DNA of 64,000 bases, taken from NCBI RefSeq assembly GCF_002095435.2, contig NZ_MJEJ02000036.1:62001-126000 (forward strand). Direction: 5' to 3'. Both the position numbers and the translations under genes were made by a program. Below are positions 1-64,000 of this stretch, piece by piece; position 1 is the first letter of the stretch, and every line of letters begins with the position of its first letter. Below the pieces are notes generated by a model. The model was not told the DNA's origin. It searched no databases and was given only the letters and a program-made list of their open reading frames with translations. This DNA is from Williamsia sp. 1138 (lineage in GTDB: Bacteria; Actinomycetota; Actinomycetes; Mycobacteriales; Mycobacteriaceae).

Positions 1-318
1 GGGCAGCACGGTTCGGAAGTCCCTGATGTCGTATCCGCCGTCACGAAGCGGGGAATCGTAGAAGGGCGGCAACCACAGGCAGTCGACGCCGAGCCACGAC
101 AGGTAATCGAGTTTGTCGGTGAGTCCACGGAGATCGCCGACGCCGTCATTGTTGGAATCGTTGAACGCTCGGACCAGAACCTCGTAGAAGACGGCCTTCT
201 TGAACCAGTCATTGTCGACCCGCAGCGGTTTCGCGTGGTCGAAGTCCTCCGATTGCGCCTCGACCAGATGGCCGTCGGCGGTGTGTTCGGCTTCGTCCTG
301 CGGGTTCTCCAACGGCAT
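1..318 (-). CDS. treS: Trehalose synthase (maltose alpha-D-glucosyltransferase), N-terminal part, cut by window edge
   Basis: This is the first ~106 residues of a GH13-family enzyme that interconverts maltose and trehalose in the cytoplasm; the rest lies beyond base 1. The visible sequence has the typical TreS start: an acidic leader, then [53 protein letters not shown]. These match the first strands of the alpha-amylase barrel and mycobacterial TreS as I recall it. I chose the ATG at 318 because GAGG lies five bases upstream. GTG and TTG codons further upstream in frame (to 357) are possible but have poorer ribosome sites. The gene reads away from the sdh operon's end, on the same strand. 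Confidence 0.9.
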
Positions 319-432
319 GCGCACCTCGACTGTCGGCTCTACGGTGTACTCGGTCAACCCTACGTGCCCGGGACGTAGTTGGTCCTGCGGGCGCGAGTAC
401 CCAGTTCGAGCCGAAACTAACGCATCACTCCC

Positions 433-1179
433 TCAGCGTCGAAAGAGCTTGTCACCCAACCACACCAACGGGTCGTACTTACGATCCGCAACACGTTCCT
501 TCATCGGGATGAGGGCGTTGTCGGTGATCTTGATGTGCTCGGGACACACGTCGGTGCAGCATTTGGTGATGTTGCACATCCCCAGGCCGTGTTCCTCCTG
601 GGCAGATTTCCGACGTTCGGCGACGTCGAGTGGATGCATGTCCAACTCGGCCACCCGCATCAGGTACCGCGGGCCGGCAAAGGCTTCTTTGTTCTCCTCG
701 TGATCACGCACGACGTGGCAGGTGTCCTGGCACAGGAAACACTCGATGCACTTGCGGAACTCCTGCGACCGCTGCACGTCGACCTGCTTCATGCGGTACT
801 CCCCCGCCTTCAGCCCCTCGGGCGGCGTGAACGATTGGATCTCGCGGGCTTTCTGGTAATTGAAGGAGACGTCGGTGACGAGGTCCCGGATCACCGGGAA
901 CGTGCGCATCGGGGTGACCGTGATGACCTCGTCCTCGGTGAACGTGGACATCCGGGTCATGCACAGCAACTTGGGTCTGCCGTTCACCTCCGCCGAGCAC
1001 GAGCCGCATTTGCCTGCCTTGCAGTTCCATCGAACGGCAAGATCGGGCGTCTGGGTTGCCTGCAGTCGGTGGATGATGTCGAGGACGACTTCACCGTCGT
1101 TGGCCTGCACGGTGTAGTCCTGCAGATCGCCACCCTCGATGTCGCCGCGCCATACCCTGAACTTCGCGTCGTAGCCCAT
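433..1179 (-). CDS. sdhB: Succinate dehydrogenase iron-sulfur subunit (Sdh1 type)
   Basis: Electron-transfer subunit of a membrane succinate dehydrogenase (fumarate reductase family), 248 residues. Three cysteine clusters are visible: CKAGKCGSC plus a later Cys for the 2Fe-2S centre, CIECFLCQDTC, and CNITKCCTDVCP for the 4Fe-4S and 3Fe-4S centres. Length and sequence match M. tuberculosis Rv0247c as I recall it. The start MGYDAKFRVW at 1179 has AAGGAG seven bases upstream; a start at 1206 would overlap the flavoprotein gene and is less likely. It is the last gene of the operon, one base after the flavoprotein stop codon. Confidence 0.93.
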   Translation of the reverse strand: MGYDAKFRVWRGDIEGGDLQDYTVQANDGEVVLDIIHRLQATQTPDLAVRWNCKAGKCGSCSAEVNGRPKLLCMTRMSTFTEDEVITVTPMRTFPVIRDLVTDVSFNYQKAREIQSFTPPEGLKAGEYRMKQVDVQRSQEFRKCIECFLCQDTCHVVRDHEENKEAFAGPRYLMRVAELDMHPLDVAERRKSAQEEHGLGMCNITKCCTDVCPEHIKITDNALIPMKERVADRKYDPLVWLGDKLFRR

Positions 1180-1180
1180 C

Positions 1181-3109
1181 TCAGTTCTCCTTGGTCCCGC
1201 CGGCATCAGGGTGTCCTGCGATTTCCCCTGCTGTGTAGTACTTTTCGATTTCGGAGAAGTCGAAGAGTTCCAGCAACTCCGGACGCATCGGCGTCTGTTC
1301 CTCTTTGACCACGGTCACCTCGGGCACCGGCGAGTCGTCGCTTGCGTCCGCAGTGCAGACCAGCAGGGTGTTACGCCAGGACGAGTCCATTCCCGGGTGA
1401 TCGTCTCGGGTGTGACCGCCCCGGCTCTCGGTCCGCAGCAGCGCAGCCTTCGCCACGCACTCACAGACCAGGAGCATGTTCCGCAGGTCCACCGCGAGGT
1501 GCCAGCCGGGGTTGAACTGCCGGTGCCCCTCGACCTGCATGCCTGCAAGCCGGCCGCGGATACCTGCGAGCACCTCGATCGCCTCCTCGACCTCCTCGGC
1601 TTTGCGGATGATCCCCACGAGGTCGTTCATCGACTGTTGTAGATCCGTATGGAGGGTGTACGGGTTCTCCGCCTTGCCCTCGGCCGGCGGGTCGAACGGT
1701 GAGAGTGCGAACCTCGCGGCCCGCTCGATGTCCTCGGCTGCGACGTCAGGCCGCTTCTCCAGGCCCTCGACGTACGCGGCCGCACCCAGTCCGGCGCGGC
1801 GGCCGAACACCAGCAGATCCGACAACGAGTTGCCGCCCAACCGGTTTGAGCCATGCATGCCGCCCGAGCACTCCCCGGCCGCGAACAGTCCCGGAACTCG
1901 CGCGGCCGCGGTGTCCGGGTCGACCTCGATGCCGCCCATGACGTAGTGACAGGTGGGCCCGACCTCCATCGGTTCGGCGGTGATGTCGACGTCAGCAAGC
2001 TCTTTGAACTGATGGTGCATCGACGGCAGGCGGCGGATGATCTCGTCGGCGGGCATTCGCGAGGCGATGTCGAGGTAGACGCCGCCATGTTCGGTGCCGC
2101 GGCCGGCCTTGACCTCTTCGTTGATCGCCCGGGCGACCTCGTCGCGGGGAAGGAGATCCGGGGTCCGCCGCGCACTGTCGTTGTCCGCCAGCCACTTGTC
2201 CGCTTCTTCTTCGGTCTCTGCGTACTGGCCTTTGAAGACGGGCGGGATGTAGTCGAACATGAAGCGTTTGCCGTCGGTGTTCTTCAGGACCCCGCCGTCG
2301 CCGCGAACGCCCTCGGTGACGAGGATCCCCTTCACGCTGGGCGGCCAGACCATCCCGGTCGGATGGAATTGGATGAACTCCATGTTGATCAAACTCGCAC
2401 CGGCGCGCAGCGCCAGCGCATGGCCGTCCCCGGTGTACTCCCACGAGTTCGACGTCACCTTGAACGATTTGCCGATACCGCCGGTGGTCAGCACCACCGC
2501 CGGTGTCTCGAACAGCACAAAGCGGCCGGATTCGCGCCAGTAGCCGAAGGCGCCCGAGATCGCGTCGCCGTCCTTGAGCAGTTCGGTGATGGTGCATTCG
2601 GCGAACACCTTGATCCGAGCCTCGTAGTCTCCGGTGGCCGCAAAGTCTTCTTGCTGCAGCGCGACGATCCTCTGCTGCATCGTGCGAATCAGTTCCAGGC
2701 CGGTTCGGTCGCCGACGTGGGCGAGTCGGGCGTACGTGTGGCCACCGAAGTTGCGCTGCGCGATCCTGCCGTCCTCGGTCCGGTCGAACAGGGCGCCGTA
2801 GGTCTCCAGTTCCCAGACCCGGTCCGGGGCCTCCTTGGCGTGGAGCTCGGCCATGCGCCAGTTGTTGAGGAACTTGCCGCCGCGCATGGTGTCTTTGAAG
2901 TGGGTCTGCCAGTTGTCCTTGGAGTTCGCATTGCCCATCGATGCCGCGCAACCACCCTCGGCCATCACGGTGTGCGCCTTACCGAACAGCGACTTGCACA
3001 CCACCGCCACCGAGTGACCGCGTTCCCTGGCCTCGATCACCGCGCGTAAGCCGGCCCCGCCGGCCCCGATCACGACGACGTCGTACCGGTGGCGTTCGAC
3101 TTCGGTCAT
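1181..3109 (-). CDS. sdhA: Succinate dehydrogenase flavoprotein subunit (Sdh1 type)
   Basis: Catalytic FAD subunit, 642 residues, oxidising succinate to fumarate (or the reverse) at the inner face of the membrane. It shows the N-terminal Rossmann motif VVIGAGGAGLRA, the HTVMAEGG segment where the family links FAD to histidine, and HGSNRLGGNSLSDLLVFGRR near the substrate and FAD site. The length fits Rv0248c. GAGGAG lies eleven bases before the ATG. It sits between the anchor gene and the iron-sulfur gene in one transcription unit. Confidence 0.95.
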   Translation of the reverse strand: MTEVERHRYDVVVIGAGGAGLRAVIEARERGHSVAVVCKSLFGKAHTVMAEGGCAASMGNANSKDNWQTHFKDTMRGGKFLNNWRMAELHAKEAPDRVWELETYGALFDRTEDGRIAQRNFGGHTYARLAHVGDRTGLELIRTMQQRIVALQQEDFAATGDYEARIKVFAECTITELLKDGDAISGAFGYWRESGRFVLFETPAVVLTTGGIGKSFKVTSNSWEYTGDGHALALRAGASLINMEFIQFHPTGMVWPPSVKGILVTEGVRGDGGVLKNTDGKRFMFDYIPPVFKGQYAETEEEADKWLADNDSARRTPDLLPRDEVARAINEEVKAGRGTEHGGVYLDIASRMPADEIIRRLPSMHHQFKELADVDITAEPMEVGPTCHYVMGGIEVDPDTAAARVPGLFAAGECSGGMHGSNRLGGNSLSDLLVFGRRAGLGAAAYVEGLEKRPDVAAEDIERAARFALSPFDPPAEGKAENPYTLHTDLQQSMNDLVGIIRKAEEVEEAIEVLAGIRGRLAGMQVEGHRQFNPGWHLAVDLRNMLLVCECVAKAALLRTESRGGHTRDDHPGMDSSWRNTLLVCTADASDDSPVPEVTVVKEEQTPMRPELLELFDFSEIEKYYTAGEIAGHPDAGGTKEN

Positions 3110-3174
3110 ATGTTGATCGACTCCTCGCAGATAGCAATGAATTCAGCAGCGCAGCAGGACTTCCGGAATGTTCG

Positions 3175-3999
3175 TCAACCGATGAACCGCAGGTCGGAGA
3201 TGGTCCCGCTGGACACCATCATGATGTAGAAATCTGTGAGCACCAGGGTGCCCAGGGTGATCCATGCGTACTGCATGTGCCGGGCGTTCAGCTTGGACAC
3301 CTGCGTCCAGATCCGATAGCGAATGGGGTGCGCCGAGAAGTGTTTGAGGCGGCCACCGGTGACGTGACGGCAGGAGTGGCACGAGATGGTGTAAACCCAC
3401 AGCAAGATCACGTTGCCGATCAGGATCACGTTCCCGAGCCCGATTCCGAACCCGCCCCCCTTGGCATGGAAGGCCGTCAGTGCGTCGTAGGTGTTGATCA
3501 GGGACACGATGACGGCGGCGTAGAAGAAGTAGCGGTGCGCATTCTGGATGATGAGCGGCAGCTTGGTCTCACCGGAGTACTTGCTGTGCGGCTCGGCGAC
3601 GGCGCAGGCCGGAGGGGAGAACCAGAACGAGCGGTAGTAGGCCTTGCGGTAGTAGTAGCAGGTCAGCCGGAACCCCAGTAGGAACGGCAGGACCACGAAC
3701 CCGAGCGGGATGATCATCGGCAGTTCCGGAAAGGGCGTACCGAAGTGGCTGGACCCGGGGACGCAGGACTCGCTCAGACAGGGTGAGTAGAACGGCGTCA
3801 GGTAGTGGTAGTCCTCGACCCAATAGGCGGTTCGGACAAAGGATCTCACTGTCGCGTAGATCACGAAGGCGGATAGACCCACCGCGGTCAGCAGCGGCGA
3901 CAACCACCAGCGGTCCTCACGCAGTGTGCGTACGAGTATTCGTGCTCTGCCGGGTGAGAAGACCCCGGTTTTCTCCCGCTCAGTTGCGGGGGCGCTCAC
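3175..3999 (-). CDS. Succinate dehydrogenase membrane anchor subunit (Rv0249c-like)
   Basis: Integral membrane protein of 274 residues with about five hydrophobic helices; it should hold the quinone site and heme of the complex. Length and content match Rv0249c, the long single anchor of Sdh1, rather than the separate small SdhC and SdhD of Sdh2. The start is a GTG that overlaps the stop of the preceding small gene (GTGA), so translation is probably coupled. Histidines inside helices are candidate heme ligands, but I cannot assign them from sequence alone. Confidence 0.88.
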   Translation of the reverse strand: MSAPATEREKTGVFSPGRARILVRTLREDRWWLSPLLTAVGLSAFVIYATVRSFVRTAYWVEDYHYLTPFYSPCLSESCVPGSSHFGTPFPELPMIIPLGFVVLPFLLGFRLTCYYYRKAYYRSFWFSPPACAVAEPHSKYSGETKLPLIIQNAHRYFFYAAVIVSLINTYDALTAFHAKGGGFGIGLGNVILIGNVILLWVYTISCHSCRHVTGGRLKHFSAHPIRYRIWTQVSKLNARHMQYAWITLGTLVLTDFYIMMVSSGTISDLRFIG

Positions 4000-4289
4000 T
4001 TCGTCCGCTCACGCGAGTGGAACCCCAACCCCTCATCCTGCGCGCCGAGCCACGCGGACTCGTCGGACTTGCTGTCGGGGACATAGACGACGTCATTCTT
4101 GTTCACCGGCGGGCGCATCAGCGGGGGCGGCGACTTCTCGAAGTCGTGCAGATCGATCTCGAGGCGGTCGAGATCGTTGGTCATGCGTCGCACGGAGTCG
4201 ACGTCCCCATACTGCAACTTCAGTGCGACGATGTGGTGCCGCAGAGCTCCGATGCTGCGATGGAGTTCGTTCATTCCGGCAGATGCCAT
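3996..4289 (-). CDS. Small conserved protein at head of sdh operon (Rv0250c-like)
   Basis: A 97-residue soluble protein of unknown function. Its length and position, directly before the anchor gene, match Rv0250c in M. tuberculosis. It has no recognisable domain; the N-terminal half is likely helical (MNELHRSIGALRHHIVALKL) and the C-terminal half is polar. The ATG at 4289 has GGAGG seven bases upstream, which rules out the longer reading from 4319. Its 3' end overlaps the anchor gene by four bases. A role in assembly or control of Sdh1 is inference from context only. Confidence 0.8.
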   Translation of the reverse strand: MASAGMNELHRSIGALRHHIVALKLQYGDVDSVRRMTNDLDRLEIDLHDFEKSPPPLMRPPVNKNDVVYVPDSKSDESAWLGAQDEGLGFHSRERTK

Positions 4290-4346
4290 GGCGTTACCTC
4301 CGAGGGCTATGTGACTCACACCACATTACTGCTCGGGTCACCTCAG

Positions 4347-5618
4347 TCAACGGTTTTCACCGAACGTGTCGCCCAGCGCGGCCGCCTTGGCGCGCAGAAC
4401 CGCGCTCTCCCTTTGGTTTCCGGCCATCTCGGCCGCCACCAAGAACTCCGCGTGTGCCTCCGTGTCGCGATGCAACCGGGCCAGCAGCTCGCCCCGGACC
4501 GCCGGCAGCAGATGGGAACGCGACAAAGCACCCGTAGCGACCAGCTCATCCACGATGCCCAACGCGGGTTCCGGCCCGGATGCCATCGATACCGCTACAG
4601 CGCGATTGAGGTCGACCACAGGCGACGGCGCGATCCGGCCCAGCGCCTCGTAGAGGATCACGATGCGCTGCCAATCAGTGTCCTGCGCGGTCGGCGCGGT
4701 GGCGTGACACTGGGCGAGTGCAGCCTGCAGGCCGTACGGGCCTCTCCCCCGCCCACAGTCGTCGGCGCGGGCCAGGGCCTGCACACCGCGGCGGATCTGC
4801 GCCTGATCCCAGCGGCTCCGATCCTGATCGGACAGCAGGATCGGGGTCCCGTCCTTGGTGGTCCGGGCACCGAATCGTGATGCCTGAAACTCCATCAACG
4901 CGACCAGCGCATGCACCTCCGGCTCGTCCGGCACGAGCCCGGTCAGGATCTTGCCGAGCCTGAGCGCCTCGGTACACAGTTCGGATCGGATCCAGCGATC
5001 CCCCGACGACGCCGAATAGCCCTCATTGAAGATGAGGTAGAGAACGGTGAGCACTGCCGACAGGCGCTGGGGATACTCCTCGCGAGGCGGTACCTCGAAG
5101 GGCACGTCTGCCGCTTTGAGGGTTTTCTTCGCGCGCACGATCCGCTGCTGGATCGTCGCCGTCGAGGTCAGGAACGCCTGTGCGATCTCATCGGTGGTCA
5201 AGCCTCCGACGACCCGCAGCGTGAGAGCGATCTGCCCCTCGCGGGCCAGCACCGGATGCGCCGAGACGAACACCAGGCGCAGCACGTCGTCGTCGATGTG
5301 GTCGGGATCCCAACCGGGGTCGGCATCCGGCCGCGTTTCGAGGTCACGGGCGATGGCGACGTACTTCTCCTCCATCCGTTCCTGACGGCGCCACCCATCG
5401 ATCGCCCGGCGCTTGGCCACGGTGGTGAGCCAGGCGCCCGGATTACGCGGGACGCCTGACTCCACCCAGGATGACAGTGCTTCCACCAGCGCTTCTTGCG
5501 CGAGGTCTTCGGCGCGGCCCACATCGCCGACCATCCGGGTCAGCGTGGCGATGATCTTGGCGGCTTCGATCCGCCAGACCGCGTCGACGGTCCGGCTGAT
5601 CGCTTCCGGTCCGCTCAC
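4347..5618 (-). CDS. ECF42-type RNA polymerase sigma factor with C-terminal TPR-like extension
   Basis: A 423-residue extracytoplasmic-function sigma factor. Residues ~10-80 form region 2 (AEDLAQEALVEALSSW, then the WLTTVAKRRAIDGWRR part that meets the -10 element). Residues ~125-180 form region 4 (LTTDEIAQAFLTSTATIQQR). About 230 further residues are helical and typical of the ECF42 group. The start is the GTG at 5618 with GAGG five bases upstream; the in-frame reading up to 5840 is out-of-frame translation of the neighbouring gene. It lies seven bases after a YCII/DGPF gene, the classic partner of this sigma group, whose signal is not generally known. No anti-sigma gene is visible. Confidence 0.9.
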   Translation of the reverse strand: MSGPEAISRTVDAVWRIEAAKIIATLTRMVGDVGRAEDLAQEALVEALSSWVESGVPRNPGAWLTTVAKRRAIDGWRRQERMEEKYVAIARDLETRPDADPGWDPDHIDDDVLRLVFVSAHPVLAREGQIALTLRVVGGLTTDEIAQAFLTSTATIQQRIVRAKKTLKAADVPFEVPPREEYPQRLSAVLTVLYLIFNEGYSASSGDRWIRSELCTEALRLGKILTGLVPDEPEVHALVALMEFQASRFGARTTKDGTPILLSDQDRSRWDQAQIRRGVQALARADDCGRGRGPYGLQAALAQCHATAPTAQDTDWQRIVILYEALGRIAPSPVVDLNRAVAVSMASGPEPALGIVDELVATGALSRSHLLPAVRGELLARLHRDTEAHAEFLVAAEMAGNQRESAVLRAKAAALGDTFGENR

Positions 5619-5625
5619 CGGCGCC

Positions 5626-6051
5626 TCAGTTGGACGTGCGGTTGGCCTGCTCCTCGCGCCACTGCTCTTCTTTCTGAATCCACTCGTTGTCCTGGGGGAA
5701 ATCCTCGGGGCCGGCAACCCGGCGCACCTCGAGCTTGCTGCCCGGACCCAGCGGGCAGCGCGACGCCCACTGCGCGGCCTCTTCCTTGCTCGACACCTCG
5801 AGCATCCAGAATCCGCTGAACAATTCCTTTGCTTCCGCATACGGGCCGTCGGTCACCACCGGCGGGTCTGACTCGAAGTCGACGACGAATCCCTCCGAGG
5901 CGTCGGCCAGTCCCTCGCCGGCCAGCAGCACGCCTGCCTTCATCAGTGACTCGTTGTACGCCCCCATCGCGGCGATGATCTCGTCGAACGGGATCTCTTT
6001 GCTGGCGTCGATGGCTTCTTGCGAGTCCCGCATGATCAGCATGTATCGCAT
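5626..6051 (-). CDS. YCII/DGPF-domain protein, partner of the ECF42 sigma factor
   Basis: A 141-residue cytoplasmic protein of the YCII-related family, with the DGPYAEAKE motif (the DGPF-type signature) near residue 70 and an MRYMLIMRDS start. Such proteins are encoded next to ECF42 sigma factors in many actinobacteria and are among their targets; their biochemical role is unresolved. The start at 6051 has GGAG six bases upstream; an upstream in-frame ATG at 6138 has no such site. The sigma gene follows after seven bases, so the pair should be one transcript. Confidence 0.9.
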   Translation of the reverse strand: MRYMLIMRDSQEAIDASKEIPFDEIIAAMGAYNESLMKAGVLLAGEGLADASEGFVVDFESDPPVVTDGPYAEAKELFSGFWMLEVSSKEEAAQWASRCPLGPGSKLEVRRVAGPEDFPQDNEWIQKEEQWREEQANRTSN

Positions 6052-6166
6052 GGTCTTCTCCTCATTCGTTAGGTGTTGTCGAGGCCGGCGTTTGTGGTCC
6101 TCACCCATTCGTCGAACGAGCATCGCCCAGATCGACACCTCTTTCGAAAAAACTCTTCAGGTGCCG

Positions 6167-8911
6167 TCAGTGGGCGGCTTCATCCCACGATCTGCCGTAG
6201 CCGATAGAGACATCAAGAGGCACCGACAGTTCGATCGCACCGCCCATCTTGGCTCGCACGAGCGCCTCGAGGCGCTCCTGCTCACCGGTGGCCACCTCGA
6301 AGACGAGTTCGTCGTGCACCTGCAGCAGCATGCGCGACGACAGCTTCTCCTCGGCCAGCGACCGCTGGACGTCGATCATCGCGACCTTGATGATGTCGGC
6401 GGCGGTGCCCTGGATGGGCGCGTTGAGGGCGGCCCGCTCGGCGACATCGCGGCGCTGCCGGTTGTCACTGTTGAGATCGGGGAGGTAACGGCGACGCCCG
6501 AACAGGGTCGAGGTGTACTCGTTGCGGCGCGCTTCCTCGACTGTCTCCCGCAGGTAATCGCGCACCCCACCGAAACGGGTGAAGTACGCCTCCATCTGCT
6601 CTTTGGCCTCACCGGTACTGATCTTGAGCTGGGCAGACAGCCCGAACGCGCTCAGGCCATAGGCGAGGCCATAGCTCATCGCCTTCACGCGGCGACGCAT
6701 GTCGGGGGTGACCTCTTCGATCGGTACGCCGAACGCCCGCGACCCGACGAAGCTGTGCAGGTCTTCGCCGGTGTTGAAAGCCTCGATCAGCCCCTCGTCC
6801 TTTGACAGGTGCGCCATGATGCGCATCTCGATCTGGCTGTAGTCGGCGGTCATCAGTGATTCGTATCCGTCGGCGACGACGAATCCCTGCCGGATCTGAC
6901 GTCCGGCATCGGTGCGGACCGGGATGTTCTGCAGGTTCGGTTCGGTCGACGAGAGCCGCCCGGTGGCCGCCACGGTCTGATTGAACGTCGTGTGGATCCG
7001 GGCGTCGTCGGCGACCGTTTTGAGCAGACCGGCGACGGTGACCTTGAGCCGCGTGGCGTCACGGTGCGCGAGCATGTGCTCGAGGAACGGATGTCCGGTC
7101 TTCTCGAACAGCCCGGCCAAGGCGTCGGCGTCGGTGGTGTAGCCGGTCTTGGTCTTCTTGGTCTTCGGCATCTCGAGCTCGTCGAAGAGCACCACCTGCA
7201 GCTGCTTCGGCGAGCCCAGGTTGATCTGCTTACCGATCACCTCGTAGGCGAGTTCGGCCGATTCCCGGACACGAGCAGCAAACCCCGACTCGAGGTCTTC
7301 CAGATGCGGGACATCGATGCCGATACCGGCCGCCTCGAGTTCGGCCAGCACGAACAGCAGCGGCAGTTCCATGTCGGTCAGGAGCGAGCCCGAATCGATC
7401 TTGGCCAGTTCCTCATCGAAGCGATCGGCCAGTTCGGCCACGGCCTGCGCCTGCAGCATCGCCTGATCGGCCGCCGCCTGAACACCGGAATCCTCGTCGA
7501 GCAGCGACATCTGTCCGTCGTCGGTGACGGCGTCGGCGCGCAGTTCCCGGCGCAGGTATCGCAACGCGAGATCATCGAGATTGAACGACCGTTGACCAGG
7601 CAGGATGAGATAGGCCGCCAGCGTGGTGTCGCTGGTGACGCCGCCGAGCTTCCAACCCCGACCCCGCAACGCGTGAAATGCCCACTTGGCCTCGTGGATC
7701 GCCTTCGGGACGTCGGCATCGGCCAGCCAATCCGCGAGGGCCGTCTCGTCTTCAGGGCCGATCTCTGCGGGATCGAGATAGCCCGACTCCCCGTCGGCCG
7801 CCGCGATCGCGATGCCGGTGACGTCCGAGCCGTAGACCTGTCGCGGCCCCAGAATCGTCAGTCCGCTGCGACCGGTCCCCGGTGCAGCATGCGCGGCCAG
7901 CCAGGCGGACACCTCGCCGGCGCCGAGCATGCTGCCCCGGAGATCGAATCCGGATTCGGCCTCGGGCGCGGCCGAGGTCAGGGTGGTGAACAGCCGGTCG
8001 CGCAGCACCCGGAACTCGAGGTCGTCGAACAGCTGGTGGATCTTGTCGCGGTCCCAGGGGGCCAATGCGAGCTCATCCGGTTGTAACGGCAGGTCCATGT
8101 CGCGCACGAGTTCGGTCAGTTGGCGGTTCATCTGAACACTGGCGATATGGGCGCGAAACGCTTCTCCCACTTTGCCTTTGACCTTGTCCGCGTTGTCGAC
8201 CAGCCCCGAGAGGGACCCGTATTCGCGGATCCACTTGGTCGCCGTCTTCTCCCCGACCCCAGGAATTCCTGGGAGGTTGTCGGAGGGGTCGCCACGCAGG
8301 GCGGCAAAATCGGGATACTGGGCCGGGGTCAGCCCGTACTTTGTCTCGACGGCCTCCGGAGTGAACCGGGTGAGCTCGGAGACACCCTTCTTCGGATAGA
8401 GCACCGTGACGTTGTCGCTCACGAGTTGAAGCGAGTCCCGGTCGCCCGTGACCACCAGCACCCGGAACCCCTGTTCCTCCGCGCGCGTGGTCAGCGTGGC
8501 GATGATGTCGTCGGCCTCGTAGCCCTCGCGGAAGAGCACCGGAATCCCCATCGCGCCCAACACATCTTTGGTCAGGTCGACCTGGCCACGGAACTCATCC
8601 GGGGCCGAGCTGCGCTGCGCCTTGTACTCCGGGAACACCTCGGCGCGGAAGGTCTGGCGTGACACGTCGAACGCCGCAGCGATGTGCGACGGGTTCTCGT
8701 CGCGCAGCAAGTTGATCAGCATCGAGGTGAATCCGTACACCGCGTTGGTGGTCTGCCCCGACGCCGTCTTGAAATTTTCGGCAGGGAGGGCGAAGAACGC
8801 CCTGAACGCCAGCGAGTGCCCATCGAGCAGCATCAGCGTCGGCGGCTCGGCCGCTTTCGTCGAGGACTTCGCCGTGGAACGGCCGGGCTGACTTGTCTGC
8901 GCAGGACTCAC
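6167..8911 (-). CDS. polA: DNA polymerase I
   Basis: A 914-residue family A DNA polymerase for Okazaki-fragment processing and gap repair. The first ~290 residues are the 5' nuclease (LMLLDGHSLAFRAFFAL, GIPGVGEKTATKW). The middle ~200 residues correspond to the 3'-5' exonuclease fold but look degenerate, as in mycobacterial PolA. The C-terminal ~400 residues are the polymerase, with TADYSQIEMRIMAHLS (motif A), motif B around RRRVKAMSYGLAYGLS, and QVHDELVFE (motif C). I chose the GTG at 8911 because conservation begins soon after it; a start at 9010 would add an unlikely leader. It is divergent from the livH operon across ~220 bases. Confidence 0.96.
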   Translation of the reverse strand: MSPAQTSQPGRSTAKSSTKAAEPPTLMLLDGHSLAFRAFFALPAENFKTASGQTTNAVYGFTSMLINLLRDENPSHIAAAFDVSRQTFRAEVFPEYKAQRSSAPDEFRGQVDLTKDVLGAMGIPVLFREGYEADDIIATLTTRAEEQGFRVLVVTGDRDSLQLVSDNVTVLYPKKGVSELTRFTPEAVETKYGLTPAQYPDFAALRGDPSDNLPGIPGVGEKTATKWIREYGSLSGLVDNADKVKGKVGEAFRAHIASVQMNRQLTELVRDMDLPLQPDELALAPWDRDKIHQLFDDLEFRVLRDRLFTTLTSAAPEAESGFDLRGSMLGAGEVSAWLAAHAAPGTGRSGLTILGPRQVYGSDVTGIAIAAADGESGYLDPAEIGPEDETALADWLADADVPKAIHEAKWAFHALRGRGWKLGGVTSDTTLAAYLILPGQRSFNLDDLALRYLRRELRADAVTDDGQMSLLDEDSGVQAAADQAMLQAQAVAELADRFDEELAKIDSGSLLTDMELPLLFVLAELEAAGIGIDVPHLEDLESGFAARVRESAELAYEVIGKQINLGSPKQLQVVLFDELEMPKTKKTKTGYTTDADALAGLFEKTGHPFLEHMLAHRDATRLKVTVAGLLKTVADDARIHTTFNQTVAATGRLSSTEPNLQNIPVRTDAGRQIRQGFVVADGYESLMTADYSQIEMRIMAHLSKDEGLIEAFNTGEDLHSFVGSRAFGVPIEEVTPDMRRRVKAMSYGLAYGLSAFGLSAQLKISTGEAKEQMEAYFTRFGGVRDYLRETVEEARRNEYTSTLFGRRRYLPDLNSDNRQRRDVAERAALNAPIQGTAADIIKVAMIDVQRSLAEEKLSSRMLLQVHDELVFEVATGEQERLEALVRAKMGGAIELSVPLDVSIGYGRSWDEAAH

Positions 8912-9132
8912 GGTCCCAAGTGTATGGAGCGGGGGTGACAGGCCCGCCGGTACGGCCCAAAACGTTGAAATCGCACAGCGTTTTTCGAGGTCACAGGTCT
9001 GGTAACTCAACAGTAACTGGGCGGAAACTTAGAAAGCCTGCCGAGTGCGGTTGCGGGTTATAGAGTCCGCCAAGACGACTTTTGATGTCCGGCACACCGC
9101 CGGGCGATGACCACCTTCGGGAGGATTCAAGC

Positions 9133-10458
9133 GTGATGCCCCGTCCTGCTCAACGAGCACGGGTAATAGGAGCCAGGCTGGGGGCGGGCGCTCTGCTCAC
9201 CCTGCTTGCGTCACTCATGTTCGCCGGACTCATGGGCTCAGGTATCGCAGCTGCGGCACCGGCCCCCACCACCGACGACACCGTGCGCGTCTTCGGAACC
9301 CTACGTAATGGTTCCGAACCCGTCGCCGGCGTCAAGGTCGACGCGAAAGACGGGGCCGGCGCGATCGTCGAATCGGCCACCTCGTCGAACACCGGCACCT
9401 GGGAGGTGAACGTCCCGCCGGGCAACTACTCGGTGGTCATCGACAAGACCACGATTCCGGACGGGGTGGAGGTCCAGAAGGACACGGTCGCCGTGGTGGT
9501 GGTCGAGGGATCACCGCGACCGGTCATCTTCTTGTTCGGTGCCGAACGGAGCGCCAACGAGGTGTCCGCGGCGGAGGAGCTGACGCGGCTGACGATCGAC
9601 GGTCTGCGGTTCGGTCTCATCATCGCCATCTGTGGCGTCGGGCTGAGTCTTATCTTCGGTACCACCGGCCTCACCAACTTCGCCCACGGCGAACTGGTGA
9701 CACTCGGCGCCGTGGTCGCCTGGTTCTTCAACGTGAAGATGGGGATTCAGCTGATACCCGCGACGATCCTCGCGATCGTGGTCGGCATCGGCATCGGCAT
9801 CTTGAACGAACTCGGGATCTGGCGGCCGCTGCGGCGACGTCGGTCCGGGCTCATCGCCATGCTCGTCGTCTCGATCGGTCTCGCGCTGGTGATGCGCTAC
9901 CTGATCCTGATCTTCTTCTCCGATCGCGCCGAACCCTTCGACGACTATCAGGTGCAGAAGCAGATCGGTTCGGGCGCCTTCGCCATCACGCCGGTCAACC
10001 TCTGGTGCATCATCATCAGCCTCGTCGTGCTGGTCGCGGTGGCCGTCATGTTGCAGAAGACGCGGATCGGCAAGGCCATGCGCGCCGTGGCCGACAACCG
10101 CGACCTCGCGGCATCGTCGGGTATCAACGTCGACCGTGTCATCTTGTTCGTCTGGGCCATGGCCGGCGGGCTCGCGACACTCGGTGGCGTGCTGTTCGCC
10201 ATGTCCGAGCTCGGCGGGCGCGTTCAGTGGGAGATGGGCTTCAAACTCTTGCTGCTCATGTTCGCGGGCATCACGCTCGGCGGACTCGGTACCGCCTACG
10301 GTGCGCTCCTCGGCTGCGTGATCGTCGGTTTGCTGGTGCAGCTGTCGACGTATTGGATCGATCCCGATCTCAAGTACATCGGTGGCCTGCTGGTTCTGAT
10401 CATCATTCTCACCATCAGACCGCAGGGCATTCTCGGGTCCAAAGCGAGGATCGGCTGA
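9133..10458 (+). CDS. livH: Branched-chain amino-acid ABC importer permease LivH with an N-terminal extracytoplasmic domain
   Basis: A 441-residue fusion. Residues ~10-40 form a signal-like hydrophobic segment. Residues ~48-140 resemble a beta-sandwich of the carboxypeptidase-regulatory or prealbumin-like type (VFGTLRNGSEPVAGVKVDAK, then GTWEVNVPPGNYSVVIDK). From ~155 on it is a normal LivH permease (GLIIAICGVGLSLIFGTTGL, TNFAHGEL, GLGTAYGALLG). The GTG at 9133 is preceded by GGAGG with eight bases spacing; ATG at 9136 is an alternative. It begins a livH-livM-livG-livF operon with tiny gaps or overlaps. The true substrate could be amino acids, amides or urea-like compounds. Confidence 0.92.
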   Translation: MMPRPAQRARVIGARLGAGALLTLLASLMFAGLMGSGIAAAAPAPTTDDTVRVFGTLRNGSEPVAGVKVDAKDGAGAIVESATSSNTGTWEVNVPPGNYSVVIDKTTIPDGVEVQKDTVAVVVVEGSPRPVIFLFGAERSANEVSAAEELTRLTIDGLRFGLIIAICGVGLSLIFGTTGLTNFAHGELVTLGAVVAWFFNVKMGIQLIPATILAIVVGIGIGILNELGIWRPLRRRRSGLIAMLVVSIGLALVMRYLILIFFSDRAEPFDDYQVQKQIGSGAFAITPVNLWCIIISLVVLVAVAVMLQKTRIGKAMRAVADNRDLAASSGINVDRVILFVWAMAGGLATLGGVLFAMSELGGRVQWEMGFKLLLLMFAGITLGGLGTAYGALLGCVIVGLLVQLSTYWIDPDLKYIGGLLVLIIILTIRPQGILGSKARIG

Positions 10459-10461
10459 CAC

Positions 10462-11451
10462 ATGGACATCATTTCCGCACTTCAGATCTCGATCGCCCAG
10501 TTGGTCGGTCCGTCAGCGATCTTCTACGCGCTGCTGGCCATCGGCCTCAACCTGCACTTCGGCTACGCCGGACTGCTCAACTTCGGTCAGATCGGCTTTG
10601 CCCTGCTCGGTGCGTACGGCGTGGGCATCATGGCCGACAACTACGACCAACCTCTATGGATCGGCGCCATCGTCGGCATCGTCGCGGCCGGGGTCTTGGC
10701 CCTGGTACTCGGCTTCCCCACCCTGCGGCTGCGGGCGGACTATCTCGCGATCGTGACGATCGCCGCCTCGGAAATCCTGCGTCTGGTGTTCCGGTCGACC
10801 GCCGCCGACGATCTGACCCACTCCACCAACGGCATCTTCGGATACGCCTCTGGCTTCTTCGAGTACAGCCCGTTCGACAACGGCAAGCAGTACGACTTCT
10901 TCGGAGTGAAGTTCCAGGGCACCGACCTGTGGGCGATGGTGGTCGGCTGGGCGATCGTGCTGTTGCTCTGCCTGCTGGTCTGGCTCCTGGTCCGCAGCCC
11001 GTGGGGTCGCGTACTCAAGGCCGTCCGTGAGGACGAGGACGCCGCCCGCTCGCTCGGTAAGAACGCCTACTTCTACAAGATGCAGGCCCTGATCCTCGGT
11101 GGCTGCATCGGCGGTATCGCAGGCGTCTACAACGCATTGCAGACGCAGTCGATCAACCCCGACTTCTATTCGACGGCCCAGACGTTCTTCGCCTACGGAG
11201 CGCTCATTCTCGGTGGCGCGGCAACAGTCTTCGGTCCCGTGGTCGGAGCCATGCTCTTCTGGTTCCTGCTGGCGATCCCCGATGCACTGCTGCGGCAGGT
11301 CACCTCCGGTCCCGACGCGTGGTTCGACCTGAGCCAACAGCAGGTCGGCGCCATCCGCTACGTCTTGTTGGGACTGGCGATAGCCCTGATGATGGTCTTC
11401 AGACCGCAAGGAATTCTGGGCAACAAGCGGGAGGTGCAGCTCGATGCCTGA
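10462..11451 (+). CDS. livM: Branched-chain amino-acid ABC importer permease LivM
   Basis: Second membrane permease of the importer, 329 residues, about eight to ten hydrophobic helices. Family signatures are visible: ALLAIGLNLHFGYAGLLNFG, the LRLRADYLAIVTIAASEI loop and the cytoplasmic VREDEDAARSLGKN stretch that contacts the ATPases. It ends with RPQGILG, as LivM proteins usually do. The start lies three bases after the livH stop, and its end overlaps livG by eight bases, so all four genes are probably co-translated. Confidence 0.94.
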   Translation: MDIISALQISIAQLVGPSAIFYALLAIGLNLHFGYAGLLNFGQIGFALLGAYGVGIMADNYDQPLWIGAIVGIVAAGVLALVLGFPTLRLRADYLAIVTIAASEILRLVFRSTAADDLTHSTNGIFGYASGFFEYSPFDNGKQYDFFGVKFQGTDLWAMVVGWAIVLLLCLLVWLLVRSPWGRVLKAVREDEDAARSLGKNAYFYKMQALILGGCIGGIAGVYNALQTQSINPDFYSTAQTFFAYGALILGGAATVFGPVVGAMLFWFLLAIPDALLRQVTSGPDAWFDLSQQQVGAIRYVLLGLAIALMMVFRPQGILGNKREVQLDA

Positions 11452-12559
11452 CGGACGCCACGTGAAAGACGGAGACAACTCCGGCGAGCCCGACCTGAGC
11501 GTCGACTCGGCCACCCTCAGCACGGAGGCGGCACCGGCCACGCTGGCGGAATTGAAGGTGCTCGGCGCGGAAGAACGTGCGGCGATCTTCGCCGACGTGA
11601 GTCCGGAAGCCGGTTCCAGCAAGCCCGATCCGATCATCACCGTCGACGGAATCACCCGTACCTTCGGTGGTCTCAAGGCTGTTGATGTGCACCACCTGGA
11701 GATCCAGCGCGGCTGCATCACCGGTCTGATCGGACCCAACGGTGCCGGCAAGACCACGTTCTTCAACCTCATCACCGGTTTCGACAAACCTGACACCGGC
11801 ACCTGGGAGCTGAATGGTCACCCGATGGGACGGGTTGTGCCACACAAGGTTGCGCGCAACGGCATGGTTCGGACCTTCCAGCTGACCAAGGCACTGTCAA
11901 AGCTCTCGGTGCTCGACAATGTTCGCCTCGGCGCCCGCCACCAGAAGGGTGAGCACATGTTCGCGGCGCTCGCGCCCTGGGTCTGGCGCAAGCAGGAGGC
12001 CGAAACGACCGAGCGCGCGTATGAATTGCTCAAACGTTTCAAGCTCGACGCCAAGGCCGACGACTACGCCGGTTCGCTGTCGGGTGGTCAGCGCAAGCTC
12101 CTGGAGATGGCACGTGCGTTGATGACCAATCCCGAGGTCGTCATGCTCGACGAGCCCATGGCCGGCGTGAACCCTGCGCTGACCCAGAGCCTGCTCGAAC
12201 ACATCAAGTCGTTGCGCGACGAGGGCATGAGTGTGGTGTTCGTCGAACACGACATGGACGTCATCCGCGACATCAGCGACTGGGTGGTGGTGATGGCACA
12301 GGGCAAGGTGATCGCAGAGTCACTCCCCGAGCGCCTCGGCGACAATGAAGCAGTCGTGGACGCCTATCTCGGTGGCCATCACGATCAGGCGCTCGAATTC
12401 GACGCCGACGGCAACCCCGTCGGCGAAACGGCGGCGCTGGCCGAAGAGGTCGAAGCCGCCATGGAACAGACCCTGAAGGCAGGCGGCGACCTGTCCGAAC
12501 CGATCGTCCCCACACGGGACACACCTCAGGGCAACACGGACAGAAAGGACAAGGCATGA
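11444..12559 (+). CDS. livG: Branched-chain amino-acid ABC importer ATP-binding protein LivG
   Basis: Cytoplasmic ATPase of the importer, 371 residues. It has Walker A GPNGAGKTT, signature LSGGQRKLLEMARALM, Walker B VVMLDEPMAGVNP and the switch histidine in FVEHDMDVI. It carries an acidic N-terminal extension of about 60 residues and a ~60-residue C-terminal tail that most LivG proteins lack; both look disordered. The family partners with LivF to drive LivH/LivM. It overlaps livM at its start and livF at its end (ATGA). Confidence 0.94.
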   Translation: MPDGRHVKDGDNSGEPDLSVDSATLSTEAAPATLAELKVLGAEERAAIFADVSPEAGSSKPDPIITVDGITRTFGGLKAVDVHHLEIQRGCITGLIGPNGAGKTTFFNLITGFDKPDTGTWELNGHPMGRVVPHKVARNGMVRTFQLTKALSKLSVLDNVRLGARHQKGEHMFAALAPWVWRKQEAETTERAYELLKRFKLDAKADDYAGSLSGGQRKLLEMARALMTNPEVVMLDEPMAGVNPALTQSLLEHIKSLRDEGMSVVFVEHDMDVIRDISDWVVVMAQGKVIAESLPERLGDNEAVVDAYLGGHHDQALEFDADGNPVGETAALAEEVEAAMEQTLKAGGDLSEPIVPTRDTPQGNTDRKDKA

Positions 12560-13392
12560 GCGGTCCCGACATGTCCAAATCGACCACAGCACAACCGGAT
12601 AAAGAACTGACGCACGCCGAACTGGCCGCGACTCCCGAGGTGCACCGCGAGCAGGCCGTCAACGCGCTGCTGCGTGCCGACGACATCACCGCCGGCTATC
12701 TGCCTGGGATCAACATTCTCGAGGAGTGCAACTTCTACCTCGACGACGGCGAGATCGTCGGCATCATCGGTCCCAACGGTGCCGGTAAATCGACGTTGCT
12801 CAAGACGCTGTTCGGGTTGATTCCCGTGCGCGTGGGAGCGGTCAGTTTGCGCGGGGAGAACATCACCTCCGCCAAGGCTCACGTACTGGTGACCAAAGGC
12901 GTCGGCTACGTGCCCCAGACGCTGAACGTCTTTCCGGCACTGACCATCGAAGAAAATCTCGAGATGGGGATCTACCTGCGCCCGAAGAAGTTCAACGAGC
13001 GCTTCGACTTCGTATCCGAACTCTTCCCGTTGCTGTCCGAGCGCCGCAAGGTCAAGGCAGGCGCGTTGTCCGGTGGCGAACGTCAGATGGTCGCCATGGG
13101 CCGCGCGTTGATGATGGAGCCGTCGGTGCTGCTGCTCGACGAGCCTTCGGCCGGGCTGTCGCCGATGTTCCAGGACGAGGTCTTCATCCGCATCAAGAAG
13201 ATCAACGCCACCGGCGTCTCGGTGATCCTGGTGGAGCAGAATGCCCGGCGGTGCCTGCAGATCTGCGACCGCGGGTACGTGCTCGATCAGGGTCGCAACG
13301 CCTACACCGACACCGGATTGAACCTCGCCAACGACCCGAAGATCATCGAGCTGTACCTGGGCACCCTCGCCGGAAGCTCTGAAAAGAAGTAA
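12556..13392 (+). CDS. livF: Branched-chain amino-acid ABC importer ATP-binding protein LivF
   Basis: Second ATPase, 278 residues, with Walker A GPNGAGKSTLLKTLFGL, signature LSGGERQMVAMGRALM, Walker B VLLLDEPSAGLSP and H-loop region VILVEQNARRCLQ (Gln-Asn-Ala, as is normal for LivF). A polar N-terminal extension of about 40 residues precedes the first strand. The ATG overlaps the livG stop by four bases. A strong hairpin terminator follows the stop codon, closing the operon. Confidence 0.94.
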   Translation: MSGPDMSKSTTAQPDKELTHAELAATPEVHREQAVNALLRADDITAGYLPGINILEECNFYLDDGEIVGIIGPNGAGKSTLLKTLFGLIPVRVGAVSLRGENITSAKAHVLVTKGVGYVPQTLNVFPALTIEENLEMGIYLRPKKFNERFDFVSELFPLLSERRKVKAGALSGGERQMVAMGRALMMEPSVLLLDEPSAGLSPMFQDEVFIRIKKINATGVSVILVEQNARRCLQICDRGYVLDQGRNAYTDTGLNLANDPKIIELYLGTLAGSSEKK

Positions 13393-13416
13393 TTCACAGC
13401 GCCTCTCGAGCCCACA

Positions 13417-13449
13417 CACCCGCATCCGCCTGACGGATGCGGGTGTTTT
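13417..13449 (+). terminator. Rho-independent-like terminator after livF
   Basis: A perfect 12-base-pair stem (CACCCGCATCCG pairing with CGGATGCGGGTG) closes a five-base loop and is followed by TTTT. It lies 24 bases after the livF stop codon and should end the livHMGF transcript. Confidence 0.85.
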
Positions 13450-13498
13450 GGTGTTATCACGCCGCCTGAAGTCGGAGGAACTGTGACTCGCCAACGCA

Positions 13499-13530
13499 AG
13501 AGGGCCCGGACCTTGCGGTCCGGACCCTCT
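13499..13530 (-). terminator. Hairpin terminator for livK
   Basis: A 14-position stem with one mismatch (AGAGGG..CCGGACC against GGTCCGG..CCCTCT) and a TTGC loop lies 31 bases past the livK stop. The T-tract on the livK strand is short (TCTTG), so it may be only partly intrinsic. Together with the livF hairpin it insulates the two convergent units. Confidence 0.65.
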
Positions 13531-13561
13531 CGTGTGCGTTCAGTTATCCGATGTCAGGACA

Positions 13562-14881
13562 TCAGTTGTCTGAAACCACCTTGTAGTCGGCGACCGGATC
13601 GATCGTCTTGTTGTTGGCGTCGAACTCGAGAACGCCGTACGAGCCGATGGACGGCTCGCCTGCGGTCACGAATGCGAGTTCACCGGTGACACCGTCATAG
13701 TCGATGTCGGTGCCCGCCTTGACCAGTGCCAAGCACTCGGCGTACGTGGTGCACTTGGTGCCGTCCTTGGTCACGCCGTTGATCTCCGAAGCGATCGACA
13801 TACCGTTGGTCGACTTGGCGATCTCCGCAGCGAGAGCAGAGATGACGGTGGCGTCATAACTCTCCTGTGCGTAGTTGAAGTCGATCAGGGCCGGGTCGAC
13901 TGCCTTGAGCCGGGCTGCGAAGTCCGGTCCCAGCGCGGTCAGCGGTGTGGTGCCCTTCATGCCCTCGAGAATGCCGGGTCCGACAGACTCACCCAGAGCG
14001 TTGCCCATGTTGCCGTCGACGCCGAAGACCAGCTTGTCCTTCGGTCCGATCTGGACCTCGTTCATGCGGGTGATGATCTTGGCGCTCTCCTCGAACCCGA
14101 TGACAGCGATGCCGTCCGGATTGAAGTTCTTCACCTGGTCGACTTCAGCGTTGAACGACTGCGCGTTGGGGTCGTAGATGATCTTCTGAATCTGATCCGA
14201 CGGGATGCCGGCGGCCTCGAGGTCGGCGATGGTGTTCTCGGCGAGACCGGTTCCGTAGGGGTCGTTCATTGCCAGGATGGAGACGCGCTGGACGCCACCC
14301 TCAGCGATCACCTGGGCCAGGGCCTGGGCCTGCAGCGTGTCGGCAGGGGCTGTACGGAAGTACATGCCCTTGTCCTTGTAGCAGGTGAACTCGTCCGAGG
14401 TGTTGGCCGGCGAGAACATGACTGCTCCGGCGCTGGCGATCTTGTCGATGACCTTCAGGGACACCGAGGAGGACGCTGCACCGATGATGACCTGGGTGCC
14501 GGCCGCGAGCTCGCGGTCGACGGTGGCGCTCGCGGTGTCCGTGGTGGTGTCGCCGGAGTCGCCGTTGACTTCTTCAACGGGCTTGTCCAGCACACCGCCT
14601 GCGGCGTTGATGTCGTTGACCGCCAGCGTGACACCCGCGAACTCGGGCGGGCCGAGGAACGCCAGGCTGCCGGTGGCAGGAAGCAAGGTGCCGATCTTCA
14701 GGGGATTCGTGCTGACCGGGCCGGGGGTGGCCTGGTCGACGTTGTCGCCGCAATCTGCGGTGGCTGTCGTGGTCTCGCTCGACGACGAATCTTCGGAATC
14801 GTCTGAGCTGCTACACCCGGCCAAGGCCAAGGCGGCAACAGCCGCTGCGACTGTTCCCCTCAAGAGATATCTGTGGGCCAT
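13562..14881 (-). CDS. livK: Branched-chain amino-acid ABC importer substrate-binding lipoprotein
   Basis: Extracytoplasmic solute-binding protein, 439 residues, type I periplasmic-binding fold. The signal peptide ends in a lipobox (LALAGC, Cys23), so it should be a lipid-anchored lipoprotein; a Ser/Thr/Glu-rich linker follows. The mature part begins with LKIGTLLPATGSLAFLGPPE, standard for the LivK/AmiC family, and includes VIIGAASSSVSLKVID and MNDPYGTGLAENT. ATG at 14881 has GAGGAG seven bases upstream. It lies convergent to the permease-ATPase operon and has its own promoter. Confidence 0.93.
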   Translation of the reverse strand: MAHRYLLRGTVAAAVAALALAGCSSSDDSEDSSSSETTTATADCGDNVDQATPGPVSTNPLKIGTLLPATGSLAFLGPPEFAGVTLAVNDINAAGGVLDKPVEEVNGDSGDTTTDTASATVDRELAAGTQVIIGAASSSVSLKVIDKIASAGAVMFSPANTSDEFTCYKDKGMYFRTAPADTLQAQALAQVIAEGGVQRVSILAMNDPYGTGLAENTIADLEAAGIPSDQIQKIIYDPNAQSFNAEVDQVKNFNPDGIAVIGFEESAKIITRMNEVQIGPKDKLVFGVDGNMGNALGESVGPGILEGMKGTTPLTALGPDFAARLKAVDPALIDFNYAQESYDATVISALAAEIAKSTNGMSIASEINGVTKDGTKCTTYAECLALVKAGTDIDYDGVTGELAFVTAGEPSIGSYGVLEFDANNKTIDPVADYKVVSDN

Positions 14882-15123
14882 CAATATTCTCCTCGCGGTA
14901 AATCACTCGAGCGCGGCGCGACTTTACGACGCATACGACCGCCACTCGCTCGGGTAAAGCTAGCGCGATCGTGTTGCCCAGGAGTAACGTTCGTGAAACT
15001 CAGAGCACGTCCGCGCAGGCTGTGACCAGATCGAGACCAACGGGTTGTTGCGGCTGTCGCAACAGGGCCAGACGTGTCCACTCCCGAGCCCACAAGAATT
15101 CTGTTAAAGCATTGTCCGGCAGG

Positions 15124-15753
15124 CTATTTGGCCTTGGCGCCCAAAGTCTCGATGACCACTTCAGCAACCGCCTTCATGGTGGTCCTTCGATCCATTGCCG
15201 CGCGCTGAATCCACTTGAAGGCCTCAGGTTCGGTAAATGCATGCGTCTGCATCAATATGCCCTTGGCGCGTTCGACCAATTTGCGGATCTCCAGACGCTC
15301 CGTCAGATCTGCAACGTCGGCCTCGAGCAGATGGAGCTCGGTGTAGCGACTGACCGCCACCTCGATCGCCGGAACCAGGTCGGCCTTCGTGAACGGTTTC
15401 ACCAGGTAAGCCATCGCGCCGGCATCACGCGCCTTCTCCACGAACTCACGCTGACTGAACGCGGTCAGCATCACGACCGCCGACAACCGCTTGCTCGCGA
15501 TCTCTGCGGCCGCATCAATACCGTCACGCACCGGCATCTTGACGTCCATGATCACCAGGTCGGGCCGGAGCTCCTCGGTGAGGTCGACGGCCACCTGACC
15601 GTTCGGGGCCTCCCCCACGACGTCGTAGCCCTCTTCTCGGAGCATCTCGATGAGATCCATCCGGATGAGCGAGTCATCCTCGGCGACCAGAACCCGTCGC
15701 GTCGTGGGTGTCGACCCCTCTGTCTCGGCTGCGCTTGCGTCCGTCGTCGCCAT
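15124..15753 (-). CDS. pdtaR: ANTAR-domain response regulator PdtaR
   Basis: A 209-residue RNA-binding response regulator. The receiver domain (VLVAEDDSLIRMDLIEML, phospho-acceptor in VIMDVKMPVRDG, later VMLTAF and YLVKPF) is followed by an ANTAR domain that binds paired hairpins in target transcripts to prevent termination (LVERAKGILMQTHAFTEPEA). It resembles Rv1626 closely in length and sequence, and as in mycobacteria a tRNA gene lies next to it. Start 15753 has GGAGG eight bases upstream; the reading up to 15873 lacks support. The cognate PdtaS kinase is not in the window. Confidence 0.94.
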   Translation of the reverse strand: MATTDASAAETEGSTPTTRRVLVAEDDSLIRMDLIEMLREEGYDVVGEAPNGQVAVDLTEELRPDLVIMDVKMPVRDGIDAAAEIASKRLSAVVMLTAFSQREFVEKARDAGAMAYLVKPFTKADLVPAIEVAVSRYTELHLLEADVADLTERLEIRKLVERAKGILMQTHAFTEPEAFKWIQRAAMDRRTTMKAVAEVVIETLGAKAK

Positions 15754-15897
15754 CGGTCCCACCTCCACATTGAAATGCCTGCCCACTGGCACGGGCGACC
15801 GGAGTTTCACCCCCGCCACACGCACCACGATAGGACGCAACAGTACCGGTTGGATTCTCACCGGGCGCGTCATCTAAAGTGACCTCTGCAGGAAGAC

Positions 15898-15971
15898 GCC
15901 CCCGTAGCCCAATTGGCAGAGGCAACGGATTCAAAACCCGTCCAGTGTCAGTTCGAGTCTGACCGGGGGCA
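15898..15971 (+). tRNA. tRNA with anticodon CAA, leucine by anticodon but with a short variable loop
   Basis: A full cloverleaf folds by hand: a seven-pair acceptor (GCCCCCG with CGGGGGC), a D arm closed by GCC/GGC, a T arm GTCAG-TTCGAGT-CTGAC and an anticodon loop TTCAAAA giving CAA at 15932-15934. The variable loop is only five bases, unlike normal class II leucine tRNAs. The pair closing the anticodon loop is A-C. CCA is not fully encoded (A73 is followed by CCG). M. tuberculosis has a similar 'leuX' next to Rv1626, as I recall. Divergent from pdtaR. Confidence 0.85.
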
Positions 15972-16046
15972 CCGAGCAGCCTCTATGCCGCAACCCGCTT
16001 CATGTCCCCTGCAGTACTCCTCGATCCCCCATCAGCGCTCGCCGCC

Positions 16047-16062
16047 GCGTTCCGCGGAACGC
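16047..16062. repeat. 16-base palindrome upstream of the DUF222-HNH gene
   Basis: GCGTTCCGCGGAACGC is a perfect palindrome. The same 16-mer with a single base change occurs directly after the HNH gene (17543-17558). With the preceding CC bases, 17 of 18 positions agree. The pair brackets the gene like the ends of a mobile unit or its target duplication. Confidence 0.75.
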
Positions 16063-16135
16063 ATCAGAAGCTCTTTGTCGGTGGGTCCGGATACTGTCAC
16101 CGCAGAACTGAATCAGGGGTCATCAGGGGGCAGAA

Positions 16136-17539
16136 GTGTCGGTCAACGCAAGCGAGTCACAACCGTTCAGAGTGGTGGACGGGTCGTCGAACATCTTCGA
16201 CACAGCCGATCCCGCAGGGTTGTCGGACGTTCAACTCACTGAACGAGTCGTCGGATACGCCAGTCAGATCGCGGCCCTGACCGCGCAGTTCTTCGACCTG
16301 CTCGTCGAGTTCGACAACCGTGGAGTATGGAACGGCGAAGGAATCCGTTCCTGCCCACAATGGCTCTCCTGGCGCACCGGACTGTCCTTACGCACCGCCC
16401 AAGACCACCTGCGCATCGCCCATGCACTCACCGAACTGCCACACCTGCACACCGCATTCCACGACGGACGACTGTCGTACTCGAAAGTTCGCGCACTGAC
16501 CCGCGTCGCCACCATCGACCGCGAACAAGAACTGCTGTCAGTAGCGCTGTCAGCAACGGCGGCACAGGTCGAGCACCTCGTTCGATCCATCAAACACGTC
16601 GACCACCGCGACGACGACAGCGCAGCGAAACCAGCCGAATCCGACGCCCGGTGGCGGTGGAACGACGACGGAACACTGTCGGTGACCATGCGGCTGCGAC
16701 CCATCGACGGCGCCCGACTTCTCGCCGGCATCGTGCGCAGTGAATACGAACGCACCCGCACCAGCGACGATCCTGATCTTCCTACGGAAGTCCCAGACAG
16801 GGCGCCCACCGATACCGCTACGCCGAAACCAGATCTCTGGCGGCACGTGCCCTCCAACATCGCCGAGGCGGTCGTCGCAATGGCCGACTCGGTCGCGACC
16901 ATGATCGACATGCCCGAGTTCGCGCCCGGAGCCGAAATCGTGATCCACACCGACGACGAGGACGCCGAGACCGAACCGCACCTCGACGGCGGCCCGGCGC
17001 TCTCGGAAACCGAAACAGATGAGGCGGCATGCGGTGGATCGACACGCACCGTCAGACACCGGCGCAACAAGACCGGCACATGGGGTGTGGCGATGACCTG
17101 GGGTCGCAAACGCCGCCTACCCACCCGGTCATTGCTCCGCGCGCTTTTCGAACGAGACCGCGGATGCCGGCACCCCGGCTGCGGTCGCACCCGACACCTA
17201 CACGCCCACCACGTCCGCTTCTGGCGCAACGGCGGCACCACCGACCCGGACAACCTGATCCTGTTGTGCTCTACCCACCACCGCGCACTCCACACCGGCG
17301 AGTTCACCATCACCGCACTCGGACACCAGCGGTTCACCTTCCACCGCACCGACGGCACGGTGATAGAGACCGCGCCGGCCACAACAACTCCCACCGGCTG
17401 GCAAGCCAACCCCGCCATCGCACAAGACGCAGTCGAACCCGTCGGCGGCGGACGCCTCGACCTCGGCTACACCACCGAAGTCCTCTACGCCATCTGGGAA
17501 CGGCGCACCGCACAACACGAACAACACATCGCCGCCTGA
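16136..17539 (+). CDS. DUF222 / HNH endonuclease-domain protein (13E12 repeat family)
   Basis: A 467-residue protein: an N-terminal DUF222 helical domain (~20-330), then an HNH domain near residues 345-390 with CRHPGCGRTRHLHAHHV, DNLILLCSTHHRALH, where the two cysteines and histidines form the metal site. The family includes REP13E12 repeats of M. tuberculosis and is present in many copies in actinobacteria; DNA cleavage is likely, but mobility is unproven. The GTG start is preceded by GGGGG with good spacing. Matching palindromes lie 74 bases before the start and 4 bases after the stop. Confidence 0.9.
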   Translation: MSVNASESQPFRVVDGSSNIFDTADPAGLSDVQLTERVVGYASQIAALTAQFFDLLVEFDNRGVWNGEGIRSCPQWLSWRTGLSLRTAQDHLRIAHALTELPHLHTAFHDGRLSYSKVRALTRVATIDREQELLSVALSATAAQVEHLVRSIKHVDHRDDDSAAKPAESDARWRWNDDGTLSVTMRLRPIDGARLLAGIVRSEYERTRTSDDPDLPTEVPDRAPTDTATPKPDLWRHVPSNIAEAVVAMADSVATMIDMPEFAPGAEIVIHTDDEDAETEPHLDGGPALSETETDEAACGGSTRTVRHRRNKTGTWGVAMTWGRKRRLPTRSLLRALFERDRGCRHPGCGRTRHLHAHHVRFWRNGGTTDPDNLILLCSTHHRALHTGEFTITALGHQRFTFHRTDGTVIETAPATTTPTGWQANPAIAQDAVEPVGGGRLDLGYTTEVLYAIWERRTAQHEQHIAA

Positions 17540-17542
17540 CCG

Positions 17543-17558
17543 CGCTCCGCGGAACGCT
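17543..17558. repeat. Near-palindrome downstream of the DUF222-HNH gene
   Basis: GCGCTCCGCGGAACGC begins four bases after the HNH stop codon and differs at one position from the palindrome upstream of the gene. The change breaks one symmetric pair, as would happen if one copy had drifted. Confidence 0.75.
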
Positions 17559-17573
17559 TTGGCCCTGCCGATT

Positions 17574-18056
17574 TCATCTGCGCGCCGACTCCTCGTCGCA
17601 GAGAGCAAAAGTCCGAGTGGCCGGCACCCCTACCCTCCGCCCTGCCTCGCGCGGCGCTTCGGTGTTGGCCGCGGAGGCCTCCTCCATGTCGAGATCCGCG
17701 CCGACCAGAGCCACATATCGCAGCGCCAATTCCACGCCTGACCTGTATCCCGCATCGTATTCGGGGTCACGCTTTGTGGCCGTGATGATCTCAGCGGTCA
17801 ACCGAGCTTCGATCGCTTGCAGGCTCGCCTTCTCACGACGGCGGTCGCGGCGTCTACTCGGTGCCGAGGCGTCGGTGTGACCGGCTTCGGATGTCAGTTT
17901 GTCGAGCACGCAGATTCTGGCGAACCGCATACCGGCCTCGTGGCCGACTCGGAACACATTCGCCCGACGGTCCAGACGCGTAGTAGTCGAGAAGTGCTCG
18001 TGCAGTGCGGCCAGTACCTCGGCGAGTGTTCGATTGCGCGGACCGGGGTCAAGCAT
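17574..18056 (-). CDS. Hypothetical protein
   Basis: I do not recognise this 160-residue protein. It is charged and mostly helical, with an arginine-rich centre (SRRRDRRREKASLQ) followed by RLTAEIITATKRDPEYDAGYRSGVELALRY split by short turns. No signal peptide or membrane segment is seen. The ATG at 18056 has an ideal AGGAGG site seven bases upstream, which argues that it is a real gene. It overlaps a small basic reading frame upstream by eight bases (ATGCTTGA), suggesting coupling. Confidence 0.65.
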   Translation of the reverse strand: MLDPGPRNRTLAEVLAALHEHFSTTTRLDRRANVFRVGHEAGMRFARICVLDKLTSEAGHTDASAPSRRRDRRREKASLQAIEARLTAEIITATKRDPEYDAGYRSGVELALRYVALVGADLDMEEASAANTEAPREAGRRVGVPATRTFALCDEESARR

Positions 18057-18165
18057 TCTTGCGCCTCCTGACAACCGTCCGTTCCGCCACTGCCCTCTTT
18101 TGGTCACGTTTCTGCTTGAGCACTAGACGCTTCTTCTTCGAACTCGAATTCTTTTCCGCCATCAT
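18049..18165 (-). CDS. Small highly basic hypothetical protein (38 aa)
   Basis: A short reading frame starting MMAEKNSSSKKKRLVLKQ and ending VVRRRKNA. Nearly 45% of its residues are Lys or Arg, so it would bind nucleic acid or be disordered. GAGGA lies just before the tandem ATGs. Its stop overlaps the start of the following gene in the manner of translational coupling. No family was recognised. It could be a non-coding leader for the next gene; expression evidence is lacking. Confidence 0.4.
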   Translation of the reverse strand: MMAEKNSSSKKKRLVLKQKRDQKRAVAERTVVRRRKNA

Positions 18166-18406
18166 TCCTCAATGCCCTAGGTGTATCGCGGCTACAAAAG
18201 CCGCTCACCGACCGACCATAGCCCAGAAAAAAATAAAGTCCAGCCGCCCAGGAACCCACCCCAAGGTAGCCCTGTGCCCCGTTTCGAGATTTTCACATCT
18301 TTTTTGCCACAGTAGATTTCGGAAAAATGTCCGCACATAGAGCGGGCTGGCTTTTATTTTTATTCGGGCTAGAGTCCGGGTAACTGGTAAACAAAGGAGT
18401 GTGGCC

Positions 18407-18892
18407 GTGAAAGCGGTTGTCATGGAGTGCTGTTTTCGGATCTGCGCAACGCCGGCGCGGATTCTCGCGTTTCGGTGCCATGCGGAGAAACTTGCCGACG
18501 CGGCGTTCTCGCAACGAACGCGCCGCTCGAGCGCGACGATCGATTCGGAGTCCCGACTGTTGCCGCGGCAGTGGCACATGCAGAACGACGTCACCCGTCT
18601 TGGCGAGCCGCAGTGCCAGGAGGTGTGCTTGGCCTTCGCAGACAATCCGGCCCGACTGACCGCGGCCGCCCTCGAGGCGCTCTCCCGCGACATCCTGGCC
18701 ACGCTCGATACCGACACGGTGGAGGCGTCGCCTGAGACCGTTCCGTGGATCCTCACGCTGACGACGGACCCCGATGCTGCGTACCGACGACAGATGACGG
18801 ACAGGCACCCGAAGTTGCACACCACTGCCGGCCTCGCTGCCGACGCTCACGCATACCTCAAAGTTTCAGCTACACAGGAGATCCTGCAATGA
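18407..18892 (+). CDS. Hypothetical protein (first gene of an EAL-linked cluster)
   Basis: A 161-residue soluble protein of unknown function. I chose the GTG at 18407 because AAAGGAG lies exactly seven bases upstream; GTG at 18401 would be too close. No motif was recognised. The N-terminal part is cysteine-rich (VVMECCFRICATPARILAFRC). The upstream ~240 bases are unusually AT-rich for this window (runs such as AAAAAAATAAA and TTTTATTTTTATT), perhaps an imported promoter region. The stop overlaps the next start (ATGA). Confidence 0.6.
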   Translation: MKAVVMECCFRICATPARILAFRCHAEKLADAAFSQRTRRSSATIDSESRLLPRQWHMQNDVTRLGEPQCQEVCLAFADNPARLTAAALEALSRDILATLDTDTVEASPETVPWILTLTTDPDAAYRRQMTDRHPKLHTTAGLAADAHAYLKVSATQEILQ

Positions 18893-19527
18893 CCACCATC
18901 CCGCTATCCCTGCATCAACCGCAGACCAAGGTTGGCGACCAACGCACCTTTACATTGCCAACCGATCGGGTATGCACCGTGACGGTGGTGGTGGTCGTCG
19001 GCCGCGAGAATGACCTCAGGGATCGCGTGTGTGACGCGCTGGCCGATTCGGGTGCAGTCGTCGAGGTCATCGACCCCGGCTCACCCGAACTACTGACTCG
19101 ACACAGCGGGCACCGTCGGTCGGGTCATGCCGAGTGTTCCCCTGTCTCGCACCGCGACGGTCTCCAGTCATACGTCTTCACCGTAGCCAACGCGTCCGGC
19201 TCGGGTAAAAGATCAATGGGTGGTCGGTGGAGGCATCGGTGGGCCCGACGTATAGAGATGGAGCGCTTGCTCGCAGCCGCAGCAGACGCAACCTCGACAC
19301 CGGACTCGTGCCGCATTCTCGTCGTCGGCGAAGAGCGCGAGACCGCTCAGAACCGAACGGATCCCTCGCGGTTTGCGAACCTTGCTCGTGACATCGCATA
19401 TGAGGCCGTGATCAACGGAACGCACGTGGAGTCCGCAGCCTACATACCGGTCGCGGACGGTACCGGCCTGCCCGGCGCTCTGCGCCGTGTCGTCGACTGG
19501 TGCGCTATTGCTCCGCAGCCCAGGTGA
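18889..19527 (+). CDS. Hypothetical protein
   Basis: A 212-residue protein not recognised. It looks like an alpha/beta fold: a hydrophobic strand CTVTVVVVVG near residue 32 is followed by a helix (LRDRVCDALADSG) and a second strand VVEVIDP, as in nucleotide-binding folds. The C-terminal half has RILVVGEERE and then GTGLPGALRRVVDW. The start has GGAG eight bases upstream and overlaps the previous stop. An EAL gene follows 69 bases later. Confidence 0.6.
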   Translation: MTTIPLSLHQPQTKVGDQRTFTLPTDRVCTVTVVVVVGRENDLRDRVCDALADSGAVVEVIDPGSPELLTRHSGHRRSGHAECSPVSHRDGLQSYVFTVANASGSGKRSMGGRWRHRWARRIEMERLLAAAADATSTPDSCRILVVGEERETAQNRTDPSRFANLARDIAYEAVINGTHVESAAYIPVADGTGLPGALRRVVDWCAIAPQPR

Positions 19528-19596
19528 TGTCCAGAGGCAGCCATTACTCCGACGTTGATAACGTGGCCTTCAAGGTCCACGAAACGGCGGGTACAC

Positions 19597-20877
19597 ATGT
19601 CAGCCTCAAGCGACGACGTTGATGTTCTTGTAGCCGGCGGTGCCATGCCGCCGATCGCCAGCGTGTATCAGCCCATCGTCGACCTGAGCGATCTGCGGAC
19701 CATCGGATACGAAGCGTTGGCGCGCTGGCCTGATGCACCACACCTGCAACCCGGAGCCGTCTTCTCCGCTGCCAGAGCAGCGGGAGCTCTCGACGAACTG
19801 GACCGCGCCGCCCAACAGGCAGCGCTGCAGGGCGCACACCACGCCGCTCTGCCTGGGTCCTACGCGCTCTTCGTCAACGTCGAAGCCGACACCACCCCGG
19901 CGGTAGCGCTGACGCAGCAGATCGCGTCCGCCCGCCACCACTGGGCCGGGCGTCTGGTTGTCGAGATCACCGAACGGGCGCTGCTCGTAGACCCTGGCCG
20001 AGTCATCGACATCGCCGAAAGCGCACGCGCAGAGGGTATCGGCGTGGCGCTCGATGATGTCGGCTCCACCGCCGACAGTCTCACCATGCTCGACTTCGTG
20101 GCACCCGACATCATCAAGATCGACGGCCCGCTGGTACGCGCCCGCAGGCCCACGTCGTCGGACGCAGCGACCATCGCGGCGATCGCCGCCTACACCGAAA
20201 CCAACCCCGCCACCCTCATCGTCGCCGAAGGTATCGAAACCGCCGCCGACCTGCTTCAAGCTCGCTCGTTAGGAGCCGGATACGGGCAAGGCTGGTACCT
20301 GGGCCGAGCCGGTCAGCTGCCCACCGACCTACCGGACGTGCACCGGCCCCTTCCCCCGTTCGCTGCGCGAACCACAGCCGGTGGGAATGACTCACCGTCG
20401 GCGATCCTCGAGCACCTACCCGCCAGAGTGGGGCGCAAAGACCTACTCGCCGCACTGTCCCGGCACCTCGAAGACTCTGCCGCAGGTGCCCACGGACCGG
20501 TCACCGTGCTCGCCACCTTCCAGCACGCCCGCAACTTCACCGGCGCAGTGGCCGAGCGTTTCTCGGCTCTGGCGAGCGTTCACCCCCACGCGTTTGTCGT
20601 CGCCCTCGGCGTCGACATGCCGCCGCATCCCGCGCCCGGCGTCCACGGCACCGCCATCACGCCCAGCGAACCCCTCGCGCAGGAATGGACGATCACCGTC
20701 ACCGCCCCACACTATTTCGGCGCTCTCATAGCCCGCGAGTTGGGCGGCCCCGCTACCGAACCCGACCGGCACTACGCCTACACCTTCACCCATGACCGAC
20801 CACTGGTCACAGCGGCCGCACGCACACTCATGCGACGCATCCACCGCACTGACGCACCCCTCCCACCGCCTCACTGA
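19597..20877 (+). CDS. EAL-domain c-di-GMP phosphodiesterase with C-terminal DICT-like domain
   Basis: A 426-residue protein. The N-terminal ~245 residues form an EAL domain with the catalytic set intact: GYEALARW (Glu), FVNVEAD (Asn), VVEITERALL (Glu), LDDVGS (Asp-Asp), DIIKIDGPLV (Lys), VAEGIET (Glu) and GQGWYLGR (Gln). It should hydrolyse cyclic di-GMP. The C-terminal ~160 residues (LLAALSRHLEDSAAG, VTVLATFQHARNF, VVALGVDM) resemble a DICT sensor domain. There is no membrane segment, so it is cytosolic. The start at 19597 is chosen from the onset of conservation and a modest CGGG site; the two upstream unknown genes may share its transcript. Confidence 0.85.
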   Translation: MSASSDDVDVLVAGGAMPPIASVYQPIVDLSDLRTIGYEALARWPDAPHLQPGAVFSAARAAGALDELDRAAQQAALQGAHHAALPGSYALFVNVEADTTPAVALTQQIASARHHWAGRLVVEITERALLVDPGRVIDIAESARAEGIGVALDDVGSTADSLTMLDFVAPDIIKIDGPLVRARRPTSSDAATIAAIAAYTETNPATLIVAEGIETAADLLQARSLGAGYGQGWYLGRAGQLPTDLPDVHRPLPPFAARTTAGGNDSPSAILEHLPARVGRKDLLAALSRHLEDSAAGAHGPVTVLATFQHARNFTGAVAERFSALASVHPHAFVVALGVDMPPHPAPGVHGTAITPSEPLAQEWTITVTAPHYFGALIARELGGPATEPDRHYAYTFTHDRPLVTAAARTLMRRIHRTDAPLPPPH

Positions 20878-21002
20878 TCGGGCCCCGGCCGCGCCCATAC
20901 GCGAGGAAAGTCAGCGCCAAACCCCCGGCGCTAGCGGGTCGCCGGTGAAGATCGGCCGGCCGTAACAATGAGTGCGCGGCCCCCCATCATGAAGCAATTC
21001 CA

Positions 21003-21037
21003 GGTGTCCCCCTATAGGTGGACACCCGGTGTCCCCC
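21003..21037. repeat. Operator-like repeats: GGTGTCCCCC direct repeat plus inverted GGTGTCC/GGACACC
   Basis: GGTGTCCCCC occurs at 21003-21012 and again at 21028-21037, exactly 25 bases apart (start to start). The first copy also forms an inverted repeat with GGACACC at 21020-21026. It lies ~110 bases upstream of the next gene, a plausible place for a repressor or activator site. The gap 20878-21149 otherwise holds no gene. Confidence 0.4.
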
Positions 21038-21149
21038 ACCTGATCGTCCTCGTGGTGGACGCGCCGAACCCCGGCACAGATGGATAGTTACGAGTAACAC
21101 CGATCAAAGACCGGCGCACAACGAAAGAAGTTGCGGGAGATGACAAACG

Positions 21150-21752
21150 ATGAAACACCACAGCAACCCGCCTTCTCTGGCCCCCTACCAATCGGCGCCA
21201 GAGGGAGCCGTTTCAGCAAGGCCGGCCATTCGTACCGGCGCACAGGACCTGTGGGTCGGGCAGCTCGGCCTGCGGCCCTCCGCGGGCGTCAATCTCGACC
21301 CTGCCGTGCTGCGGCCTTTCAGCCTCGCTGCACTGGGCCTCACCCGCCTCGACCGGCGGCACACCCAGGCTTCGCCGCTACCAGTGGTAAGCCGACTGGC
21401 AATCGATATGACCGACCCACATGCGCTATCGATCACCTACCTCGAGCACCCCGACGACGCCGAAACACCACTGGTGCACACGCAGTTCGCGGACGAGCAT
21501 CCTGCGGATTGGACCACCGCGCTCACCAGGCAACAACACCTGCTTCTGACAGTGTCTGCCTACGGACCGCCACTGAATTCTGCCACCGCCGCGACCGCAG
21601 CTCGTGCGCTCGGCGACGCCTGGGCTGGAATCATTGCTTGCAGCCCGGACTGCGCGCACCGATCTGATGTCTCACGACCGCCGGTCTGCGTTCGACATCG
21701 CCTCACTGACAGACGACAGCGGCTGGCGGGCAACCATACAGTCGACTCCTAG
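21150..21752 (+). CDS. Hypothetical protein
   Basis: A 200-residue protein of unknown function. Residues ~20-165 read like a normal coding sequence (LWVGQLGLRPSAGVNLDPAV, DPHALSITYLEHPDDA, LGDAWAGIIACSPD). The last ~33 residues look different, rich in Arg, and another frame reads more like protein there (starting MSHDRRSAFDIASLTDD at 21667). A frameshift or a small overlapping gene near 21665 is possible. The start has GGGAG ten bases upstream. It borders a decayed region. Confidence 0.45.
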   Translation: MKHHSNPPSLAPYQSAPEGAVSARPAIRTGAQDLWVGQLGLRPSAGVNLDPAVLRPFSLAALGLTRLDRRHTQASPLPVVSRLAIDMTDPHALSITYLEHPDDAETPLVHTQFADEHPADWTTALTRQQHLLLTVSAYGPPLNSATAATAARALGDAWAGIIACSPDCAHRSDVSRPPVCVRHRLTDRRQRLAGNHTVDS

Positions 21753-21841
21753 CGACACCAAGCCTGCCACCGACTTTGACGCCACACCGGTAGCCGCTTC
21801 AGGCCTGACCTGAGGCGATCCATGCCTCGAGCGCAGCCTGA

Positions 21842-22639
21842 GTCTCTCGAGACGGTTCTGCGCTGGAGGAACGTCCGGAGTTCCGCCGCATCCTTGCCGC
21901 GAGAGCTGAAGTTCAGCACGCTGTGGGCGCACTCGACCACACCCCGGTCGCGGTCAACCCTCTCCAGTACCTCGATGACAAGTTCATGGGGTACCTGGCC
22001 GAGCGACGTCGCGATCCCCAGAACGACATCCTCAGTGGCCTGGCCACCGCCACTTATCCGGACGGTTCGACACCTGATCTGATCGAGGTGGTGCGTCCTG
22101 CGACATTCCTGTTTGCGGCTGGACAAGAGACCGTCACCAAGCTCCTCAGCTCAGCACTACGCGTGCTGGGCGATCGCCCGGAGTACGAGAAGATGCTGCG
22201 CGAAGACCGGAGCCTGATCAAGCCTTTCCTCGAAGAGTCTCTGCGATTCGACAGCCCTACGAAGGTTGACTTCCGACTGGCGCGCACCACCACCACGATC
22301 GGCGACGTGGAGATCAAGGCCGGCACGATCATCATGCTGTGCCTGGCCGGCGCAAACCGAGATCCGCGAAAGTTTGACAATCCCAACAAGTTCCGACTTG
22401 GTCGCAAGAACCTACATGACCACGTCGCGTTCAGTCGTGGCCTGCACACCTGCGCAGGAGCACCCCTGGCGCGAGTCGAGGGTCGCGTCACAATGAATCG
22501 CCTCCTCGATCGCATTCAGGACTTCCAGATCAGCGAGGTGTCACACGGTTCGATACACAACCGGTCATACCAGTACGACCCTTCGTTCCTCTTGCGCGGA
22601 CTCTCTGAACTCAATATCGAGTTCACCCCCGCACCTTAG
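21842..22639 (+). pseudogene. Cytochrome P450, N-terminally truncated
   Basis: The reading frame begins after an in-frame TGA and encodes only the C-terminal ~265 residues of a P450: the I-helix region (FLFAAGQETVTKLLSSALRV), the ExxR motif (EESLRF), and the heme-cysteine loop FSRGLHTCAGAPLARVEGR. The first ~150-200 residues of the family are absent, and no start codon with a ribosome site precedes the conserved part. Without the B-C region and most of the substrate pocket the product should be inactive. The next gene, an SDR, is also broken, so the pair may be remnants of one catabolic cluster. Confidence 0.8.
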
Positions 22640-22692
22640 GGACAGAGAGGATTCGGAGCCCCGCGCCTAGAGTCCATCCAGTCTCGTTCTCA

Positions 22693-22711
22693 CATCGCGT
22701 GAAACGCGATG
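22693..22711. promoter_or_regulatory. 8-bp perfect inverted repeat before the SDR pseudogene
   Basis: CATCGCGT, three bases, ACGCGATG lies 21 bases before the ATG of the following gene. The location between gene start and presumed promoter suits a repressor operator (for example TetR-type); it could also be a small hairpin. Confidence 0.35.
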
Positions 22712-22731
22712 ACAACAAAGAAAGGTATCAC

Positions 22732-23570
22732 ATGCCAGGAAGAGTTGAAGGCAAAGTCGCGTTCATAACGGGCGCTGCCCGGGGGCAGGGACGCAGCCAC
22801 GCAGTACGGCTCGCAGAAGAAGGCGCGGACATCATCGCCATCGACATCTGCGGGCCCATCGCGCCCGATTCGAGCATCGCCGCAGCGACCCCTGAGGATC
22901 TGGCCGAGACAGCTCGATTGGTCGAGAAGTTCGACCGTCGTATCGTGACGGCAGAGGTTGACGTACGCGACTTCGCTGCGCTCAAATCCGCAGTGGACGA
23001 GGGCGTCGAACAATTGGGACGCCTCGACATCATCGTTGCCAACGCCGGAATCGGAACGGGTGGCGTACGTCTGGATCTCGCCGACGAGAACGACTGGCAA
23101 GAGATGCTCGACATCAACCTGTCAGGTGTGTGGAAATCGGTGAAGGCAGGCGTCCCCCATCTACTCGAAGGTGGGAACGGCGGATCGATCATCCTGACGA
23201 GCTCGGTAGGAGGATTGAAGGCTCATCCGAACATCGGACCCTACGTCGCCGCCAAACATGGCGTTGTCGGTCTGGCGAGATCGTTCGCGATCGAACTCGG
23301 CCAGTTCTCCATCCGGGCCAATTCGATACACCCACCAACGTCAACTCGCCGATGTTCATGCACGAGGCAACGATGAAGATGTTCCGCCCTGACCTGGAGA
23401 ATCCGACTGCCGACGACATGGCAGTCGCCGCACAGCACATGCACGTGCTTCCGGTCGGCTGGGTGGAGACCGAGGACATCAGCAACGCAGTGCTCTTCCT
23501 TGCCTCAGACGAATCCCGCTACATAACAGGGCTTCCTCTGACTGTCGACGCGGGAAGCATGCTCAAATAG
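22732..23570 (+). pseudogene. Mycofactocin-type short-chain dehydrogenase, frameshifted
   Basis: Residues 1-~200 read MPGRVEGKVAFITGAARGQG (NAD-binding glycine motif), VANAGIG, SSVGG and the catalytic YVAAK. The frame then breaks near 23330, after IRANSIHP, and conserved sequence resumes in another frame (NVNSPMFMHEATMKMFRPDL to LPLTVDAGSML, stop at 23570). Losing one C in a CACCC tract explains the shift. The family is NAD-dependent and usually works with mycofactocin. AAAGG precedes the ATG at 22732. A sequencing error is possible, but the truncated P450 next door supports real decay. Confidence 0.8.
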
Positions 23571-24415
23571 AGTCGAATTGGCTTGACGGCCCGTAAAGGC
23601 CCGAGGGCGGTGTCCCTTTCGCGTCCCACGCGCGACACTGTTGTCGTGCGCAACCCACCACATGTTGGGCCCTCCCATACAGGACTGGCTGCCGACCCAG
23701 CTGCATCTAATTCCCGAAGTGCTAGAGCAGGCGTCGTGCGCTCATTGAATCAGCTACAGGACGACTGTCCAATCCTACGTTTCGCCGCGGTCGACCTGCG
23801 CTAATGGGTATGGATCGGTGAATCGCCGCGTCGGATTGGCCCCCGCGAGGATTCAATCCGACGTGGCTAACGACTATCGGGGTGGGCAAGTGCTGCTCCG
23901 TCACCGACCGGCCGCTCAGCCTGTTCATTTGTCGATGCGCAGAGGCCTCCGCGTTGGAACCATCGTCCGTCGCGGAATGCTCTTGGGGTCTTCTGGAAAT
24001 CATGAAGGTATGGTTCCCCCGGCGAACAGGAGGGCGGTGCTCACCCGCCCGCGAATTCGCGCACGAACGACAAGGTGTTAGAGACTGCCGATCGTCGGAA
24101 GTGATCGTCACTGAACTGATCGCCGCATTAGTCGTGAGCGTTCCCCGCCGGCCGCGGTGCAGCACACTGACGACTCCTGACGCCGCTTTAGGCCCAGCGC
24201 CATTCGGCAAAACCCTCGGCAGTAATGCAGGCGATTCCGTCGACCGGCAACAGCACAACTACCCCTCGACCGCTACTGCCTCCCGCGGTGTGACTTTGTG
24301 CCCTAGGGCGAACATCCTACTCGTGCTGCACTTATGTTGCTGTTCAACGAGTGCGCTCACAATGCTGACGCACTATCCATACATCTACCCGATAACCAGG
24401 AACCGGTGGCCCGCG
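23571..24415. other. Stretch without a recognisable gene
   Basis: About 845 bases hold long open frames on both strands, but their translations are rich in Ser, Arg, Cys and Pro and contain no family motif or good ribosome site. The segment follows two broken genes and is probably decayed or intergenic DNA. Confidence 0.5.
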
Positions 24416-24799
24416 ATGTGGGATTCATTTTGGGATTTCTTGTGGTATACGATAGTCATCTTTGCGTTCGTCGCATACCTGATGATCCTCTTCCACGTCA
24501 TCGTCGACCTGTTCCGCGACGAGTCCTCGTCGGGTTGGGTCAAGGCAGCGTGGATCCTGTTCCTGGTATTCATTCCTTACATTGCGCTGTTCGTCTACCT
24601 CATCGCCCGAGGTAGCGGCATGGCCCAACGGTCGGTGGCTGCTCATGAGGCAGCGAAGCAGCAGACCGATTCGTACATCAGGCGAGCGGCGGGCACGTCC
24701 GCCTCCGACCAGATCTCCACCGCCAAGGGACTTCTCGACGAGGGCGTTATCGACAGAGCGGAGTTCGAACAGCTGAAGAGCGCAGCAATGAACAGCTAG
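24416..24799 (+). CDS. Small membrane protein with PLDc_N-like helices and C-terminal SHOCT motif
   Basis: A 127-residue protein. Two hydrophobic helices (WYTIVIFAFVAYLMILFHVI and AAWILFLVFIPYIALFVYLI) flank a short charged loop, as in the phospholipase D N-terminal/DUF membrane family. The C-terminal ~28 residues (AKGLLDEGVIDRAEFEQLK) are a SHOCT oligomerisation motif. Function is unknown; such proteins often accompany stress genes. The ATG at 24416 was chosen because the hydrophobic domain starts there; longer upstream readings give implausible sequence. Confidence 0.75.
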   Translation: MWDSFWDFLWYTIVIFAFVAYLMILFHVIVDLFRDESSSGWVKAAWILFLVFIPYIALFVYLIARGSGMAQRSVAAHEAAKQQTDSYIRRAAGTSASDQISTAKGLLDEGVIDRAEFEQLKSAAMNS

Positions 24800-24853
24800 T
24801 CCACCTGAAAAGCGAGGCCGCTCAACACAGCCCCTGGACCGCTCGCCTCCTGA

Positions 24854-25453
24854 TCACTGCGAGCCCCGAAGCGCTCTGAACCGTCTCTTGGTCCGGTTTT
24901 GGCGCACAATCCACGCCAGATCTTTGTCAGGGTTCGCTTCCAGCTCGGCAAACCGCTGCAATCCGTTCTCCGGCTCGGCCGCAATTGCAACACTCCAGCA
25001 GTAACCCAGTGCTTGCCGCAAGACCCGCCACGAGTGAGATCGTCTCGTGTCCTGATCATTTGCCACCAGTGCGGCTCCCGCCACGTCGCAGGCATCGAGA
25101 GCCAGTGCCGCCGTGGTCTTGTCGACCAGAAGCCGCGTTTCACAGATGGTTGCGATCGCTGCCCTGAGCTGTAACGGGTCGCGTGGATCCGAGAGCCAAC
25201 TCCTGACCAGTTCACGCAGCTGTGGTGGATCGGCATCACCGATACGTTGGCCCGCCATGGCGGCCGCTTCGCGCACTCGCCACGAATCGTGGTGCGTCTC
25301 GGCGGTGAGCTGAGATATCAGCAACGCGCGCGCTTTTGTGGGGGACCTGTTGATCCGTTTGCCGTTCGCCCGGGGTCCGGGTAGGCCAGAATGCGCGGCC
25401 AAAAGCCGGGTCAGTTCTGCGTAACCCATGGACTCGAACGAGACCTCAGGCAT
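24854..25453 (-). CDS. Hypothetical protein, HEAT-like helical
   Basis: A 199-residue soluble protein. Its helical pairs (SWRVREAAAMAGQRIGD, QLRELVRSWLSDP, PLQLRAAIATICET) resemble HEAT or armadillo-type repeats used for protein binding. No catalytic motif was seen. The start overlaps the 3' end of a membrane-protein gene by eight bases, so the two are probably translated together. Function is unknown. Confidence 0.7.
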   Translation of the reverse strand: MPEVSFESMGYAELTRLLAAHSGLPGPRANGKRINRSPTKARALLISQLTAETHHDSWRVREAAAMAGQRIGDADPPQLRELVRSWLSDPRDPLQLRAAIATICETRLLVDKTTAALALDACDVAGAALVANDQDTRRSHSWRVLRQALGYCWSVAIAAEPENGLQRFAELEANPDKDLAWIVRQNRTKRRFRALRGSQ

Positions 25454-26078
25454 TCAAACCTGATTCACGCAGGCTTACCCGCTTCTTCGACTCGATTCTG
25501 AGCTCCTGTCCGAGTTCACGGCGTAACCACAGACCAGTACACGTGGCAACGGTTGCCGCCATGCATATTCCGCCAACCACGAACGCAACCACCATGACCC
25601 CCGCCGTTGTCTGCTCGTCGACAAACGGTCCCGGCAGCAGTGTAAACGTCAGTCCTACCATCCACGCCGCGACGTTGACAGGTATCCACCGCCACGCACG
25701 CCGCAGTACCCGGCGCAAGACGATCCATTGCGCAACCGGAATGGATAACAAGAGGATCAGGGCCCCGACGATGGTGCCGGCCCAGAGCGGGCGGCCGAAG
25801 TCGACTGCGTGACCGCTGTCGTTCAGCGTCGACGGCAGCATGCCGATGGACCACGCCGATGAGGCAGCGACTCCTGTCGCCAGAGTCCAACCGCGGACCG
25901 GAACCCGCAAGGGACTGCTGCGCAATACCATTGATTGAGCAAATCCCAGCGAAGCGCCGTCTAATCCCCCGGCCACGATTACCAGGAGCCACCGGAGCCA
26001 CCGGAGCCACCGGAGCCACCGGAGCCAAGGATTGTCGATGGACCATGAACTGGCGGCCAGGGCGGCCACGGGGAACAT
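25446..26078 (-). CDS. Hypothetical multi-pass membrane protein with WLR repeats
   Basis: A 210-residue membrane protein with about six hydrophobic segments and a basic C-terminus. Near residues 17-31 it contains a WLR tripeptide repeated about five times, encoded by nine-base tandem repeats. No family was recognised. AGAGG lies five bases before the ATG. It is the first gene of a pair with the HEAT-like protein. Confidence 0.7.
   Translation of the reverse strand: MFPVAALAASSWSIDNPWLRWLRWLRWLRWLLVIVAGGLDGASLGFAQSMVLRSSPLRVPVRGWTLATGVAASSAWSIGMLPSTLNDSGHAVDFGRPLWAGTIVGALILLLSIPVAQWIVLRRVLRRAWRWIPVNVAAWMVGLTFTLLPGPFVDEQTTAGVMVVAFVVGGICMAATVATCTGLWLRRELGQELRIESKKRVSLRESGLNA
25985..26029. repeat. 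Tandem 9-base repeat (GGAGCCACC, five copies, last imperfect)
   Basis: Four perfect GGAGCCACC units and a fifth copy GGAGCCAAG lie inside the membrane-protein gene and encode Trp-Leu-Arg units on the minus strand. The repeat length is a multiple of three, so copy-number slippage would change the protein without breaking the frame. Confidence 0.95.
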
Positions 26079-26183
26079 GAGGACCTCTTGGTAGTCGCTG
26101 TAGTTGTGGTAACCACACCGATACCGGAGGTCCTCACCTATTTACTGGTGCCACACCGTTCACAACGTCCCTGGTCATTACAG

Positions 26184-26774
26184 CTAACCCCGGGGTCGCC
26201 ACCACTGCCCTTCGTCTCTGAACAACTCCGGCTGGGTGGATGCGGTGTCGCGGGTGATTCCCGGTATCACCTGGTAGGTGATGGACTCGCGTTCACTGAC
26301 CAGTGCCAACGGCCACCACAGCGCGCGCACGTAGCTCTCGGCTCTGTCCACTCCGTCCCAGTCGTAGAGGCCTCGATAGAGGCCGTTGCCGTCGTGGGCA
26401 AGCCAGAGTTTGGACACGAATCCCGGGAATCCGACGAACAATGGCGTATTGAACAGGCTTTCACGCCGGAATACGGCGTGGGCAATCTCGTTCTGGCCGA
26501 CGCCACGGAGCCGAAACCCGACAGCCAACGTCACCGGTTCGGCGTGCGAGACGGCATCGACAACAGTCTCGCGGTAGACCCGCGCCGAGGATCCGTCAGC
26601 GAAATCGATCCGCCGCTCCAAATTGGTCGTGGGTTGACGAATCCTGCGGTGGGCCAGCAACCGCGAAGTGTTGTAGATCGAGCCGCACAGTTCGCGGGCT
26701 GCAACGATCCCGCGCTGGCGATCAATGGACCGCGCGCCGTTCACGGAGGCGCAAGCCGGATGCCGTGGTCTCAT
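26184..26774 (-). CDS. Conserved hypothetical protein, third gene of the stomatin operon
   Basis: A 196-residue protein with no signal or membrane segment. The C-terminal half is conserved in style with a mycobacterial family of unknown function (FNTPLFVGFPGFVSKLWLAH, GLYRGLYDWDG, SYVRALWWPLALVSERESI). A ligand-binding or dimeric alpha/beta-barrel role is guesswork. I chose ATG at 26774, which overlaps the stop of the preceding small gene (ATGA); GTG at 26783 is the alternative. Confidence 0.7.
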   Translation of the reverse strand: MRPRHPACASVNGARSIDRQRGIVAARELCGSIYNTSRLLAHRRIRQPTTNLERRIDFADGSSARVYRETVVDAVSHAEPVTLAVGFRLRGVGQNEIAHAVFRRESLFNTPLFVGFPGFVSKLWLAHDGNGLYRGLYDWDGVDRAESYVRALWWPLALVSERESITYQVIPGITRDTASTQPELFRDEGQWWRPRG

Positions 26775-26941
26775 TTCCGCCACACGGTGGTCATCTCTCC
26801 GACGACGGCGATCACCTGGAGACCTGCGAGGCCACCGAGGAAGACTGCTGCCCAGATCGACGCTCCCGTGAGCACACAGACGGTGAACAGACAGAGGACC
26901 GCGAGAAGTGCAGCTTGATCAGCTGTTTCGTGACCGAGCAT
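26771..26941 (-). CDS. Small membrane protein (56 aa)
   Basis: The reading frame starts MLGHETADQAALLAVLCLFT and ends TTVWRK. Nearly all of it is hydrophobic (two short helices). It lies 11 bases after the stomatin-like gene and overlaps the next gene by four bases, so its coding nature rests on operon logic. A role as partner of the stomatin-like protein, similar in size to other SPFH-linked small proteins, is inference. Confidence 0.6.
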   Translation of the reverse strand: MLGHETADQAALLAVLCLFTVCVLTGASIWAAVFLGGLAGLQVIAVVGEMTTVWRK

Positions 26942-26952
26942 TCTTCTGCTCC

Positions 26953-27858
26953 CTACCGCGTCGTAGCTGGTGCGGCTATTGGGACAGCAGGCAGTGGCCA
27001 GTCGAGACCGCCCCTGACGGCACCGTCGATCGGTGCGACTCTATCGGTCTGCTGCACAGCCGCTTCAGAGTCACCAACTCGCTTGGCAGCGCTGTTCTCG
27101 CGAACGAAAAGGTTCTCGATGTCAGTGATCGCGCTCATCAACTGCGCGGGGAACACCACAGTGGTGTTCTTCTCGACACCGATCTCGACGAGAGTCTGCA
27201 AGTTGCGTAACTGGAGGGCGATCGGATGAGCGCTCATCGTGTCCGCAGCTTCACCCAGAGACGCAGCAGCCATCGACTCGCCTTCTGCGGCGATGATCTT
27301 CGCACGCTTCTCTCGCTCGGCCTCGGCTTGTCTGGCCATCGCGCGCTTCATGCTCTCAGGCAGCTGGATGTCTTTGAGCTCTACCAAGGTGACTTCCACT
27401 CCCCACTCCAGCGTCGTCATGTCGAGGATGCGCCGGATGTCCGAGTTGATGGTGTCTGTGTCGGCGAGCGCCTGATCGAGTGAGTGCTGTCCGACCACCT
27501 TGCGCAACGTGGTCTGCGCGATTTGATCGATCGCGGCGCGCACATTCTCGATGGCGACCACCGACTTCACCGCATCCACCACGCGGAAGTAAGCCACCGC
27601 CGAGATGTCGACACTGACGTTGTCCCGAGTGATGATGCCCTGCGATTGGATGGGCATCGTCACCACCCGCATCGACACCCGCGCCATGCGATCGACGATC
27701 GGGATCAAGAACCTCAACCCAGGCTCGCGGACGCCAATCACCCGGCCGAACCTCAGCAAGACACCGCGCTCGTACTGCACGACGACCCGGATCGACAGGG
27801 CGAGCAGCAGCAGGGCGACAACGACGACAACGATTCCGATCACGATCCAGCCGATCAT
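26953..27858 (-). CDS. Stomatin/slipin-type SPFH-domain protein
   Basis: A 301-residue membrane scaffold protein. One N-terminal hydrophobic helix ([20 protein letters not shown]) anchors it. An SPFH domain ([20 protein letters not shown] to [23 protein letters not shown], quoted in parts) follows, then a coiled-coil stretch with [15 protein letters not shown]. Bacterial slipins organise membrane microdomains and often pair with NfeD proteases; no nfeD is present here, and a tiny membrane protein takes that place. AGGGGAG lies just before the ATG. A DosR-box-like site lies 85 bases upstream. Confidence 0.9.
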
Positions 27859-27942
27859 GTGGCTCCCCTTTCACTCACGCCCAGCCGACCATGTCATCGC
27901 GGGCTCCACAGTCACCTTCGCGCTGATTCCCGGCATCCGTGA

Positions 27943-27956
27943 GGGCCAAATGTCAC
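27943..27956. promoter_or_regulatory. Candidate DosR box upstream of the slipin operon
   Basis: GGGCCAAATGTCAC matches GGGACTWWAGTCCC at 10 of 14 positions by hand alignment. It lies in the divergent gap between the slipin operon and the small gene at 28077. Confidence 0.45.
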
Positions 27957-28026
27957 TCCGATGTATCCATCGGTCGTCTCATGAGAACAGCGGTGCTCGT
28001 ACGCGATTACCCAATCAGCCGGAAGT

Positions 28027-28040
28027 GGGCCCTTTGACCC
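28027..28040. promoter_or_regulatory. Candidate DosR box upstream of the gene at 28077
   Basis: GGGCCCTTTGACCC matches the DosR palindrome at 10 of 14 positions and keeps the GGG-8-CCC spacing. Its centre is ~43 bases before the ATG, close to typical DosR activating positions if the transcript is leaderless or nearly so. Confidence 0.55.
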
Positions 28041-28076
28041 TTTTCCTGTCAACGCTCGAGGCCGACACTGCTCGTT

Positions 28077-28448
28077 ATGAGCAAATCCAGCCGCGTAGTC
28101 TCAGCTGGCGTGCCAAGTCATCTCGACATGGCCGTCCAGGCTGTGCCGATGCTCGACCTCGCCCTCCACGACAGACCGCTCCCGGACATCAGCGGCTCAC
28201 TACGCGTCGCCGCCACGTGGTTGTGGACTCGTTTCGACCCCCTGGCCAACGCTGAACTCACCGCCACACTCGCCCACCGAGGCCTCGCACCGGCCGATAC
28301 ATCCGATCTCAAACAAGTCGATGTCGCATTGCGTTCGGCCAGCACATTGATGTTCGACGAACTGCTCGCCTGGTGTGTCGCCGGCGCGTGTCAGCGGTCG
28401 GCTTCAGCGCATCCGCCTGCCCGTGACGACTACACGCTCAGTGGCTGA
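28077..28448 (+). CDS. Hypothetical protein, probably DosR-controlled
   Basis: A 123-residue protein that I do not recognise. The middle reads like a folded helical domain (LDLALHDRPLPDISGSLRV, AATWLWTRFDPLANAELTAT, ALRSASTLMFDELLAWCV). No ribosome site precedes the ATG, so it may be leaderless; internal starts are possible. The strong DosR-like site directly upstream is the best clue to its role. Its 3' end is convergent with the hemerythrin-ATPase gene. Confidence 0.6.
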   Translation: MSKSSRVVSAGVPSHLDMAVQAVPMLDLALHDRPLPDISGSLRVAATWLWTRFDPLANAELTATLAHRGLAPADTSDLKQVDVALRSASTLMFDELLAWCVAGACQRSASAHPPARDDYTLSG

Positions 28449-28488
28449 AGACGACCGACCACAGCCAGCCCCGCGCCGGGATCGCCGA

Positions 28489-30816
28489 TCAGGCTTCGTC
28501 TGCCATGGTGAAGTAATTCTCTTCCTCCTGTATGAAGTGCAGCCGCAACAGTTCGTGGAGCCCGTACAAAGTGGCGATCAGGTCACTGCGTTGGTCCGGA
28601 CTGATCTCGCCGTGCTCATCGGCACGTAGGCGATGAGTGTGGAGTCGGCGGCCCAAACGGTCGATTTCAGCGTGCATTCGGCTCATCGTCGCCGTCGCCT
28701 CCGAGCTCCCCAGTGGCCTCGCCAATGCGGGATACAGATCCTCGTCCTCAGCGTGCTCGTGCGGGAGTACCACCTGCGACACAAACGAATCCGCTGCTTG
28801 CAGCGCAGGATACGCCGACCGTACGTCCCCATTGGACAGCTCTTGCGCCGCGGTGGTGAGCAGCGACAGCCGGCCCCTCATCTCGTCGTGCTCTTTCGAG
28901 AACCGGTGGATAAGTTCGTCGGTCTGACTGCTGATCCGCTGGGATCGTTTTCTCCCACCGCTGAGCGCCCGCAGCGCGTTCAGAATCACGATCACGTCGA
29001 TAGCTTCTTGAACCAGAGCTCCGGGCGCGGGCGCCAGCAAGCCGAATGCCGCCACAACCATGGCTACCAGCGACAAACCCATTCCCACTCCGGCGCTTTG
29101 CACAGCTATCCGCCGAGAGCGACGGGCGGTTTCCATGGCATCAGCAAGCCTGTCGATGCGGTCTGTCGTCAGGACGATGTCTGCGGCCTGCGAACTGGCC
29201 GCCGAGCCTCTCGCGCCCATCGCCACACCCACGGTGGCAGTGGCCAGTGCCGGCGCGTCGTTGACTCCGTCGCCCACCATGATGGTGACTGCCTGGCGTC
29301 GCTCGGCGCGCACCCGCGCGACCTTGTCGGCGGGGGTCTGCTGGGCATACACCTGATCGAGTCCCAGAACAGCTCCGATCTCCTGCGCGGGCCGAGCGCG
29401 GTCTCCTGTCAGCATGATGATCCGAGACAGTCCGGCACCGCGCAGTCGTCTCAATGTCGACGACGCGTCGCGACGAACCTCATCGATCAGTGTTATGGCC
29501 GCAGTCAGGATTCCCTCGACTTCGATCCAGGCAATCACGGACCCGTCAAGTTCGGACTTGCGCAGCGCGGCCTGCGCCCACGTCGGTCCGTCCTCAGGCA
29601 GAACACGCGAACCCACCGAAACCCGGCAGCCGTCCACGGTGGCGGTCACCCCCGTGCCGGCCTGTTCGACGACGTCGGTCGGCAGCGAAAGGGGCATACC
29701 CCGCGCTTTCGCTTCCCGGACTATGGCCTCGGCCAGAACGTGCGCCGAGACCTGATCGGCGGAGGCCGCCAAACGGAGAATGTTCGCGGGGTCCTGGCCG
29801 GGCGCCACATCGATGGCAAGGCCGCTTGGTCGACCCGTCGTCAATGTCCCGGTCTTGTCCAGGACAAGGGTCGTGGCGTGTCCCAGATTCTCCAGTGCGG
29901 CACCATCTCTGACGACCACACCGAAGCGTAACGATCGCGACAGGCCGGAGACGATGGCGATGGGCGCGGCCAACAGCAACGGACACGGCGTCGCAACCAC
30001 CAGAACCGCGACCGCTCGCGTCAGGGAGCCGTCGACGACCCACGCCACGGACGCGACCACCAGCGTCAGCGGCAGGAACCAGGCAGCAAGTCGATCAGCC
30101 AATCGGACGACCGGCGCCCGTTCGGACGACGCATCGTCGGCTAGACGGACAATACCCGCGTAGGTGCTGTCCGAAGCTGTTCGCAGCGCTGTCATCTCGA
30201 ATGCGTTGCCTGCATTGACGACACCCGAACGTAGGTCATCGCCCGACGTTACGGTGACCGCAACAGATTCACCGGTGAGCATGGACTCGTCGAGGACTGC
30301 AACGGAGGAGTTCATCCGGCCGTCGACCGGCACTGTCTCACCGCACCCTACCGAGATGACGTCCCCGACCTCGACTTCGTCGAGGTCCACCACTTCGAGC
30401 GTCGTGCCTACCCGGCGCCGCGCAGTACGTGGGGCGTGCGCGACGAGAGCGCTCAGGTCGCGAGACGCTCGTCGCGACGCGGTTGCGTCGAGCACTCGGC
30501 CGGTGGCAAGCATGACGGCGATCAGAATTCCGGCGAGGAACTCCCCGACGACGATGGTTCCGACCAAGGAGAGCACCGCGATCACATCGACGCCGACCCG
30601 TCCGTGACGCAGACCTTCCACTACCCACCACACCGCAGGTAGCAAAGCCACGAGGGTTCCGGCAATCCAGAGCGCGTCGGCGATGTCGGTTGACTCCGAA
30701 AGCCACGCGATACCGCCCGCTGTCAACGCGGCGGCCGTGACCACGAAGAGCGCCGTTTCCACGGAAATCCCCACGTTCATTCCTGGCCGCGGCTTGTGCA
30801 CGTCATCCGCACGCAC
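28489..30816 (-). CDS. P-type metal/cation ATPase fused to a C-terminal hemerythrin (HHE) domain
   Basis: A 775-residue protein. Residues ~1-600 form a P1B-like pump: membrane pairs, TGES loop (MLTGESVAV), TPCPLLLAAPIA in the transport helix, DKTGTLT phosphorylation site and [10 protein letters not shown] hinge. There is no N-terminal metal-binding domain, and the usual His-Pro dipeptide of P1B pumps reads His-Val (SAHVLAEAI). Residues ~615-775 form a hemerythrin-like four-helix domain with HRFSKEHDEM, LPHEHAEDEDLYP, MHAEIDRLG and LRLHFIQEEENYF, the usual di-iron ligand pattern. The GTG start has GGAGG seven bases upstream. The substrate metal is not predictable from sequence. Confidence 0.88.
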   Translation of the reverse strand: MRADDVHKPRPGMNVGISVETALFVVTAAALTAGGIAWLSESTDIADALWIAGTLVALLPAVWWVVEGLRHGRVGVDVIAVLSLVGTIVVGEFLAGILIAVMLATGRVLDATASRRASRDLSALVAHAPRTARRRVGTTLEVVDLDEVEVGDVISVGCGETVPVDGRMNSSVAVLDESMLTGESVAVTVTSGDDLRSGVVNAGNAFEMTALRTASDSTYAGIVRLADDASSERAPVVRLADRLAAWFLPLTLVVASVAWVVDGSLTRAVAVLVVATPCPLLLAAPIAIVSGLSRSLRFGVVVRDGAALENLGHATTLVLDKTGTLTTGRPSGLAIDVAPGQDPANILRLAASADQVSAHVLAEAIVREAKARGMPLSLPTDVVEQAGTGVTATVDGCRVSVGSRVLPEDGPTWAQAALRKSELDGSVIAWIEVEGILTAAITLIDEVRRDASSTLRRLRGAGLSRIIMLTGDRARPAQEIGAVLGLDQVYAQQTPADKVARVRAERRQAVTIMVGDGVNDAPALATATVGVAMGARGSAASSQAADIVLTTDRIDRLADAMETARRSRRIAVQSAGVGMGLSLVAMVVAAFGLLAPAPGALVQEAIDVIVILNALRALSGGRKRSQRISSQTDELIHRFSKEHDEMRGRLSLLTTAAQELSNGDVRSAYPALQAADSFVSQVVLPHEHAEDEDLYPALARPLGSSEATATMSRMHAEIDRLGRRLHTHRLRADEHGEISPDQRSDLIATLYGLHELLRLHFIQEEENYFTMADEA

Positions 30817-30873
30817 GTCTTTTCCTCCTCGATGCCCACCGGAAAGTCTCCGCTACGCCGATTCGCCGCCCTA

Positions 30874-30887
30874 GGGACGAAAGAAGT
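30874..30887. promoter_or_regulatory. Candidate DosR box between the hemerythrin-ATPase and flavodoxin genes
   Basis: GGGACGAAAGAAGT matches the DosR palindrome at 9 of 14 positions, with one half-site complete. It sits inside a nine-base inverted repeat (CTACGCCGA at 30853-30861, TCGGCGTAG at 30887-30895). The site could serve both divergent genes. Confidence 0.4.
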
Positions 30888-30974
30888 CGGCGTAGAGGCC
30901 TATGTCCTCTCCTCGCGCGCCGATGCGGGCAGTTCACTGAGGAGACAGTTCACGTCGCCGAATGGAGCAGTGCA

Positions 30975-31511
30975 GTGATCAAGGTACTTGTGGCAACGGC
31001 CAGCAGGCACGGGTCGACCCGGGAGATCGGCGAACAACTCGGCACTGCGCTATCGGCTGGTCTACTCGCGCGGAAAGTTGACGCCGAGGTCGAAGTTCTC
31101 GACGCCGACCAGATCGAGAGTCTCGCCGACGTCGACGCACTGATCTTGGGAAGCGCGGTGTACATGGGGCGCTGGCTCAAGAGCGCCCGGAGTCTCGTCG
31201 ATCGTGAAACCAAGAGTCTGGAAGCAATCCCGGTCTGGTTGTTCTCCAGCGGTCCAGTAGACGACACCGGCAAGAGTGATGGCGGCAAGGCCACACCTGA
31301 GGTGAAAATCGCCAGTGCCGCGTGGGCGCAGGATCATCACACGTTCGGCGGCAAACTCGACCGAGCCGAGCTGAGTTGGGGTGAGCGTCTGGTTGCGTCC
31401 GCCGTTCACGCGACTGACGGTGACCATCGCTCCTCATCCGAGATCGGTGAATGGGCCGACGAGATCTGCGGATCATTGGCCGAAATGCCCGTTGTCCGAA
31501 ACGACTGGTGA
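30975..31511 (+). CDS. Flavodoxin-domain protein (HemG-like)
   Basis: A 178-residue protein with a flavodoxin fold: the FMN phosphate loop [17 protein letters not shown], the second loop [16 protein letters not shown] and the third near [10 protein letters not shown]. The family includes menaquinone-dependent protoporphyrinogen dehydrogenase and other electron carriers. The GTG start has GGAG seven bases upstream. It begins a tightly packed five-gene unit with an alcohol dehydrogenase, a winged-helix protein, a P-type ATPase and an acetyltransferase. Confidence 0.88.
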
Positions 31512-31530
31512 GTTCCGCAGAGGTTTTGGC

Positions 31531-32562
31531 ATGCGAGCATGGCGAGTATCAGAGCCAGGACCGATCTTGGGCGAACCAATCGAGCTGGTGACCGAAAAGA
31601 GGCCGGTGCCACAGCGCGGCGAGATGCTCCTCGCGGTCGAGGCCTGCGGGGTGTGCCGTACAGATCTACACGTCGTCGAGGGCGACCTGCCAGTCCACCG
31701 ACCATCGGTGGTTCCCGGCCATGAAGTCGTAGGACGTGTGCTGTACATCGCCGAGGGAACCTCCACTGCTTTCCGCGTCGGCGATCTGGTCGGCGTCCCC
31801 TGGCTTCGATCCACCTGCGGCACTTGCAGCTACTGCCGCACCGGAGCCGAAAACCTTTGCTTGCGTTCCCGGTACACCGGCTGGGATCATGGCGGCGGGT
31901 ACGCCGACTACGTTGTCGCCGAAGCCGCTTACGCCCTGGAACTGCCGACCGGTTATTCCGCAACGGAGCTCGCTCCGCTGCTGTGCGCCGGGATCATCGG
32001 CTACCGCGCACTGAAGCGAGCAGAGCTCCCACCTCGCGGCCGTCTGGGCATCTACGGATTCGGCGGTAGTGCCCATCTGGTGGCGCAGGTCGCGATGCAC
32101 CAAGGAGCAATTGTGCACGTGATGACGCGTGATCAACGAGCGCGGGACCTGGCACTCGAACTCGGTGTCGCATCAGCTCGAGACACGTACGACCAACCTC
32201 CCGAGCCTCTCGACTCGGCGATTGTCTTCGCCCCGATCGGCGACATCGTCCCTACCGCGCTGGAAGCGCTCGACCGTGGCGGGACCCTCTCACTGGCGGG
32301 CATCCACATGACCGACATCCCGCCCCTGAACTATCAACGACACCTGTTCCACGAGAAACAGATACGCAGTGTCGAGTCCAACACCCGCGCAGACGCCCGT
32401 CAGTTTCTGCGCTTCGCCCAAGATCACCGACTCCACGTAGAAACCACTGAATACTCACTCGAGCAAGCGCTCACTGCCCTTCGAGACCTCAAGGAAGGGC
32501 TGTTCGCGGGGGCTGCGGTATTGGTCCCCCTCGAGAAGGGACTCCCCTATGCGACTTCTTGA
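31531..32562 (+). CDS. Zinc-dependent alcohol dehydrogenase (AdhA-like)
   Basis: A 343-residue medium-chain dehydrogenase. The catalytic zinc ligands lie in CGVCRTDLH and GHEVVG; the structural zinc site is [15 protein letters not shown]. The dinucleotide motif [16 protein letters not shown] is slightly degenerate (GxGGxx). It should interconvert alcohols and aldehydes with NAD(H). AGAGG lies seven bases before the ATG at 31531. It follows the flavodoxin gene by 19 bases and overlaps the next gene by 14 bases. Compare Rv1862 AdhA. Confidence 0.88.
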
Positions 32563-32989
32563 CCGGGTGGCGATCCGCTTCCACATTCTGGGCCGGGCCG
32601 TCAGCGATATGATCTCCGAGCAGCAGATGAGCCGAGAGCTGTTCCGTCGCGATTACCGTGTCGGGCCCGGTAATCTGCGCCAGATCCTGGACGATCTGGT
32701 GGCCGAAACCCTCCTGACGCAAGACCAGCGTCTGATCGACGGCATGATGCAGAACGTCTACCGGGCAACGCCGGCAGGCAGGATGGAATTGGGGCGCGAT
32801 CGGCGACTACTGAGCAAGCTCACCCACGAAGTCTTCGGTGATGCGGTCCCCCCGGCGCCATCGGGGCTTGTCGTCGATGCTCCAGGACATTCCGTCCTCA
32901 GTTCGATGCTTGCTGTGCAAGTCCCCGCGAGCCAACGGGATTGCCGCAAGGCTCCGGAACAGGGGCGCTCTCTTGCCCACCGCCGGTGA
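32549..32989 (+). CDS. Winged-helix (PadR-like) protein
   Basis: A 146-residue protein. Residues ~15-95 look like a winged helix: a helix pair ([20 protein letters not shown]), a recognition-like [15 protein letters not shown] and a wing with [17 protein letters not shown], close to PadR-type repressors. The C-terminal ~45 residues appear disordered. DNA binding is inferred, not shown. It is embedded in the operon, overlapping the dehydrogenase by 14 bases and the ATPase by about 17. Confidence 0.7.
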
Positions 32990-35741
32990 CACATCTGCGC
33001 CCGTAGACCCACAGGAAGCGATCCCGGGTCTGCTGCGTGACCTGGACACCGACCCCATGGGTCTGTCCGATCGCGAAGTCGTGAGACGGGCGCTGATCTA
33101 TGGCCGGAACGAACTGACTCGGCGCCATCGCAGTCACTGGGCTCGACAATTGCTTCGCCAAATCACCCACCCGTTGGCGCTGCTGCTGTGGCTGGCTGCA
33201 GTGTTGGCATGGTTCAGCGACTCTCGACCGCTTGCCATAGCAATCGTGGTGGTGGTGATCATCAACGCAGCCTTCGCATTGGTGCAGGAGCGCCACGCCG
33301 AGCAAGCCGTAGAAGCGTTGTCCGCCTTCATTCCCGCCACCGCACGAGTGGTCCGACAGGCACCGGAGATGTCCGTCGAAGCGTCCGAGCTCGTACCCGG
33401 CGACGTGATTCTGCTCGCCGAGGGTGACAAGATCCCCGCCGACGCAAGACTGCTCGACGGCTCCTTGGATGTCGATCTATCCACGCTCACCGGCGAATCC
33501 GCCACCGTAAGGCTCGAGACCCGCACGGCGGCCGGGACCGGACCCATCATCGAAGCAACAGACCTGGTCTTCAGTGGCACCACCATCGTGACCGGCCATG
33601 CACACGCCGTCGTCTTCGCCACCGGAATGCAGACAGAACTCGGACGGATCGCCGCCCTTTCTGCGCGGGTCACCCAGGACGAGAGCCCGCTCGAAACACA
33701 GGTCAAGCGCGTAGCGTGGCTCATCGCCGCCGTCGCGGTGACGATGGGACTCGCCTTCATCCCGCTCGGAACCCTGCTGGCCGGCCTGTCATTACAGGAT
33801 TCGGTCAACTTCGCGATCGGTCTTCTCGTCGCCAACGTACCCGAGGGCCTGCTCCCTACCATCACGCTTGCACTCGCCGTCGGTGTGCGAGTCCTGGCGC
33901 GCAGCGGCGCGCTCGTCAAGAAGATCTCGGCAGTGGAGACGCTGGGATCGACGACCGTCATCTGTACAGACAAGACCGGCACACTGACGCTCAACGAGAT
34001 GACCGCTGCACGTATGTGGACATCGCAGGGCGTGCTCGAACCTCCCACCGGTGGCAACGACTGTGCCTCTCGCACAGCGCACGTCATCGCCAACTGCTGC
34101 TCGGCGAGTATCACCACGGATGACGACGGCACAACCGCCGAACGCGGAGATCCGACCGAGTTGGCGCTACTGCGCGCGTCCCAGGAACTCGGAGTCGGCC
34201 CGGGGCCCGGAGAACCCTCCGATCGGCTTCGGGAGTTCCACTTCGAGTCCGCTTTGCGCCGGATGTCAACGGTGACGCGTTCAGCACCCGGCACGGCCCG
34301 GATCAATGTCAAAGGTGCGCCGGAAGAAGTCCTCCAACGATGCACCACAATCGCCGACGGCAGCGGCGACCGCGCGCTGACATCCGTCGATCGCACGGCG
34401 ATCACCGCCATGGTGACCGAATGGGCAGCCGAGGGACTCCGGTTGATGGCCGTCGCCGAGCGCACGATCGATGAGACGTTGGTCGAGACACTCAGCCGCG
34501 AGAACACCGAGCAAGGCCTCACCATGCTGGCGATCGTTGCCCTGATGGACCCACCACGACCCGAGGTCGCGGAGGCAGTCGCCACCTGCCACTCCGCAGG
34601 CATTCGGATCATGGTCGTCACCGGCGACCACGGCCTCACCGCACGCGGCATCGCCGAAAGCGTCGGGATCGGCGCGGGTAGCAGCTTGCGGGTGGTGACC
34701 GGGACGGAGCTCGAGCTGATGCCCGAGGCCGATCTCGATCTTCTATTGGCCGAACCGGGCGAGATCGTGTTCGCCCGCAGTTCTCCAGAAGCCAAGCTCC
34801 GCATCACCGACGCCTTACGTAGTCAAGGCCATGTTGTGGCGATGACCGGAGACGGCGTCAACGACGCTCCCGCTCTGCGACGCTCGGACATCGGTGTCGC
34901 GATGGGGAAATCGGGGACCGACGTGGCACGCGAAGCAGCCACGATGGTGCTGACCGACGATAACTTCGCGACCATCGTCACCGCCGTCGAAGCCGGCCGC
35001 CGCGTCTACGACAACGTACGCAAGTTCATCGTCTACATCTTCGCGCACGCCACTCCAGAGGTCATTCCCTTTCTGCTGTACGCACTTTCTGGAGGCCAGA
35101 TTCCTCTACCCCTGACCGTCATGCAGATCCTGGCCATCGACCTCGGTACCGAGACCCTGCCTGCCCTCGCCCTGGGACGCGAACCTGCCGAACCCGGACT
35201 GATGGATCGACCGCCGCACAAACGGGGCCAGAACGTCGTCAGCCGCGAGATCTTGGTGCGCTCATGGGGTCTTCTCGGCGGTGTATCGGCCGCGCTCGTT
35301 CTGGCACTGTTCCTGGGAACCCTCGTCAACGGCGGCTGGCACCTGGGTGATTCGGTGTCGAGCGGACCGCTGCACGATACGTGGATGCTCGCCACCACGA
35401 TGAGCTTCTTGGCCATCGTGTCGTGTCAGATCGGCACCGCGATCGCAGCACGCACTCAACGGGCCTCACTTCGCGAGATCGGTCTGGGAACCAACCGTCT
35501 GCTTTTGTGGGGTATCGGATTTGAGATCGTCTTTGCCGTCTTGGTGGTCACGGTGCCGCAGCTGCAGGACATCTTCGGAACAGCTTCCCCTCCGCTGTAT
35601 CTGGCGCTGTGGCTGATCCCGTTGCCGTTCATCGTGTGGGGCAGCGACGAGCTGTATCGCTGGTTCCGACGACGGATGTCCCAGACTACCGATCGCGACC
35701 CCACAGCCCCAGCCTCCGATCGAGAAAGCCAACCACGATGA
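32973..35741 (+). CDS. ctpF: CtpF-like cation-transporting P-type ATPase
   Basis: A ~922-residue P2-type ATPase, resembling the DosR-regulated CtpF (Rv1997). It shows a cation-ATPase N domain, TLTGES, the [18 protein letters not shown] membrane motif (PEGL), [14 protein letters not shown] and [12 protein letters not shown]. About ten membrane helices are predicted. The start is uncertain: I chose the TTG at 32973, with AGGGG seven bases upstream, because the longer reading to 32838 lies within the winged-helix gene. It should pump calcium or another cation. The stop overlaps the acetyltransferase ATG (ATGA). Confidence 0.88.
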
Positions 35742-36289
35742 GTACCGACACCAACGCACCATCCCCGGGTCATCGACCGCCGGCCGATGTGGTCTTTCGA
35801 GACCTCGACGAAAGCGACATACCGGCAGTTGAGGATCTGTACCGAAGCATGAACGAACACGACGCCTACATGCGGTTCTTCGGCGCCCGCCCCAAACACC
35901 TCCACACTGTTGCGGCATACACCTGCCGCCGCCTCGAGGGCAGCTACGCGCTCGGCGCATTCCGTGGTGAACGACTACTAGGCATTGCCAACTACATCCG
36001 CGGACCACGTCCCCAAACCAGACCGCATCCTGACGTCGAGATCGCGATCACTGTCGACCACAGCGTCCAGGCCCGCGGGATCGGGACCGGCTTGCTGGAG
36101 CACCTCGTTGCACATGCGCGATCGGCGGGGATCCGGTGGCTGACTGCAGAGATCTTGGCCGAGAACAGCCTGATGATCGGGGTGCTCCGCGATATCGGGC
36201 TCACCCACGAGCTTCATCTCGACGGAACGACCATGACCTTGGAAATCGATCTGCACGCCGGCGATCTCGACGATTCAGCGTGTGTGTGA
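35738..36289 (+). CDS. GNAT-family N-acetyltransferase
   Basis: A 183-residue acetyltransferase. The acetyl-CoA loop is [19 protein letters not shown] (R/QxxGxG/A type), preceded by the [10 protein letters not shown] strand and followed by [20 protein letters not shown]. Such domains often sit in, or act on, proteins of stress metabolism in actinobacteria, for example together with universal stress proteins. The substrate is unknown. It is the last gene of the overlapping unit starting at 30975 and lies convergent to a universal stress protein gene. Confidence 0.85.
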
Positions 36290-36298
36290 GGGGCGAGG

Positions 36299-37186
36299 TC
36301 ATCGTGCGGTGGGGACTATCATGACCGGAATCTCGACCGTGTGCAGTACTGCCTGGCTGGTCGAGCCCATCAGGATGGACGGAAAGCCCCCGCGCCCACG
36401 ACTGCCCATCACGACGAGCTGGGCGTTGTGCGCCTCGTGCACCAGCTGCCGTACCGGGCGATCCCGGACAGCACGAGGATGTACACGGACAGTCGGAAAC
36501 TGCTCTTTCCATCCGGCAAGGCTTTCGGCGAGCATCAGATCGTCGAGCACGTCTGCGGCAAACATGGTGGTGGCCAAACCCTCAGGCAATGCTCGGTCGG
36601 GGTCGAAGTCGATCAGCGCGTGCACGGCCACCAGATCGACTCCACGCAATGACGCCTCCTCGAATGCCTGAGCCAGAGCCGGTTCGCTGTTCTCAGTGCC
36701 ATCGACGCCGACCACCACCGGCGAGTCCGAATCAACAGTTCGGGCAGCCGACCCCACCACGGCGATCGGGCAGCGAGCATGGGTGACCACCGCAGTGCTG
36801 ACCGATCCGGCGAGTCCTCCGGTGAATTCGCCCAGGCCTCGCGAACCGACCACCAGCAACGTTGTTGTGCTTCCCCGGTGCATCAGCACCTCGGCGGGTG
36901 CGCCCGACTCGATCACGGTGTTCACCTCGAGGGCACGTCTTCCGGCGATGTCCTTGGCCGTTTGTGCCGCCGTGTCCAGAGTTCGTTCCGCTTGCCGATG
37001 GATCACCTGCGGGGTGTTCAGACGCAGATTCACCGCGTCGGAGAGACTGGGAATCCGATCGCGCGACACCGTCACGATGGTCAGCGGCACCGAGCGAACA
37101 AGTGCGTCACCGGCCGCCCAGCGCACGGCGTCGAGAGAACGCTCGGATCCGTCGACCCCGACAACCAGCCGCTGAATACTCTTCAT
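36299..37186 (-). CDS. Double-domain universal stress protein
   Basis: A 295-residue cytoplasmic protein made of two Usp domains (~5-145 and ~155-295). Both domains keep the ATP-binding signature G-x2-G-x9-G-S/T (GSRGLGEFTGGLAGS and GSRGRGGFPSILMGS), so both should bind ATP. Proteins of this kind are prominent in DosR regulons (Rv1996, Rv2005c, Rv2623). AAAGGTG precedes the ATG. It is divergent from another USP across a gap with a perfectly symmetric DosR-like site. Confidence 0.9.
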   Translation of the reverse strand: MKSIQRLVVGVDGSERSLDAVRWAAGDALVRSVPLTIVTVSRDRIPSLSDAVNLRLNTPQVIHRQAERTLDTAAQTAKDIAGRRALEVNTVIESGAPAEVLMHRGSTTTLLVVGSRGLGEFTGGLAGSVSTAVVTHARCPIAVVGSAARTVDSDSPVVVGVDGTENSEPALAQAFEEASLRGVDLVAVHALIDFDPDRALPEGLATTMFAADVLDDLMLAESLAGWKEQFPTVRVHPRAVRDRPVRQLVHEAHNAQLVVMGSRGRGGFPSILMGSTSQAVLHTVEIPVMIVPTAR

Positions 37187-37299
37187 GGCAACACCTTTTC
37201 CGTGCAGGAGATCAAGACGCCATGTTCTGGCCTGTTTTGAGTGCTTTCAGTCTCCGCCGGCACAGACGGTGATACCAAGTGTCCTTGGGCATCTGCGTG

Positions 37300-37315
37300 A
37301 GGGCCCACCGGCCCT
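37300..37315. promoter_or_regulatory. Candidate DosR box between divergent USP genes
   Basis: AGGGCC-CACC-GGCCCT is a perfect inverted repeat with the GGG-8-CCC spacing of the DosR palindrome; it matches the 14-base consensus at 9 positions. It could drive both universal stress protein genes and, through the right-hand one, devR. Confidence 0.5.
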
Positions 37316-37385
37316 ACACCCGATCGCGCGCTCGCGAGACCGTCGAATTATCAACGAGTTCATTCTTCGATACACGGGAGTCACC

Positions 37386-38276
37386 ATGGAGAACAAACCA
37401 GTAGTGGTAGGAATCGACGGGTCAGCAGCTGCGCTCGACGCAGTCCGATGGGCCGCCCATGAGGCCATATTGCATGCCACGCGCCTGACGATCGTGTGCT
37501 GCGTGGATGACGACATTCTCGCTCTCAGTGACTATCCGTGGCCTGATCGATACTACGAACAGCTCAAGGAGCACGCTCAGAAGGACCTCGCCGAGGCGTC
37601 GTCCGTGGCGGTATCAGAGATACTCGCCGCCGGTAGCGACATCGCTGTCGACACCAGGATGCTGCTCTGTGACGCCCGAATCGGTTTGCAGCGGTTCGCC
37701 GCCACCGCCCAGGTTCTCGTGGTCGGTGCGTACGGAGAAACTCGTCGAGCCTCGGGGTTGCTCGGTTCGGTCGCCGAGGCCGTGTCCACCCACGCCGGGT
37801 GCCGGGTGGTCGTGGTACGCGAGCAGCTCGATTCGGTACGCGAGAGCATGCCCAACACAGTGGTCGTGGGAGTCGACGGGTCACGGTGCAGCGAGCTGGC
37901 GGTGGAGTCTGCCTTCGAGGAGGCGTCGCTGCGCAATGCGAGCCTTTTGGCTATCCATGCGTGGAACTTCAAGAAGATCCAATCGGTGTTCAGCACCGAT
38001 CATCGCGCCCTGTCATGGAAAGAGACACGCACCGCGGAAGAAGCTGTCCTGTCCGAAAGCCTTGCTGGACAGTCTGATCGGTACCCCGATGTCGAGGTCA
38101 CCCAGCAGGTACACAACAGCGACCCCGTCGGAGCACTGCGCGATGCCGGCGACAACGCATGCTTGTTGGTGGTCGGCTCCCACGGCCGCGGCGGCTTTAC
38201 CGGGCGATTGCTGGGATCAACGAGCCGGGCATTGCTCCATACGGTGACCTGCCCGATACTCGTTGTCAGAGCATGA
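37386..38276 (+). CDS. Double-domain universal stress protein upstream of devR (Rv3134c position)
   Basis: A 296-residue protein with two Usp domains. The C-terminal domain keeps [16 protein letters not shown]; the N-terminal loop is altered ([15 protein letters not shown]) and may bind ATP less well. Its position directly before devR matches Rv3134c-devR of M. tuberculosis, where the two are co-transcribed. GGGAG lies five bases before the ATG. The gap to devR is 91 bases. Confidence 0.9.
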
Positions 38277-38367
38277 CCAGCAGCCGCGAGCAGGATTCTC
38301 GCAGCACAGAGCCACCGGCTCCTTACACTGGACACAGCCGATGTCCGGCGACGCCGAAGGAGCCACA

Positions 38368-39018
38368 ATGACCACCGTGTTCTTGGTCGATGACCACGAA
38401 ATAGTTCGCCGCGGGCTCATCGAACTCATCGACGCAGACCCCAACCTCACCGTGATCGGCGAAGCAGGTACCTGCTCGCAGGCGCTGGCCCGGATACCGG
38501 CGCTGCGCCCAGACGTCGCCGTGCTGGACGTCCGGTTGCCCGATGGCAATGGCATCGAACTGTGCCGGGAACTACTGACAAAACTCGATGGTCTCAAATG
38601 TCTGATGCTCACATCGTTCACCGAGGACCAGGCCATGATGGATGCGATACTGGCCGGCGCCAGCGGTTATGTCGTCAAGGACATCACCGGCATGGATCTG
38701 ACCAAAGCCATCAACGATGTGGGTGCCGGCAAGTCACTTCTCGACAACCGTGCCGCGGCTGCCCTCATGGATCGGCTTCGGGCCCGCCAGGACGCTCCCG
38801 GGCCGCTAGACGGGCTCACGGAGCAGGAACGAACGTTGCTGGATCTGCTTGGTGAGGGGCTGACGAATCGCCAGATCGCCGCCCGGATGCACCTGGCGGA
38901 GAAGACCGTCAAGAACTACGTATCCCGCCTGCTCGCCAAGCTGGGCATGGAGCGACGGACACAAGCGGCCGTCTACGCCTCCAAGATCAAGAGTCCCAAC
39001 CCACCCCAGCGCGACTGA
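38368..39018 (+). CDS. devR: Dormancy response regulator DevR/DosR
   Basis: A 216-residue NarL-family regulator strikingly like M. tuberculosis DevR. Receiver residues fall at identical positions: D8, D9, phospho-acceptor D54 ([12 protein letters not shown]), T82 and K104. The C-terminal LuxR-type helix-turn-helix ([20 protein letters not shown]) keeps K179, K182 and N183, the DNA-contacting residues known for DevR. It should dimerise and bind the GGGACTWWAGTCCC-like sites found across this island. AAGGAG lies before the ATG. A GTGATC-TCGC-GATCAC hairpin at 39034-39049 follows the gene. The kinase gene lies ~3.3 kb away on the other strand. Confidence 0.96.
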
Positions 39019-39064
39019 CCGATGACATCGCTCGTGATCTCGCGATCACAGGTCCCTGCCACTG

Positions 39065-39078
39065 ATGACCAAAGGCCC
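39065..39078. promoter_or_regulatory. Candidate DosR box upstream of the Rv1733c-like gene
   Basis: ATGACCAAAGGCCC matches the DosR palindrome at 10 of 14 positions, with the right half best (read on the minus strand: GGGCCTTTGGTCAT). It lies ~100 bases before the membrane-protein start. Confidence 0.55.
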
Positions 39079-39178
39079 CGATAGCGGCAACCAAGGACAG
39101 GCGATCCGTCAGGCCCCCGCGTCATACGGTTTCTAGTGAAACCGGTTGACACACATGAAGGCGACGGGAGCCACCACA

Positions 39179-39742
39179 ATGCTGAGTCTGTTATCGCGCG
39201 AGCTTCATCTGTGGCGACTGATGCACTTGTCGTCCAACAGGCTCATCCGGCCCTATGACCGCCTGGAATCTCTGATCATGCTGCTCGCCACAGCACTCGC
39301 CGTGTGCTCTTTGACCATCGCGTTCATGGTCGGCAGCGCCACCTACGCCAACGACAAACAATCGGTCTTGCTGGAACAGCAGTCCCGCCACTCGGTCACC
39401 GCCACCATCCTCGGGACCGCGCAGGAGTCTCGGGAACCGGTCAGCGCGACCTGGACCTCAACCGATGGACGCAGCGTCACCGGCAGCGTCGAGTCGAAGT
39501 CGGCAGACAAGCCGGGCGTGCACAGAACCATCTGGATCGACCAGAACGGCACGCCGGTCGACAAACCCCGAGCAGTGGGCAACGCTGTCGCCCAAGCCAT
39601 CGCCGTGGGGCTGACCACCGGTCTGGCCATCGTCGGTGTGTGGCTGCTGCTGATCTTCTCGGTGCGCACCTTCGGCGACAAACAACGGTTTGCGGCGTGG
39701 GAGGCGGAGTGGCAAGCCGGCGCGATCGACAGCACCCGATGA
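39179..39742 (+). CDS. Rv1733c-like DosR-regulon membrane protein
   Basis: A 187-residue protein with two membrane helices (near residues 28-55 and 145-170) enclosing an extracytoplasmic domain of ~90 residues (RHSVTATILGTAQ, WTSTDGRSVTGSVESKSADK, IWIDQNGTPV). Architecture and motifs match Rv1733c, a DosR-regulon antigen of unknown function. I chose ATG at 39179 (GGGAG eight bases upstream) over 39155, which has no ribosome site. A DosR box lies upstream; an Acg-type nitroreductase follows 39 bases later. Confidence 0.85.
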   Translation: MLSLLSRELHLWRLMHLSSNRLIRPYDRLESLIMLLATALAVCSLTIAFMVGSATYANDKQSVLLEQQSRHSVTATILGTAQESREPVSATWTSTDGRSVTGSVESKSADKPGVHRTIWIDQNGTPVDKPRAVGNAVAQAIAVGLTTGLAIVGVWLLLIFSVRTFGDKQRFAAWEAEWQAGAIDSTR

Positions 39743-39781
39743 CCTCCGATCCCCCGCACCGCCTTCACCCAAGGAGCGACC

Positions 39782-40768
39782 ATGTCCATTACCTGTCCGG
39801 ATCAGCGGAACCTGCACGAGATCTTGGCGCTGGCCTCGCGGGCGCCGTCAGTGCACAACACCCAGCCGTGGCGGTGGCGGCTTCACGGCGATGAGCTGCG
39901 CTTGTACGCCGATACGTCGCGGTCCGTGCCGGCCGCCGACCCTCACCAGCGGCAGATGGTGCTGAGTCTGGGTGCCGCCCTCGATCACTTATGCGCCGCT
40001 GCCTCCGCCTACGGGTGGGGCGTCGACGTCGCTCGACTTCCCAACCCGAATCGGCCCGATCATCTGGCCACGGTCGAGTTCACCGGCCGCCTGCCCATCC
40101 TCGACGGGCACCGTCGCCGCGCGGTCGCGATCCGCGAGAGATTCACTGACCGGCTCCCGCTGTTGCCGCCTCCAGCTATAACGGTGTCCGATGTAACCAG
40201 AGTGACTGCCGCCCAGAACGATACGAACATCACAGCACTACCGGTGAGTAGCGCGCCGTCGCTCGCGAAGGCATCGCAACTCAGCGCGTCGCTGCGGCGC
40301 TACGACATCAACTATCACGACGAATTGGTCTGGTGGACCCGGCGACCAGTCGTCGAGCATGACGGGATCCCGGCCGCGGCACTGCTTACCGCGTCGGAAA
40401 GTGAGCGCGTCGCTGTCGGCAGGGACTTTCCTGTGATCGGGGGCGGTCAGCCCCGCAGGCCGGATGTCGAGTCCGACGAAGCAACCGTTGTCGTCCTGGC
40501 CACCCGTGGCGGCACCCGGGAAGACCTGCTCCGCTGCGGTGAGTCCTTGTCCACACTGCTCATCGAGGCCACCATCGCGGGACTGAGCAGCTGCACGCTT
40601 TCACATGTCCTCGAATCGCCCGAGAGCACCACCCTCATCAGCGCGTTGCTCGAGGACGCTAGCGTTCCACAGATCATGGTGCGTCTCGGTGTGCCCTCGC
40701 ACGCAGATGAGAAGCCCGCCCGCAGCCCGAGGCGGGATGTCGACGAAATCCTCTCCGTCGACAGATGA
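39782..40768 (+). CDS. Acg-family nitroreductase-like protein
   Basis: A 328-residue protein of the Acg family (Rv2032, Rv3127, Rv3131), which has a duplicated nitroreductase fold and is strongly DosR-induced in mycobacteria. The N-terminal signature is LASRAPSVHNTQPWRWRL. The C-terminal half carries EATIAGLSSCTLSHVLE and LGVPSHADEK. Acg proteins bind FMN but show no nitroreductase activity and may sequester flavin. AAGGAG lies before the ATG. Probably co-transcribed with the Rv1733c-like gene. Confidence 0.9.
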   Translation: MSITCPDQRNLHEILALASRAPSVHNTQPWRWRLHGDELRLYADTSRSVPAADPHQRQMVLSLGAALDHLCAAASAYGWGVDVARLPNPNRPDHLATVEFTGRLPILDGHRRRAVAIRERFTDRLPLLPPPAITVSDVTRVTAAQNDTNITALPVSSAPSLAKASQLSASLRRYDINYHDELVWWTRRPVVEHDGIPAAALLTASESERVAVGRDFPVIGGGQPRRPDVESDEATVVVLATRGGTREDLLRCGESLSTLLIEATIAGLSSCTLSHVLESPESTTLISALLEDASVPQIMVRLGVPSHADEKPARSPRRDVDEILSVDR

Positions 40769-40801
40769 GCTCTGATCCTGGGGCTATCGATCTCCCAATC
40801 A

Positions 40802-40815
40802 GGGACTTATGCCTC
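40802..40815. promoter_or_regulatory. Candidate DosR box upstream of hspX
   Basis: GGGACTTATGCCTC matches the DosR palindrome at 11 of 14 positions, with the left half complete. Its centre is ~70 bases before the hspX ATG. Confidence 0.65.
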
Positions 40816-40877
40816 TGCCACGACCAATCAAGCTTCGCTTCAATGTAATTGAACGCCAACCACCGAAAAGGAGTGCC

Positions 40878-41315
40878 ATGAACAACATCTTGGCCAGTCG
40901 CCACAACCCCATCCACTCGCTATTGCCTGACGTCGCGGATCTGTTCGCTGCATTCCCGGCGATCGGTGCACTGCGCCCCAATTCTCATATGATCCGTGTC
41001 GAAGACGAGCTCGGCGAGAACCAGTACCTGGTACGAGCCGAACTGCCGGGTATTGATCCGAACAAGGACGTCGAGATCATCGTCCGGGACGGAATGCTGA
41101 CGATCAAAGCCGAGCGAGAGACACGCGACGAGACCGACGTCCGATCGGAGTTCGCCTACGGGTCTTTCGTTCGAACCATGTCGTTGCCCGCCGGCTACAT
41201 CGAAGAAGACGTGAAGGCGACATACGAGCAAGGCGTCCTCACCGTGACGGTGCCACTGGCAGCATCAACCTCGCCGGGAAAGCACATCGCGGTGGAAGTA
41301 ACTGAATCCAGTTAG
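40878..41315 (+). CDS. hspX: Alpha-crystallin-type small heat-shock protein HspX/Acr
   Basis: A 145-residue Hsp20 chaperone very close to M. tuberculosis HspX (144 residues). Near-identical segments include LFAAFP, VRAELPGIDPNKDV, VRDGMLTIKAERE and RSEFAYGSFVRTMSLP; the alpha-crystallin domain spans ~45-135. HspX is the hallmark protein of the DosR dormancy response and holds unfolded proteins without ATP. AAAAGGAG lies before the ATG. A strong DosR-like site lies upstream and a powerful hairpin ends the transcript. Confidence 0.95.
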   Translation: MNNILASRHNPIHSLLPDVADLFAAFPAIGALRPNSHMIRVEDELGENQYLVRAELPGIDPNKDVEIIVRDGMLTIKAERETRDETDVRSEFAYGSFVRTMSLPAGYIEEDVKATYEQGVLTVTVPLAASTSPGKHIAVEVTESS

Positions 41316-41328
41316 TAACTCAAACACG

Positions 41329-41363
41329 AAAGAGGGTGAACCGCTTCGCGGTTCACCCTCTTT
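41329..41363. terminator. Strong bidirectional hairpin terminator between hspX and a USP gene
   Basis: A 16-base-pair perfect stem (AAAGAGGGTGAACCGC with its complement) closes a TTC loop and is flanked by A and T runs on both sides. It lies 13 bases after hspX and 11 bases after the convergent USP gene, so it should serve both transcripts. Confidence 0.9.
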
Positions 41364-41374
41364 GACTTGTCAGG

Positions 41375-42256
41375 TCAGTGAACGACGAGGACAGGACATT
41401 GCGAGTGGTGTAGGACGTTCTGGCTGACCGAGCCGAGCAAGGCCCCGCTCATAGCTCCGCGTCCTTGTGACCCGACCACCAACAAGCCCGCCCCGGCGGA
41501 GAGCTCACCGAGCCCGCGTGCGGCGGAGGCATCGCCGTACAGTGTCGCGACCTCGACATCGGGAAACTTGTCTCGCACCACTGCAACGTGTTCGGTCAGC
41601 CAGGCCGTGCCGTCGTCGCGCAATTGTTCCCAGTCGATCAACGCACCGCTGTAGCCGATACCCACCATCGCGGACACCTGCCAGAAGTGTGCCGCCACCA
41701 CACGTGCGCCCATCAGGCGGGCGTACTCGAAGGCAGCGAGAAGCGCCTTGTCCGCATGCTCTGAGCCGTCGACGCCGACCACGACGTCGCCACCCTTGCT
41801 CTCGTGAGCTCGCCACGCGACGACAGGGCACAGCGCGGCGTTGGTGACGGCGATGACCTGGCTGCCGAGCAGAATGTCGCGAAGAGGGCCTGAGCGACGC
41901 GATCCGATCACCACCATTGCGGCCTGCTGCGAGTGGGCACGAACAAACTCAGCCACCGATTCGTTGCAGATGGCGGAGGAGACCTCCACCCCGGGATCCA
42001 CCTCACCGATCGCCTCGTGCGCTTGTTTCAGGTGATCTGCGCCGACTTCTCGGAGTTGATCCAGGAGCGCACGCTCACTGATCAGCGCCGATCTCCCCAA
42101 TCCCATATACCACTCGTCGGTGGGCAATGCATGGATAAGATGGACTGGCGCAGAGCACTTCTGAGCGTACTTGGCCGCCCACCGGACGGCGCCGAGGGCG
42201 GTCTCCGAGCCGTCGACCCCGACTATCACCGCCCCGGGCTGAATTTCGATAGCCAT
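41375..42256 (-). CDS. Double-domain universal stress protein
   Basis: A 293-residue protein with two Usp domains; the second keeps GSQGRGAMSGALLGSVS, the first has a changed loop (GSRRSGPLRDILLGS). Its C-terminal domain is closely related to that of the USP gene at 61589 (shared GYSGALIDW-type segment), so the two form a subfamily. ATG at 42256 is preceded by AAGGGA. The best DosR-like site of the window lies ~85 bases upstream. Confidence 0.9.
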   Translation of the reverse strand: MAIEIQPGAVIVGVDGSETALGAVRWAAKYAQKCSAPVHLIHALPTDEWYMGLGRSALISERALLDQLREVGADHLKQAHEAIGEVDPGVEVSSAICNESVAEFVRAHSQQAAMVVIGSRRSGPLRDILLGSQVIAVTNAALCPVVAWRAHESKGGDVVVGVDGSEHADKALLAAFEYARLMGARVVAAHFWQVSAMVGIGYSGALIDWEQLRDDGTAWLTEHVAVVRDKFPDVEVATLYGDASAARGLGELSAGAGLLVVGSQGRGAMSGALLGSVSQNVLHHSQCPVLVVH

Positions 42257-42339
42257 GTCCACGTTCCCTTCGAAGATGTCGTTCCTCAAAGATAGAACTG
42301 GATGGGACCGAGCGATGTTGGCGTTGCGCCTGACTTGTA

Positions 42340-42353
42340 GGGACTTTCGTCAC
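42340..42353. promoter_or_regulatory. Candidate DosR box, strongest match in the window
   Basis: GGGACTTTCGTCAC matches GGGACTWWAGTCCC at 12 of 14 positions. It lies between the devS stop codon and the USP gene at 41375-42256, and should drive the latter. Confidence 0.75.
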
Positions 42354-42364
42354 CCAAGGTGCAA

Positions 42365-44110
<1,746 letters not shown>

Positions 44111-44160
44111 TCAGCGTGCGCAACTAGTGTAACAACACTTACTTGCCACTTCCCGGTAAC

Positions 44161-44174
44161 CAGAATATAGGCCC
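44161..44174. promoter_or_regulatory. Candidate DosR box upstream of devS
   Basis: Read on the minus strand, GGGCCTATATTCTG matches the DosR palindrome at 10 of 14 positions, ~85 bases before the devS start. This would make the kinase gene autoregulated. Confidence 0.45.
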
Positions 44175-44205
44175 TAATTACATCCACGGGGTTGCTGCGG
44201 CAGTG

Positions 44206-44219
44206 AGTACTTAGGTCAC
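44206..44219. promoter_or_regulatory. Candidate DosR box upstream of the USP gene at 44305
   Basis: AGTACTTAGGTCAC matches the DosR palindrome at 10 of 14 positions and lies ~90 bases before the USP start, in the gap divergent from devS. Confidence 0.45.
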
Positions 44220-44304
44220 CTGTATCAAGGGTTTTCGCCAGGTTCGACGCCCGGTTTCCTGGAGTTGACTGGTGTTTGTTGTTCAGCTCACTGAGGAGAA
44301 TTCG

Positions 44305-45177
44305 ATGACCACACATGCACCCACCGTTGTCGGTGTCGACGGCTCGTCGACCGCGCTGGACGCGGTGCGTTGGGCCGCTCTTGATGCCGCTCTCCACCAC
44401 TCGGATCTGCTGTTGATCTCGTCCACACTTCCCCCTGTCGACGCGGTCTTGCCGGGCAGTTACTACCAGGCTCTGCGCGAGCAGGCCGACTCCGCATTGA
44501 TCGAGGCCGAGGCGATGGCTCGGCGGACGGTCTCGGCTGAGCTGGACATATCGACCATCGTCGTCTCCCGGTCTCCTATTCCCATGTTGATCGAGCTGTC
44601 AGCGACCGCACGAATGATCGTCGTCGGAAGCCGCGGCATCGGAGTGATCAACCGAGCCATTCTCGGATCGGTGAGCGCGGCTCTCGCATCGCACACCCGC
44701 GCACCACTGACCGTGGTTCGCGGGTGGTCCGACGATGCGCAACGCCGTTCGGTCGTCGTCGGTACCGACGGATCCGCGGCCAGCACACCCGCACTGGAGA
44801 TCGCGTTCGATGAAGCCGCCGCTCGTGGGGTCGGGCTCACCGCGGTACACGCGTGGTCTGATGCCGACTTCGCACTGGTCCACGCCACTCAGGGCGTCGC
44901 GGTGTTCGATTGGGCGACGCGTCTTGGCGAAGCCGAACGAGTGCTCGAAAAGACTCTCGGCGAGCTACGTCTCAAGTATCCAAATGTCAAAGTCCGCCGG
45001 GCCGTGGTCCGCGACCGCCCGGTCCAGGCCCTTCTCGACCACGCGCAAGCAGCTCAACTGGTGGTCGTGGGTAGCCACGGCCGCGGCGGCTTCGCCGGCA
45101 TGTTACTGGGATCGACCAGCCGCAAAGTACTCCACAATGCGCACAACCCGGTCATGATTGTGCCTAGTCATCACTGA
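44305..45177 (+). CDS. Double-domain universal stress protein
   Basis: A 290-residue protein with two Usp domains, both with intact ATP loops (GSRGIGVINRAILGS and [16 protein letters not shown]). GAGGAG lies six bases before the ATG at 44305. It is divergent from devS, with a DosR-like site in between. The USP at 36299-37186 shares the RDRPV segment in its second domain and may be a closer relative. Confidence 0.9.
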   Translation: MTTHAPTVVGVDGSSTALDAVRWAALDAALHHSDLLLISSTLPPVDAVLPGSYYQALREQADSALIEAEAMARRTVSAELDISTIVVSRSPIPMLIELSATARMIVVGSRGIGVINRAILGSVSAALASHTRAPLTVVRGWSDDAQRRSVVVGTDGSAASTPALEIAFDEAAARGVGLTAVHAWSDADFALVHATQGVAVFDWATRLGEAERVLEKTLGELRLKYPNVKVRRAVVRDRPVQALLDHAQAAQLVVVGSHGRGGFAGMLLGSTSRKVLHNAHNPVMIVPSHH

Positions 45178-45228
45178 CCCCAGGTGTGGTCGTCAGCGCC
45201 CTGATGCCAGCAGCGCGCCGATGCGGTG

Positions 45229-46149
45229 TCATTGCCACCATTCCAAGACCCTCAAGCAGCGCAAGGTGTTCCACTTGCTTGGGCCAGCCATCTCCATCGT
45301 CATCCAGTACCGGCCCGGATAGGGTCGGTAGTGGCGCCATGTTCCGTCCATGCTTCGAGCGGCGCTGACGACCGCGACCGCGTCGCTGAGTCGCTCATCA
45401 GGTTCGGCTCCACTGAGCCGGAAGAACTCGAGGCCGCGTACCACGTCGAAGTGCCACTGGGGCGGGAACGGAAACCGGGTGAACGCCGGGTCGATGATGG
45501 CGCCGGTGCGATGGGACTTGAACAGGCGGTGGCTTAGAAAGAACTCGCGACCCCGATGAAGTGCATCGTCAACCGGAACCTGCCCGGTGGTGCTCCGATA
45601 GGTGAGCAAGGATTCGAGGACGACTATTGAGGTATTGAAGGATCCGTGCCGGGATCCCGTCCGAAGGGACTCACAATTCCAGCCTCCGTCGTCAAATTGA
45701 TTGTCGAGCAGCCACTGCACCGTCGCGTCCAGTCGGTCATCTCCGTAGCCGAAGTAGGACGTCAACGACACCAGCATGCCGGTCATGCAGATCTCTGCCG
45801 TCGGAACAGTCTTGGAGAAGGTGAGGCCACCACCGACGAATCTGGCGCCGGTCCACAGTTGTCGACAGCCGAGCAGAGCTTGACTGTTGCCAGCTGGCAG
45901 ACCAAGCCGCTGCAGAAGCAAAAGCGTGTATGTCGTCGACGTCCACTTCGGGCTGTACAACGCACCGGCCCAGAGGCCTGATTCGTCCTGGGCGGCGAGC
46001 AATTGCCGCCCCCACCCGCGGTGTGCGATGTTGCTACGCTCGCGTTCGGCATCCGCCAACCGGCCGGGGACGAGGTCGCTCGTCACTTGCCAGCGAATGG
46101 CCGGATCGCTCTCGACCGTCAGCCACTGCACGATCTCTTCACGATCCAT
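45229..46149 (-). CDS. Terpene-cyclase/prenyltransferase-fold (alpha-alpha toroid) protein
   Basis: A 306-residue protein with repeated helical units of the squalene-hopene-cyclase/prenyltransferase type: GWGRQLLAAQDESGLWAG, WLLDNQFDDGGWNCES and SAARSMDGTWRHYRPYPGRY (QW-like motifs). It is far shorter than true squalene cyclases (~600 residues) and lacks a clear DxDD motif, so cyclase activity is doubtful. No membrane helix was seen. It is the last gene of a unit with an Rv2004c-like kinase and an SDR; the ATG at 46149 lies 15 bases after the kinase stop. Confidence 0.75.
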   Translation of the reverse strand: MDREEIVQWLTVESDPAIRWQVTSDLVPGRLADAERERSNIAHRGWGRQLLAAQDESGLWAGALYSPKWTSTTYTLLLLQRLGLPAGNSQALLGCRQLWTGARFVGGGLTFSKTVPTAEICMTGMLVSLTSYFGYGDDRLDATVQWLLDNQFDDGGWNCESLRTGSRHGSFNTSIVVLESLLTYRSTTGQVPVDDALHRGREFFLSHRLFKSHRTGAIIDPAFTRFPFPPQWHFDVVRGLEFFRLSGAEPDERLSDAVAVVSAARSMDGTWRHYRPYPGRYWMTMEMAGPSKWNTLRCLRVLEWWQ

Positions 46150-46164
46150 GTCCACCACACGTGC

Positions 46165-47628
46165 TCAATGGCTCGACCAGACATCGATCGCCGCACGTAC
46201 AGAATCTGCCACCGCGGTCGAGGTGTCGATGCTCGACGCGCTCGGCCAGACCGTCGCGCCACCGTGATCTGCCATCGAATGGGCGATCACGGCCGTGGCG
46301 TCCGATGCGGATTCGCCTCGGCGCAGGATCCTCTCCGCTGCAACATCTTCGGCAACGATGCACTGAATTGATCTAAGTACAGCACATGTCTGATCGGCTA
46401 GATCCAGTGCATAGTCTCTTTCAGTCCCATCGACCCATGAGGCGTCAAGAATCACCGACCGACCGGCCAGCAGGTGCATGTGTGCATGTTCGAGCATGGC
46501 GCCGTAGACCACTGCTTTGTTCTGCGCGGAGTACAGGCCTTCCCCGAACACGGCGGCGTCTCCGGCGATGACACCGGCGCCGAGAAGTTCTCTGCGCACA
46601 ACATCGCTGGAGATCAGGACCGCATCGACGGCCTGTGCCAGATGGGTGGCGACGGTGGTCTTGCCCGTGCCAGGCAAGCCTCCGACCAAGCCCAGGCGAA
46701 CTCGGCCGCGCAAGAGGTGCTCGTGAGCGAGCCTGAGGTGGCGATGCGCGCTGTCGTGAGCTGACGAAACCCCCTGAGTGACGCGGATCAATTCTACCTT
46801 GGCTCGGACCAGAGCACGGTAGGCGATGTAGTGGTCGACCAACGTCGACGGCGCGTCGTCTCCTGCTGCGTGTGTATAGGCCCTCACGAATCTCCGGGCC
46901 AGTCCCTGGTGCCCGTGGTATTCGATGTCCATCGCCAAGAACGCCGCATCGTCGATACCGTCGACGAACCGGAGGCGGTCGTCGAAATCGAGGCAATCGA
47001 GGATCTGGGGGCCATCGGGGAGACAGAATATGTCTTCGGTCGAGAGATCACCGTGTCCGTCGATCACCCGGCCGGTGCTGATTCTTTCAGTCAGCAGAAT
47101 CAAGCGGCCGTCGATGTACTGCATGGCCAGTGCCCGCATATGTTCGATCATCTCGACCTCACCCGCGGTGACATCGAGGTCGAGTATCTCGTGGAGATTG
47201 TCAGTCCATCGGCGACGCAGCGCGTTCGGAGTACCTTCGGTGTCGATTGCTGCGCTGCGGACCGCACTCTGATGGAAACGCGCCAGACGGCGGGCAAGAT
47301 CCTCAATCGGCGCCGAACCTGCCCGCCCGTCGTCGAGGAGTCGGGACAGCTTCGTCTCTTCGGGCATGCGTCGCATGACTACCAGCGGCTCGGGTGGATG
47401 ATCAGGTGAACGCAGGTGACCGAGTCCGAGGTAGGCATCCGGAGCCAACCGCCGGTTGAGTGCGATCTCCCGGACGCATGCCGCATCTCTCTTGGCAACC
47501 GATCCAAAGTCCAGAAACGCTGTGGTGATCGGCTTCTTCGCCTTGATCGCCCGATCGCCGCACAGGATGACCACCCCGGAATGGGTCTCGCGAACCTCGA
47601 TGGGCACGTGGTCGAAGGGCGAGGTCAT
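46165..47628 (-). CDS. Rv2004c-like protein: aminoglycoside-phosphotransferase-like plus AAA/P-loop kinase domains
   Basis: A 487-residue two-domain protein. The N-terminal ~300 residues form a kinase-like APH domain (GDRAIKAKKPITTAFLDFGS, VIDGHGDLSTEDIF as the Brenner-type HGDL motif, LDCLDFDDRLRFVD for metal). The C-terminal ~180 residues are a P-loop kinase with Walker A GGLPGTGKTT. Domain order and motifs match Rv2004c, a DosR-regulon member of unknown substrate. Its ATG overlaps the SDR stop (ATGA), so expression follows the SDR promoter with its two DosR-like sites. Confidence 0.88.
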   Translation of the reverse strand: MTSPFDHVPIEVRETHSGVVILCGDRAIKAKKPITTAFLDFGSVAKRDAACVREIALNRRLAPDAYLGLGHLRSPDHPPEPLVVMRRMPEETKLSRLLDDGRAGSAPIEDLARRLARFHQSAVRSAAIDTEGTPNALRRRWTDNLHEILDLDVTAGEVEMIEHMRALAMQYIDGRLILLTERISTGRVIDGHGDLSTEDIFCLPDGPQILDCLDFDDRLRFVDGIDDAAFLAMDIEYHGHQGLARRFVRAYTHAAGDDAPSTLVDHYIAYRALVRAKVELIRVTQGVSSAHDSAHRHLRLAHEHLLRGRVRLGLVGGLPGTGKTTVATHLAQAVDAVLISSDVVRRELLGAGVIAGDAAVFGEGLYSAQNKAVVYGAMLEHAHMHLLAGRSVILDASWVDGTERDYALDLADQTCAVLRSIQCIVAEDVAAERILRRGESASDATAVIAHSMADHGGATVWPSASSIDTSTAVADSVRAAIDVWSSH

Positions 47629-48398
47629 CGTGCTGCCGCCGGCACCTCGGCTGTGGATGGTGCGACTACCGGCCCGGTCCCGGTGACCGCGCCGCCGTCG
47701 ATGATGAACTCTGATCCCGTGCTGTAAGTGCCCTCCACGATCATGAAACGAATCATCGCTGCCACTTCCTCCGGCTGCCCGAAACGTGCGATCGGTTGGC
47801 CTGCCGCCACAGAGGCATCCAATCCGGCCGTCATGGGGGTGGCGATGGGCCCTGGATGCACTGAACAGACCCGGATGTTGGCGTCACTCAAGTCGAGCGC
47901 GGCCGCCTTGGTCAGCCCGCGCAGCCCCCACTTGCTGGCTACGTACCCCGCTAGATTCTGGTAACCCATCAGACCCGCGGTCGACGACACGTTCACCACG
48001 ACTCCACCACCAGCTCTACGTAGAGATGCTGCCGCACAATGTATTCCGAGAAATGGACCGACGAGATTGACGTCGAGCACCCGCCAGAATGCGGCGGGTT
48101 CGAGGTCATCGATACCTCCGAACTCGAGGATACCGGCGTTGTTGACCAGCGCGGTCAACGGACCGAACTGCCGTTCGCTGTGGGCCAGGACAGCGTTCCA
48201 ATTGTCGACATCGGTCACATCGAGGTGCTGATAGACCGCCGACGCGCCCAAAGAGGCCGCCACTGCCGCGCCCTCATCGTCGAGCACGTCGGCAACGATC
48301 ACGTTCATCCCGACCGCCGCGAGGGCCCGGACCGTGGCCTCACCGATGCCGCGGGCCCCGCCCGTGACCAGTGCCGCCCTACCTTCGAAGCTTCCCAT
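47625..48398 (-). CDS. Short-chain dehydrogenase/reductase (FabG3/Rv2002-like)
   Basis: A 257-residue NAD(P)-dependent oxidoreductase with the classic SDR marks: VTGGARGIGEA, HLDVTD, NNAGIL, the catalytic Ser in VNVSSTAG, Tyr-x3-Lys in YVASK and SVHPGPIATPMT. It resembles Rv2002, which in M. tuberculosis also lies near Rv2004c. ATG at 48398 has AAGGA six bases upstream; the longer reading from 48437 is not supported. First gene of a three-gene minus-strand unit. Confidence 0.88.
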   Translation of the reverse strand: MGSFEGRAALVTGGARGIGEATVRALAAVGMNVIVADVLDDEGAAVAASLGASAVYQHLDVTDVDNWNAVLAHSERQFGPLTALVNNAGILEFGGIDDLEPAAFWRVLDVNLVGPFLGIHCAAASLRRAGGGVVVNVSSTAGLMGYQNLAGYVASKWGLRGLTKAAALDLSDANIRVCSVHPGPIATPMTAGLDASVAAGQPIARFGQPEEVAAMIRFMIVEGTYSTGSEFIIDGGAVTGTGPVVAPSTAEVPAAAR

Positions 48399-48461
48399 GT
48401 CAAGTCCTTGGTTGTCCGGATGCGTTTCGTCCAGCATGGATGGCTCGGGGAATGGCGACGA

Positions 48462-48496
48462 CGGGAGAAAGTCCCTTCGTCAGGGCACTTATCCCC
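48462..48496. promoter_or_regulatory. Two candidate DosR boxes between the SDR and nitroreductase genes
   Basis: CGGGAGAAAGTCCC (48462-48475, 10 of 14, right half complete) and GGGCACTTATCCCC (48483-48496, 9 of 14) lie 21 bases apart, a spacing of two helical turns often seen for paired DosR dimers. Both divergent genes could be controlled. Confidence 0.6.
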
Positions 48497-48551
48497 CTAG
48501 CGCCATCTTCCTGGGTGCAACACGCTGAACAGGAACGATTGGAGCCCCTTC

Positions 48552-49562
48552 ATGTCTCAGCATTTGCCTGATCCCGCCACCATCACGTCGGCGGCCGAGC
48601 TCGCGCTGCGCGCGCCGTCGGTCCATAACTCCCAGCCGTGGCGAATACGGGTGAGCACCGGTTCGGTGCACCTGTATGCAGACCCGGACCTACACCTGAT
48701 GCAAACAGATCCAGATGGCCGCGACCTGTATGTCAGCTGCGGGATCATGTTGCACCACATGCGGATAGCCCTGGAGGCCCTGGGCTGGCGTGCCGACGTG
48801 ACCAGACTTCCGATCACCGAGGACCCCTACCACATCGCTTCACTGGCACTACATCCGCACAATCCCTCAGAGCATGTGGTCGCTTTGGCAGCTGCAATAC
48901 CCCGACGCCGATCCGACCGCCGCTGGTACAGCTCGTGGCCGGTACCGGAGGCCCACCTCGCCACGCTCGGTAAGCGAGCGGCCGCAGAGGGCGTCGTCCT
49001 CGACCGTGCCCAGATGTCGACCTTCTTTCGCCGGGCCGCGGTGACCGCCGCCGAAGCCCACGCGAAAGACCCGCTCTACCAGGACGAAATGGCGCTGTGG
49101 AGTGGCAACCACCGCATTGAAGACGGAGTGCCAGGCGCCAATGTTCCGGCTTCGCCAGCGCCCGCCGACGACAGTAGCCGCAATATGCCGACCCGGGCGT
49201 TCGCGGCCCCATCACTCGAACAGACGGCGCACGTCGATTCCGATGACGATGCCGGCGTCCTGCTCTTGGTGAGCACACCCGGGGATGACCGGGCATCTCA
49301 GGTTCGCGCCGGAGAAGCTGCCAGCGCCATCCTTCTCGAGGCAACCGCGATGGGTCTGGCCACGTGTGCTTTCACCGAGCCACTCGAACTCCCCCATACA
49401 CGCCGTCTCATTCAACAACATGTCTCGAGTACCAACAGCTTTCCGCAATTGATCATCCGTACCGGTTGGGCACCGATGAACGCCGATCCGCTGCCGCCGG
49501 CTCCGCGCCGATCGGTGACCGCCGTCGTGGTGGGTATCGACTCGAACCTCCCCGTCACGTAG
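48552..49562 (+). CDS. Acg-family nitroreductase-like protein (second copy)
   Basis: A 336-residue member of the same family as the gene at 39782, with LALRAPSVHNSQPWRIRV at the start and LEATAMGLATCAFTEPLEL near the end. The copies differ widely outside these parts, so they are old paralogues, comparable to the three Acg-type genes of M. tuberculosis. GGAG lies before the ATG. The pfkB-like gene follows 57 bases later, probably on the same transcript. Confidence 0.9.
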   Translation: MSQHLPDPATITSAAELALRAPSVHNSQPWRIRVSTGSVHLYADPDLHLMQTDPDGRDLYVSCGIMLHHMRIALEALGWRADVTRLPITEDPYHIASLALHPHNPSEHVVALAAAIPRRRSDRRWYSSWPVPEAHLATLGKRAAAEGVVLDRAQMSTFFRRAAVTAAEAHAKDPLYQDEMALWSGNHRIEDGVPGANVPASPAPADDSSRNMPTRAFAAPSLEQTAHVDSDDDAGVLLLVSTPGDDRASQVRAGEAASAILLEATAMGLATCAFTEPLELPHTRRLIQQHVSSTNSFPQLIIRTGWAPMNADPLPPAPRRSVTAVVVGIDSNLPVT

Positions 49563-49619
49563 ATACGCCCGGCCGCAGTGACCATTGAGTCGACGACGAC
49601 ACCTCGGGGGACGATCGTT

Positions 49620-50552
49620 ATGCCTGGAATCCTCACTCTGACCATGAATCCCGCATTGGACGTTCACACCTCAGTGCCCCAATTGATGCCCACCGAGAAG
49701 ATGCGATGCGGTGTCCCCCGTTACGACCCGGGAGGAGGTGGCGTCAACGTGGCGCGAGCACTTGTCTCACTGGGCACGGCAGCCGCGGCAGTGGTCACAT
49801 CCGGAGGTCACTCGGGTGCGCACCTGCGAGCCTTGCTCGCGAATGACGGCGTCGAGGTCCACGCAGTCTCGATCGCCGAACCCACCCGCGAGAGCATGAC
49901 CATCACCGAGCAGTGGACGGACAATCAGTATCGGTTCGTCTTGCCCGGGCCCGTCCTACGCATGCCCGAAGAGCGTCGGTGCCTGCGGGTAGTCGACCAA
50001 AACCTGCCCACCGACGGCTATCTCGTCGTCAGTGGGAGTATGCCTCCCGGGTGTTCGGGCGCGTTCTTTACACGCATCGCGACCATCGCTGCACGACACA
50101 ATTGTCGCATCATCGTCGACACCTCGGGTCCTGCTCTACGACATGTGACGAACGCACACCTGCTCAAGCCGAGCATTCGGGAGCTCCGCGACCACGTCGG
50201 TGCCGCCCTTGCAGATCGTCGATCACAGGTGGCTGCCTCGCGGGACCTCATCGCCGCAAAAGTGTGTGAGATCGTGGTGATTTCACTGGGTCGCGGGGGT
50301 GCGTTGCTTGTCACTGCAGATAGTGCAACAGATTACGACGGAATTCCGGTTCCATCCGGCACCGGCGTCGGAGCGGGCGACAACATGGTCGCAGCCATCA
50401 CCTACGGGCTGGCACGGGAATGGACCCTCATCGAAGCTGTGCGGTTCGGAACGGCAGCGGGAGCAGCGACATTGCTCACGCCCGGCACCCAGCCGGCCGA
50501 GCGTGCCGAAGTGGACCGACTCTACGCACGCGCGGTCGCTGAAGCGGCCTGA
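49620..50552 (+). CDS. pfkB: 6-phosphofructokinase of the PfkB family (Rv2029c-like)
   Basis: A 310-residue ribokinase-family sugar-phosphate kinase. It starts ILTLTMNPALDVHTSVPQL, has DPGGGGVNVARAL for substrate and the C-terminal GTGVGAGDNMVAAITYGLA with the catalytic Asp in GAGD. It should make fructose-1,6-bisphosphate, or act on tagatose-6-phosphate or related sugars. ATG at 49620 has GGGGGA eight bases upstream; the GTG at 49578 has no site. Rv2029c is a DosR-regulon gene. The 3' end overlaps the convergent PEP synthase gene by 31 bases. Confidence 0.9.
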   Translation: MPGILTLTMNPALDVHTSVPQLMPTEKMRCGVPRYDPGGGGVNVARALVSLGTAAAAVVTSGGHSGAHLRALLANDGVEVHAVSIAEPTRESMTITEQWTDNQYRFVLPGPVLRMPEERRCLRVVDQNLPTDGYLVVSGSMPPGCSGAFFTRIATIAARHNCRIIVDTSGPALRHVTNAHLLKPSIRELRDHVGAALADRRSQVAASRDLIAAKVCEIVVISLGRGGALLVTADSATDYDGIPVPSGTGVGAGDNMVAAITYGLAREWTLIEAVRFGTAAGAATLLTPGTQPAERAEVDRLYARAVAEAA

Positions 50553-52843
50553 TGTTCCGCACGGGCTGAAGCGAGCAGCAGCCGCTTCTCGGCGCGCGCA
50601 ACCTGCCTGCGTGCGTCGTCGATCGCGTCCGGGTTGACCGAGATGGACGAAATACCCATTCTTACCAGCTCGTCAGCGAACTCCGGATGTGTCGAAGGGG
50701 CCTGACCGCACAGCGAGGACGTGATGCCCAGACTGCGGGCAGAAGCGATGATGCGGTCGATGGCATCGAGGACGGCGGGATCCCGTTCGTCGAACAGTTC
50801 TGCGCACGTCTCCGAGTCTCGATCGACACCCAGGATCAGCTGGGTCAGATCGTTGCTCCCGATAGAGACCCCATCGATGCCCGCGGCGACGTACTCGGGT
50901 AGCCAGTAAAGCACTGATGGCACTTCGGCCATGACCCATCGATGCATGTCTCGATGATCCTTCAATGCGCTGGCGTCGACGAGTTCCAGACAGCGTTCGA
51001 GTTCCCACTTGGTTCGCACGAACGGGATCATCAGGTGGATGTTGGGATGGTTCTCCCGGGCAGCGGCCAGCGCCTGCAATTCCAGCTTGAACACATCCGG
51101 GTCCCGCAGATAGCGGTAGCATCCGCGGTACCCGATCATGGGATTGTGCTCGACGGGTTCGTACTGCTGACCACCGGTCAGTTCGCGAAACTCATTGGTG
51201 CGAAAGTCGGTGGCACGGTAAATGACTGGCCGGGAACCGAACGGTCCGGCAATACGGCAGAGCGCGGTGGCCATGTTGTCGACGAACATCTGTTGGTCAC
51301 CGTCGGCGATCACCGCCCGCGGGTGTCGCCCGTCCAGCGCTTCGGTCAACATGAACTCGGCACGGAGCAATCCGACGCCATCGACATCCTGAGCGGCGAC
51401 ACGGTCTGCGTTCTCGGGTGACGTCAGGTTGACGTAGACCTTGGTTGCGGTGATTTCCCCCCGTGAAGAGATGATTGTCGCCGCCGGCGCAGACGAGGTC
51501 GTCGAGGCGACTGGTTTCGCGACGCCCGATACGACCTCACCCGTTTGCCCGTTCACCGTCACGAGTTCTCCGTCGTGGAGCTCGCTTGTGCCCGAATGTG
51601 TGCCGACAACGCAGGGCACACCGACCTCGCGGGCGACGATCGCAGCATGGCACGTCACTCCACCGCTATCTGTGACCAGCGCCGCAGCGCGCCTGATGGT
51701 CGGTAGCCAGTCGGGGTTGGTCATGGGGGCCACAAGGACTTCCCCGTCTTTGAGCAGGTGTCCGTCGTGCGGACTCGTCAGGACGCGTACCGGTCCGCTG
51801 GCGACTCCCGGAGCCGCCGGCAGACCGCGCAGCAATACCTCGCGATGATCACCTCCCGTGCGATGGATGGCTGTTTTCGGGCGGGCGAGTGTGGTGATGG
51901 GACGAGACTGGACTATCCAGATGGTCCCGTCGTGATCGATGGCCCACTCGATGTCTTGCGGACTGCCATAGTAATTTTCAGCATCGACTGCAAGAGTGCA
52001 GATATCACGAATGGTCTCATCGTCTAAGACGCGCCGACGTCGCAAGTCTGCTGCGAGTGGTACTTGGTGATCGTGACCGTCGACCCCTTCGACGATCTCG
52101 AACTCCTGATCGCCTACTCGTACCTTGAGCACTGCGAGGTCCTGCTTGTCGACGACGTAGGTGTCAGGCTCCACCGCGCCTGATACAACAACCTCGCCCT
52201 GACCGCGAGCGGCTTCGATCACCAGCCGGGCGCGGTCTCCGGTGCTCGGATCGGCGGTGAACACAATGCCCGATGTGGTCGGTGCGATCATGCGCTGAAC
52301 AACGACAGCCATGGCCGGTGGCGCAGAAAGGTGCTGAGTAGTCCGGTACGTGATGACGCGCGGCGTGAACAGGGACGCCCAGCATCTCCGGATTGCCCAC
52401 ATGAGCTCAGTCTCCGAACCTACGTTGGTGAACGAGGCGTTCATACCGGCGAAAGACGCTGCGCTTCCGTCCTCTCCAATAGCCGAAGACCTGACCGCGA
52501 CCGTGACGTCGTCGCCTTTACCCAATTCCTGGTATCCCACGCTGACCGCAGCGTGCACATGCGAATCCATACCCGCTTTCGTCACCAGCTCTGCCATCTG
52601 CTCACACAACTCAGCAAGGCGGACGTCGTCGCCGACCGCCGACAGGGCGGCCTCGTGAGCCACGAGCAATTGCGAGTACACGCCCGCCTCGTCCATGGAC
52701 TGATTGAACGCCTCGGCACCGAGCACGAATCCCGCCGGCACCGGCAGGCCGGCACTAGTGAGTTCACCCAGGTTCGCGCCTTTGCCACCGACCTCAGAAG
52801 CCTGCGCCAGGCCAAGTTCCGAAAACAGATGTGTGTAGGTCAT
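50522..52843 (-). CDS. ppsA: Phosphoenolpyruvate synthase (pyruvate, water dikinase)
   Basis: A 773-residue enzyme making PEP from pyruvate and ATP. The N-terminal ATP-grasp domain includes VGGKGANLGELTSAGLPVPA and VAVRSSAIGEDGSAASFAGM; the swivelling domain has the phospho-His motif GGVTCHAAIVAREVGVPCV; the C-terminal TIM barrel contains DGVGLLRAEFM and GVSIGSNDLTQLILGVDRD. ATG at 52843 was chosen because homologues start MTYTHL/MTxYT; an ATG at 52861 is possible. Two DosR-like sites lie upstream. It is convergent with pfkB. Confidence 0.93.
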   Translation of the reverse strand: MTYTHLFSELGLAQASEVGGKGANLGELTSAGLPVPAGFVLGAEAFNQSMDEAGVYSQLLVAHEAALSAVGDDVRLAELCEQMAELVTKAGMDSHVHAAVSVGYQELGKGDDVTVAVRSSAIGEDGSAASFAGMNASFTNVGSETELMWAIRRCWASLFTPRVITYRTTQHLSAPPAMAVVVQRMIAPTTSGIVFTADPSTGDRARLVIEAARGQGEVVVSGAVEPDTYVVDKQDLAVLKVRVGDQEFEIVEGVDGHDHQVPLAADLRRRRVLDDETIRDICTLAVDAENYYGSPQDIEWAIDHDGTIWIVQSRPITTLARPKTAIHRTGGDHREVLLRGLPAAPGVASGPVRVLTSPHDGHLLKDGEVLVAPMTNPDWLPTIRRAAALVTDSGGVTCHAAIVAREVGVPCVVGTHSGTSELHDGELVTVNGQTGEVVSGVAKPVASTTSSAPAATIISSRGEITATKVYVNLTSPENADRVAAQDVDGVGLLRAEFMLTEALDGRHPRAVIADGDQQMFVDNMATALCRIAGPFGSRPVIYRATDFRTNEFRELTGGQQYEPVEHNPMIGYRGCYRYLRDPDVFKLELQALAAARENHPNIHLMIPFVRTKWELERCLELVDASALKDHRDMHRWVMAEVPSVLYWLPEYVAAGIDGVSIGSNDLTQLILGVDRDSETCAELFDERDPAVLDAIDRIIASARSLGITSSLCGQAPSTHPEFADELVRMGISSISVNPDAIDDARRQVARAEKRLLLASARAEHQAASATARA

Positions 52844-52921
52844 GACACCACGCTGAACCATTCACCACCGCGAGCACAGTGGCCATTGTTCTCCCCCGCG
52901 GGGTCGATCGGCAGCATTCGA

Positions 52922-52973
52922 AGGACTTTGGACCACAGACCCCCACAGATCACCCGTTAGGGCATTTGGACTC
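52922..52973. promoter_or_regulatory. Two candidate DosR boxes between ppsA and a USP gene
   Basis: AGGACTTTGGACCA (52922-52935, 10 of 14) and GGGCATTTGGACTC (52960-52973, 9 of 14) lie 38 bases apart in the divergent gap. They could control ppsA on the left and the USP-led unit on the right. Confidence 0.5.
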
Positions 52974-53059
52974 TAGAGCCGCCGCCTGCAAGACGCTGCA
53001 CTGGTGGGCGACTGCCGCTCTCCGAAACCCCCGAGACCCGTTCGCTCAGGAGAACCACA

Positions 53060-53335
53060 ATGCACCGTGACGACACGGCTGAGGTGAAGAGCAATGTGAT
53101 ACGTCCGGACGCCGAACCGCCTGAGGCACAGTCAGGCACCGCATCGGAGGACGTCATCGAATGGCCCGATCCGAGTCCCCCTGGAGGACTGGTGGTGGTC
53201 CACCATGCGACCTCGAAATACCGAACCCTGACCCGAATCCGCTCGACGAGGACTTTGTTCCGGCGAACCGAGGACCACCGGCACTTGGGTCCGGCCATGA
53301 CGAACGGAATAGTCCGAGTCAAACGAAGGAGTGCC
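53060..53335 (+). other. Possible N-terminal extension or small upstream ORF before the USP gene
   Basis: An ATG at 53060 with a good GGAG site (seven bases) opens a frame that runs without stop into the USP gene, giving a 92-residue extension. It begins MHRDDTAEVKSNVIRPDAEP, acidic and disordered, then turns arginine-rich. In the +1 frame from 53161 the second half reads more naturally (PNPDPNPLDEDFVPANRG). Either a separate small gene with a frameshift or an untranslated leader is possible. No other gene was seen in 52844-53335. Confidence 0.3.
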
Positions 53336-54289
53336 ATGTCTGAGAACCTGCCGATCACAGTCGGTGTCGTTGCCGGCGATGAAGATTACCCCGCCGTCGA
53401 ATGGGCGACGTACGAAGCAGCTGTCCGTGGCGCCCCGCTGCAAATTGTGACGGTCATCGAGGACCTCGAGCCCACCATGAGCGCATGGCGTCTACCGGCG
53501 GAGTATTGCCACGACGTAGCCCGTACCGCCCAGGGAGTCGTAACCGAGGCAAGCGTCGTTGCGCGCATCATCGCCGACCAGGCGGGGGTTCGCGATCTCG
53601 ACATAGCATCGCAGGTTCTAAAAGGAGGTGTGCGAGACAAGCTCATCGCGCAATCAGCCGACTCCGCGATGATGGTGTTCGGTGCGCACACGAGCAGCGG
53701 CCTCCGCCATGATCCGATTTCCTCCGCGCTTGCCACGCATGCACGCTGCCCAGTCGTCTTGGTGCCGGTGGCAGGTGGGGCGACCACACCCCAACACCAC
53801 ATCGTCGTCGGAGTGGACGGCTCACCCGCGAGCCTCGAGGCGGTGGCCGCGGCATTTGACGAAGCGGACCGTCGAGGAGCGCCGCTGATGGCCATACACG
53901 CTTGGCAGGAGAACCAGCTCCACTCAGCGTTCGTCGACGCCGGCGATTCTCGGTCGATCGATCTCCAGAACGCTGAAACTGCGGTATTGACTGAGCAGTT
54001 GGCCGGCTGGCGACAGGACTACCCCGACGTTGCGGTGAGTTTTCAAAGTGCCCATGGCGATCCGGTCGAAGTGTTGACCCAATTCAGTCGCGATGCCGAG
54101 CTCCTTGTGGTGGGCAGCCGCGGGCTCGGTGGATTCACGGGCATGCTGTTGGGCTCCACCAGCCAGCGATTGATGCACGAATTGCCCTGTCCCACCCTCA
54201 TTGCCCGTCATCGGCCCGAAAACGAGCGGGCCCTTCTCCACCGATTTCCTCGTAGGGCGTTCGCCACCAAACCCACAACCCGTCACTGA
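53336..54289 (+). CDS. Double-domain universal stress protein
   Basis: A 317-residue protein with two Usp domains and a basic ~25-residue tail. Only the second domain has the ATP loop (GSRGLGGFTGMLLGST); the first (GAHTSSGLRHDPISS) has lost it. AAGGAG lies four to five bases before the ATG at 53336, which starts the conserved domain. A longer start at 53060 is in frame. The DUF4389 gene follows 24 bases later. Confidence 0.88.
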   Translation: MSENLPITVGVVAGDEDYPAVEWATYEAAVRGAPLQIVTVIEDLEPTMSAWRLPAEYCHDVARTAQGVVTEASVVARIIADQAGVRDLDIASQVLKGGVRDKLIAQSADSAMMVFGAHTSSGLRHDPISSALATHARCPVVLVPVAGGATTPQHHIVVGVDGSPASLEAVAAAFDEADRRGAPLMAIHAWQENQLHSAFVDAGDSRSIDLQNAETAVLTEQLAGWRQDYPDVAVSFQSAHGDPVEVLTQFSRDAELLVVGSRGLGGFTGMLLGSTSQRLMHELPCPTLIARHRPENERALLHRFPRRAFATKPTTRH

Positions 54290-54313
54290 TCAGACACCTC
54301 CGAGGAGATCGCC

Positions 54314-55843
54314 ATGCGTACCAGCCGAGTGGTCATGCTCATCACCGGATGCCTATCGGCGTTGTGTGGGCTCGCGCTTCTCACCGCTGCAGGATTTGTG
54401 TTGTGGGGCTACTATATTCAGCGCGACGGCGGTGAAATCACGCTCCCACAAGAGAAGTTTCAGACCTCGTCTGCCGCCTTGTTGTCCGATGACATTCACA
54501 TCTTCGACTCCGCGAGCAGGCCCGAGTTGCTCGGGGTCGACGATCTGGGGCGTATCACCTTGCGGGCCACCCCCGCCGATCCTGGCAGTGCGGTCTTTGT
54601 CGGCGTCGGCCCCACCGAACAGGTCGAGCAATATCTGGATGATGTTGCGCACACCGTGATCGGCGACCTCAATTTCGACCCCTTCCGCGTTCGGTATGAG
54701 CAGGTGCCCGGTTCCACGGCGGCCCGCGCGCCGACATCAGAGACCTTCTGGGCCGCTCAGAGCGCCGGACCTGACCGGCAACAATTGTCCTGGGACCTGC
54801 AAGACGGCTCCTGGACCATGGTTGTCATGAACGCCGATGGCAGTCCCGGAGTCTCGGTAGCTCTTCAAGCGGGAGTTCGATTCGACTTCCTCGGGCCGCT
54901 GGCGGCAGTGCTGCTCGTGGGCGCAGGCGTCTTGTTGCTCGTCGGTGCGCCGCTGATCGTCTTTGGCGCTATCGGGTTGGGCCGCCAGCTGCAGCCGAGG
55001 TCCGTAGGGCCCACACCCGGTGGCCCGCCGGTGGACACGACCCACATCGGACGAGCCTCTCCGATCACGCTCACCGGGAGACTCGATCAGCCCCTCTCGC
55101 GTTGGCTGTGGCTCGTGAAGTGGTTGCTGGCAATTCCTCATTACATCGTTTTGATGTTCCTCGGCATCGCCTTTGTGATCACCACTGTGGTGGCCGGATT
55201 CGCCATTCTCTTCACCGGCCGATATCCGCGCGGCATCTTCGAGTTCAACGTTGGCGTACTTCGCTGGGTTTGGCGCGTGCAGTTCTACACCTACTCTGCG
55301 CTGGCGACCGACCGATACCCACCCTTCACACTCCGGCGCACGGACTATCCGGCCGACTTGACCGTTGACTATCCGGAAACGCTCTCGCGCGGTCTGGTTC
55401 TCGTCAAATGGTGGTTGCTCGCGATTCCTCACTACGTGATCCTTGCCGTCCTCGCCGGAGGGTGGTACGCAGGATTTCGCATTGCCGGAGACAACGGCGA
55501 TGTGGGGGCCGCCGGGCAGCCGTGGTTCTTCAGCTCGGTACTCGGCTTGGTCGTAGCCATCGTCGCGATCTGCCTGCTGTTCACGGCACGCTATCCCCAA
55601 GGATTATTCGACTTCGTGATGGGTATCAACCGCTGGGCTTATCGGGTGATCGCGTACGCCGCCCTGATGCGCGATGACTACCCTCCGATGCGTCTGGACC
55701 AGGGGGCCGACGAGCCGGACTCGGCACCATTGCAAGCCCCTGAGGTCGATTCACCATCAAAGCTGCAACCGGCCGGGTCAGCCATGGCCAGTACCGACAG
55801 GGCAGTCCAGCCGCCCCATCCACGGGATTGGTTCAACGGCTGA
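54314..55843 (+). CDS. DUF4389 membrane protein
   Basis: A 509-residue membrane protein. A first helix (~8-32) is followed by an extracytoplasmic domain of ~165 residues and a second helix (~195-220). Two DUF4389 repeats then follow, each with WLWLVKWLLAIPHYIVL or VLVKWWLLAIPHYVIL, FTGRYPRGIFEFNVGVLRW or FTARYPQGLFDFVMGINRW, and YPPFTL or YPPMRL. The function of DUF4389 is unknown. Its stop overlaps the next ATG (TGATG). Position suggests a role with the adjoining ABC exporter or redox genes. Confidence 0.85.
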   Translation: MRTSRVVMLITGCLSALCGLALLTAAGFVLWGYYIQRDGGEITLPQEKFQTSSAALLSDDIHIFDSASRPELLGVDDLGRITLRATPADPGSAVFVGVGPTEQVEQYLDDVAHTVIGDLNFDPFRVRYEQVPGSTAARAPTSETFWAAQSAGPDRQQLSWDLQDGSWTMVVMNADGSPGVSVALQAGVRFDFLGPLAAVLLVGAGVLLLVGAPLIVFGAIGLGRQLQPRSVGPTPGGPPVDTTHIGRASPITLTGRLDQPLSRWLWLVKWLLAIPHYIVLMFLGIAFVITTVVAGFAILFTGRYPRGIFEFNVGVLRWVWRVQFYTYSALATDRYPPFTLRRTDYPADLTVDYPETLSRGLVLVKWWLLAIPHYVILAVLAGGWYAGFRIAGDNGDVGAAGQPWFFSSVLGLVVAIVAICLLFTARYPQGLFDFVMGINRWAYRVIAYAALMRDDYPPMRLDQGADEPDSAPLQAPEVDSPSKLQPAGSAMASTDRAVQPPHPRDWFNG

Positions 55844-56385
55844 TGCGCGTCGTCATCGGATACGCCAGCGCACACGGGTCCACGGCTTCGATTGCAGAGC
55901 GGATCGCCGAACGATTGCGGGACCTGGGCCACGCGGTCGACCTGGAGTCGTTTGACGAACTGGCATCCGTCGACAGCTACGACTGCCTGATCCTGGGGAG
56001 TGCGGTACACAACGGCCAGTGGCTCCCCGCGGCTGAGGAGGCAGTCGACAACCTTCTGATCCACGATGCGCTGCGCGATAAGTATGTGTGGACTTTCTCG
56101 GTCTCCTCGGTGGGAGAAACCAGCTCGCTTCTCTCACCGCGGCTGGCACAACTGCTCCGGCGCCACATACCTGAGCCCATCGCTTTCGCACTGCTGCACA
56201 ACCTCTCCGACATCCAGGGCCATCGGTCCTTCGCTGGTGCGATTGCTCCAGGTCAGTGGTCTGGTCTGGGCAATATCGTCTTCCGGCTGATGGGTGGCCG
56301 ATACGGCAACGCCACCGACCATGCGGACATCGACCGCTGGGCGCTACGCATCGCCAACGCACTGGCAGTCCACAGATCGGCATGA
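55843..56385 (+). CDS. Flavodoxin-domain protein (second copy)
   Basis: A 180-residue protein with FMN-binding loops GYASAHGSTASIAERIAERL and LILGSAVHNGQW, related to but clearly different from the protein at 30975. Later segments (IAFALLHNLSDIQGHRSFAG) fit HemG/flavodoxin-like oxidoreductases. It should shuttle electrons or act on a small redox substrate. Translation is coupled to both neighbours (TGATG before, ATGA after). Confidence 0.87.
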   Translation: MRVVIGYASAHGSTASIAERIAERLRDLGHAVDLESFDELASVDSYDCLILGSAVHNGQWLPAAEEAVDNLLIHDALRDKYVWTFSVSSVGETSSLLSPRLAQLLRRHIPEPIAFALLHNLSDIQGHRSFAGAIAPGQWSGLGNIVFRLMGGRYGNATDHADIDRWALRIANALAVHRSA

Positions 56386-57299
56386 GCATGGACATCCCCG
56401 TTGTCATCACCGACCTCGCCAAGAACTTCGGCACCACCCGCGCACTCGACGGGCTGTCCATGTCCGTGACCGCCGGATCCGTGCACGGTTTTCTGGGGCC
56501 CAACGGATCCGGCAAATCCACGACGCTGCGGATTCTTCTCGGACTCGCCAAGGCAGATGCCGGCTCGGTGGAGGTATTCGGGTACGACCCCTGGCGTCAC
56601 GCCGACATCGTCAACCCCAGGTTGGCCTACGTGCCGGGAGACGTCAGCCTCTGGCCGTCGTTGACCGGCGGTGAGGTACTCACGATGTTGGCGTCCTCGC
56701 ACGGCAGGCCGAACACGCCCCGCCGTACCGAACTCATCGACCGGTTCGAACTCGATACGACCAAGAAGACCAAGTCGTACTCGAAGGGAAACCGGCAGAA
56801 GGTTGCTCTCATCGCCGCACTGGAGTCAGACGCTGAACTCCTGATCCTCGACGAACCGACGACCGGTCTGGATCCTCTGATGGAGGCCGCTTTTCGCGAG
56901 TGCATCAGCGAGCGCCGTCGCGTCGGGGTCACGGTCTTGTTGTCCAGTCACATGTTGGCAGAGGTCGAAGCGCTGTGCGACAGCGTCACCATCATTCGCG
57001 GTGGACGAAGTGTTGAATCGGGTACCTTGCAACACTTCCGAAAACTGACGCGACTCCAGGTGCGGGCGGAAGCAGTCGGCTCCGGAAACACTCTCCTAGC
57101 GCATCGGGGTGTGTATGACGTCACCGTGAGCGCTGACCACCTCACGTGCACCGTAGATCGCGACGCCCTGAACGATCTGCTGACAACGCTCGGAACCATT
57201 GGTGTCACCGACCTGAGCGTTACACCCATCACCCTCGAGGATCTTTTCCTACGCCAGTATCTGCAACCGCCGGACGCGACTGCGGCTGCCGCGCCATGA
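56382..57299 (+). CDS. ABC exporter ATP-binding protein
   Basis: A 305-residue ATPase of the multidrug/antibiotic-export type. Walker A is GPNGSGKSTTLRIL, the signature is YSKGNRQKVALIAAL (SKGN in place of SGGQ, as in many exporters), and Walker B is LLILDEPTTGLDP, followed by the H-loop SSHMLAEVEALCD. The C-terminal ~75 residues form the accessory domain typical of these ATPases. It overlaps the flavodoxin gene and the permease gene by four bases each. Confidence 0.9.
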   Translation: MSMDIPVVITDLAKNFGTTRALDGLSMSVTAGSVHGFLGPNGSGKSTTLRILLGLAKADAGSVEVFGYDPWRHADIVNPRLAYVPGDVSLWPSLTGGEVLTMLASSHGRPNTPRRTELIDRFELDTTKKTKSYSKGNRQKVALIAALESDAELLILDEPTTGLDPLMEAAFRECISERRRVGVTVLLSSHMLAEVEALCDSVTIIRGGRSVESGTLQHFRKLTRLQVRAEAVGSGNTLLAHRGVYDVTVSADHLTCTVDRDALNDLLTTLGTIGVTDLSVTPITLEDLFLRQYLQPPDATAAAAP

Positions 57300-58882
57300 G
57301 GACCGCGCACGCGTGCGCAACCCTGTTGCGACTGTCATTTCGCGAAGACCGCGTCCTGGCGGCAACTTGGGTCGTGTTGCTGACGACAATCACCTGGGTC
57401 TCGGCTGACGCGACCAAGGATTTGTACGGTTCCGGTCAGATGCGCGCAGCTGCCGTGTCGGCACTGAACGCGACACCCGCGGTTACCGCCCTGTATGGGC
57501 GGATGTCTCCGACGGTCTCGCTCGGCGAGATGGCCATCCTCAAACCCTTCATGATGGGCACGATCGCCGTAGGGGTGATCACAGCAGTCATCGCCATCCG
57601 CCACACCCGCGCCGGCGAGGAGTCCGGACGAACCGACCTGTTGATCGCAGCGGGTGCAGCGCGGAATGCACTCGTGATCAACGCATATGTCAGCGCTTCG
57701 GCGGTCAGCGTCGCATTCGGGGCGGCCGCGAGCATCTCGCTGCTCGCTGTCGGCCTCCCCACCGCCGGGGCTCTGGCCGTAGGGGCCGCCTGGACGATGG
57801 TTGGCCTGTTGTTCGCGAGCACCGGCGTTCTGTGCGCACAGGTCTTCGGGACCGTTCGGGCGGCCCGGAGTGCCATCTTCGTACTCATCGGATGTGCATA
57901 TCTGATCCGCGCACTGGCTGACAGCAGCAGCTTCCTGAGCTGGCTCCGTTGGCTGTCCCCGGTGGGCTGGGCCCAGCAGGTCCGGCCCTTCGCCGAAGAA
58001 CAATGGTGGCCGTTGACACTTCTCGGGGCGGCAACGGTCGTGGTAGCCCTCTGCGGAGTCCCACTCGCACGGCGGCGCGATGTGGGCGCCGCGTCCTGGT
58101 CGAGACCGGACGAATCGACAGATGAACTGATCAGGACCCGATCAGGTTTGGTCTGGCGACTAATCCGAACAGGTTTCCTCACGTGGGCCATCGGGATCGC
58201 GGCACTCAGCGCCGTGGTCGGGAACGTCGCGGCGAACGCCGACTCCTTCCTCGGAAACCAGGCGATGGCCGACTACCTCAGCCGACTCGGTGGCTCCGGC
58301 GCAGTCGTGGACAGCCTGTACTCCGCAGAGCTGGGATACATCGGTTTGCTCGCAGCAGCTTTCGCAATCTACGTCATTCTGCAGATCTCCCATGAGGAAT
58401 CTGCGCGCCACCTTGACCTACTGCTGACCGCAACCCCATCGCGGCGCCGATGGGTGACCGCACATCTGTTGATCGCGGCCGGCGGCAGTGTTGTCCTCAT
58501 GGGTACCGCGGGGACAGTGCTGGCGACCTTCGACATCGTCAACACCGGCGACACCGGTCATGCCGGGCACATCATCGCAGCGTCTATGGGACAGGTGCCG
58601 GCGATCTGGCTCATGGCTGCGGTCGCTGTGCTGGTGTATGGACTGACCCGGCACGCCCAAGCCGTCGTCTGGGCATTGCTGGTCGCAGTCGTCACCACGG
58701 GGATCCTCGGTCCTCTCATCGACACAAATTTCGCGATCGAGAATCTCTCGCCGTTCAGCCACACCCCGACCCTGGCCGACCTGGATGCTGTGCCCGCAAC
58801 GGTGTTCATGCTCGGCGTCGCCGCAGCCGCAACGTTCGCTGGAATCCGAGCCTTCGACCACCGCGACGTTGTCCCTGGCTGA
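57296..58882 (+). CDS. ABC exporter permease (double-length, antibiotic-export type)
   Basis: A 528-residue membrane protein with two sets of about six helices (residues ~20-260 and ~285-525), resembling fused permeases of polyketide/tetronasin-type exporters. The interdomain region (SWSRPDESTDELIRTRSGLV) is cytoplasmic. The transported substrate is unknown. It is the last of four coupled genes (DUF4389, flavodoxin, ATPase, permease); a 131-base gap follows. Confidence 0.88.
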   Translation: MRTAHACATLLRLSFREDRVLAATWVVLLTTITWVSADATKDLYGSGQMRAAAVSALNATPAVTALYGRMSPTVSLGEMAILKPFMMGTIAVGVITAVIAIRHTRAGEESGRTDLLIAAGAARNALVINAYVSASAVSVAFGAAASISLLAVGLPTAGALAVGAAWTMVGLLFASTGVLCAQVFGTVRAARSAIFVLIGCAYLIRALADSSSFLSWLRWLSPVGWAQQVRPFAEEQWWPLTLLGAATVVVALCGVPLARRRDVGAASWSRPDESTDELIRTRSGLVWRLIRTGFLTWAIGIAALSAVVGNVAANADSFLGNQAMADYLSRLGGSGAVVDSLYSAELGYIGLLAAAFAIYVILQISHEESARHLDLLLTATPSRRRWVTAHLLIAAGGSVVLMGTAGTVLATFDIVNTGDTGHAGHIIAASMGQVPAIWLMAAVAVLVYGLTRHAQAVVWALLVAVVTTGILGPLIDTNFAIENLSPFSHTPTLADLDAVPATVFMLGVAAAATFAGIRAFDHRDVVPG

Positions 58883-59013
58883 TGTGGGAAGCGAACCGTC
58901 CCATACGGCACAAGGTCCCATGCAGCGACGTCGAAATGCCCTGCTGATCCAGCCCACGACCGAATTGAATGAGAACTGACACGAGACAACAAGATCAACC
59001 GGCAGGAGTAGCC

Positions 59014-59493
59014 ATGACCACAGCTTCGGCAACCCAGCGCCGACAATCGAGTAACCCCCTGAACACGGTAGCCGTCATAGTATCGGCACTCACAGCGCTC
59101 CTGGCCGTCGCCGGTGCCGTCGGGATTGCCGGCGGGGGCATTGACTTCGGCGACGACATCGAAGGACGGCTTCCCTGGGACAGCCGCCTGCTGGCCGGAT
59201 CGGCATTGGTCATCATCGTCGCCATTCCCACGGCGCTGGCGGCGGCAGCGTTACGTGCCCGGTCCCCACGTGGTCCCGCGATATTGATCGCGGCCGGAAT
59301 GATGCTCTTCGGATGGATCATCCTGCAAGTGCTCATCATTCAAGCTTTCAACCCCCTACAAGTGATCTTCGCCGTGACGGGCATCGCGCTGGCCATCACG
59401 GGGCTTGTGTTGGCGTCCAGGCGCGAACGTGCAGCCTCCCGGTCAAATCACACCACAACACGGTACCCGACAAAAGGATCGAACAAACGATGA
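59014..59493 (+). CDS. Small four-helix membrane protein (paralogue A)
   Basis: A 159-residue protein with about four hydrophobic helices and a conserved G-D-D-I-E-G-R-L-P-W-D-S segment between the first two. The same architecture and a related segment (GEEIERRMPWES) occur in the protein at 61029, so the two are paralogues within one island. No known family was recognised. GGAG lies five bases before the ATG. The stop overlaps the next gene's ATG (ATGA). Confidence 0.78.
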   Translation: MTTASATQRRQSSNPLNTVAVIVSALTALLAVAGAVGIAGGGIDFGDDIEGRLPWDSRLLAGSALVIIVAIPTALAAAALRARSPRGPAILIAAGMMLFGWIILQVLIIQAFNPLQVIFAVTGIALAITGLVLASRRERAASRSNHTTTRYPTKGSNKR

Positions 59494-60518
59494 ACACCAT
59501 GAAAGCCGCGCTGGTTCAAAGCTTCACGGAACCGCTCGTCATCGGCGACGTTCCGCTACCCTCCCCCGGCCCGTTCCAAGCGCTCGTACGGGTTCGGTAT
59601 TCGGGGGTTTGCCACACCGATCTGCACGCTGCCCACGGCGATTGGCCGGTCAGACCGACCCTCCCTTTCGTACCCGGCCACGAGGGCGTGGGAACCGTCA
59701 TCGAGATCGGTGATCAGGTCACCCGCCTCAAGGTCGGAGACACCGTCGGCAATGCCTGGCTCTGGAGCGCGTGCGGCGACTGTGAATACTGCCAAACCAG
59801 CTGGGAGACCCTGTGTCCTGACCAGGTCAACGGAGGTTATTCGGTCGATGGCTCGTTCGGAACCCACATGCTGGTCGACTCGCGATATGCCCCGATCATC
59901 CCCGCCGGTGTCGACGTGGCAGCCGTCGGGCCCATTCTGTGCGCCGGTGTCACCGTCTACAAGGGACTGAAGATGACCGATACGCAACCCGGCGATTGGC
60001 TCCTCATCTCGGGCATTGGTGGACTTGGCCACATAGCCGTGGAGTATGCGCGGGCGATGGGTCGACGCGTTGTCGCCATCGACATCGACGATGCGAAACT
60101 CGACCTCGCCGTTCAGCACGGCGCAGAGGTGACCGTGAATGCCGCGTCGGTCGAGGATCCGGCCGCCGAGATCATCGAGCGTACGGGCGGAGGAGTCCAC
60201 GGCGCCCTGGTCACGGCTGTCAACGCGCACGCGTTCCCGCAGGCGGTAGGAAGCCTGCGGCGCGGCGGCACCGTCTCACTGGTCGGCCTACCGCCCGAGA
60301 AGTTCCCGCTCGACATTTTCACCACCGTGCTGTTCGGGCTCACAGTGCGTGGTTCCATCGTCGGCACGCGCAGAGACATGACCGAAGCGCTCGACTTCTT
60401 TGCTCGCGGACTGATTCACCCCACGTACAAGCTGCGGCATTTGGACGAGATCAACGACATCTTCACCGACATGTCCGCTGGTGATATCAGCGGGCGAATA
60501 GTGCTGGACCTCAACTAG
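59490..60518 (+). CDS. Zinc-dependent alcohol dehydrogenase (AdhP-like)
   Basis: A 342-residue medium-chain dehydrogenase. It has GVCHTDLHAAHGDW and GHEGVGTV for the catalytic zinc, CGDCEYCQTSWETLC for the structural zinc, and ISGIGGLGHIAVEYARAMG for NAD. It matches the AdhP/AdhA type that makes or uses ethanol. ATG at 59490 overlaps the previous stop; ATG at 59499 is an alternative. A second alcohol dehydrogenase lies at 31531, less typical in its cofactor loop. Confidence 0.92.
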   Translation: MNTMKAALVQSFTEPLVIGDVPLPSPGPFQALVRVRYSGVCHTDLHAAHGDWPVRPTLPFVPGHEGVGTVIEIGDQVTRLKVGDTVGNAWLWSACGDCEYCQTSWETLCPDQVNGGYSVDGSFGTHMLVDSRYAPIIPAGVDVAAVGPILCAGVTVYKGLKMTDTQPGDWLLISGIGGLGHIAVEYARAMGRRVVAIDIDDAKLDLAVQHGAEVTVNAASVEDPAAEIIERTGGGVHGALVTAVNAHAFPQAVGSLRRGGTVSLVGLPPEKFPLDIFTTVLFGLTVRGSIVGTRRDMTEALDFFARGLIHPTYKLRHLDEINDIFTDMSAGDISGRIVLDLN

Positions 60519-60567
60519 TTCAACAATCCATCCACCGGCGCGCCGATGGCCAAAAGGGAGGACGGCG

Positions 60568-61002
60568 ATGTCCACGTACGACACTTCAGCAGGAGCAGAC
60601 CTCGTCCAGAAGCTGACCGAGGCCGACTGCTGGGAACTACTGCGGCAGGAGCAACTCGGACGACTTGTTGTCACAGTCGGCGACCGTATCGACATCTTCC
60701 CGATCAACTACCTCATCGATGCGCATCGGGTGCTGTTCCGCACCGCCGAGGGCACAAAACTCGTCGAATTGACCATCGACGACCGGGTGGTCTTCGAAGT
60801 CGACCACGTCGACGACGAATCCGGATGGAGCGTGGTCATACACGGCACTGCCCGTACCCTGAGGACCTCCGCAGAGATCGCGGTCGCCGACGCCCTCGAG
60901 CTACGTTCTTGGGTGCCGACAACGAAGTACAACACCGTCGAGATCCAACCCGGCGAAGTGACCGGCCGGTACGTGCGCTTCGGCGAAGAACCTGAGCGTT
61001 GA
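60568..61002 (+). CDS. Pyridoxamine-5'-phosphate-oxidase-like flavin-binding protein (Rv3129-like)
   Basis: A 144-residue split-barrel protein. Typical segments are ECWELLRQEQLGRLV-like (here DCWELLRQEQLGRLVVT), IDIFPINYLIDAHRVLFRTA and VVFEVDHVDDESGWSVVIHG. The family binds FMN, F420 or heme; Rv3129 is a DosR-regulon member. The gene follows the dehydrogenase by 49 bases with GGGAGG upstream. The next membrane-protein gene begins 26 bases later. Confidence 0.85.
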   Translation: MSTYDTSAGADLVQKLTEADCWELLRQEQLGRLVVTVGDRIDIFPINYLIDAHRVLFRTAEGTKLVELTIDDRVVFEVDHVDDESGWSVVIHGTARTLRTSAEIAVADALELRSWVPTTKYNTVEIQPGEVTGRYVRFGEEPER

Positions 61003-61028
61003 CCGAGCAAGGCGCTGAGGAACACGGA

Positions 61029-61496
61029 ATGATTGTCAATCGCGACTGCACCAGCACAAAATCCTCGCGCCCTGAATCTTCGCTAAGGAGTCACTCCGAG
61101 GCCGCGGCAGCCGTGATGACACTTGGTTCGAGCGCGGTCGCCTTTGCCGCGGCGGTGGCCGTCATCAGCGGTGGGACATACGTCGGCGAAGAGATCGAAC
61201 GTCGAATGCCGTGGGAGAGTCCAGTCGTTCTCGGCGTGTTTCTGACGATCATTGTCGGCCTACCGATGGCCCGGGCAACCTACGATCTTCTTTTCCGCAC
61301 CGATCAGGCGGCCGGCACCACCCTGATGGCGGGAGCACTGCTCCTCGGATGGGTCGCCATACAGATGACCCACATCCACGCAGTCCACCCTCTGCTGGTG
61401 GTACCAGCGGCTATCGGGGTCACCCTGGTTGTCGCCGGTCTGTACTTCGCACATCAGGTTTCGGACGACAAAGAACCAGCGGTCGGTGACCCATAG
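61029..61496 (+). CDS. Small four-helix membrane protein (paralogue B)
   Basis: A 155-residue relative of the protein at 59014: polar N-terminus, four hydrophobic helices, and the shared YVGEEIERRMPWESPVVLG segment. GAGG with eight bases spacing supports ATG at 61029; an upstream TTG at 60999, overlapping the PNPOx stop, is the alternative. Function is unknown; the sandwich of dehydrogenase and flavoprotein between the two copies suggests a common membrane role. Confidence 0.75.
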   Translation: MIVNRDCTSTKSSRPESSLRSHSEAAAAVMTLGSSAVAFAAAVAVISGGTYVGEEIERRMPWESPVVLGVFLTIIVGLPMARATYDLLFRTDQAAGTTLMAGALLLGWVAIQMTHIHAVHPLLVVPAAIGVTLVVAGLYFAHQVSDDKEPAVGDP

Positions 61497-61588
61497 TCAG
61501 TCGGCGTCAAAAGTGTGCGAGCACAAACAGAGGCGCAATCCTTCTCTCGGGCTTCAGAAGTCATTCCTATACAACGTGAGGATCGAAG

Positions 61589-62476
61589 ATGAATGATGAT
61601 CGTGACCAGCTCCCTGTGGTCGTCGGAGTCGATGGCTCGGAGGCGGCCCTGGGCGCGTGCAGATGGGCGGCGACGTTGGCTGCGGCTCGCGTTGCGCCGC
61701 TGCACCTTGTCCACGCAATTCCGCCCTTCCCTTGGTTCTCTCCGACCGCATTGGCGTTGAGTTCCGAGAACTTGGATAAAGAGTTGCACCAAGTCGGGAA
61801 CGCACAACTCGACGAAGCTGAAGCAGTGGTGCGGGAAGAGTGTCTGTCGCTACCGGTGAGCCGATTACTGCTCGAAGGTCCGGTTCCTGACGTGCTCGCC
61901 GACCGGTCCGAACACGCCCAGGCAGTCGTGCTGGGTGCGCATTGGAGTGGACCTGCAGGGGACATGCTGCTGGGCCGACAAACAATTCGGGTGATCAACC
62001 GCGCCAGATGTCCCGTGGTGGCGTGGCGGAGGGAGCCGTTCGCCGCAGCAGACGGTGCCCGGCCCATCGTGGTGGGTGTCGATGAGTCCGACTACGCCAC
62101 CAGGGCCGCGCACCACGCGTTCTCCTACGCCGACACGCTGCACGTACCGCTGGTCATCGCCCACTTCTGGAGTATGTACGCTACGGTCGGGCTTGGCTAC
62201 TCTGCGGCGTTCGTCGACTGGGACGCGATTCAGCGCGAGAAGCAACAATGGATCGACGCCCTGATCGCGCCGCTGGCAGAGGAGTATCCCGCCGTGACCG
62301 TGCACAGGGTGTGCGCCGACTCGACACCGGCAAGAGGTCTGGTTGGACTGTCGAAAACCGCACAGATGGTGGTGGTCGGGTCCCGCGGTCGCGGGCAATT
62401 CGTGGGTGCTGTTCTGGGTTCTGTCAGCCAGAACCTCGTACACCACGCGGACTGCTCTGTTCTCGTTGTGCCCTAG
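61589..62476 (+). CDS. Double-domain universal stress protein
   Basis: A 295-residue protein with two Usp domains. The second keeps GSRGRGQFVGAVLGSVS; the first loop is degenerate (GAHWSGPAGDMLLGR). The C-terminal domain is closely related to that of the USP at 41375. The stop codon abuts the stop of the convergent DsbA-like gene with no spacing. I found no convincing DosR site in its 92-base upstream gap. Confidence 0.9.
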   Translation: MNDDRDQLPVVVGVDGSEAALGACRWAATLAAARVAPLHLVHAIPPFPWFSPTALALSSENLDKELHQVGNAQLDEAEAVVREECLSLPVSRLLLEGPVPDVLADRSEHAQAVVLGAHWSGPAGDMLLGRQTIRVINRARCPVVAWRREPFAAADGARPIVVGVDESDYATRAAHHAFSYADTLHVPLVIAHFWSMYATVGLGYSAAFVDWDAIQREKQQWIDALIAPLAEEYPAVTVHRVCADSTPARGLVGLSKTAQMVVVGSRGRGQFVGAVLGSVSQNLVHHADCSVLVVP

Positions 62477-63085
62477 TCAGGGTCGGTCGAAGGTGGGTGG
62501 TCCGCTATGCGGACGTTGAAGCTGAGCGAACTCCGCTACGTCAGCGATAGCCACCAAGGCGTCGAACAGTTTGTCGCCCTGCATCTTAGTGGGAATCGCG
62601 GTGAGAACGGGGCCGAAGAAGCATCGTCCGTTCAGGCAGGTGATGGGGCTGCCCCCGGTGCTGCCGAGTTTGTCCTGGCTTTCCTGATGTGCGACCCGCA
62701 CGGCGCTGTCGTACAACGTACTGGTCATTTCGTTGGCAAGGTGGGGGTCCAGTCCGCTGTCGGCTAGGGCGGCTTCGACTGCGGCCGTGGTGACGGGTTC
62801 ACCTTGATCATGGATGCGGTACCCCAGTGCGGTATAGAGCGGTCCGATGACAACGTCGCCGTGGTCATGGTGCGCGGCGGCAAGGACTCGGCCCAATTTT
62901 CGGGACACGTCCATGTGGTGTTGCTGTTGGTCGGTGAGGTCGGTAGCTCGTTCGTTCATGACAGCGAGACTCATTTGCCGCCAACCTATGTCCGTTGTTC
63001 GCCGTTGTCCCGTGTCGATCAGCCAGCGTGAGGCTGCCCAAGCGAACGGACATGCTGGGTCGAAGTAGAATTGAACTGCGGTCAT
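62477..63085 (-). CDS. DsbA-family protein related to mycothiol-dependent nitroreductase Rv2466c, lacking the second active-site Cys
   Basis: A 202-residue thioredoxin-fold protein. It starts VQFYFDPACPFAWAASRWL, aligning with the DPLCPWCW region of Rv2466c, and shares MSLAVMNE, PLYTALGYRIHDQG, GSPITCLNGRCFFGPVL and IPT. Cys12 is kept, but the resolving cysteine of CxxC reads Ala (CPFA). In Rv2466c the first Cys reacts with mycothiol, so a monothiol mechanism is possible. It is first in a minus-strand group reading from this gene's own promoter or from the genes at 63140-63812. Confidence 0.85.
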   Translation of the reverse strand: MTAVQFYFDPACPFAWAASRWLIDTGQRRTTDIGWRQMSLAVMNERATDLTDQQQHHMDVSRKLGRVLAAAHHDHGDVVIGPLYTALGYRIHDQGEPVTTAAVEAALADSGLDPHLANEMTSTLYDSAVRVAHQESQDKLGSTGGSPITCLNGRCFFGPVLTAIPTKMQGDKLFDALVAIADVAEFAQLQRPHSGPPTFDRP

Positions 63086-63139
63086 GATGTCGTACTCCTC
63101 TGTGGCGCCGGGTCACGGCGTCGCCTGGGTTCGATCCGG

Positions 63140-63541
63140 TTACTGGTTCGCGAGGGCGGCGATCGCGGCCGTGAGCTTTGCCGTTGCCTCGTCGGCAATG
63201 GGGGCGAGCCCGGATTCGCCGGAGACTTGCACCATGAGGTTCGGGTTCATGGCTTCGACGATGGTCGATGCTGGGTCGGCGGGGTCGGAGCGGACAACCA
63301 CGTTGCAGGGCAACAGGAGCCCGATCTGGCTTTGCACGCCCAGTGCCCGGTGCGCCAGCTGCGGGTTGCAGGCGCCAAGGATCAGATAGTTCTCCATATC
63401 TTTGTCGAGTTTGGCTTTCAACGTGTCGGTGACATTGATTTCGGTGAGCACACCGAACCCCTGGTCAGCCAACACGGCCCGGGTCTTTTCGACCGTGTCC
63501 TTGAACGGGCTGTTCACCACTGTGGAGATGGACAGTGTCAT
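63140..63541 (-). CDS. DUF302 family protein
   Basis: A 133-residue protein of the DUF302 fold. Typical segments are FKDTVEKTRAVLADQGFGVL, TEINVTDTLKAKLD, YLILGACNPQLAHRAL and the central LLLPCNVVVR, where a conserved Cys sits. These proteins occur near redox and metal-resistance genes; some bind metal or heme. ATG at 63541 has AGGAAG upstream; an in-frame ATG at 63559 is possible. Its context (DUF2892, MMPL, DsbA-like) fits envelope or redox stress. Confidence 0.88.
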   Translation of the reverse strand: MTLSISTVVNSPFKDTVEKTRAVLADQGFGVLTEINVTDTLKAKLDKDMENYLILGACNPQLAHRALGVQSQIGLLLPCNVVVRSDPADPASTIVEAMNPNLMVQVSGESGLAPIADEATAKLTAAIAALANQ

Positions 63542-63581
63542 GACGGATCTTCCTTTCATCAGGGTGTAAGACGCGCAGAAG

Positions 63582-63812
63582 TCAGTGCAGTTCACTCTGG
63601 TAGGGCAGGCCCAGGCGGTGCATGAGTTTGCTGGCGGGACACCACCCTACGACGCTGTAGAACAGCAGATTCACAGCCACGAAGGCCGTCAACAGCAGCC
63701 ACCACTGCGAGAGCGTGATTGCCAGCACAAGACTTGACAACACCACGATCCCGGCCATCAGGGGAACGGCTCTTTCCACGGTCCAGTTCGGGGTGGTCGT
63801 ATGAGTGTTCAT
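63582..63812 (-). CDS. DUF2892 inner-membrane protein
   Basis: A 76-residue protein with two hydrophobic helices (MAGIVVLSSLVLAITLSQWW and LLLTAFVAVNLLFYSVVGW), then WCPASKLMHRLG, the Cys-Pro motif seen at the end of DUF2892/YgaP-type membrane domains. These small domains accompany rhodanese or sulfur-handling proteins. ATG at 63812 has AAGGA upstream; the longer reading to 63905 runs into the MMPL gene. It probably forms a unit with the DUF302 gene 40 bases downstream. Confidence 0.85.
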   Translation of the reverse strand: MNTHTTTPNWTVERAVPLMAGIVVLSSLVLAITLSQWWLLLTAFVAVNLLFYSVVGWCPASKLMHRLGLPYQSELH

Positions 63813-63847
63813 CAAATCTGGTCCTTCGGTTCGGTATGCGACTGTGA

Positions 63848-64000
63848 TCAGTGAGAGAAGGTGACCGTGGGCAGGATTCGCTGTAGCCAGGTCGGTGACC
63901 ACCACGCCGCGCGGCCGGTGAGCCGGAGGAGTGCCGGCAGCAGCATCAAGCGGATCAAGACTGCGTCCAGCAGAACAGCGACGCCGAGGATGATTCCCAT
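63848..64000 (-). CDS. MMPL-family transporter, C-terminal end, cut by window edge
   Basis: The last 50 residues of a membrane transporter: GVAVLLDAVLIRLMLLPALL, then RLTGRAAWWSPTWLQRILP. This matches the final helix and tail of RND/MMPL lipid exporters (LDxxxVRxxLxPAL...GxxxWW). The rest lies beyond base 64000. The stop codon is 35 bases upstream of the DUF2892 start on the same strand, so the genes may be one operon. Confidence 0.85.
   Translation of the reverse strand: MGIILGVAVLLDAVLIRLMLLPALLRLTGRAAWWSPTWLQRILPTVTFSH

Follow-up and report, generated by a model that had tools for sequence, protein, structure and literature searches.

A probable horizontally acquired DevR-DevS dormancy island downstream of a tRNA-Leu gene in Williamsia sp. 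1138

A stretch of 64,000 nucleotides from the actinobacterium Williamsia sp. 1138, a relative of Rhodococcus and Mycobacterium, was analyzed (contig NZ_MJEJ02000036.1, positions 62,001 to 126,000; hereafter the window, numbered from its first nucleotide). A block of 42-45 kb with about 40 genes and a putative oxygen-sensing switch is located at this locus. The gene content was checked by an ORF list, Pfam, NCBIfam and comparison with PDB sequences. These checks confirmed DevR, DevS and the classical and non-classical genes listed in an initial annotation, in the order and at the positions given there. The features are as follows (families are from Pfam unless another source is named; boxes and the insertion carry no strand):

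15898..15973, +, tRNA-Leu(CAA), an integration hot spot of the genus, the 3' 43 bp of which are present as extra copies in the genomes G076, G106 and G040
21732..64000, continuing 3.0 kb outside the window, insertion relative to sister genome G119; the portion from 24281 is also in sister genome G076
24288..24305, DosR-type box, 10.2 bits, 119 bp upstream of the SHOCT/PLDc_N protein
24416..24799, +, PLDc_N/SHOCT small membrane protein; relatives adjoin the second DevRS pair (83%) and the G059 pair (85%)
26953..27858, -, slipin (SPFH/Band 7)
27941..28042, two DosR-type boxes, 11.7 and 11.2 bits, between slipin and gene g27
28489..30780, -, heavy-metal P-type ATPase (E1-E2 ATPase) with C-terminal hemerythrin domain (Pfam, NCBIfam)
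30893..30910, DosR-type box, 11.8 bits, between hemerythrin-ATPase and flavodoxin 1
30975..31511, +, flavodoxin 1
31531..32562, +, zinc alcohol dehydrogenase 1 (ADH1)
32973..35741, +, cation P-type ATPase, CtpF-like
36299..37186, -, universal stress protein 1 (USP1)
37277..37316, two DosR-type boxes, 10.7 and 10.9 bits, between USP1 and USP2
37386..38276, +, USP2
38368..39018, +, DevR/DosR response regulator (ORF, Pfam, PDB match), with an alternative in-frame ATG at 38341
39063..39080, DosR-type box, 12.4 bits, upstream of the Rv1733c-family gene
39155..39742, +, Rv1733c-family membrane protein (NCBIfam)
39782..40768, +, Acg-family FMN oxidoreductase 1 (Pfam, NCBIfam)
40800..40817, DosR-type box, 13.8 bits, 69 bp upstream of hspX
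40878..41315, +, HspX-like HSP20 chaperone
41375..42289, -, USP3
42338..42355, DosR-type box, 13.5 bits, upstream of USP3
42365..44080, -, DevS/DosT-type sensor kinase, GAF-GAF-HisKA_3-HATPase (Pfam, PDB match)
44204..44221, weak DosR-type box, 8.5 bits, between DevS and USP4
44305..45177, +, USP4
45229..46158, -, possible toroid-fold protein
46165..47628, -, AAA_33 P-loop protein, Rv2004c-like
47625..48437, -, short-chain dehydrogenase (SDR)
48552..49562, +, Acg-family FMN oxidoreductase 2 (Pfam, NCBIfam)
49620..50552, +, PfkB-family kinase
50522..52861, -, PEP synthase (Pfam, NCBIfam)
52920..52975, two DosR-type boxes, 10.7 and 13.1 bits, between PEP synthase and USP5
53060..54289, +, USP5, long form
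54314..55843, +, DUF4389 membrane protein
55843..56385, +, flavodoxin 2; the DUF4389-flavodoxin order is repeated on plasmid pRWAY01
56382..58882, +, ABC transporter ATPase and a 528-aa partner without Pfam match
59490..60518, +, zinc alcohol dehydrogenase 2 (ADH2), no nearby box
60568..61002, +, PNPOx-fold protein (Pyridox_ox_2)
61589..62476, +, USP6
62477..63905, -, Rv2466c-like, DUF302 and YgaP-like genes, part of the same insertion as the MMPL-type and CsoR-type genes directly past the window end

Both Acg-family proteins and the PEP synthase score above the NCBIfam cut-off, as does the Rv1733c-family protein (E 4e-37). Each of the six USPs contains two domains in Pfam, and the island accounts for 12 of the 26 USP domains of the genome. 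The labels Rv2004c (an AAA_33 protein), CtpF (a cation P-type ATPase), HspX and PNPOx are family-level assignments based on Pfam. For the toroid-fold protein, the single match is a sub-threshold one to squalene cyclase (E 0.002).

The best PDB match of DevR is M. tuberculosis DevR (3c3w, E 2e-98; top non-DevR match VraR, E 6e-38), and a run of 27 residues through the recognition region is identical to 3c3w. Translation probably starts at 38368 rather than 38341, since G076 carries a stop codon directly upstream of 38368. For DevS, the PDB comparison placed the GAF-A domains of DosT and DevS first (E 1e-60 to 3e-55, with DosT at 1e-60); the protein contains an HHPPM motif with His 142, which we take to be the haem ligand, a HisKA_3 LHD motif, and His 389, presumably the phospho-acceptor. 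A DevR orthologue and a DevS/DosT-type kinase are located inside the island, which bears out the earlier statement that it has its own regulators. A second DevS-DevR pair is present on another contig (C43) of the same genome.

The extent of the island was defined by comparison with sister genomes. In G119 both island flanks meet with 25 bp between them, and relative to this empty site the insertion measures ~45.3 kb, from 21732 to extended coordinate 67022; 42.5 kb of it, from 24281 on, is found again almost collinear in G076. The left limit is 24281 or 21732, a boundary based on one 78% alignment, and the right limit is located at ~66.8-67.0 kb in extended coordinates. The ~36-kb island (26184..62476) of the initial annotation was correct in its gene content, but the unit is larger. 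The island contig ends 8.3 kb past the window, and contigs stop near the island in both the window genome and G076. No marked compositional deviation was seen in 2-kb windows (G+C 0.61-0.64 from 24 kb on vs 0.60-0.66 left of 24 kb).

DosR-type boxes were scored with a matrix trained on mycobacterial devS loci, using a cut-off of 10 bits. In the island, 10 of 2308 intergenic positions carry a box, compared with 2 of 27,475 in a 340-kb background from this genome (Fisher p = 4e-10); one box falls in the 33,985 island coding positions and none in the 21,691 positions left of 21.7 kb; a coding site of 10.3 bits at 23464 lies outside the counted regions. The strict 20-bp DosR consensus reaches a best score of 15/20 in the window, and a de novo motif search on the window alone gave a marginal result. 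The matrix scan of the window detected no box of at least 8.5 bits before DevR, SDR/Acg2 or PfkB, nor anywhere from 58.6 to 64 kb, and not every gene has separate box support since some boxes are shared between divergent neighbours.

Several non-classical genes are preceded by DosR-type boxes as well, and this bears on the possibility that DevR controls the classical genes only, the others being bystanders that happen to lie in the same stress-gene hot spot. The right end of the island (ADH2, PNPOx and USP6), which is without boxes in the window, fits such an arrangement, as do SDR and ADH1, which show no clear box excess across loci (1/11 and 1/6, respectively). However, boxes of 11-12 bits are located before slipin and between hemerythrin-ATPase and flavodoxin 1, and in other loci (12 training loci and one near-duplicate left out) boxes lie ahead of 15 of 44 non-classical transcription-unit heads, compared with 53 of 78 classical heads and 8 of 309 controls. 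A total of 37 plasmid records contain a DevS relative and 25 a DevR relative. On plasmid RQCS_2 of Rhodococcus qingshengii, relatives of slipin (74%), the CtpF-like ATPase (64%), ADH1 (62%) and hemerythrin-ATPase (57%) are found beside DevRS, with a 14.2-bit box ahead of slipin. Boxes recur on plasmids before slipin, DUF4389, hemerythrin-ATPase and flavodoxin, with a weak enrichment relative to same-plasmid controls (p = 0.025 and 0.07; one control contains a 14.0-bit intergenic site). Overall, a DevR that acts on the classical genes alone appears unlikely. The DevS neighbourhoods of four further genomes (G129, G201, G293 and G117) contain little beyond DevR, DevS and one USP.

Within the genus, two of nine genomes (the window genome and G076) carry the block and the remaining seven lack it as such; the USP5-DUF4389 DNA is matched over its full length in two of the nine genomes, and DevR was detected at E <= 1e-40 in four. 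A compact DosR cluster that is old in the genus could have been inherited vertically by the two genomes and lost elsewhere, with constraint or gene conversion keeping divergence low. G076 is indeed the nearest of the three sisters compared (core medians at four-fold sites of 0.154, 0.205 for G119 and 0.304 for G059), diverged pieces are present in G106 (DevS 68%, DevR 86-87%), and compact clusters occur in other genera, with 8 matches to island genes within ~21.7 kb in Nocardia paucivorans and 11 in Rhodococcus sp. IEGM 1381, DevR and DevS among them. However, the G106 pieces lie on contig C8, away from the tRNA site, and absence from seven of nine genomes would require several losses, one of them leaving the joined site in G119. 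Furthermore, at four-fold sites, which are largely free of protein constraint, genes g45 to g61 differ from G076 by 0.003-0.074, compared with 0.06-0.43 for core genes. Nine central island genes, including DevS, form a mosaic centre with mostly higher divergence (up to 0.65); with these nine excluded post hoc, after inspection, the median of 30 island genes is 0.056 compared with 0.154 for 14 core genes of one adjoining 15-kb neighbourhood (p = 1e-6), and for all 39 island genes it is 0.069 (p = 0.002). The flanks are intermediate (right-flank genes 0.12-0.18, left-flank gene g15 0.10). We therefore doubt that the cluster is ancestral. A single acquisition in the common ancestor of the window genome and G076, followed by slower divergence or gene conversion, is possible, given that neither of the other two sisters compared is as close as G076, and loss of the block from other species is also possible.

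The location downstream of tRNA-Leu(CAA) raises the question of whether the dormancy genes are cargo of a classical integrative and conjugative element or prophage that used this gene as its attachment site. In G076 the 43-bp tRNA 3' end is found again 3.7 kb from the island, without a full tRNA, and G106 contains three further copies, an integrase directly adjoining the tRNA gene and, at the same site, a relative (76%) of the island's right end. Against this stands the window genome itself: none of its four tyrosine integrase matches is on the island contig, the 43-bp repeat is single-copy in the genome and so no flanking repeat exists, and the distance from the tRNA to the island start is 5.8 kb for a limit at 21732 and 8.3 kb for one at 24281. 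The combination that defines such an element, an integrase with attachment repeats at both ends, was thus not found in the searches for tyrosine integrases and the 43-bp repeat, and none of the Pfam matches of the 45 ORFs submitted from the window plus its extension was to a relaxase. A classical element of this kind is quite unlikely.

The most likely explanation is a horizontally acquired DosR island of ~42-45 kb that comprises a presumably haem-type DevS, its response regulator DevR and about 40 genes, of which several groups are preceded by DevR-type boxes. A fall in oxygen or a rise in NO would lead DevS to phosphorylate DevR, and phosphorylated DevR would bind the degenerate GGGAC..GTCCC palindromes within the island and turn on the HspX chaperone, the USPs, flavodoxin and flavin redox proteins, the CtpF-like and hemerythrin-ATPase metal pumps, slipin and PEP synthase; the induced set may allow the cell to survive without respiration. 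The block would have arrived as a unit at a hypervariable chromosomal site downstream of the tRNA gene, later recombination may have exchanged parts of it, the sensor allele included, and cargo was probably gained and lost. An arginine deiminase operon with a box in front is kept by G076 and was lost from the window genome, where a scar is left.

The initial annotation had left two interpretations side by side. A transferable module with added functions is favoured by the empty site in G119, the presence in two of nine genomes, the low divergence of 30 of 39 scored genes, the boxed non-classical genes and the occurrence of much of the gene set next to DevRS on Rhodococcus plasmids, whereas an older arrangement is not supported for this copy. 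Here the regulon, in a version that includes regulators of its own and a large part of the gene set, forms a clean insertion that one sister has too and that the remaining seven genomes sampled lack as a block, and plasmid relatives carry some of its unusual members, again behind boxes of this type; the origin and assembly of the regulon can therefore be tested in environmental actinobacteria. Slipin, hemerythrin-ATPase, the flavodoxins, DUF4389 and arginine deiminase are candidate members with specific sites. The sister species and plasmids compared suggest that bacteria can acquire gene sets for survival at low oxygen in blocks. Tentatively, DosRS may form with its boxed regulon a mobile cassette for low-oxygen survival, passed as one piece between members of the Mycobacteriales by way of plasmids and chromosomal islands. 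Such a cassette would exchange sensor alleles through recombination and would acquire or shed cargo for anaerobic energy supply, for example the arginine deiminase operon with its own boxes; the regulon of mycobacteria would in that case be a resident form of this mobile system.

The DosR regulon is usually seen as a resident dormancy programme of mycobacteria, and its genes are scattered over several clusters in M. tuberculosis. The island shares with that regulon DevR, the DevS/DosT GAF-A domain with its HPPM histidine, HSP20, Acg, Rv1733c-family proteins, USPs, PfkB and DosR-type boxes, and differs in being one contiguous acquired block with boxed slipin, hemerythrin-ATPase and flavodoxin, degenerate boxes and a second DevRS pair elsewhere in the genome. 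The molybdenum-cofactor genes of M. tuberculosis are reportedly hypoxia-responsive and horizontally acquired, but apparently represent a cofactor pathway rather than a self-regulated DevRS module. The transmissible locus of stress tolerance of enterobacteria is a conceptually similar mobile stress-survival block that serves protein quality control under heat and chlorine, without an oxygen-sensing two-component system.

Among other actinobacteria, R. equi has a predicted DosR-box regulon with a relaxed consensus (PMC2947987), and so resembles the island in its relaxed boxes outside the mycobacteria; it is a predicted regulon, and the portion of that article consulted contains no island claim. 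In Streptomyces coelicolor, the available text of PMC5069765 describes osdRK as a compact stress region around a regulator pair, bound at a DevR-like element, with USPs, an ADH, pyruvate phosphate dikinase and nitroreductase as in the island; it has its own cargo, including nitrate reductase, and links to development, whereas evidence of transfer and an empty site are features of the island. Together with the Nocardia and Rhodococcus clusters, this published region weakens the idea that consolidation would be unusual in its own right; compact clusters of DosR genes are an already known kind of arrangement. The Rhodococcus plasmid modules (RQCS_2, pRWAY01, pRaL13f and pDK2) share with the island DevRS, boxes and, depending on the plasmid, slipin, CtpF-like ATPase, hemerythrin-ATPase, ADH, flavodoxins, DUF4389 or Acg/HSP20 relatives; they differ in being plasmid-borne, in a DevS that is 46-54% identical and in a cargo of trehalose phosphatase, wax-ester synthases and encapsulin-DyP.

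The dormancy island of Williamsia sp. 1138, a block of ~42-45 kb, lies in a genome of 6.08 Mb in 54 contigs, on a contig (C32) that ends 8.3 kb past the window. The genes listed in the initial annotation at 26.2-62.5 kb were borne out by gene calling and family searches. The classical set comprises DevR, DevS, HSP20, two Acg-family flavoproteins, an Rv1733c-family protein, PfkB and PEP synthase, together with an AAA_33 protein of the Rv2004c type, a CtpF-like ATPase and six two-domain USPs. The non-classical members are a slipin, a hemerythrin-ATPase, two flavodoxins, two alcohol dehydrogenases, a DUF4389 protein and an ABC transporter. The gene of the proposed toroid-fold protein was found as well, but the only match behind its label was below threshold. 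Among solved structures DevR has its best match in M. tuberculosis DevR (3c3w, E 2e-98) and shares the recognition region with it unchanged; for the N-terminal GAF domain of DevS, the nearest structures are those of DosT and DevS. The DevS kinase retains the HPPM histidine and the LHD motif, which we take to be the haem ligand and the phospho-acceptor of DevS, respectively.

A discrete insertion is indicated by a sister genome of the genus (G119) that carries an empty site. G119 matches the window up to position 21731 (last piece 78%) and resumes at the extended coordinate 67023, beyond the window end; both island flanks are joined there with 25 bp between them, so that ~45.3 kb are extra in the window genome. 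In a second sister genome (G076) the block 24281-66816 is almost collinear and lies on a single contig; a stop codon falls upstream of the likely start of the G076 DevR gene, which reads intact. Full-length matches to the USP5-DUF4389 DNA were found in two of the nine genus genomes (the window genome and G076) and DevR (E<=1e-40) in four of the nine. The version in G106 is diverged, partial and at another locus, and G059 carries a separate small pair. An EAL-DICT protein (window 19597-20877), possibly a c-di-GMP phosphodiesterase with a sensory domain, adjoins the insertion site and is conserved in G119. Two apparently decayed genes occupy the stretch from the flank to the shared part of the island (21923-23570): a cytochrome P450 that lacks its N-terminus and a short-chain dehydrogenase whose reading frame is broken in two. 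The island contig of G076 gave no nucleotide match to them. A short tandem repeat of the GGAGCCACC type is located near the left edge of the island (25980-26030).

The divergence between the window genome and G076 was compared at four-fold degenerate sites. The median is 0.056 for 30 island genes, after exclusion of nine central genes that were dropped once they had been seen as mosaic, and 0.154 for 14 core genes left of the tRNA (p 1e-6); with the nine central genes included the island median is 0.069 (p 0.002). A baseline based on polA only (0.279) was rejected, as it overstated the contrast. Genes just outside the island are intermediate (0.12-0.18 in the right flank, 0.10 and 0.17 for the left-flank genes g15 and g19). 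In the centre of the island, DevS (0.65), USP4 (0.60), USP1 (0.51) and USP2 (0.43) are more diverged than every core gene of the 14, or than almost every one. Values of only 0.06 to 0.10 were obtained for three genes interspersed with them, DevR, Acg1 and the Rv1733c-family gene. Such sharp changes between neighboring genes point to recombination that would have replaced the DevS sensor and several USPs. The core medians for the three sister genomes compared are 0.154, 0.205 and 0.304, with G076 the nearest; the block may therefore have entered a common ancestor and undergone exchange later, or it may have been transferred directly.

The right end of the island in G076 contains an amino-acid permease, an arginine deiminase (two ORFs), an ornithine carbamoyltransferase and an amino-acid kinase that was taken as carbamate kinase because of the operon context. 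Boxes, i.e. palindromic sites of the DosR type, of 8.6, 11.9 and 10.8 bits lie upstream of this operon, and only the 8.6-bit box still scores at least 8 bits in the window genome. There, a deletion scar is left at extended coordinate ~66811 (L056 ~2811), where the 5' end of the permease gene abuts the 3' end of the kinase gene. Relatives of the deiminase operon were present in only 1 of 56 DevS stretches, a locus in G056 where relatives of three of the genes (47-57%) lie near DevS and a 12.1-bit box precedes the deiminase gene by 98 bp.

The insertion site lies downstream of tRNA-Leu(CAA) (window 15898-15973), a tRNA gene that serves this genus as a hot spot for integration. Extra copies of the last 43 bp of this tRNA were found at the following positions:
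G076, contig C40, 59754: first of two copies
G076, contig C87, 5564: second of two copies
G106, contigs C20, C22 and C26: three copies
G040, contig C5, 78689: single copy

An integrase is located next to the tRNA in G106. At the tRNA-Leu site of that genome (G106:C14, L133, 7034-11002), relatives of the right end of the island (Rv2466c-like, DUF302, MMPL- and CsoR-type genes) share 76% nucleotide identity with it, and a nucleotide search of the 16.7 kb around this site matched no dormancy gene of the island. A phage-type or ICE element was kept only as a rival explanation of the island, against which stand the lack of a tyrosine integrase on contig C32 and the single copy of the 43-bp tRNA end in the whole window genome. 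Of the two origins initially proposed, an older arrangement was not supported, while the transferable module is supported by the empty site in G119, the divergence pattern and plasmid relatives that share boxed extra genes.

Control of the island genes by DevR is predicted. The box matrix (taGgGaCntanGtCcCta) is palindromic. Its training set consisted of 108 intergenic stretches from 12 devS loci of mycobacteria, with the window excluded, and the best-scoring solution from up to 120 random starts was kept. Boxes of at least 10 bits occur at 10 of 2308 intergenic and 1 of 33,985 coding positions of the island; to the left of 21.7 kb, none of the 21,691 positions scores as high. Over 340 kb of this genome the counts are 2 of 27,475 for intergenic and 14 of 312,236 for coding positions (Fisher p 4e-10 for island versus genome intergenic DNA). 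The ten boxes lie upstream of slipin/g27, hemerythrin-ATPase/flavodoxin 1, USP1/USP2, the Rv1733c-family gene, hspX, USP3 and PEP synthase/USP5. Outside these counts, the 21.7-26.2 kb region holds an intergenic site before the SHOCT gene (24288, 10.2 bits) and a coding site (23464, 10.3 bits). Counting against DevR control, no site of at least 8.5 bits precedes DevR, SDR/Acg2 or PfkB or occurs from 58.6 to 64 kb, and no site in the window matches the strict DosR consensus at 16 or more of 20 positions. A relaxed pattern was too unspecific in the whole genome (486 matches, 1106 for the reversed control). Searching only the window de novo for palindromes gave a marginal signal (log-likelihood 34.2 versus 27.2-32.6 in five shuffles at width 16, and 36.5 versus 30.4-35.6 at width 18), and the matrix from other loci was used instead.

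DevS-type kinases (E<=1e-30) are present in 212 of 301 genomes of the family, and the nearest named relatives found belong to Rhodococcus, Nocardia and Mycobacterium. The window genome contains a second DevS-DevR pair (G000:C43:28965-31227, L225/L226) that is 50% (DevS) and 75-79% (DevR) identical to the island pair. A relative of the SHOCT gene (83%), preceded by weak boxes of 9.0 and 9.1 bits, lies near the pair, and G059 shows a similar arrangement. Cross-talk between the two pairs is predicted and likely.

Relatives were found in 37 plasmid records for DevS (E<=1e-40, 18 from Rhodococcus) and 25 for DevR (E<=1e-60, 16 from Rhodococcus), and the neighborhoods of 8 of the 37 plasmid DevS regions were inspected. 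Rhodococcus qingshengii plasmid RQCS_2 carries, around DevRS, slipin (74%), CtpF-like ATPase (64%), ADH1 (62%) and hemerythrin-ATPase (57%) as well as flavodoxins, an AAA protein, Acg-like proteins and USPs; a plasmid of Rhodococcus sp. BH4 has a region with the same matches. On the mobilizable pRWAY01, DUF4389 is followed by a flavodoxin, as in the island, and the conjugative pRaL13f has DUF4389 and an ABC transporter. An Arthrobacter plasmid carries DevRS without these neighbors in its annotation. Boxes lie upstream of slipin and hemerythrin-ATPase on RQCS_2 and of DUF4389 on pRWAY01. When the 12 training loci and the near-duplicate from BH4 are set aside, a box lies upstream of 15 of 44 unit heads in the non-classical pool and of 53 of 78 in the classical one (g54, 1/1, and DUF302, 0/2, belong to neither). 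For unmatched heads the counts are 8 of 309 in control stretches and 51 of 406 inside DevS loci. DevR (16/32) and DevS (4/29) were counted apart, and with same-plasmid controls the separation is weak (p 0.025 and 0.07).

Several other DevS neighborhoods hold few island families. Gene-family association was assessed in 48 genome-contig stretches, one of them from Saccharopolyspora (L157) outside the Mycobacteriales, and 8 plasmid DevS stretches against 28 controls from one genus and two plasmids. Association with DevS loci is clear for Acg1, Acg2, USP1, USP4 and DevR, modest for ADH1, CtpF and Rv2004c (p 0.02-0.03), and not significant in these 56 versus 28 stretches for slipin (7/56 versus 0/28, p 0.051), hemerythrin-ATPase, flavodoxins, DUF4389 and others. 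Rhodococcus plasmid pDK2 (L245 23921-25776, 31473-41629) has two DevR copies, and its DevRS has as neighbors an encapsulin gene paired with one for a DyP peroxidase and a cluster of Hsp20, ClpB and thioredoxin genes. A plasmid of R. pseudokoreensis (L246 19995-21637) carries an annotated DevR next to an unannotated DevS that aligns in three pieces and is thus probably a degraded gene; its surroundings include a nitrate reductase operon and a truncated haemoglobin.

DosR regulons vary strongly between species, with only six orthologues common to M. abscessus and the M. tuberculosis regulon (PMC10034137). Other studies describe predicted DosR boxes in R. equi (PMC2947987), weak and strict consensus forms in M. 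smegmatis (PMC6448022) and control of the stress genes around osdRK by OsdR via the same element in S. coelicolor (PMC5069765), and hypoxia-responsive genes are reported to have been gained horizontally in M. tuberculosis (PMC5720804). Compactness and variable membership were therefore already known. A search of open-licence PMC papers yielded no account of a plasmid-borne DosR module or of one transferred as a block, nor of a module that, like this one, combines a discrete insertion and its empty site with mosaicism of the sensor alleles and with relatives on plasmids that share the boxed extra genes.
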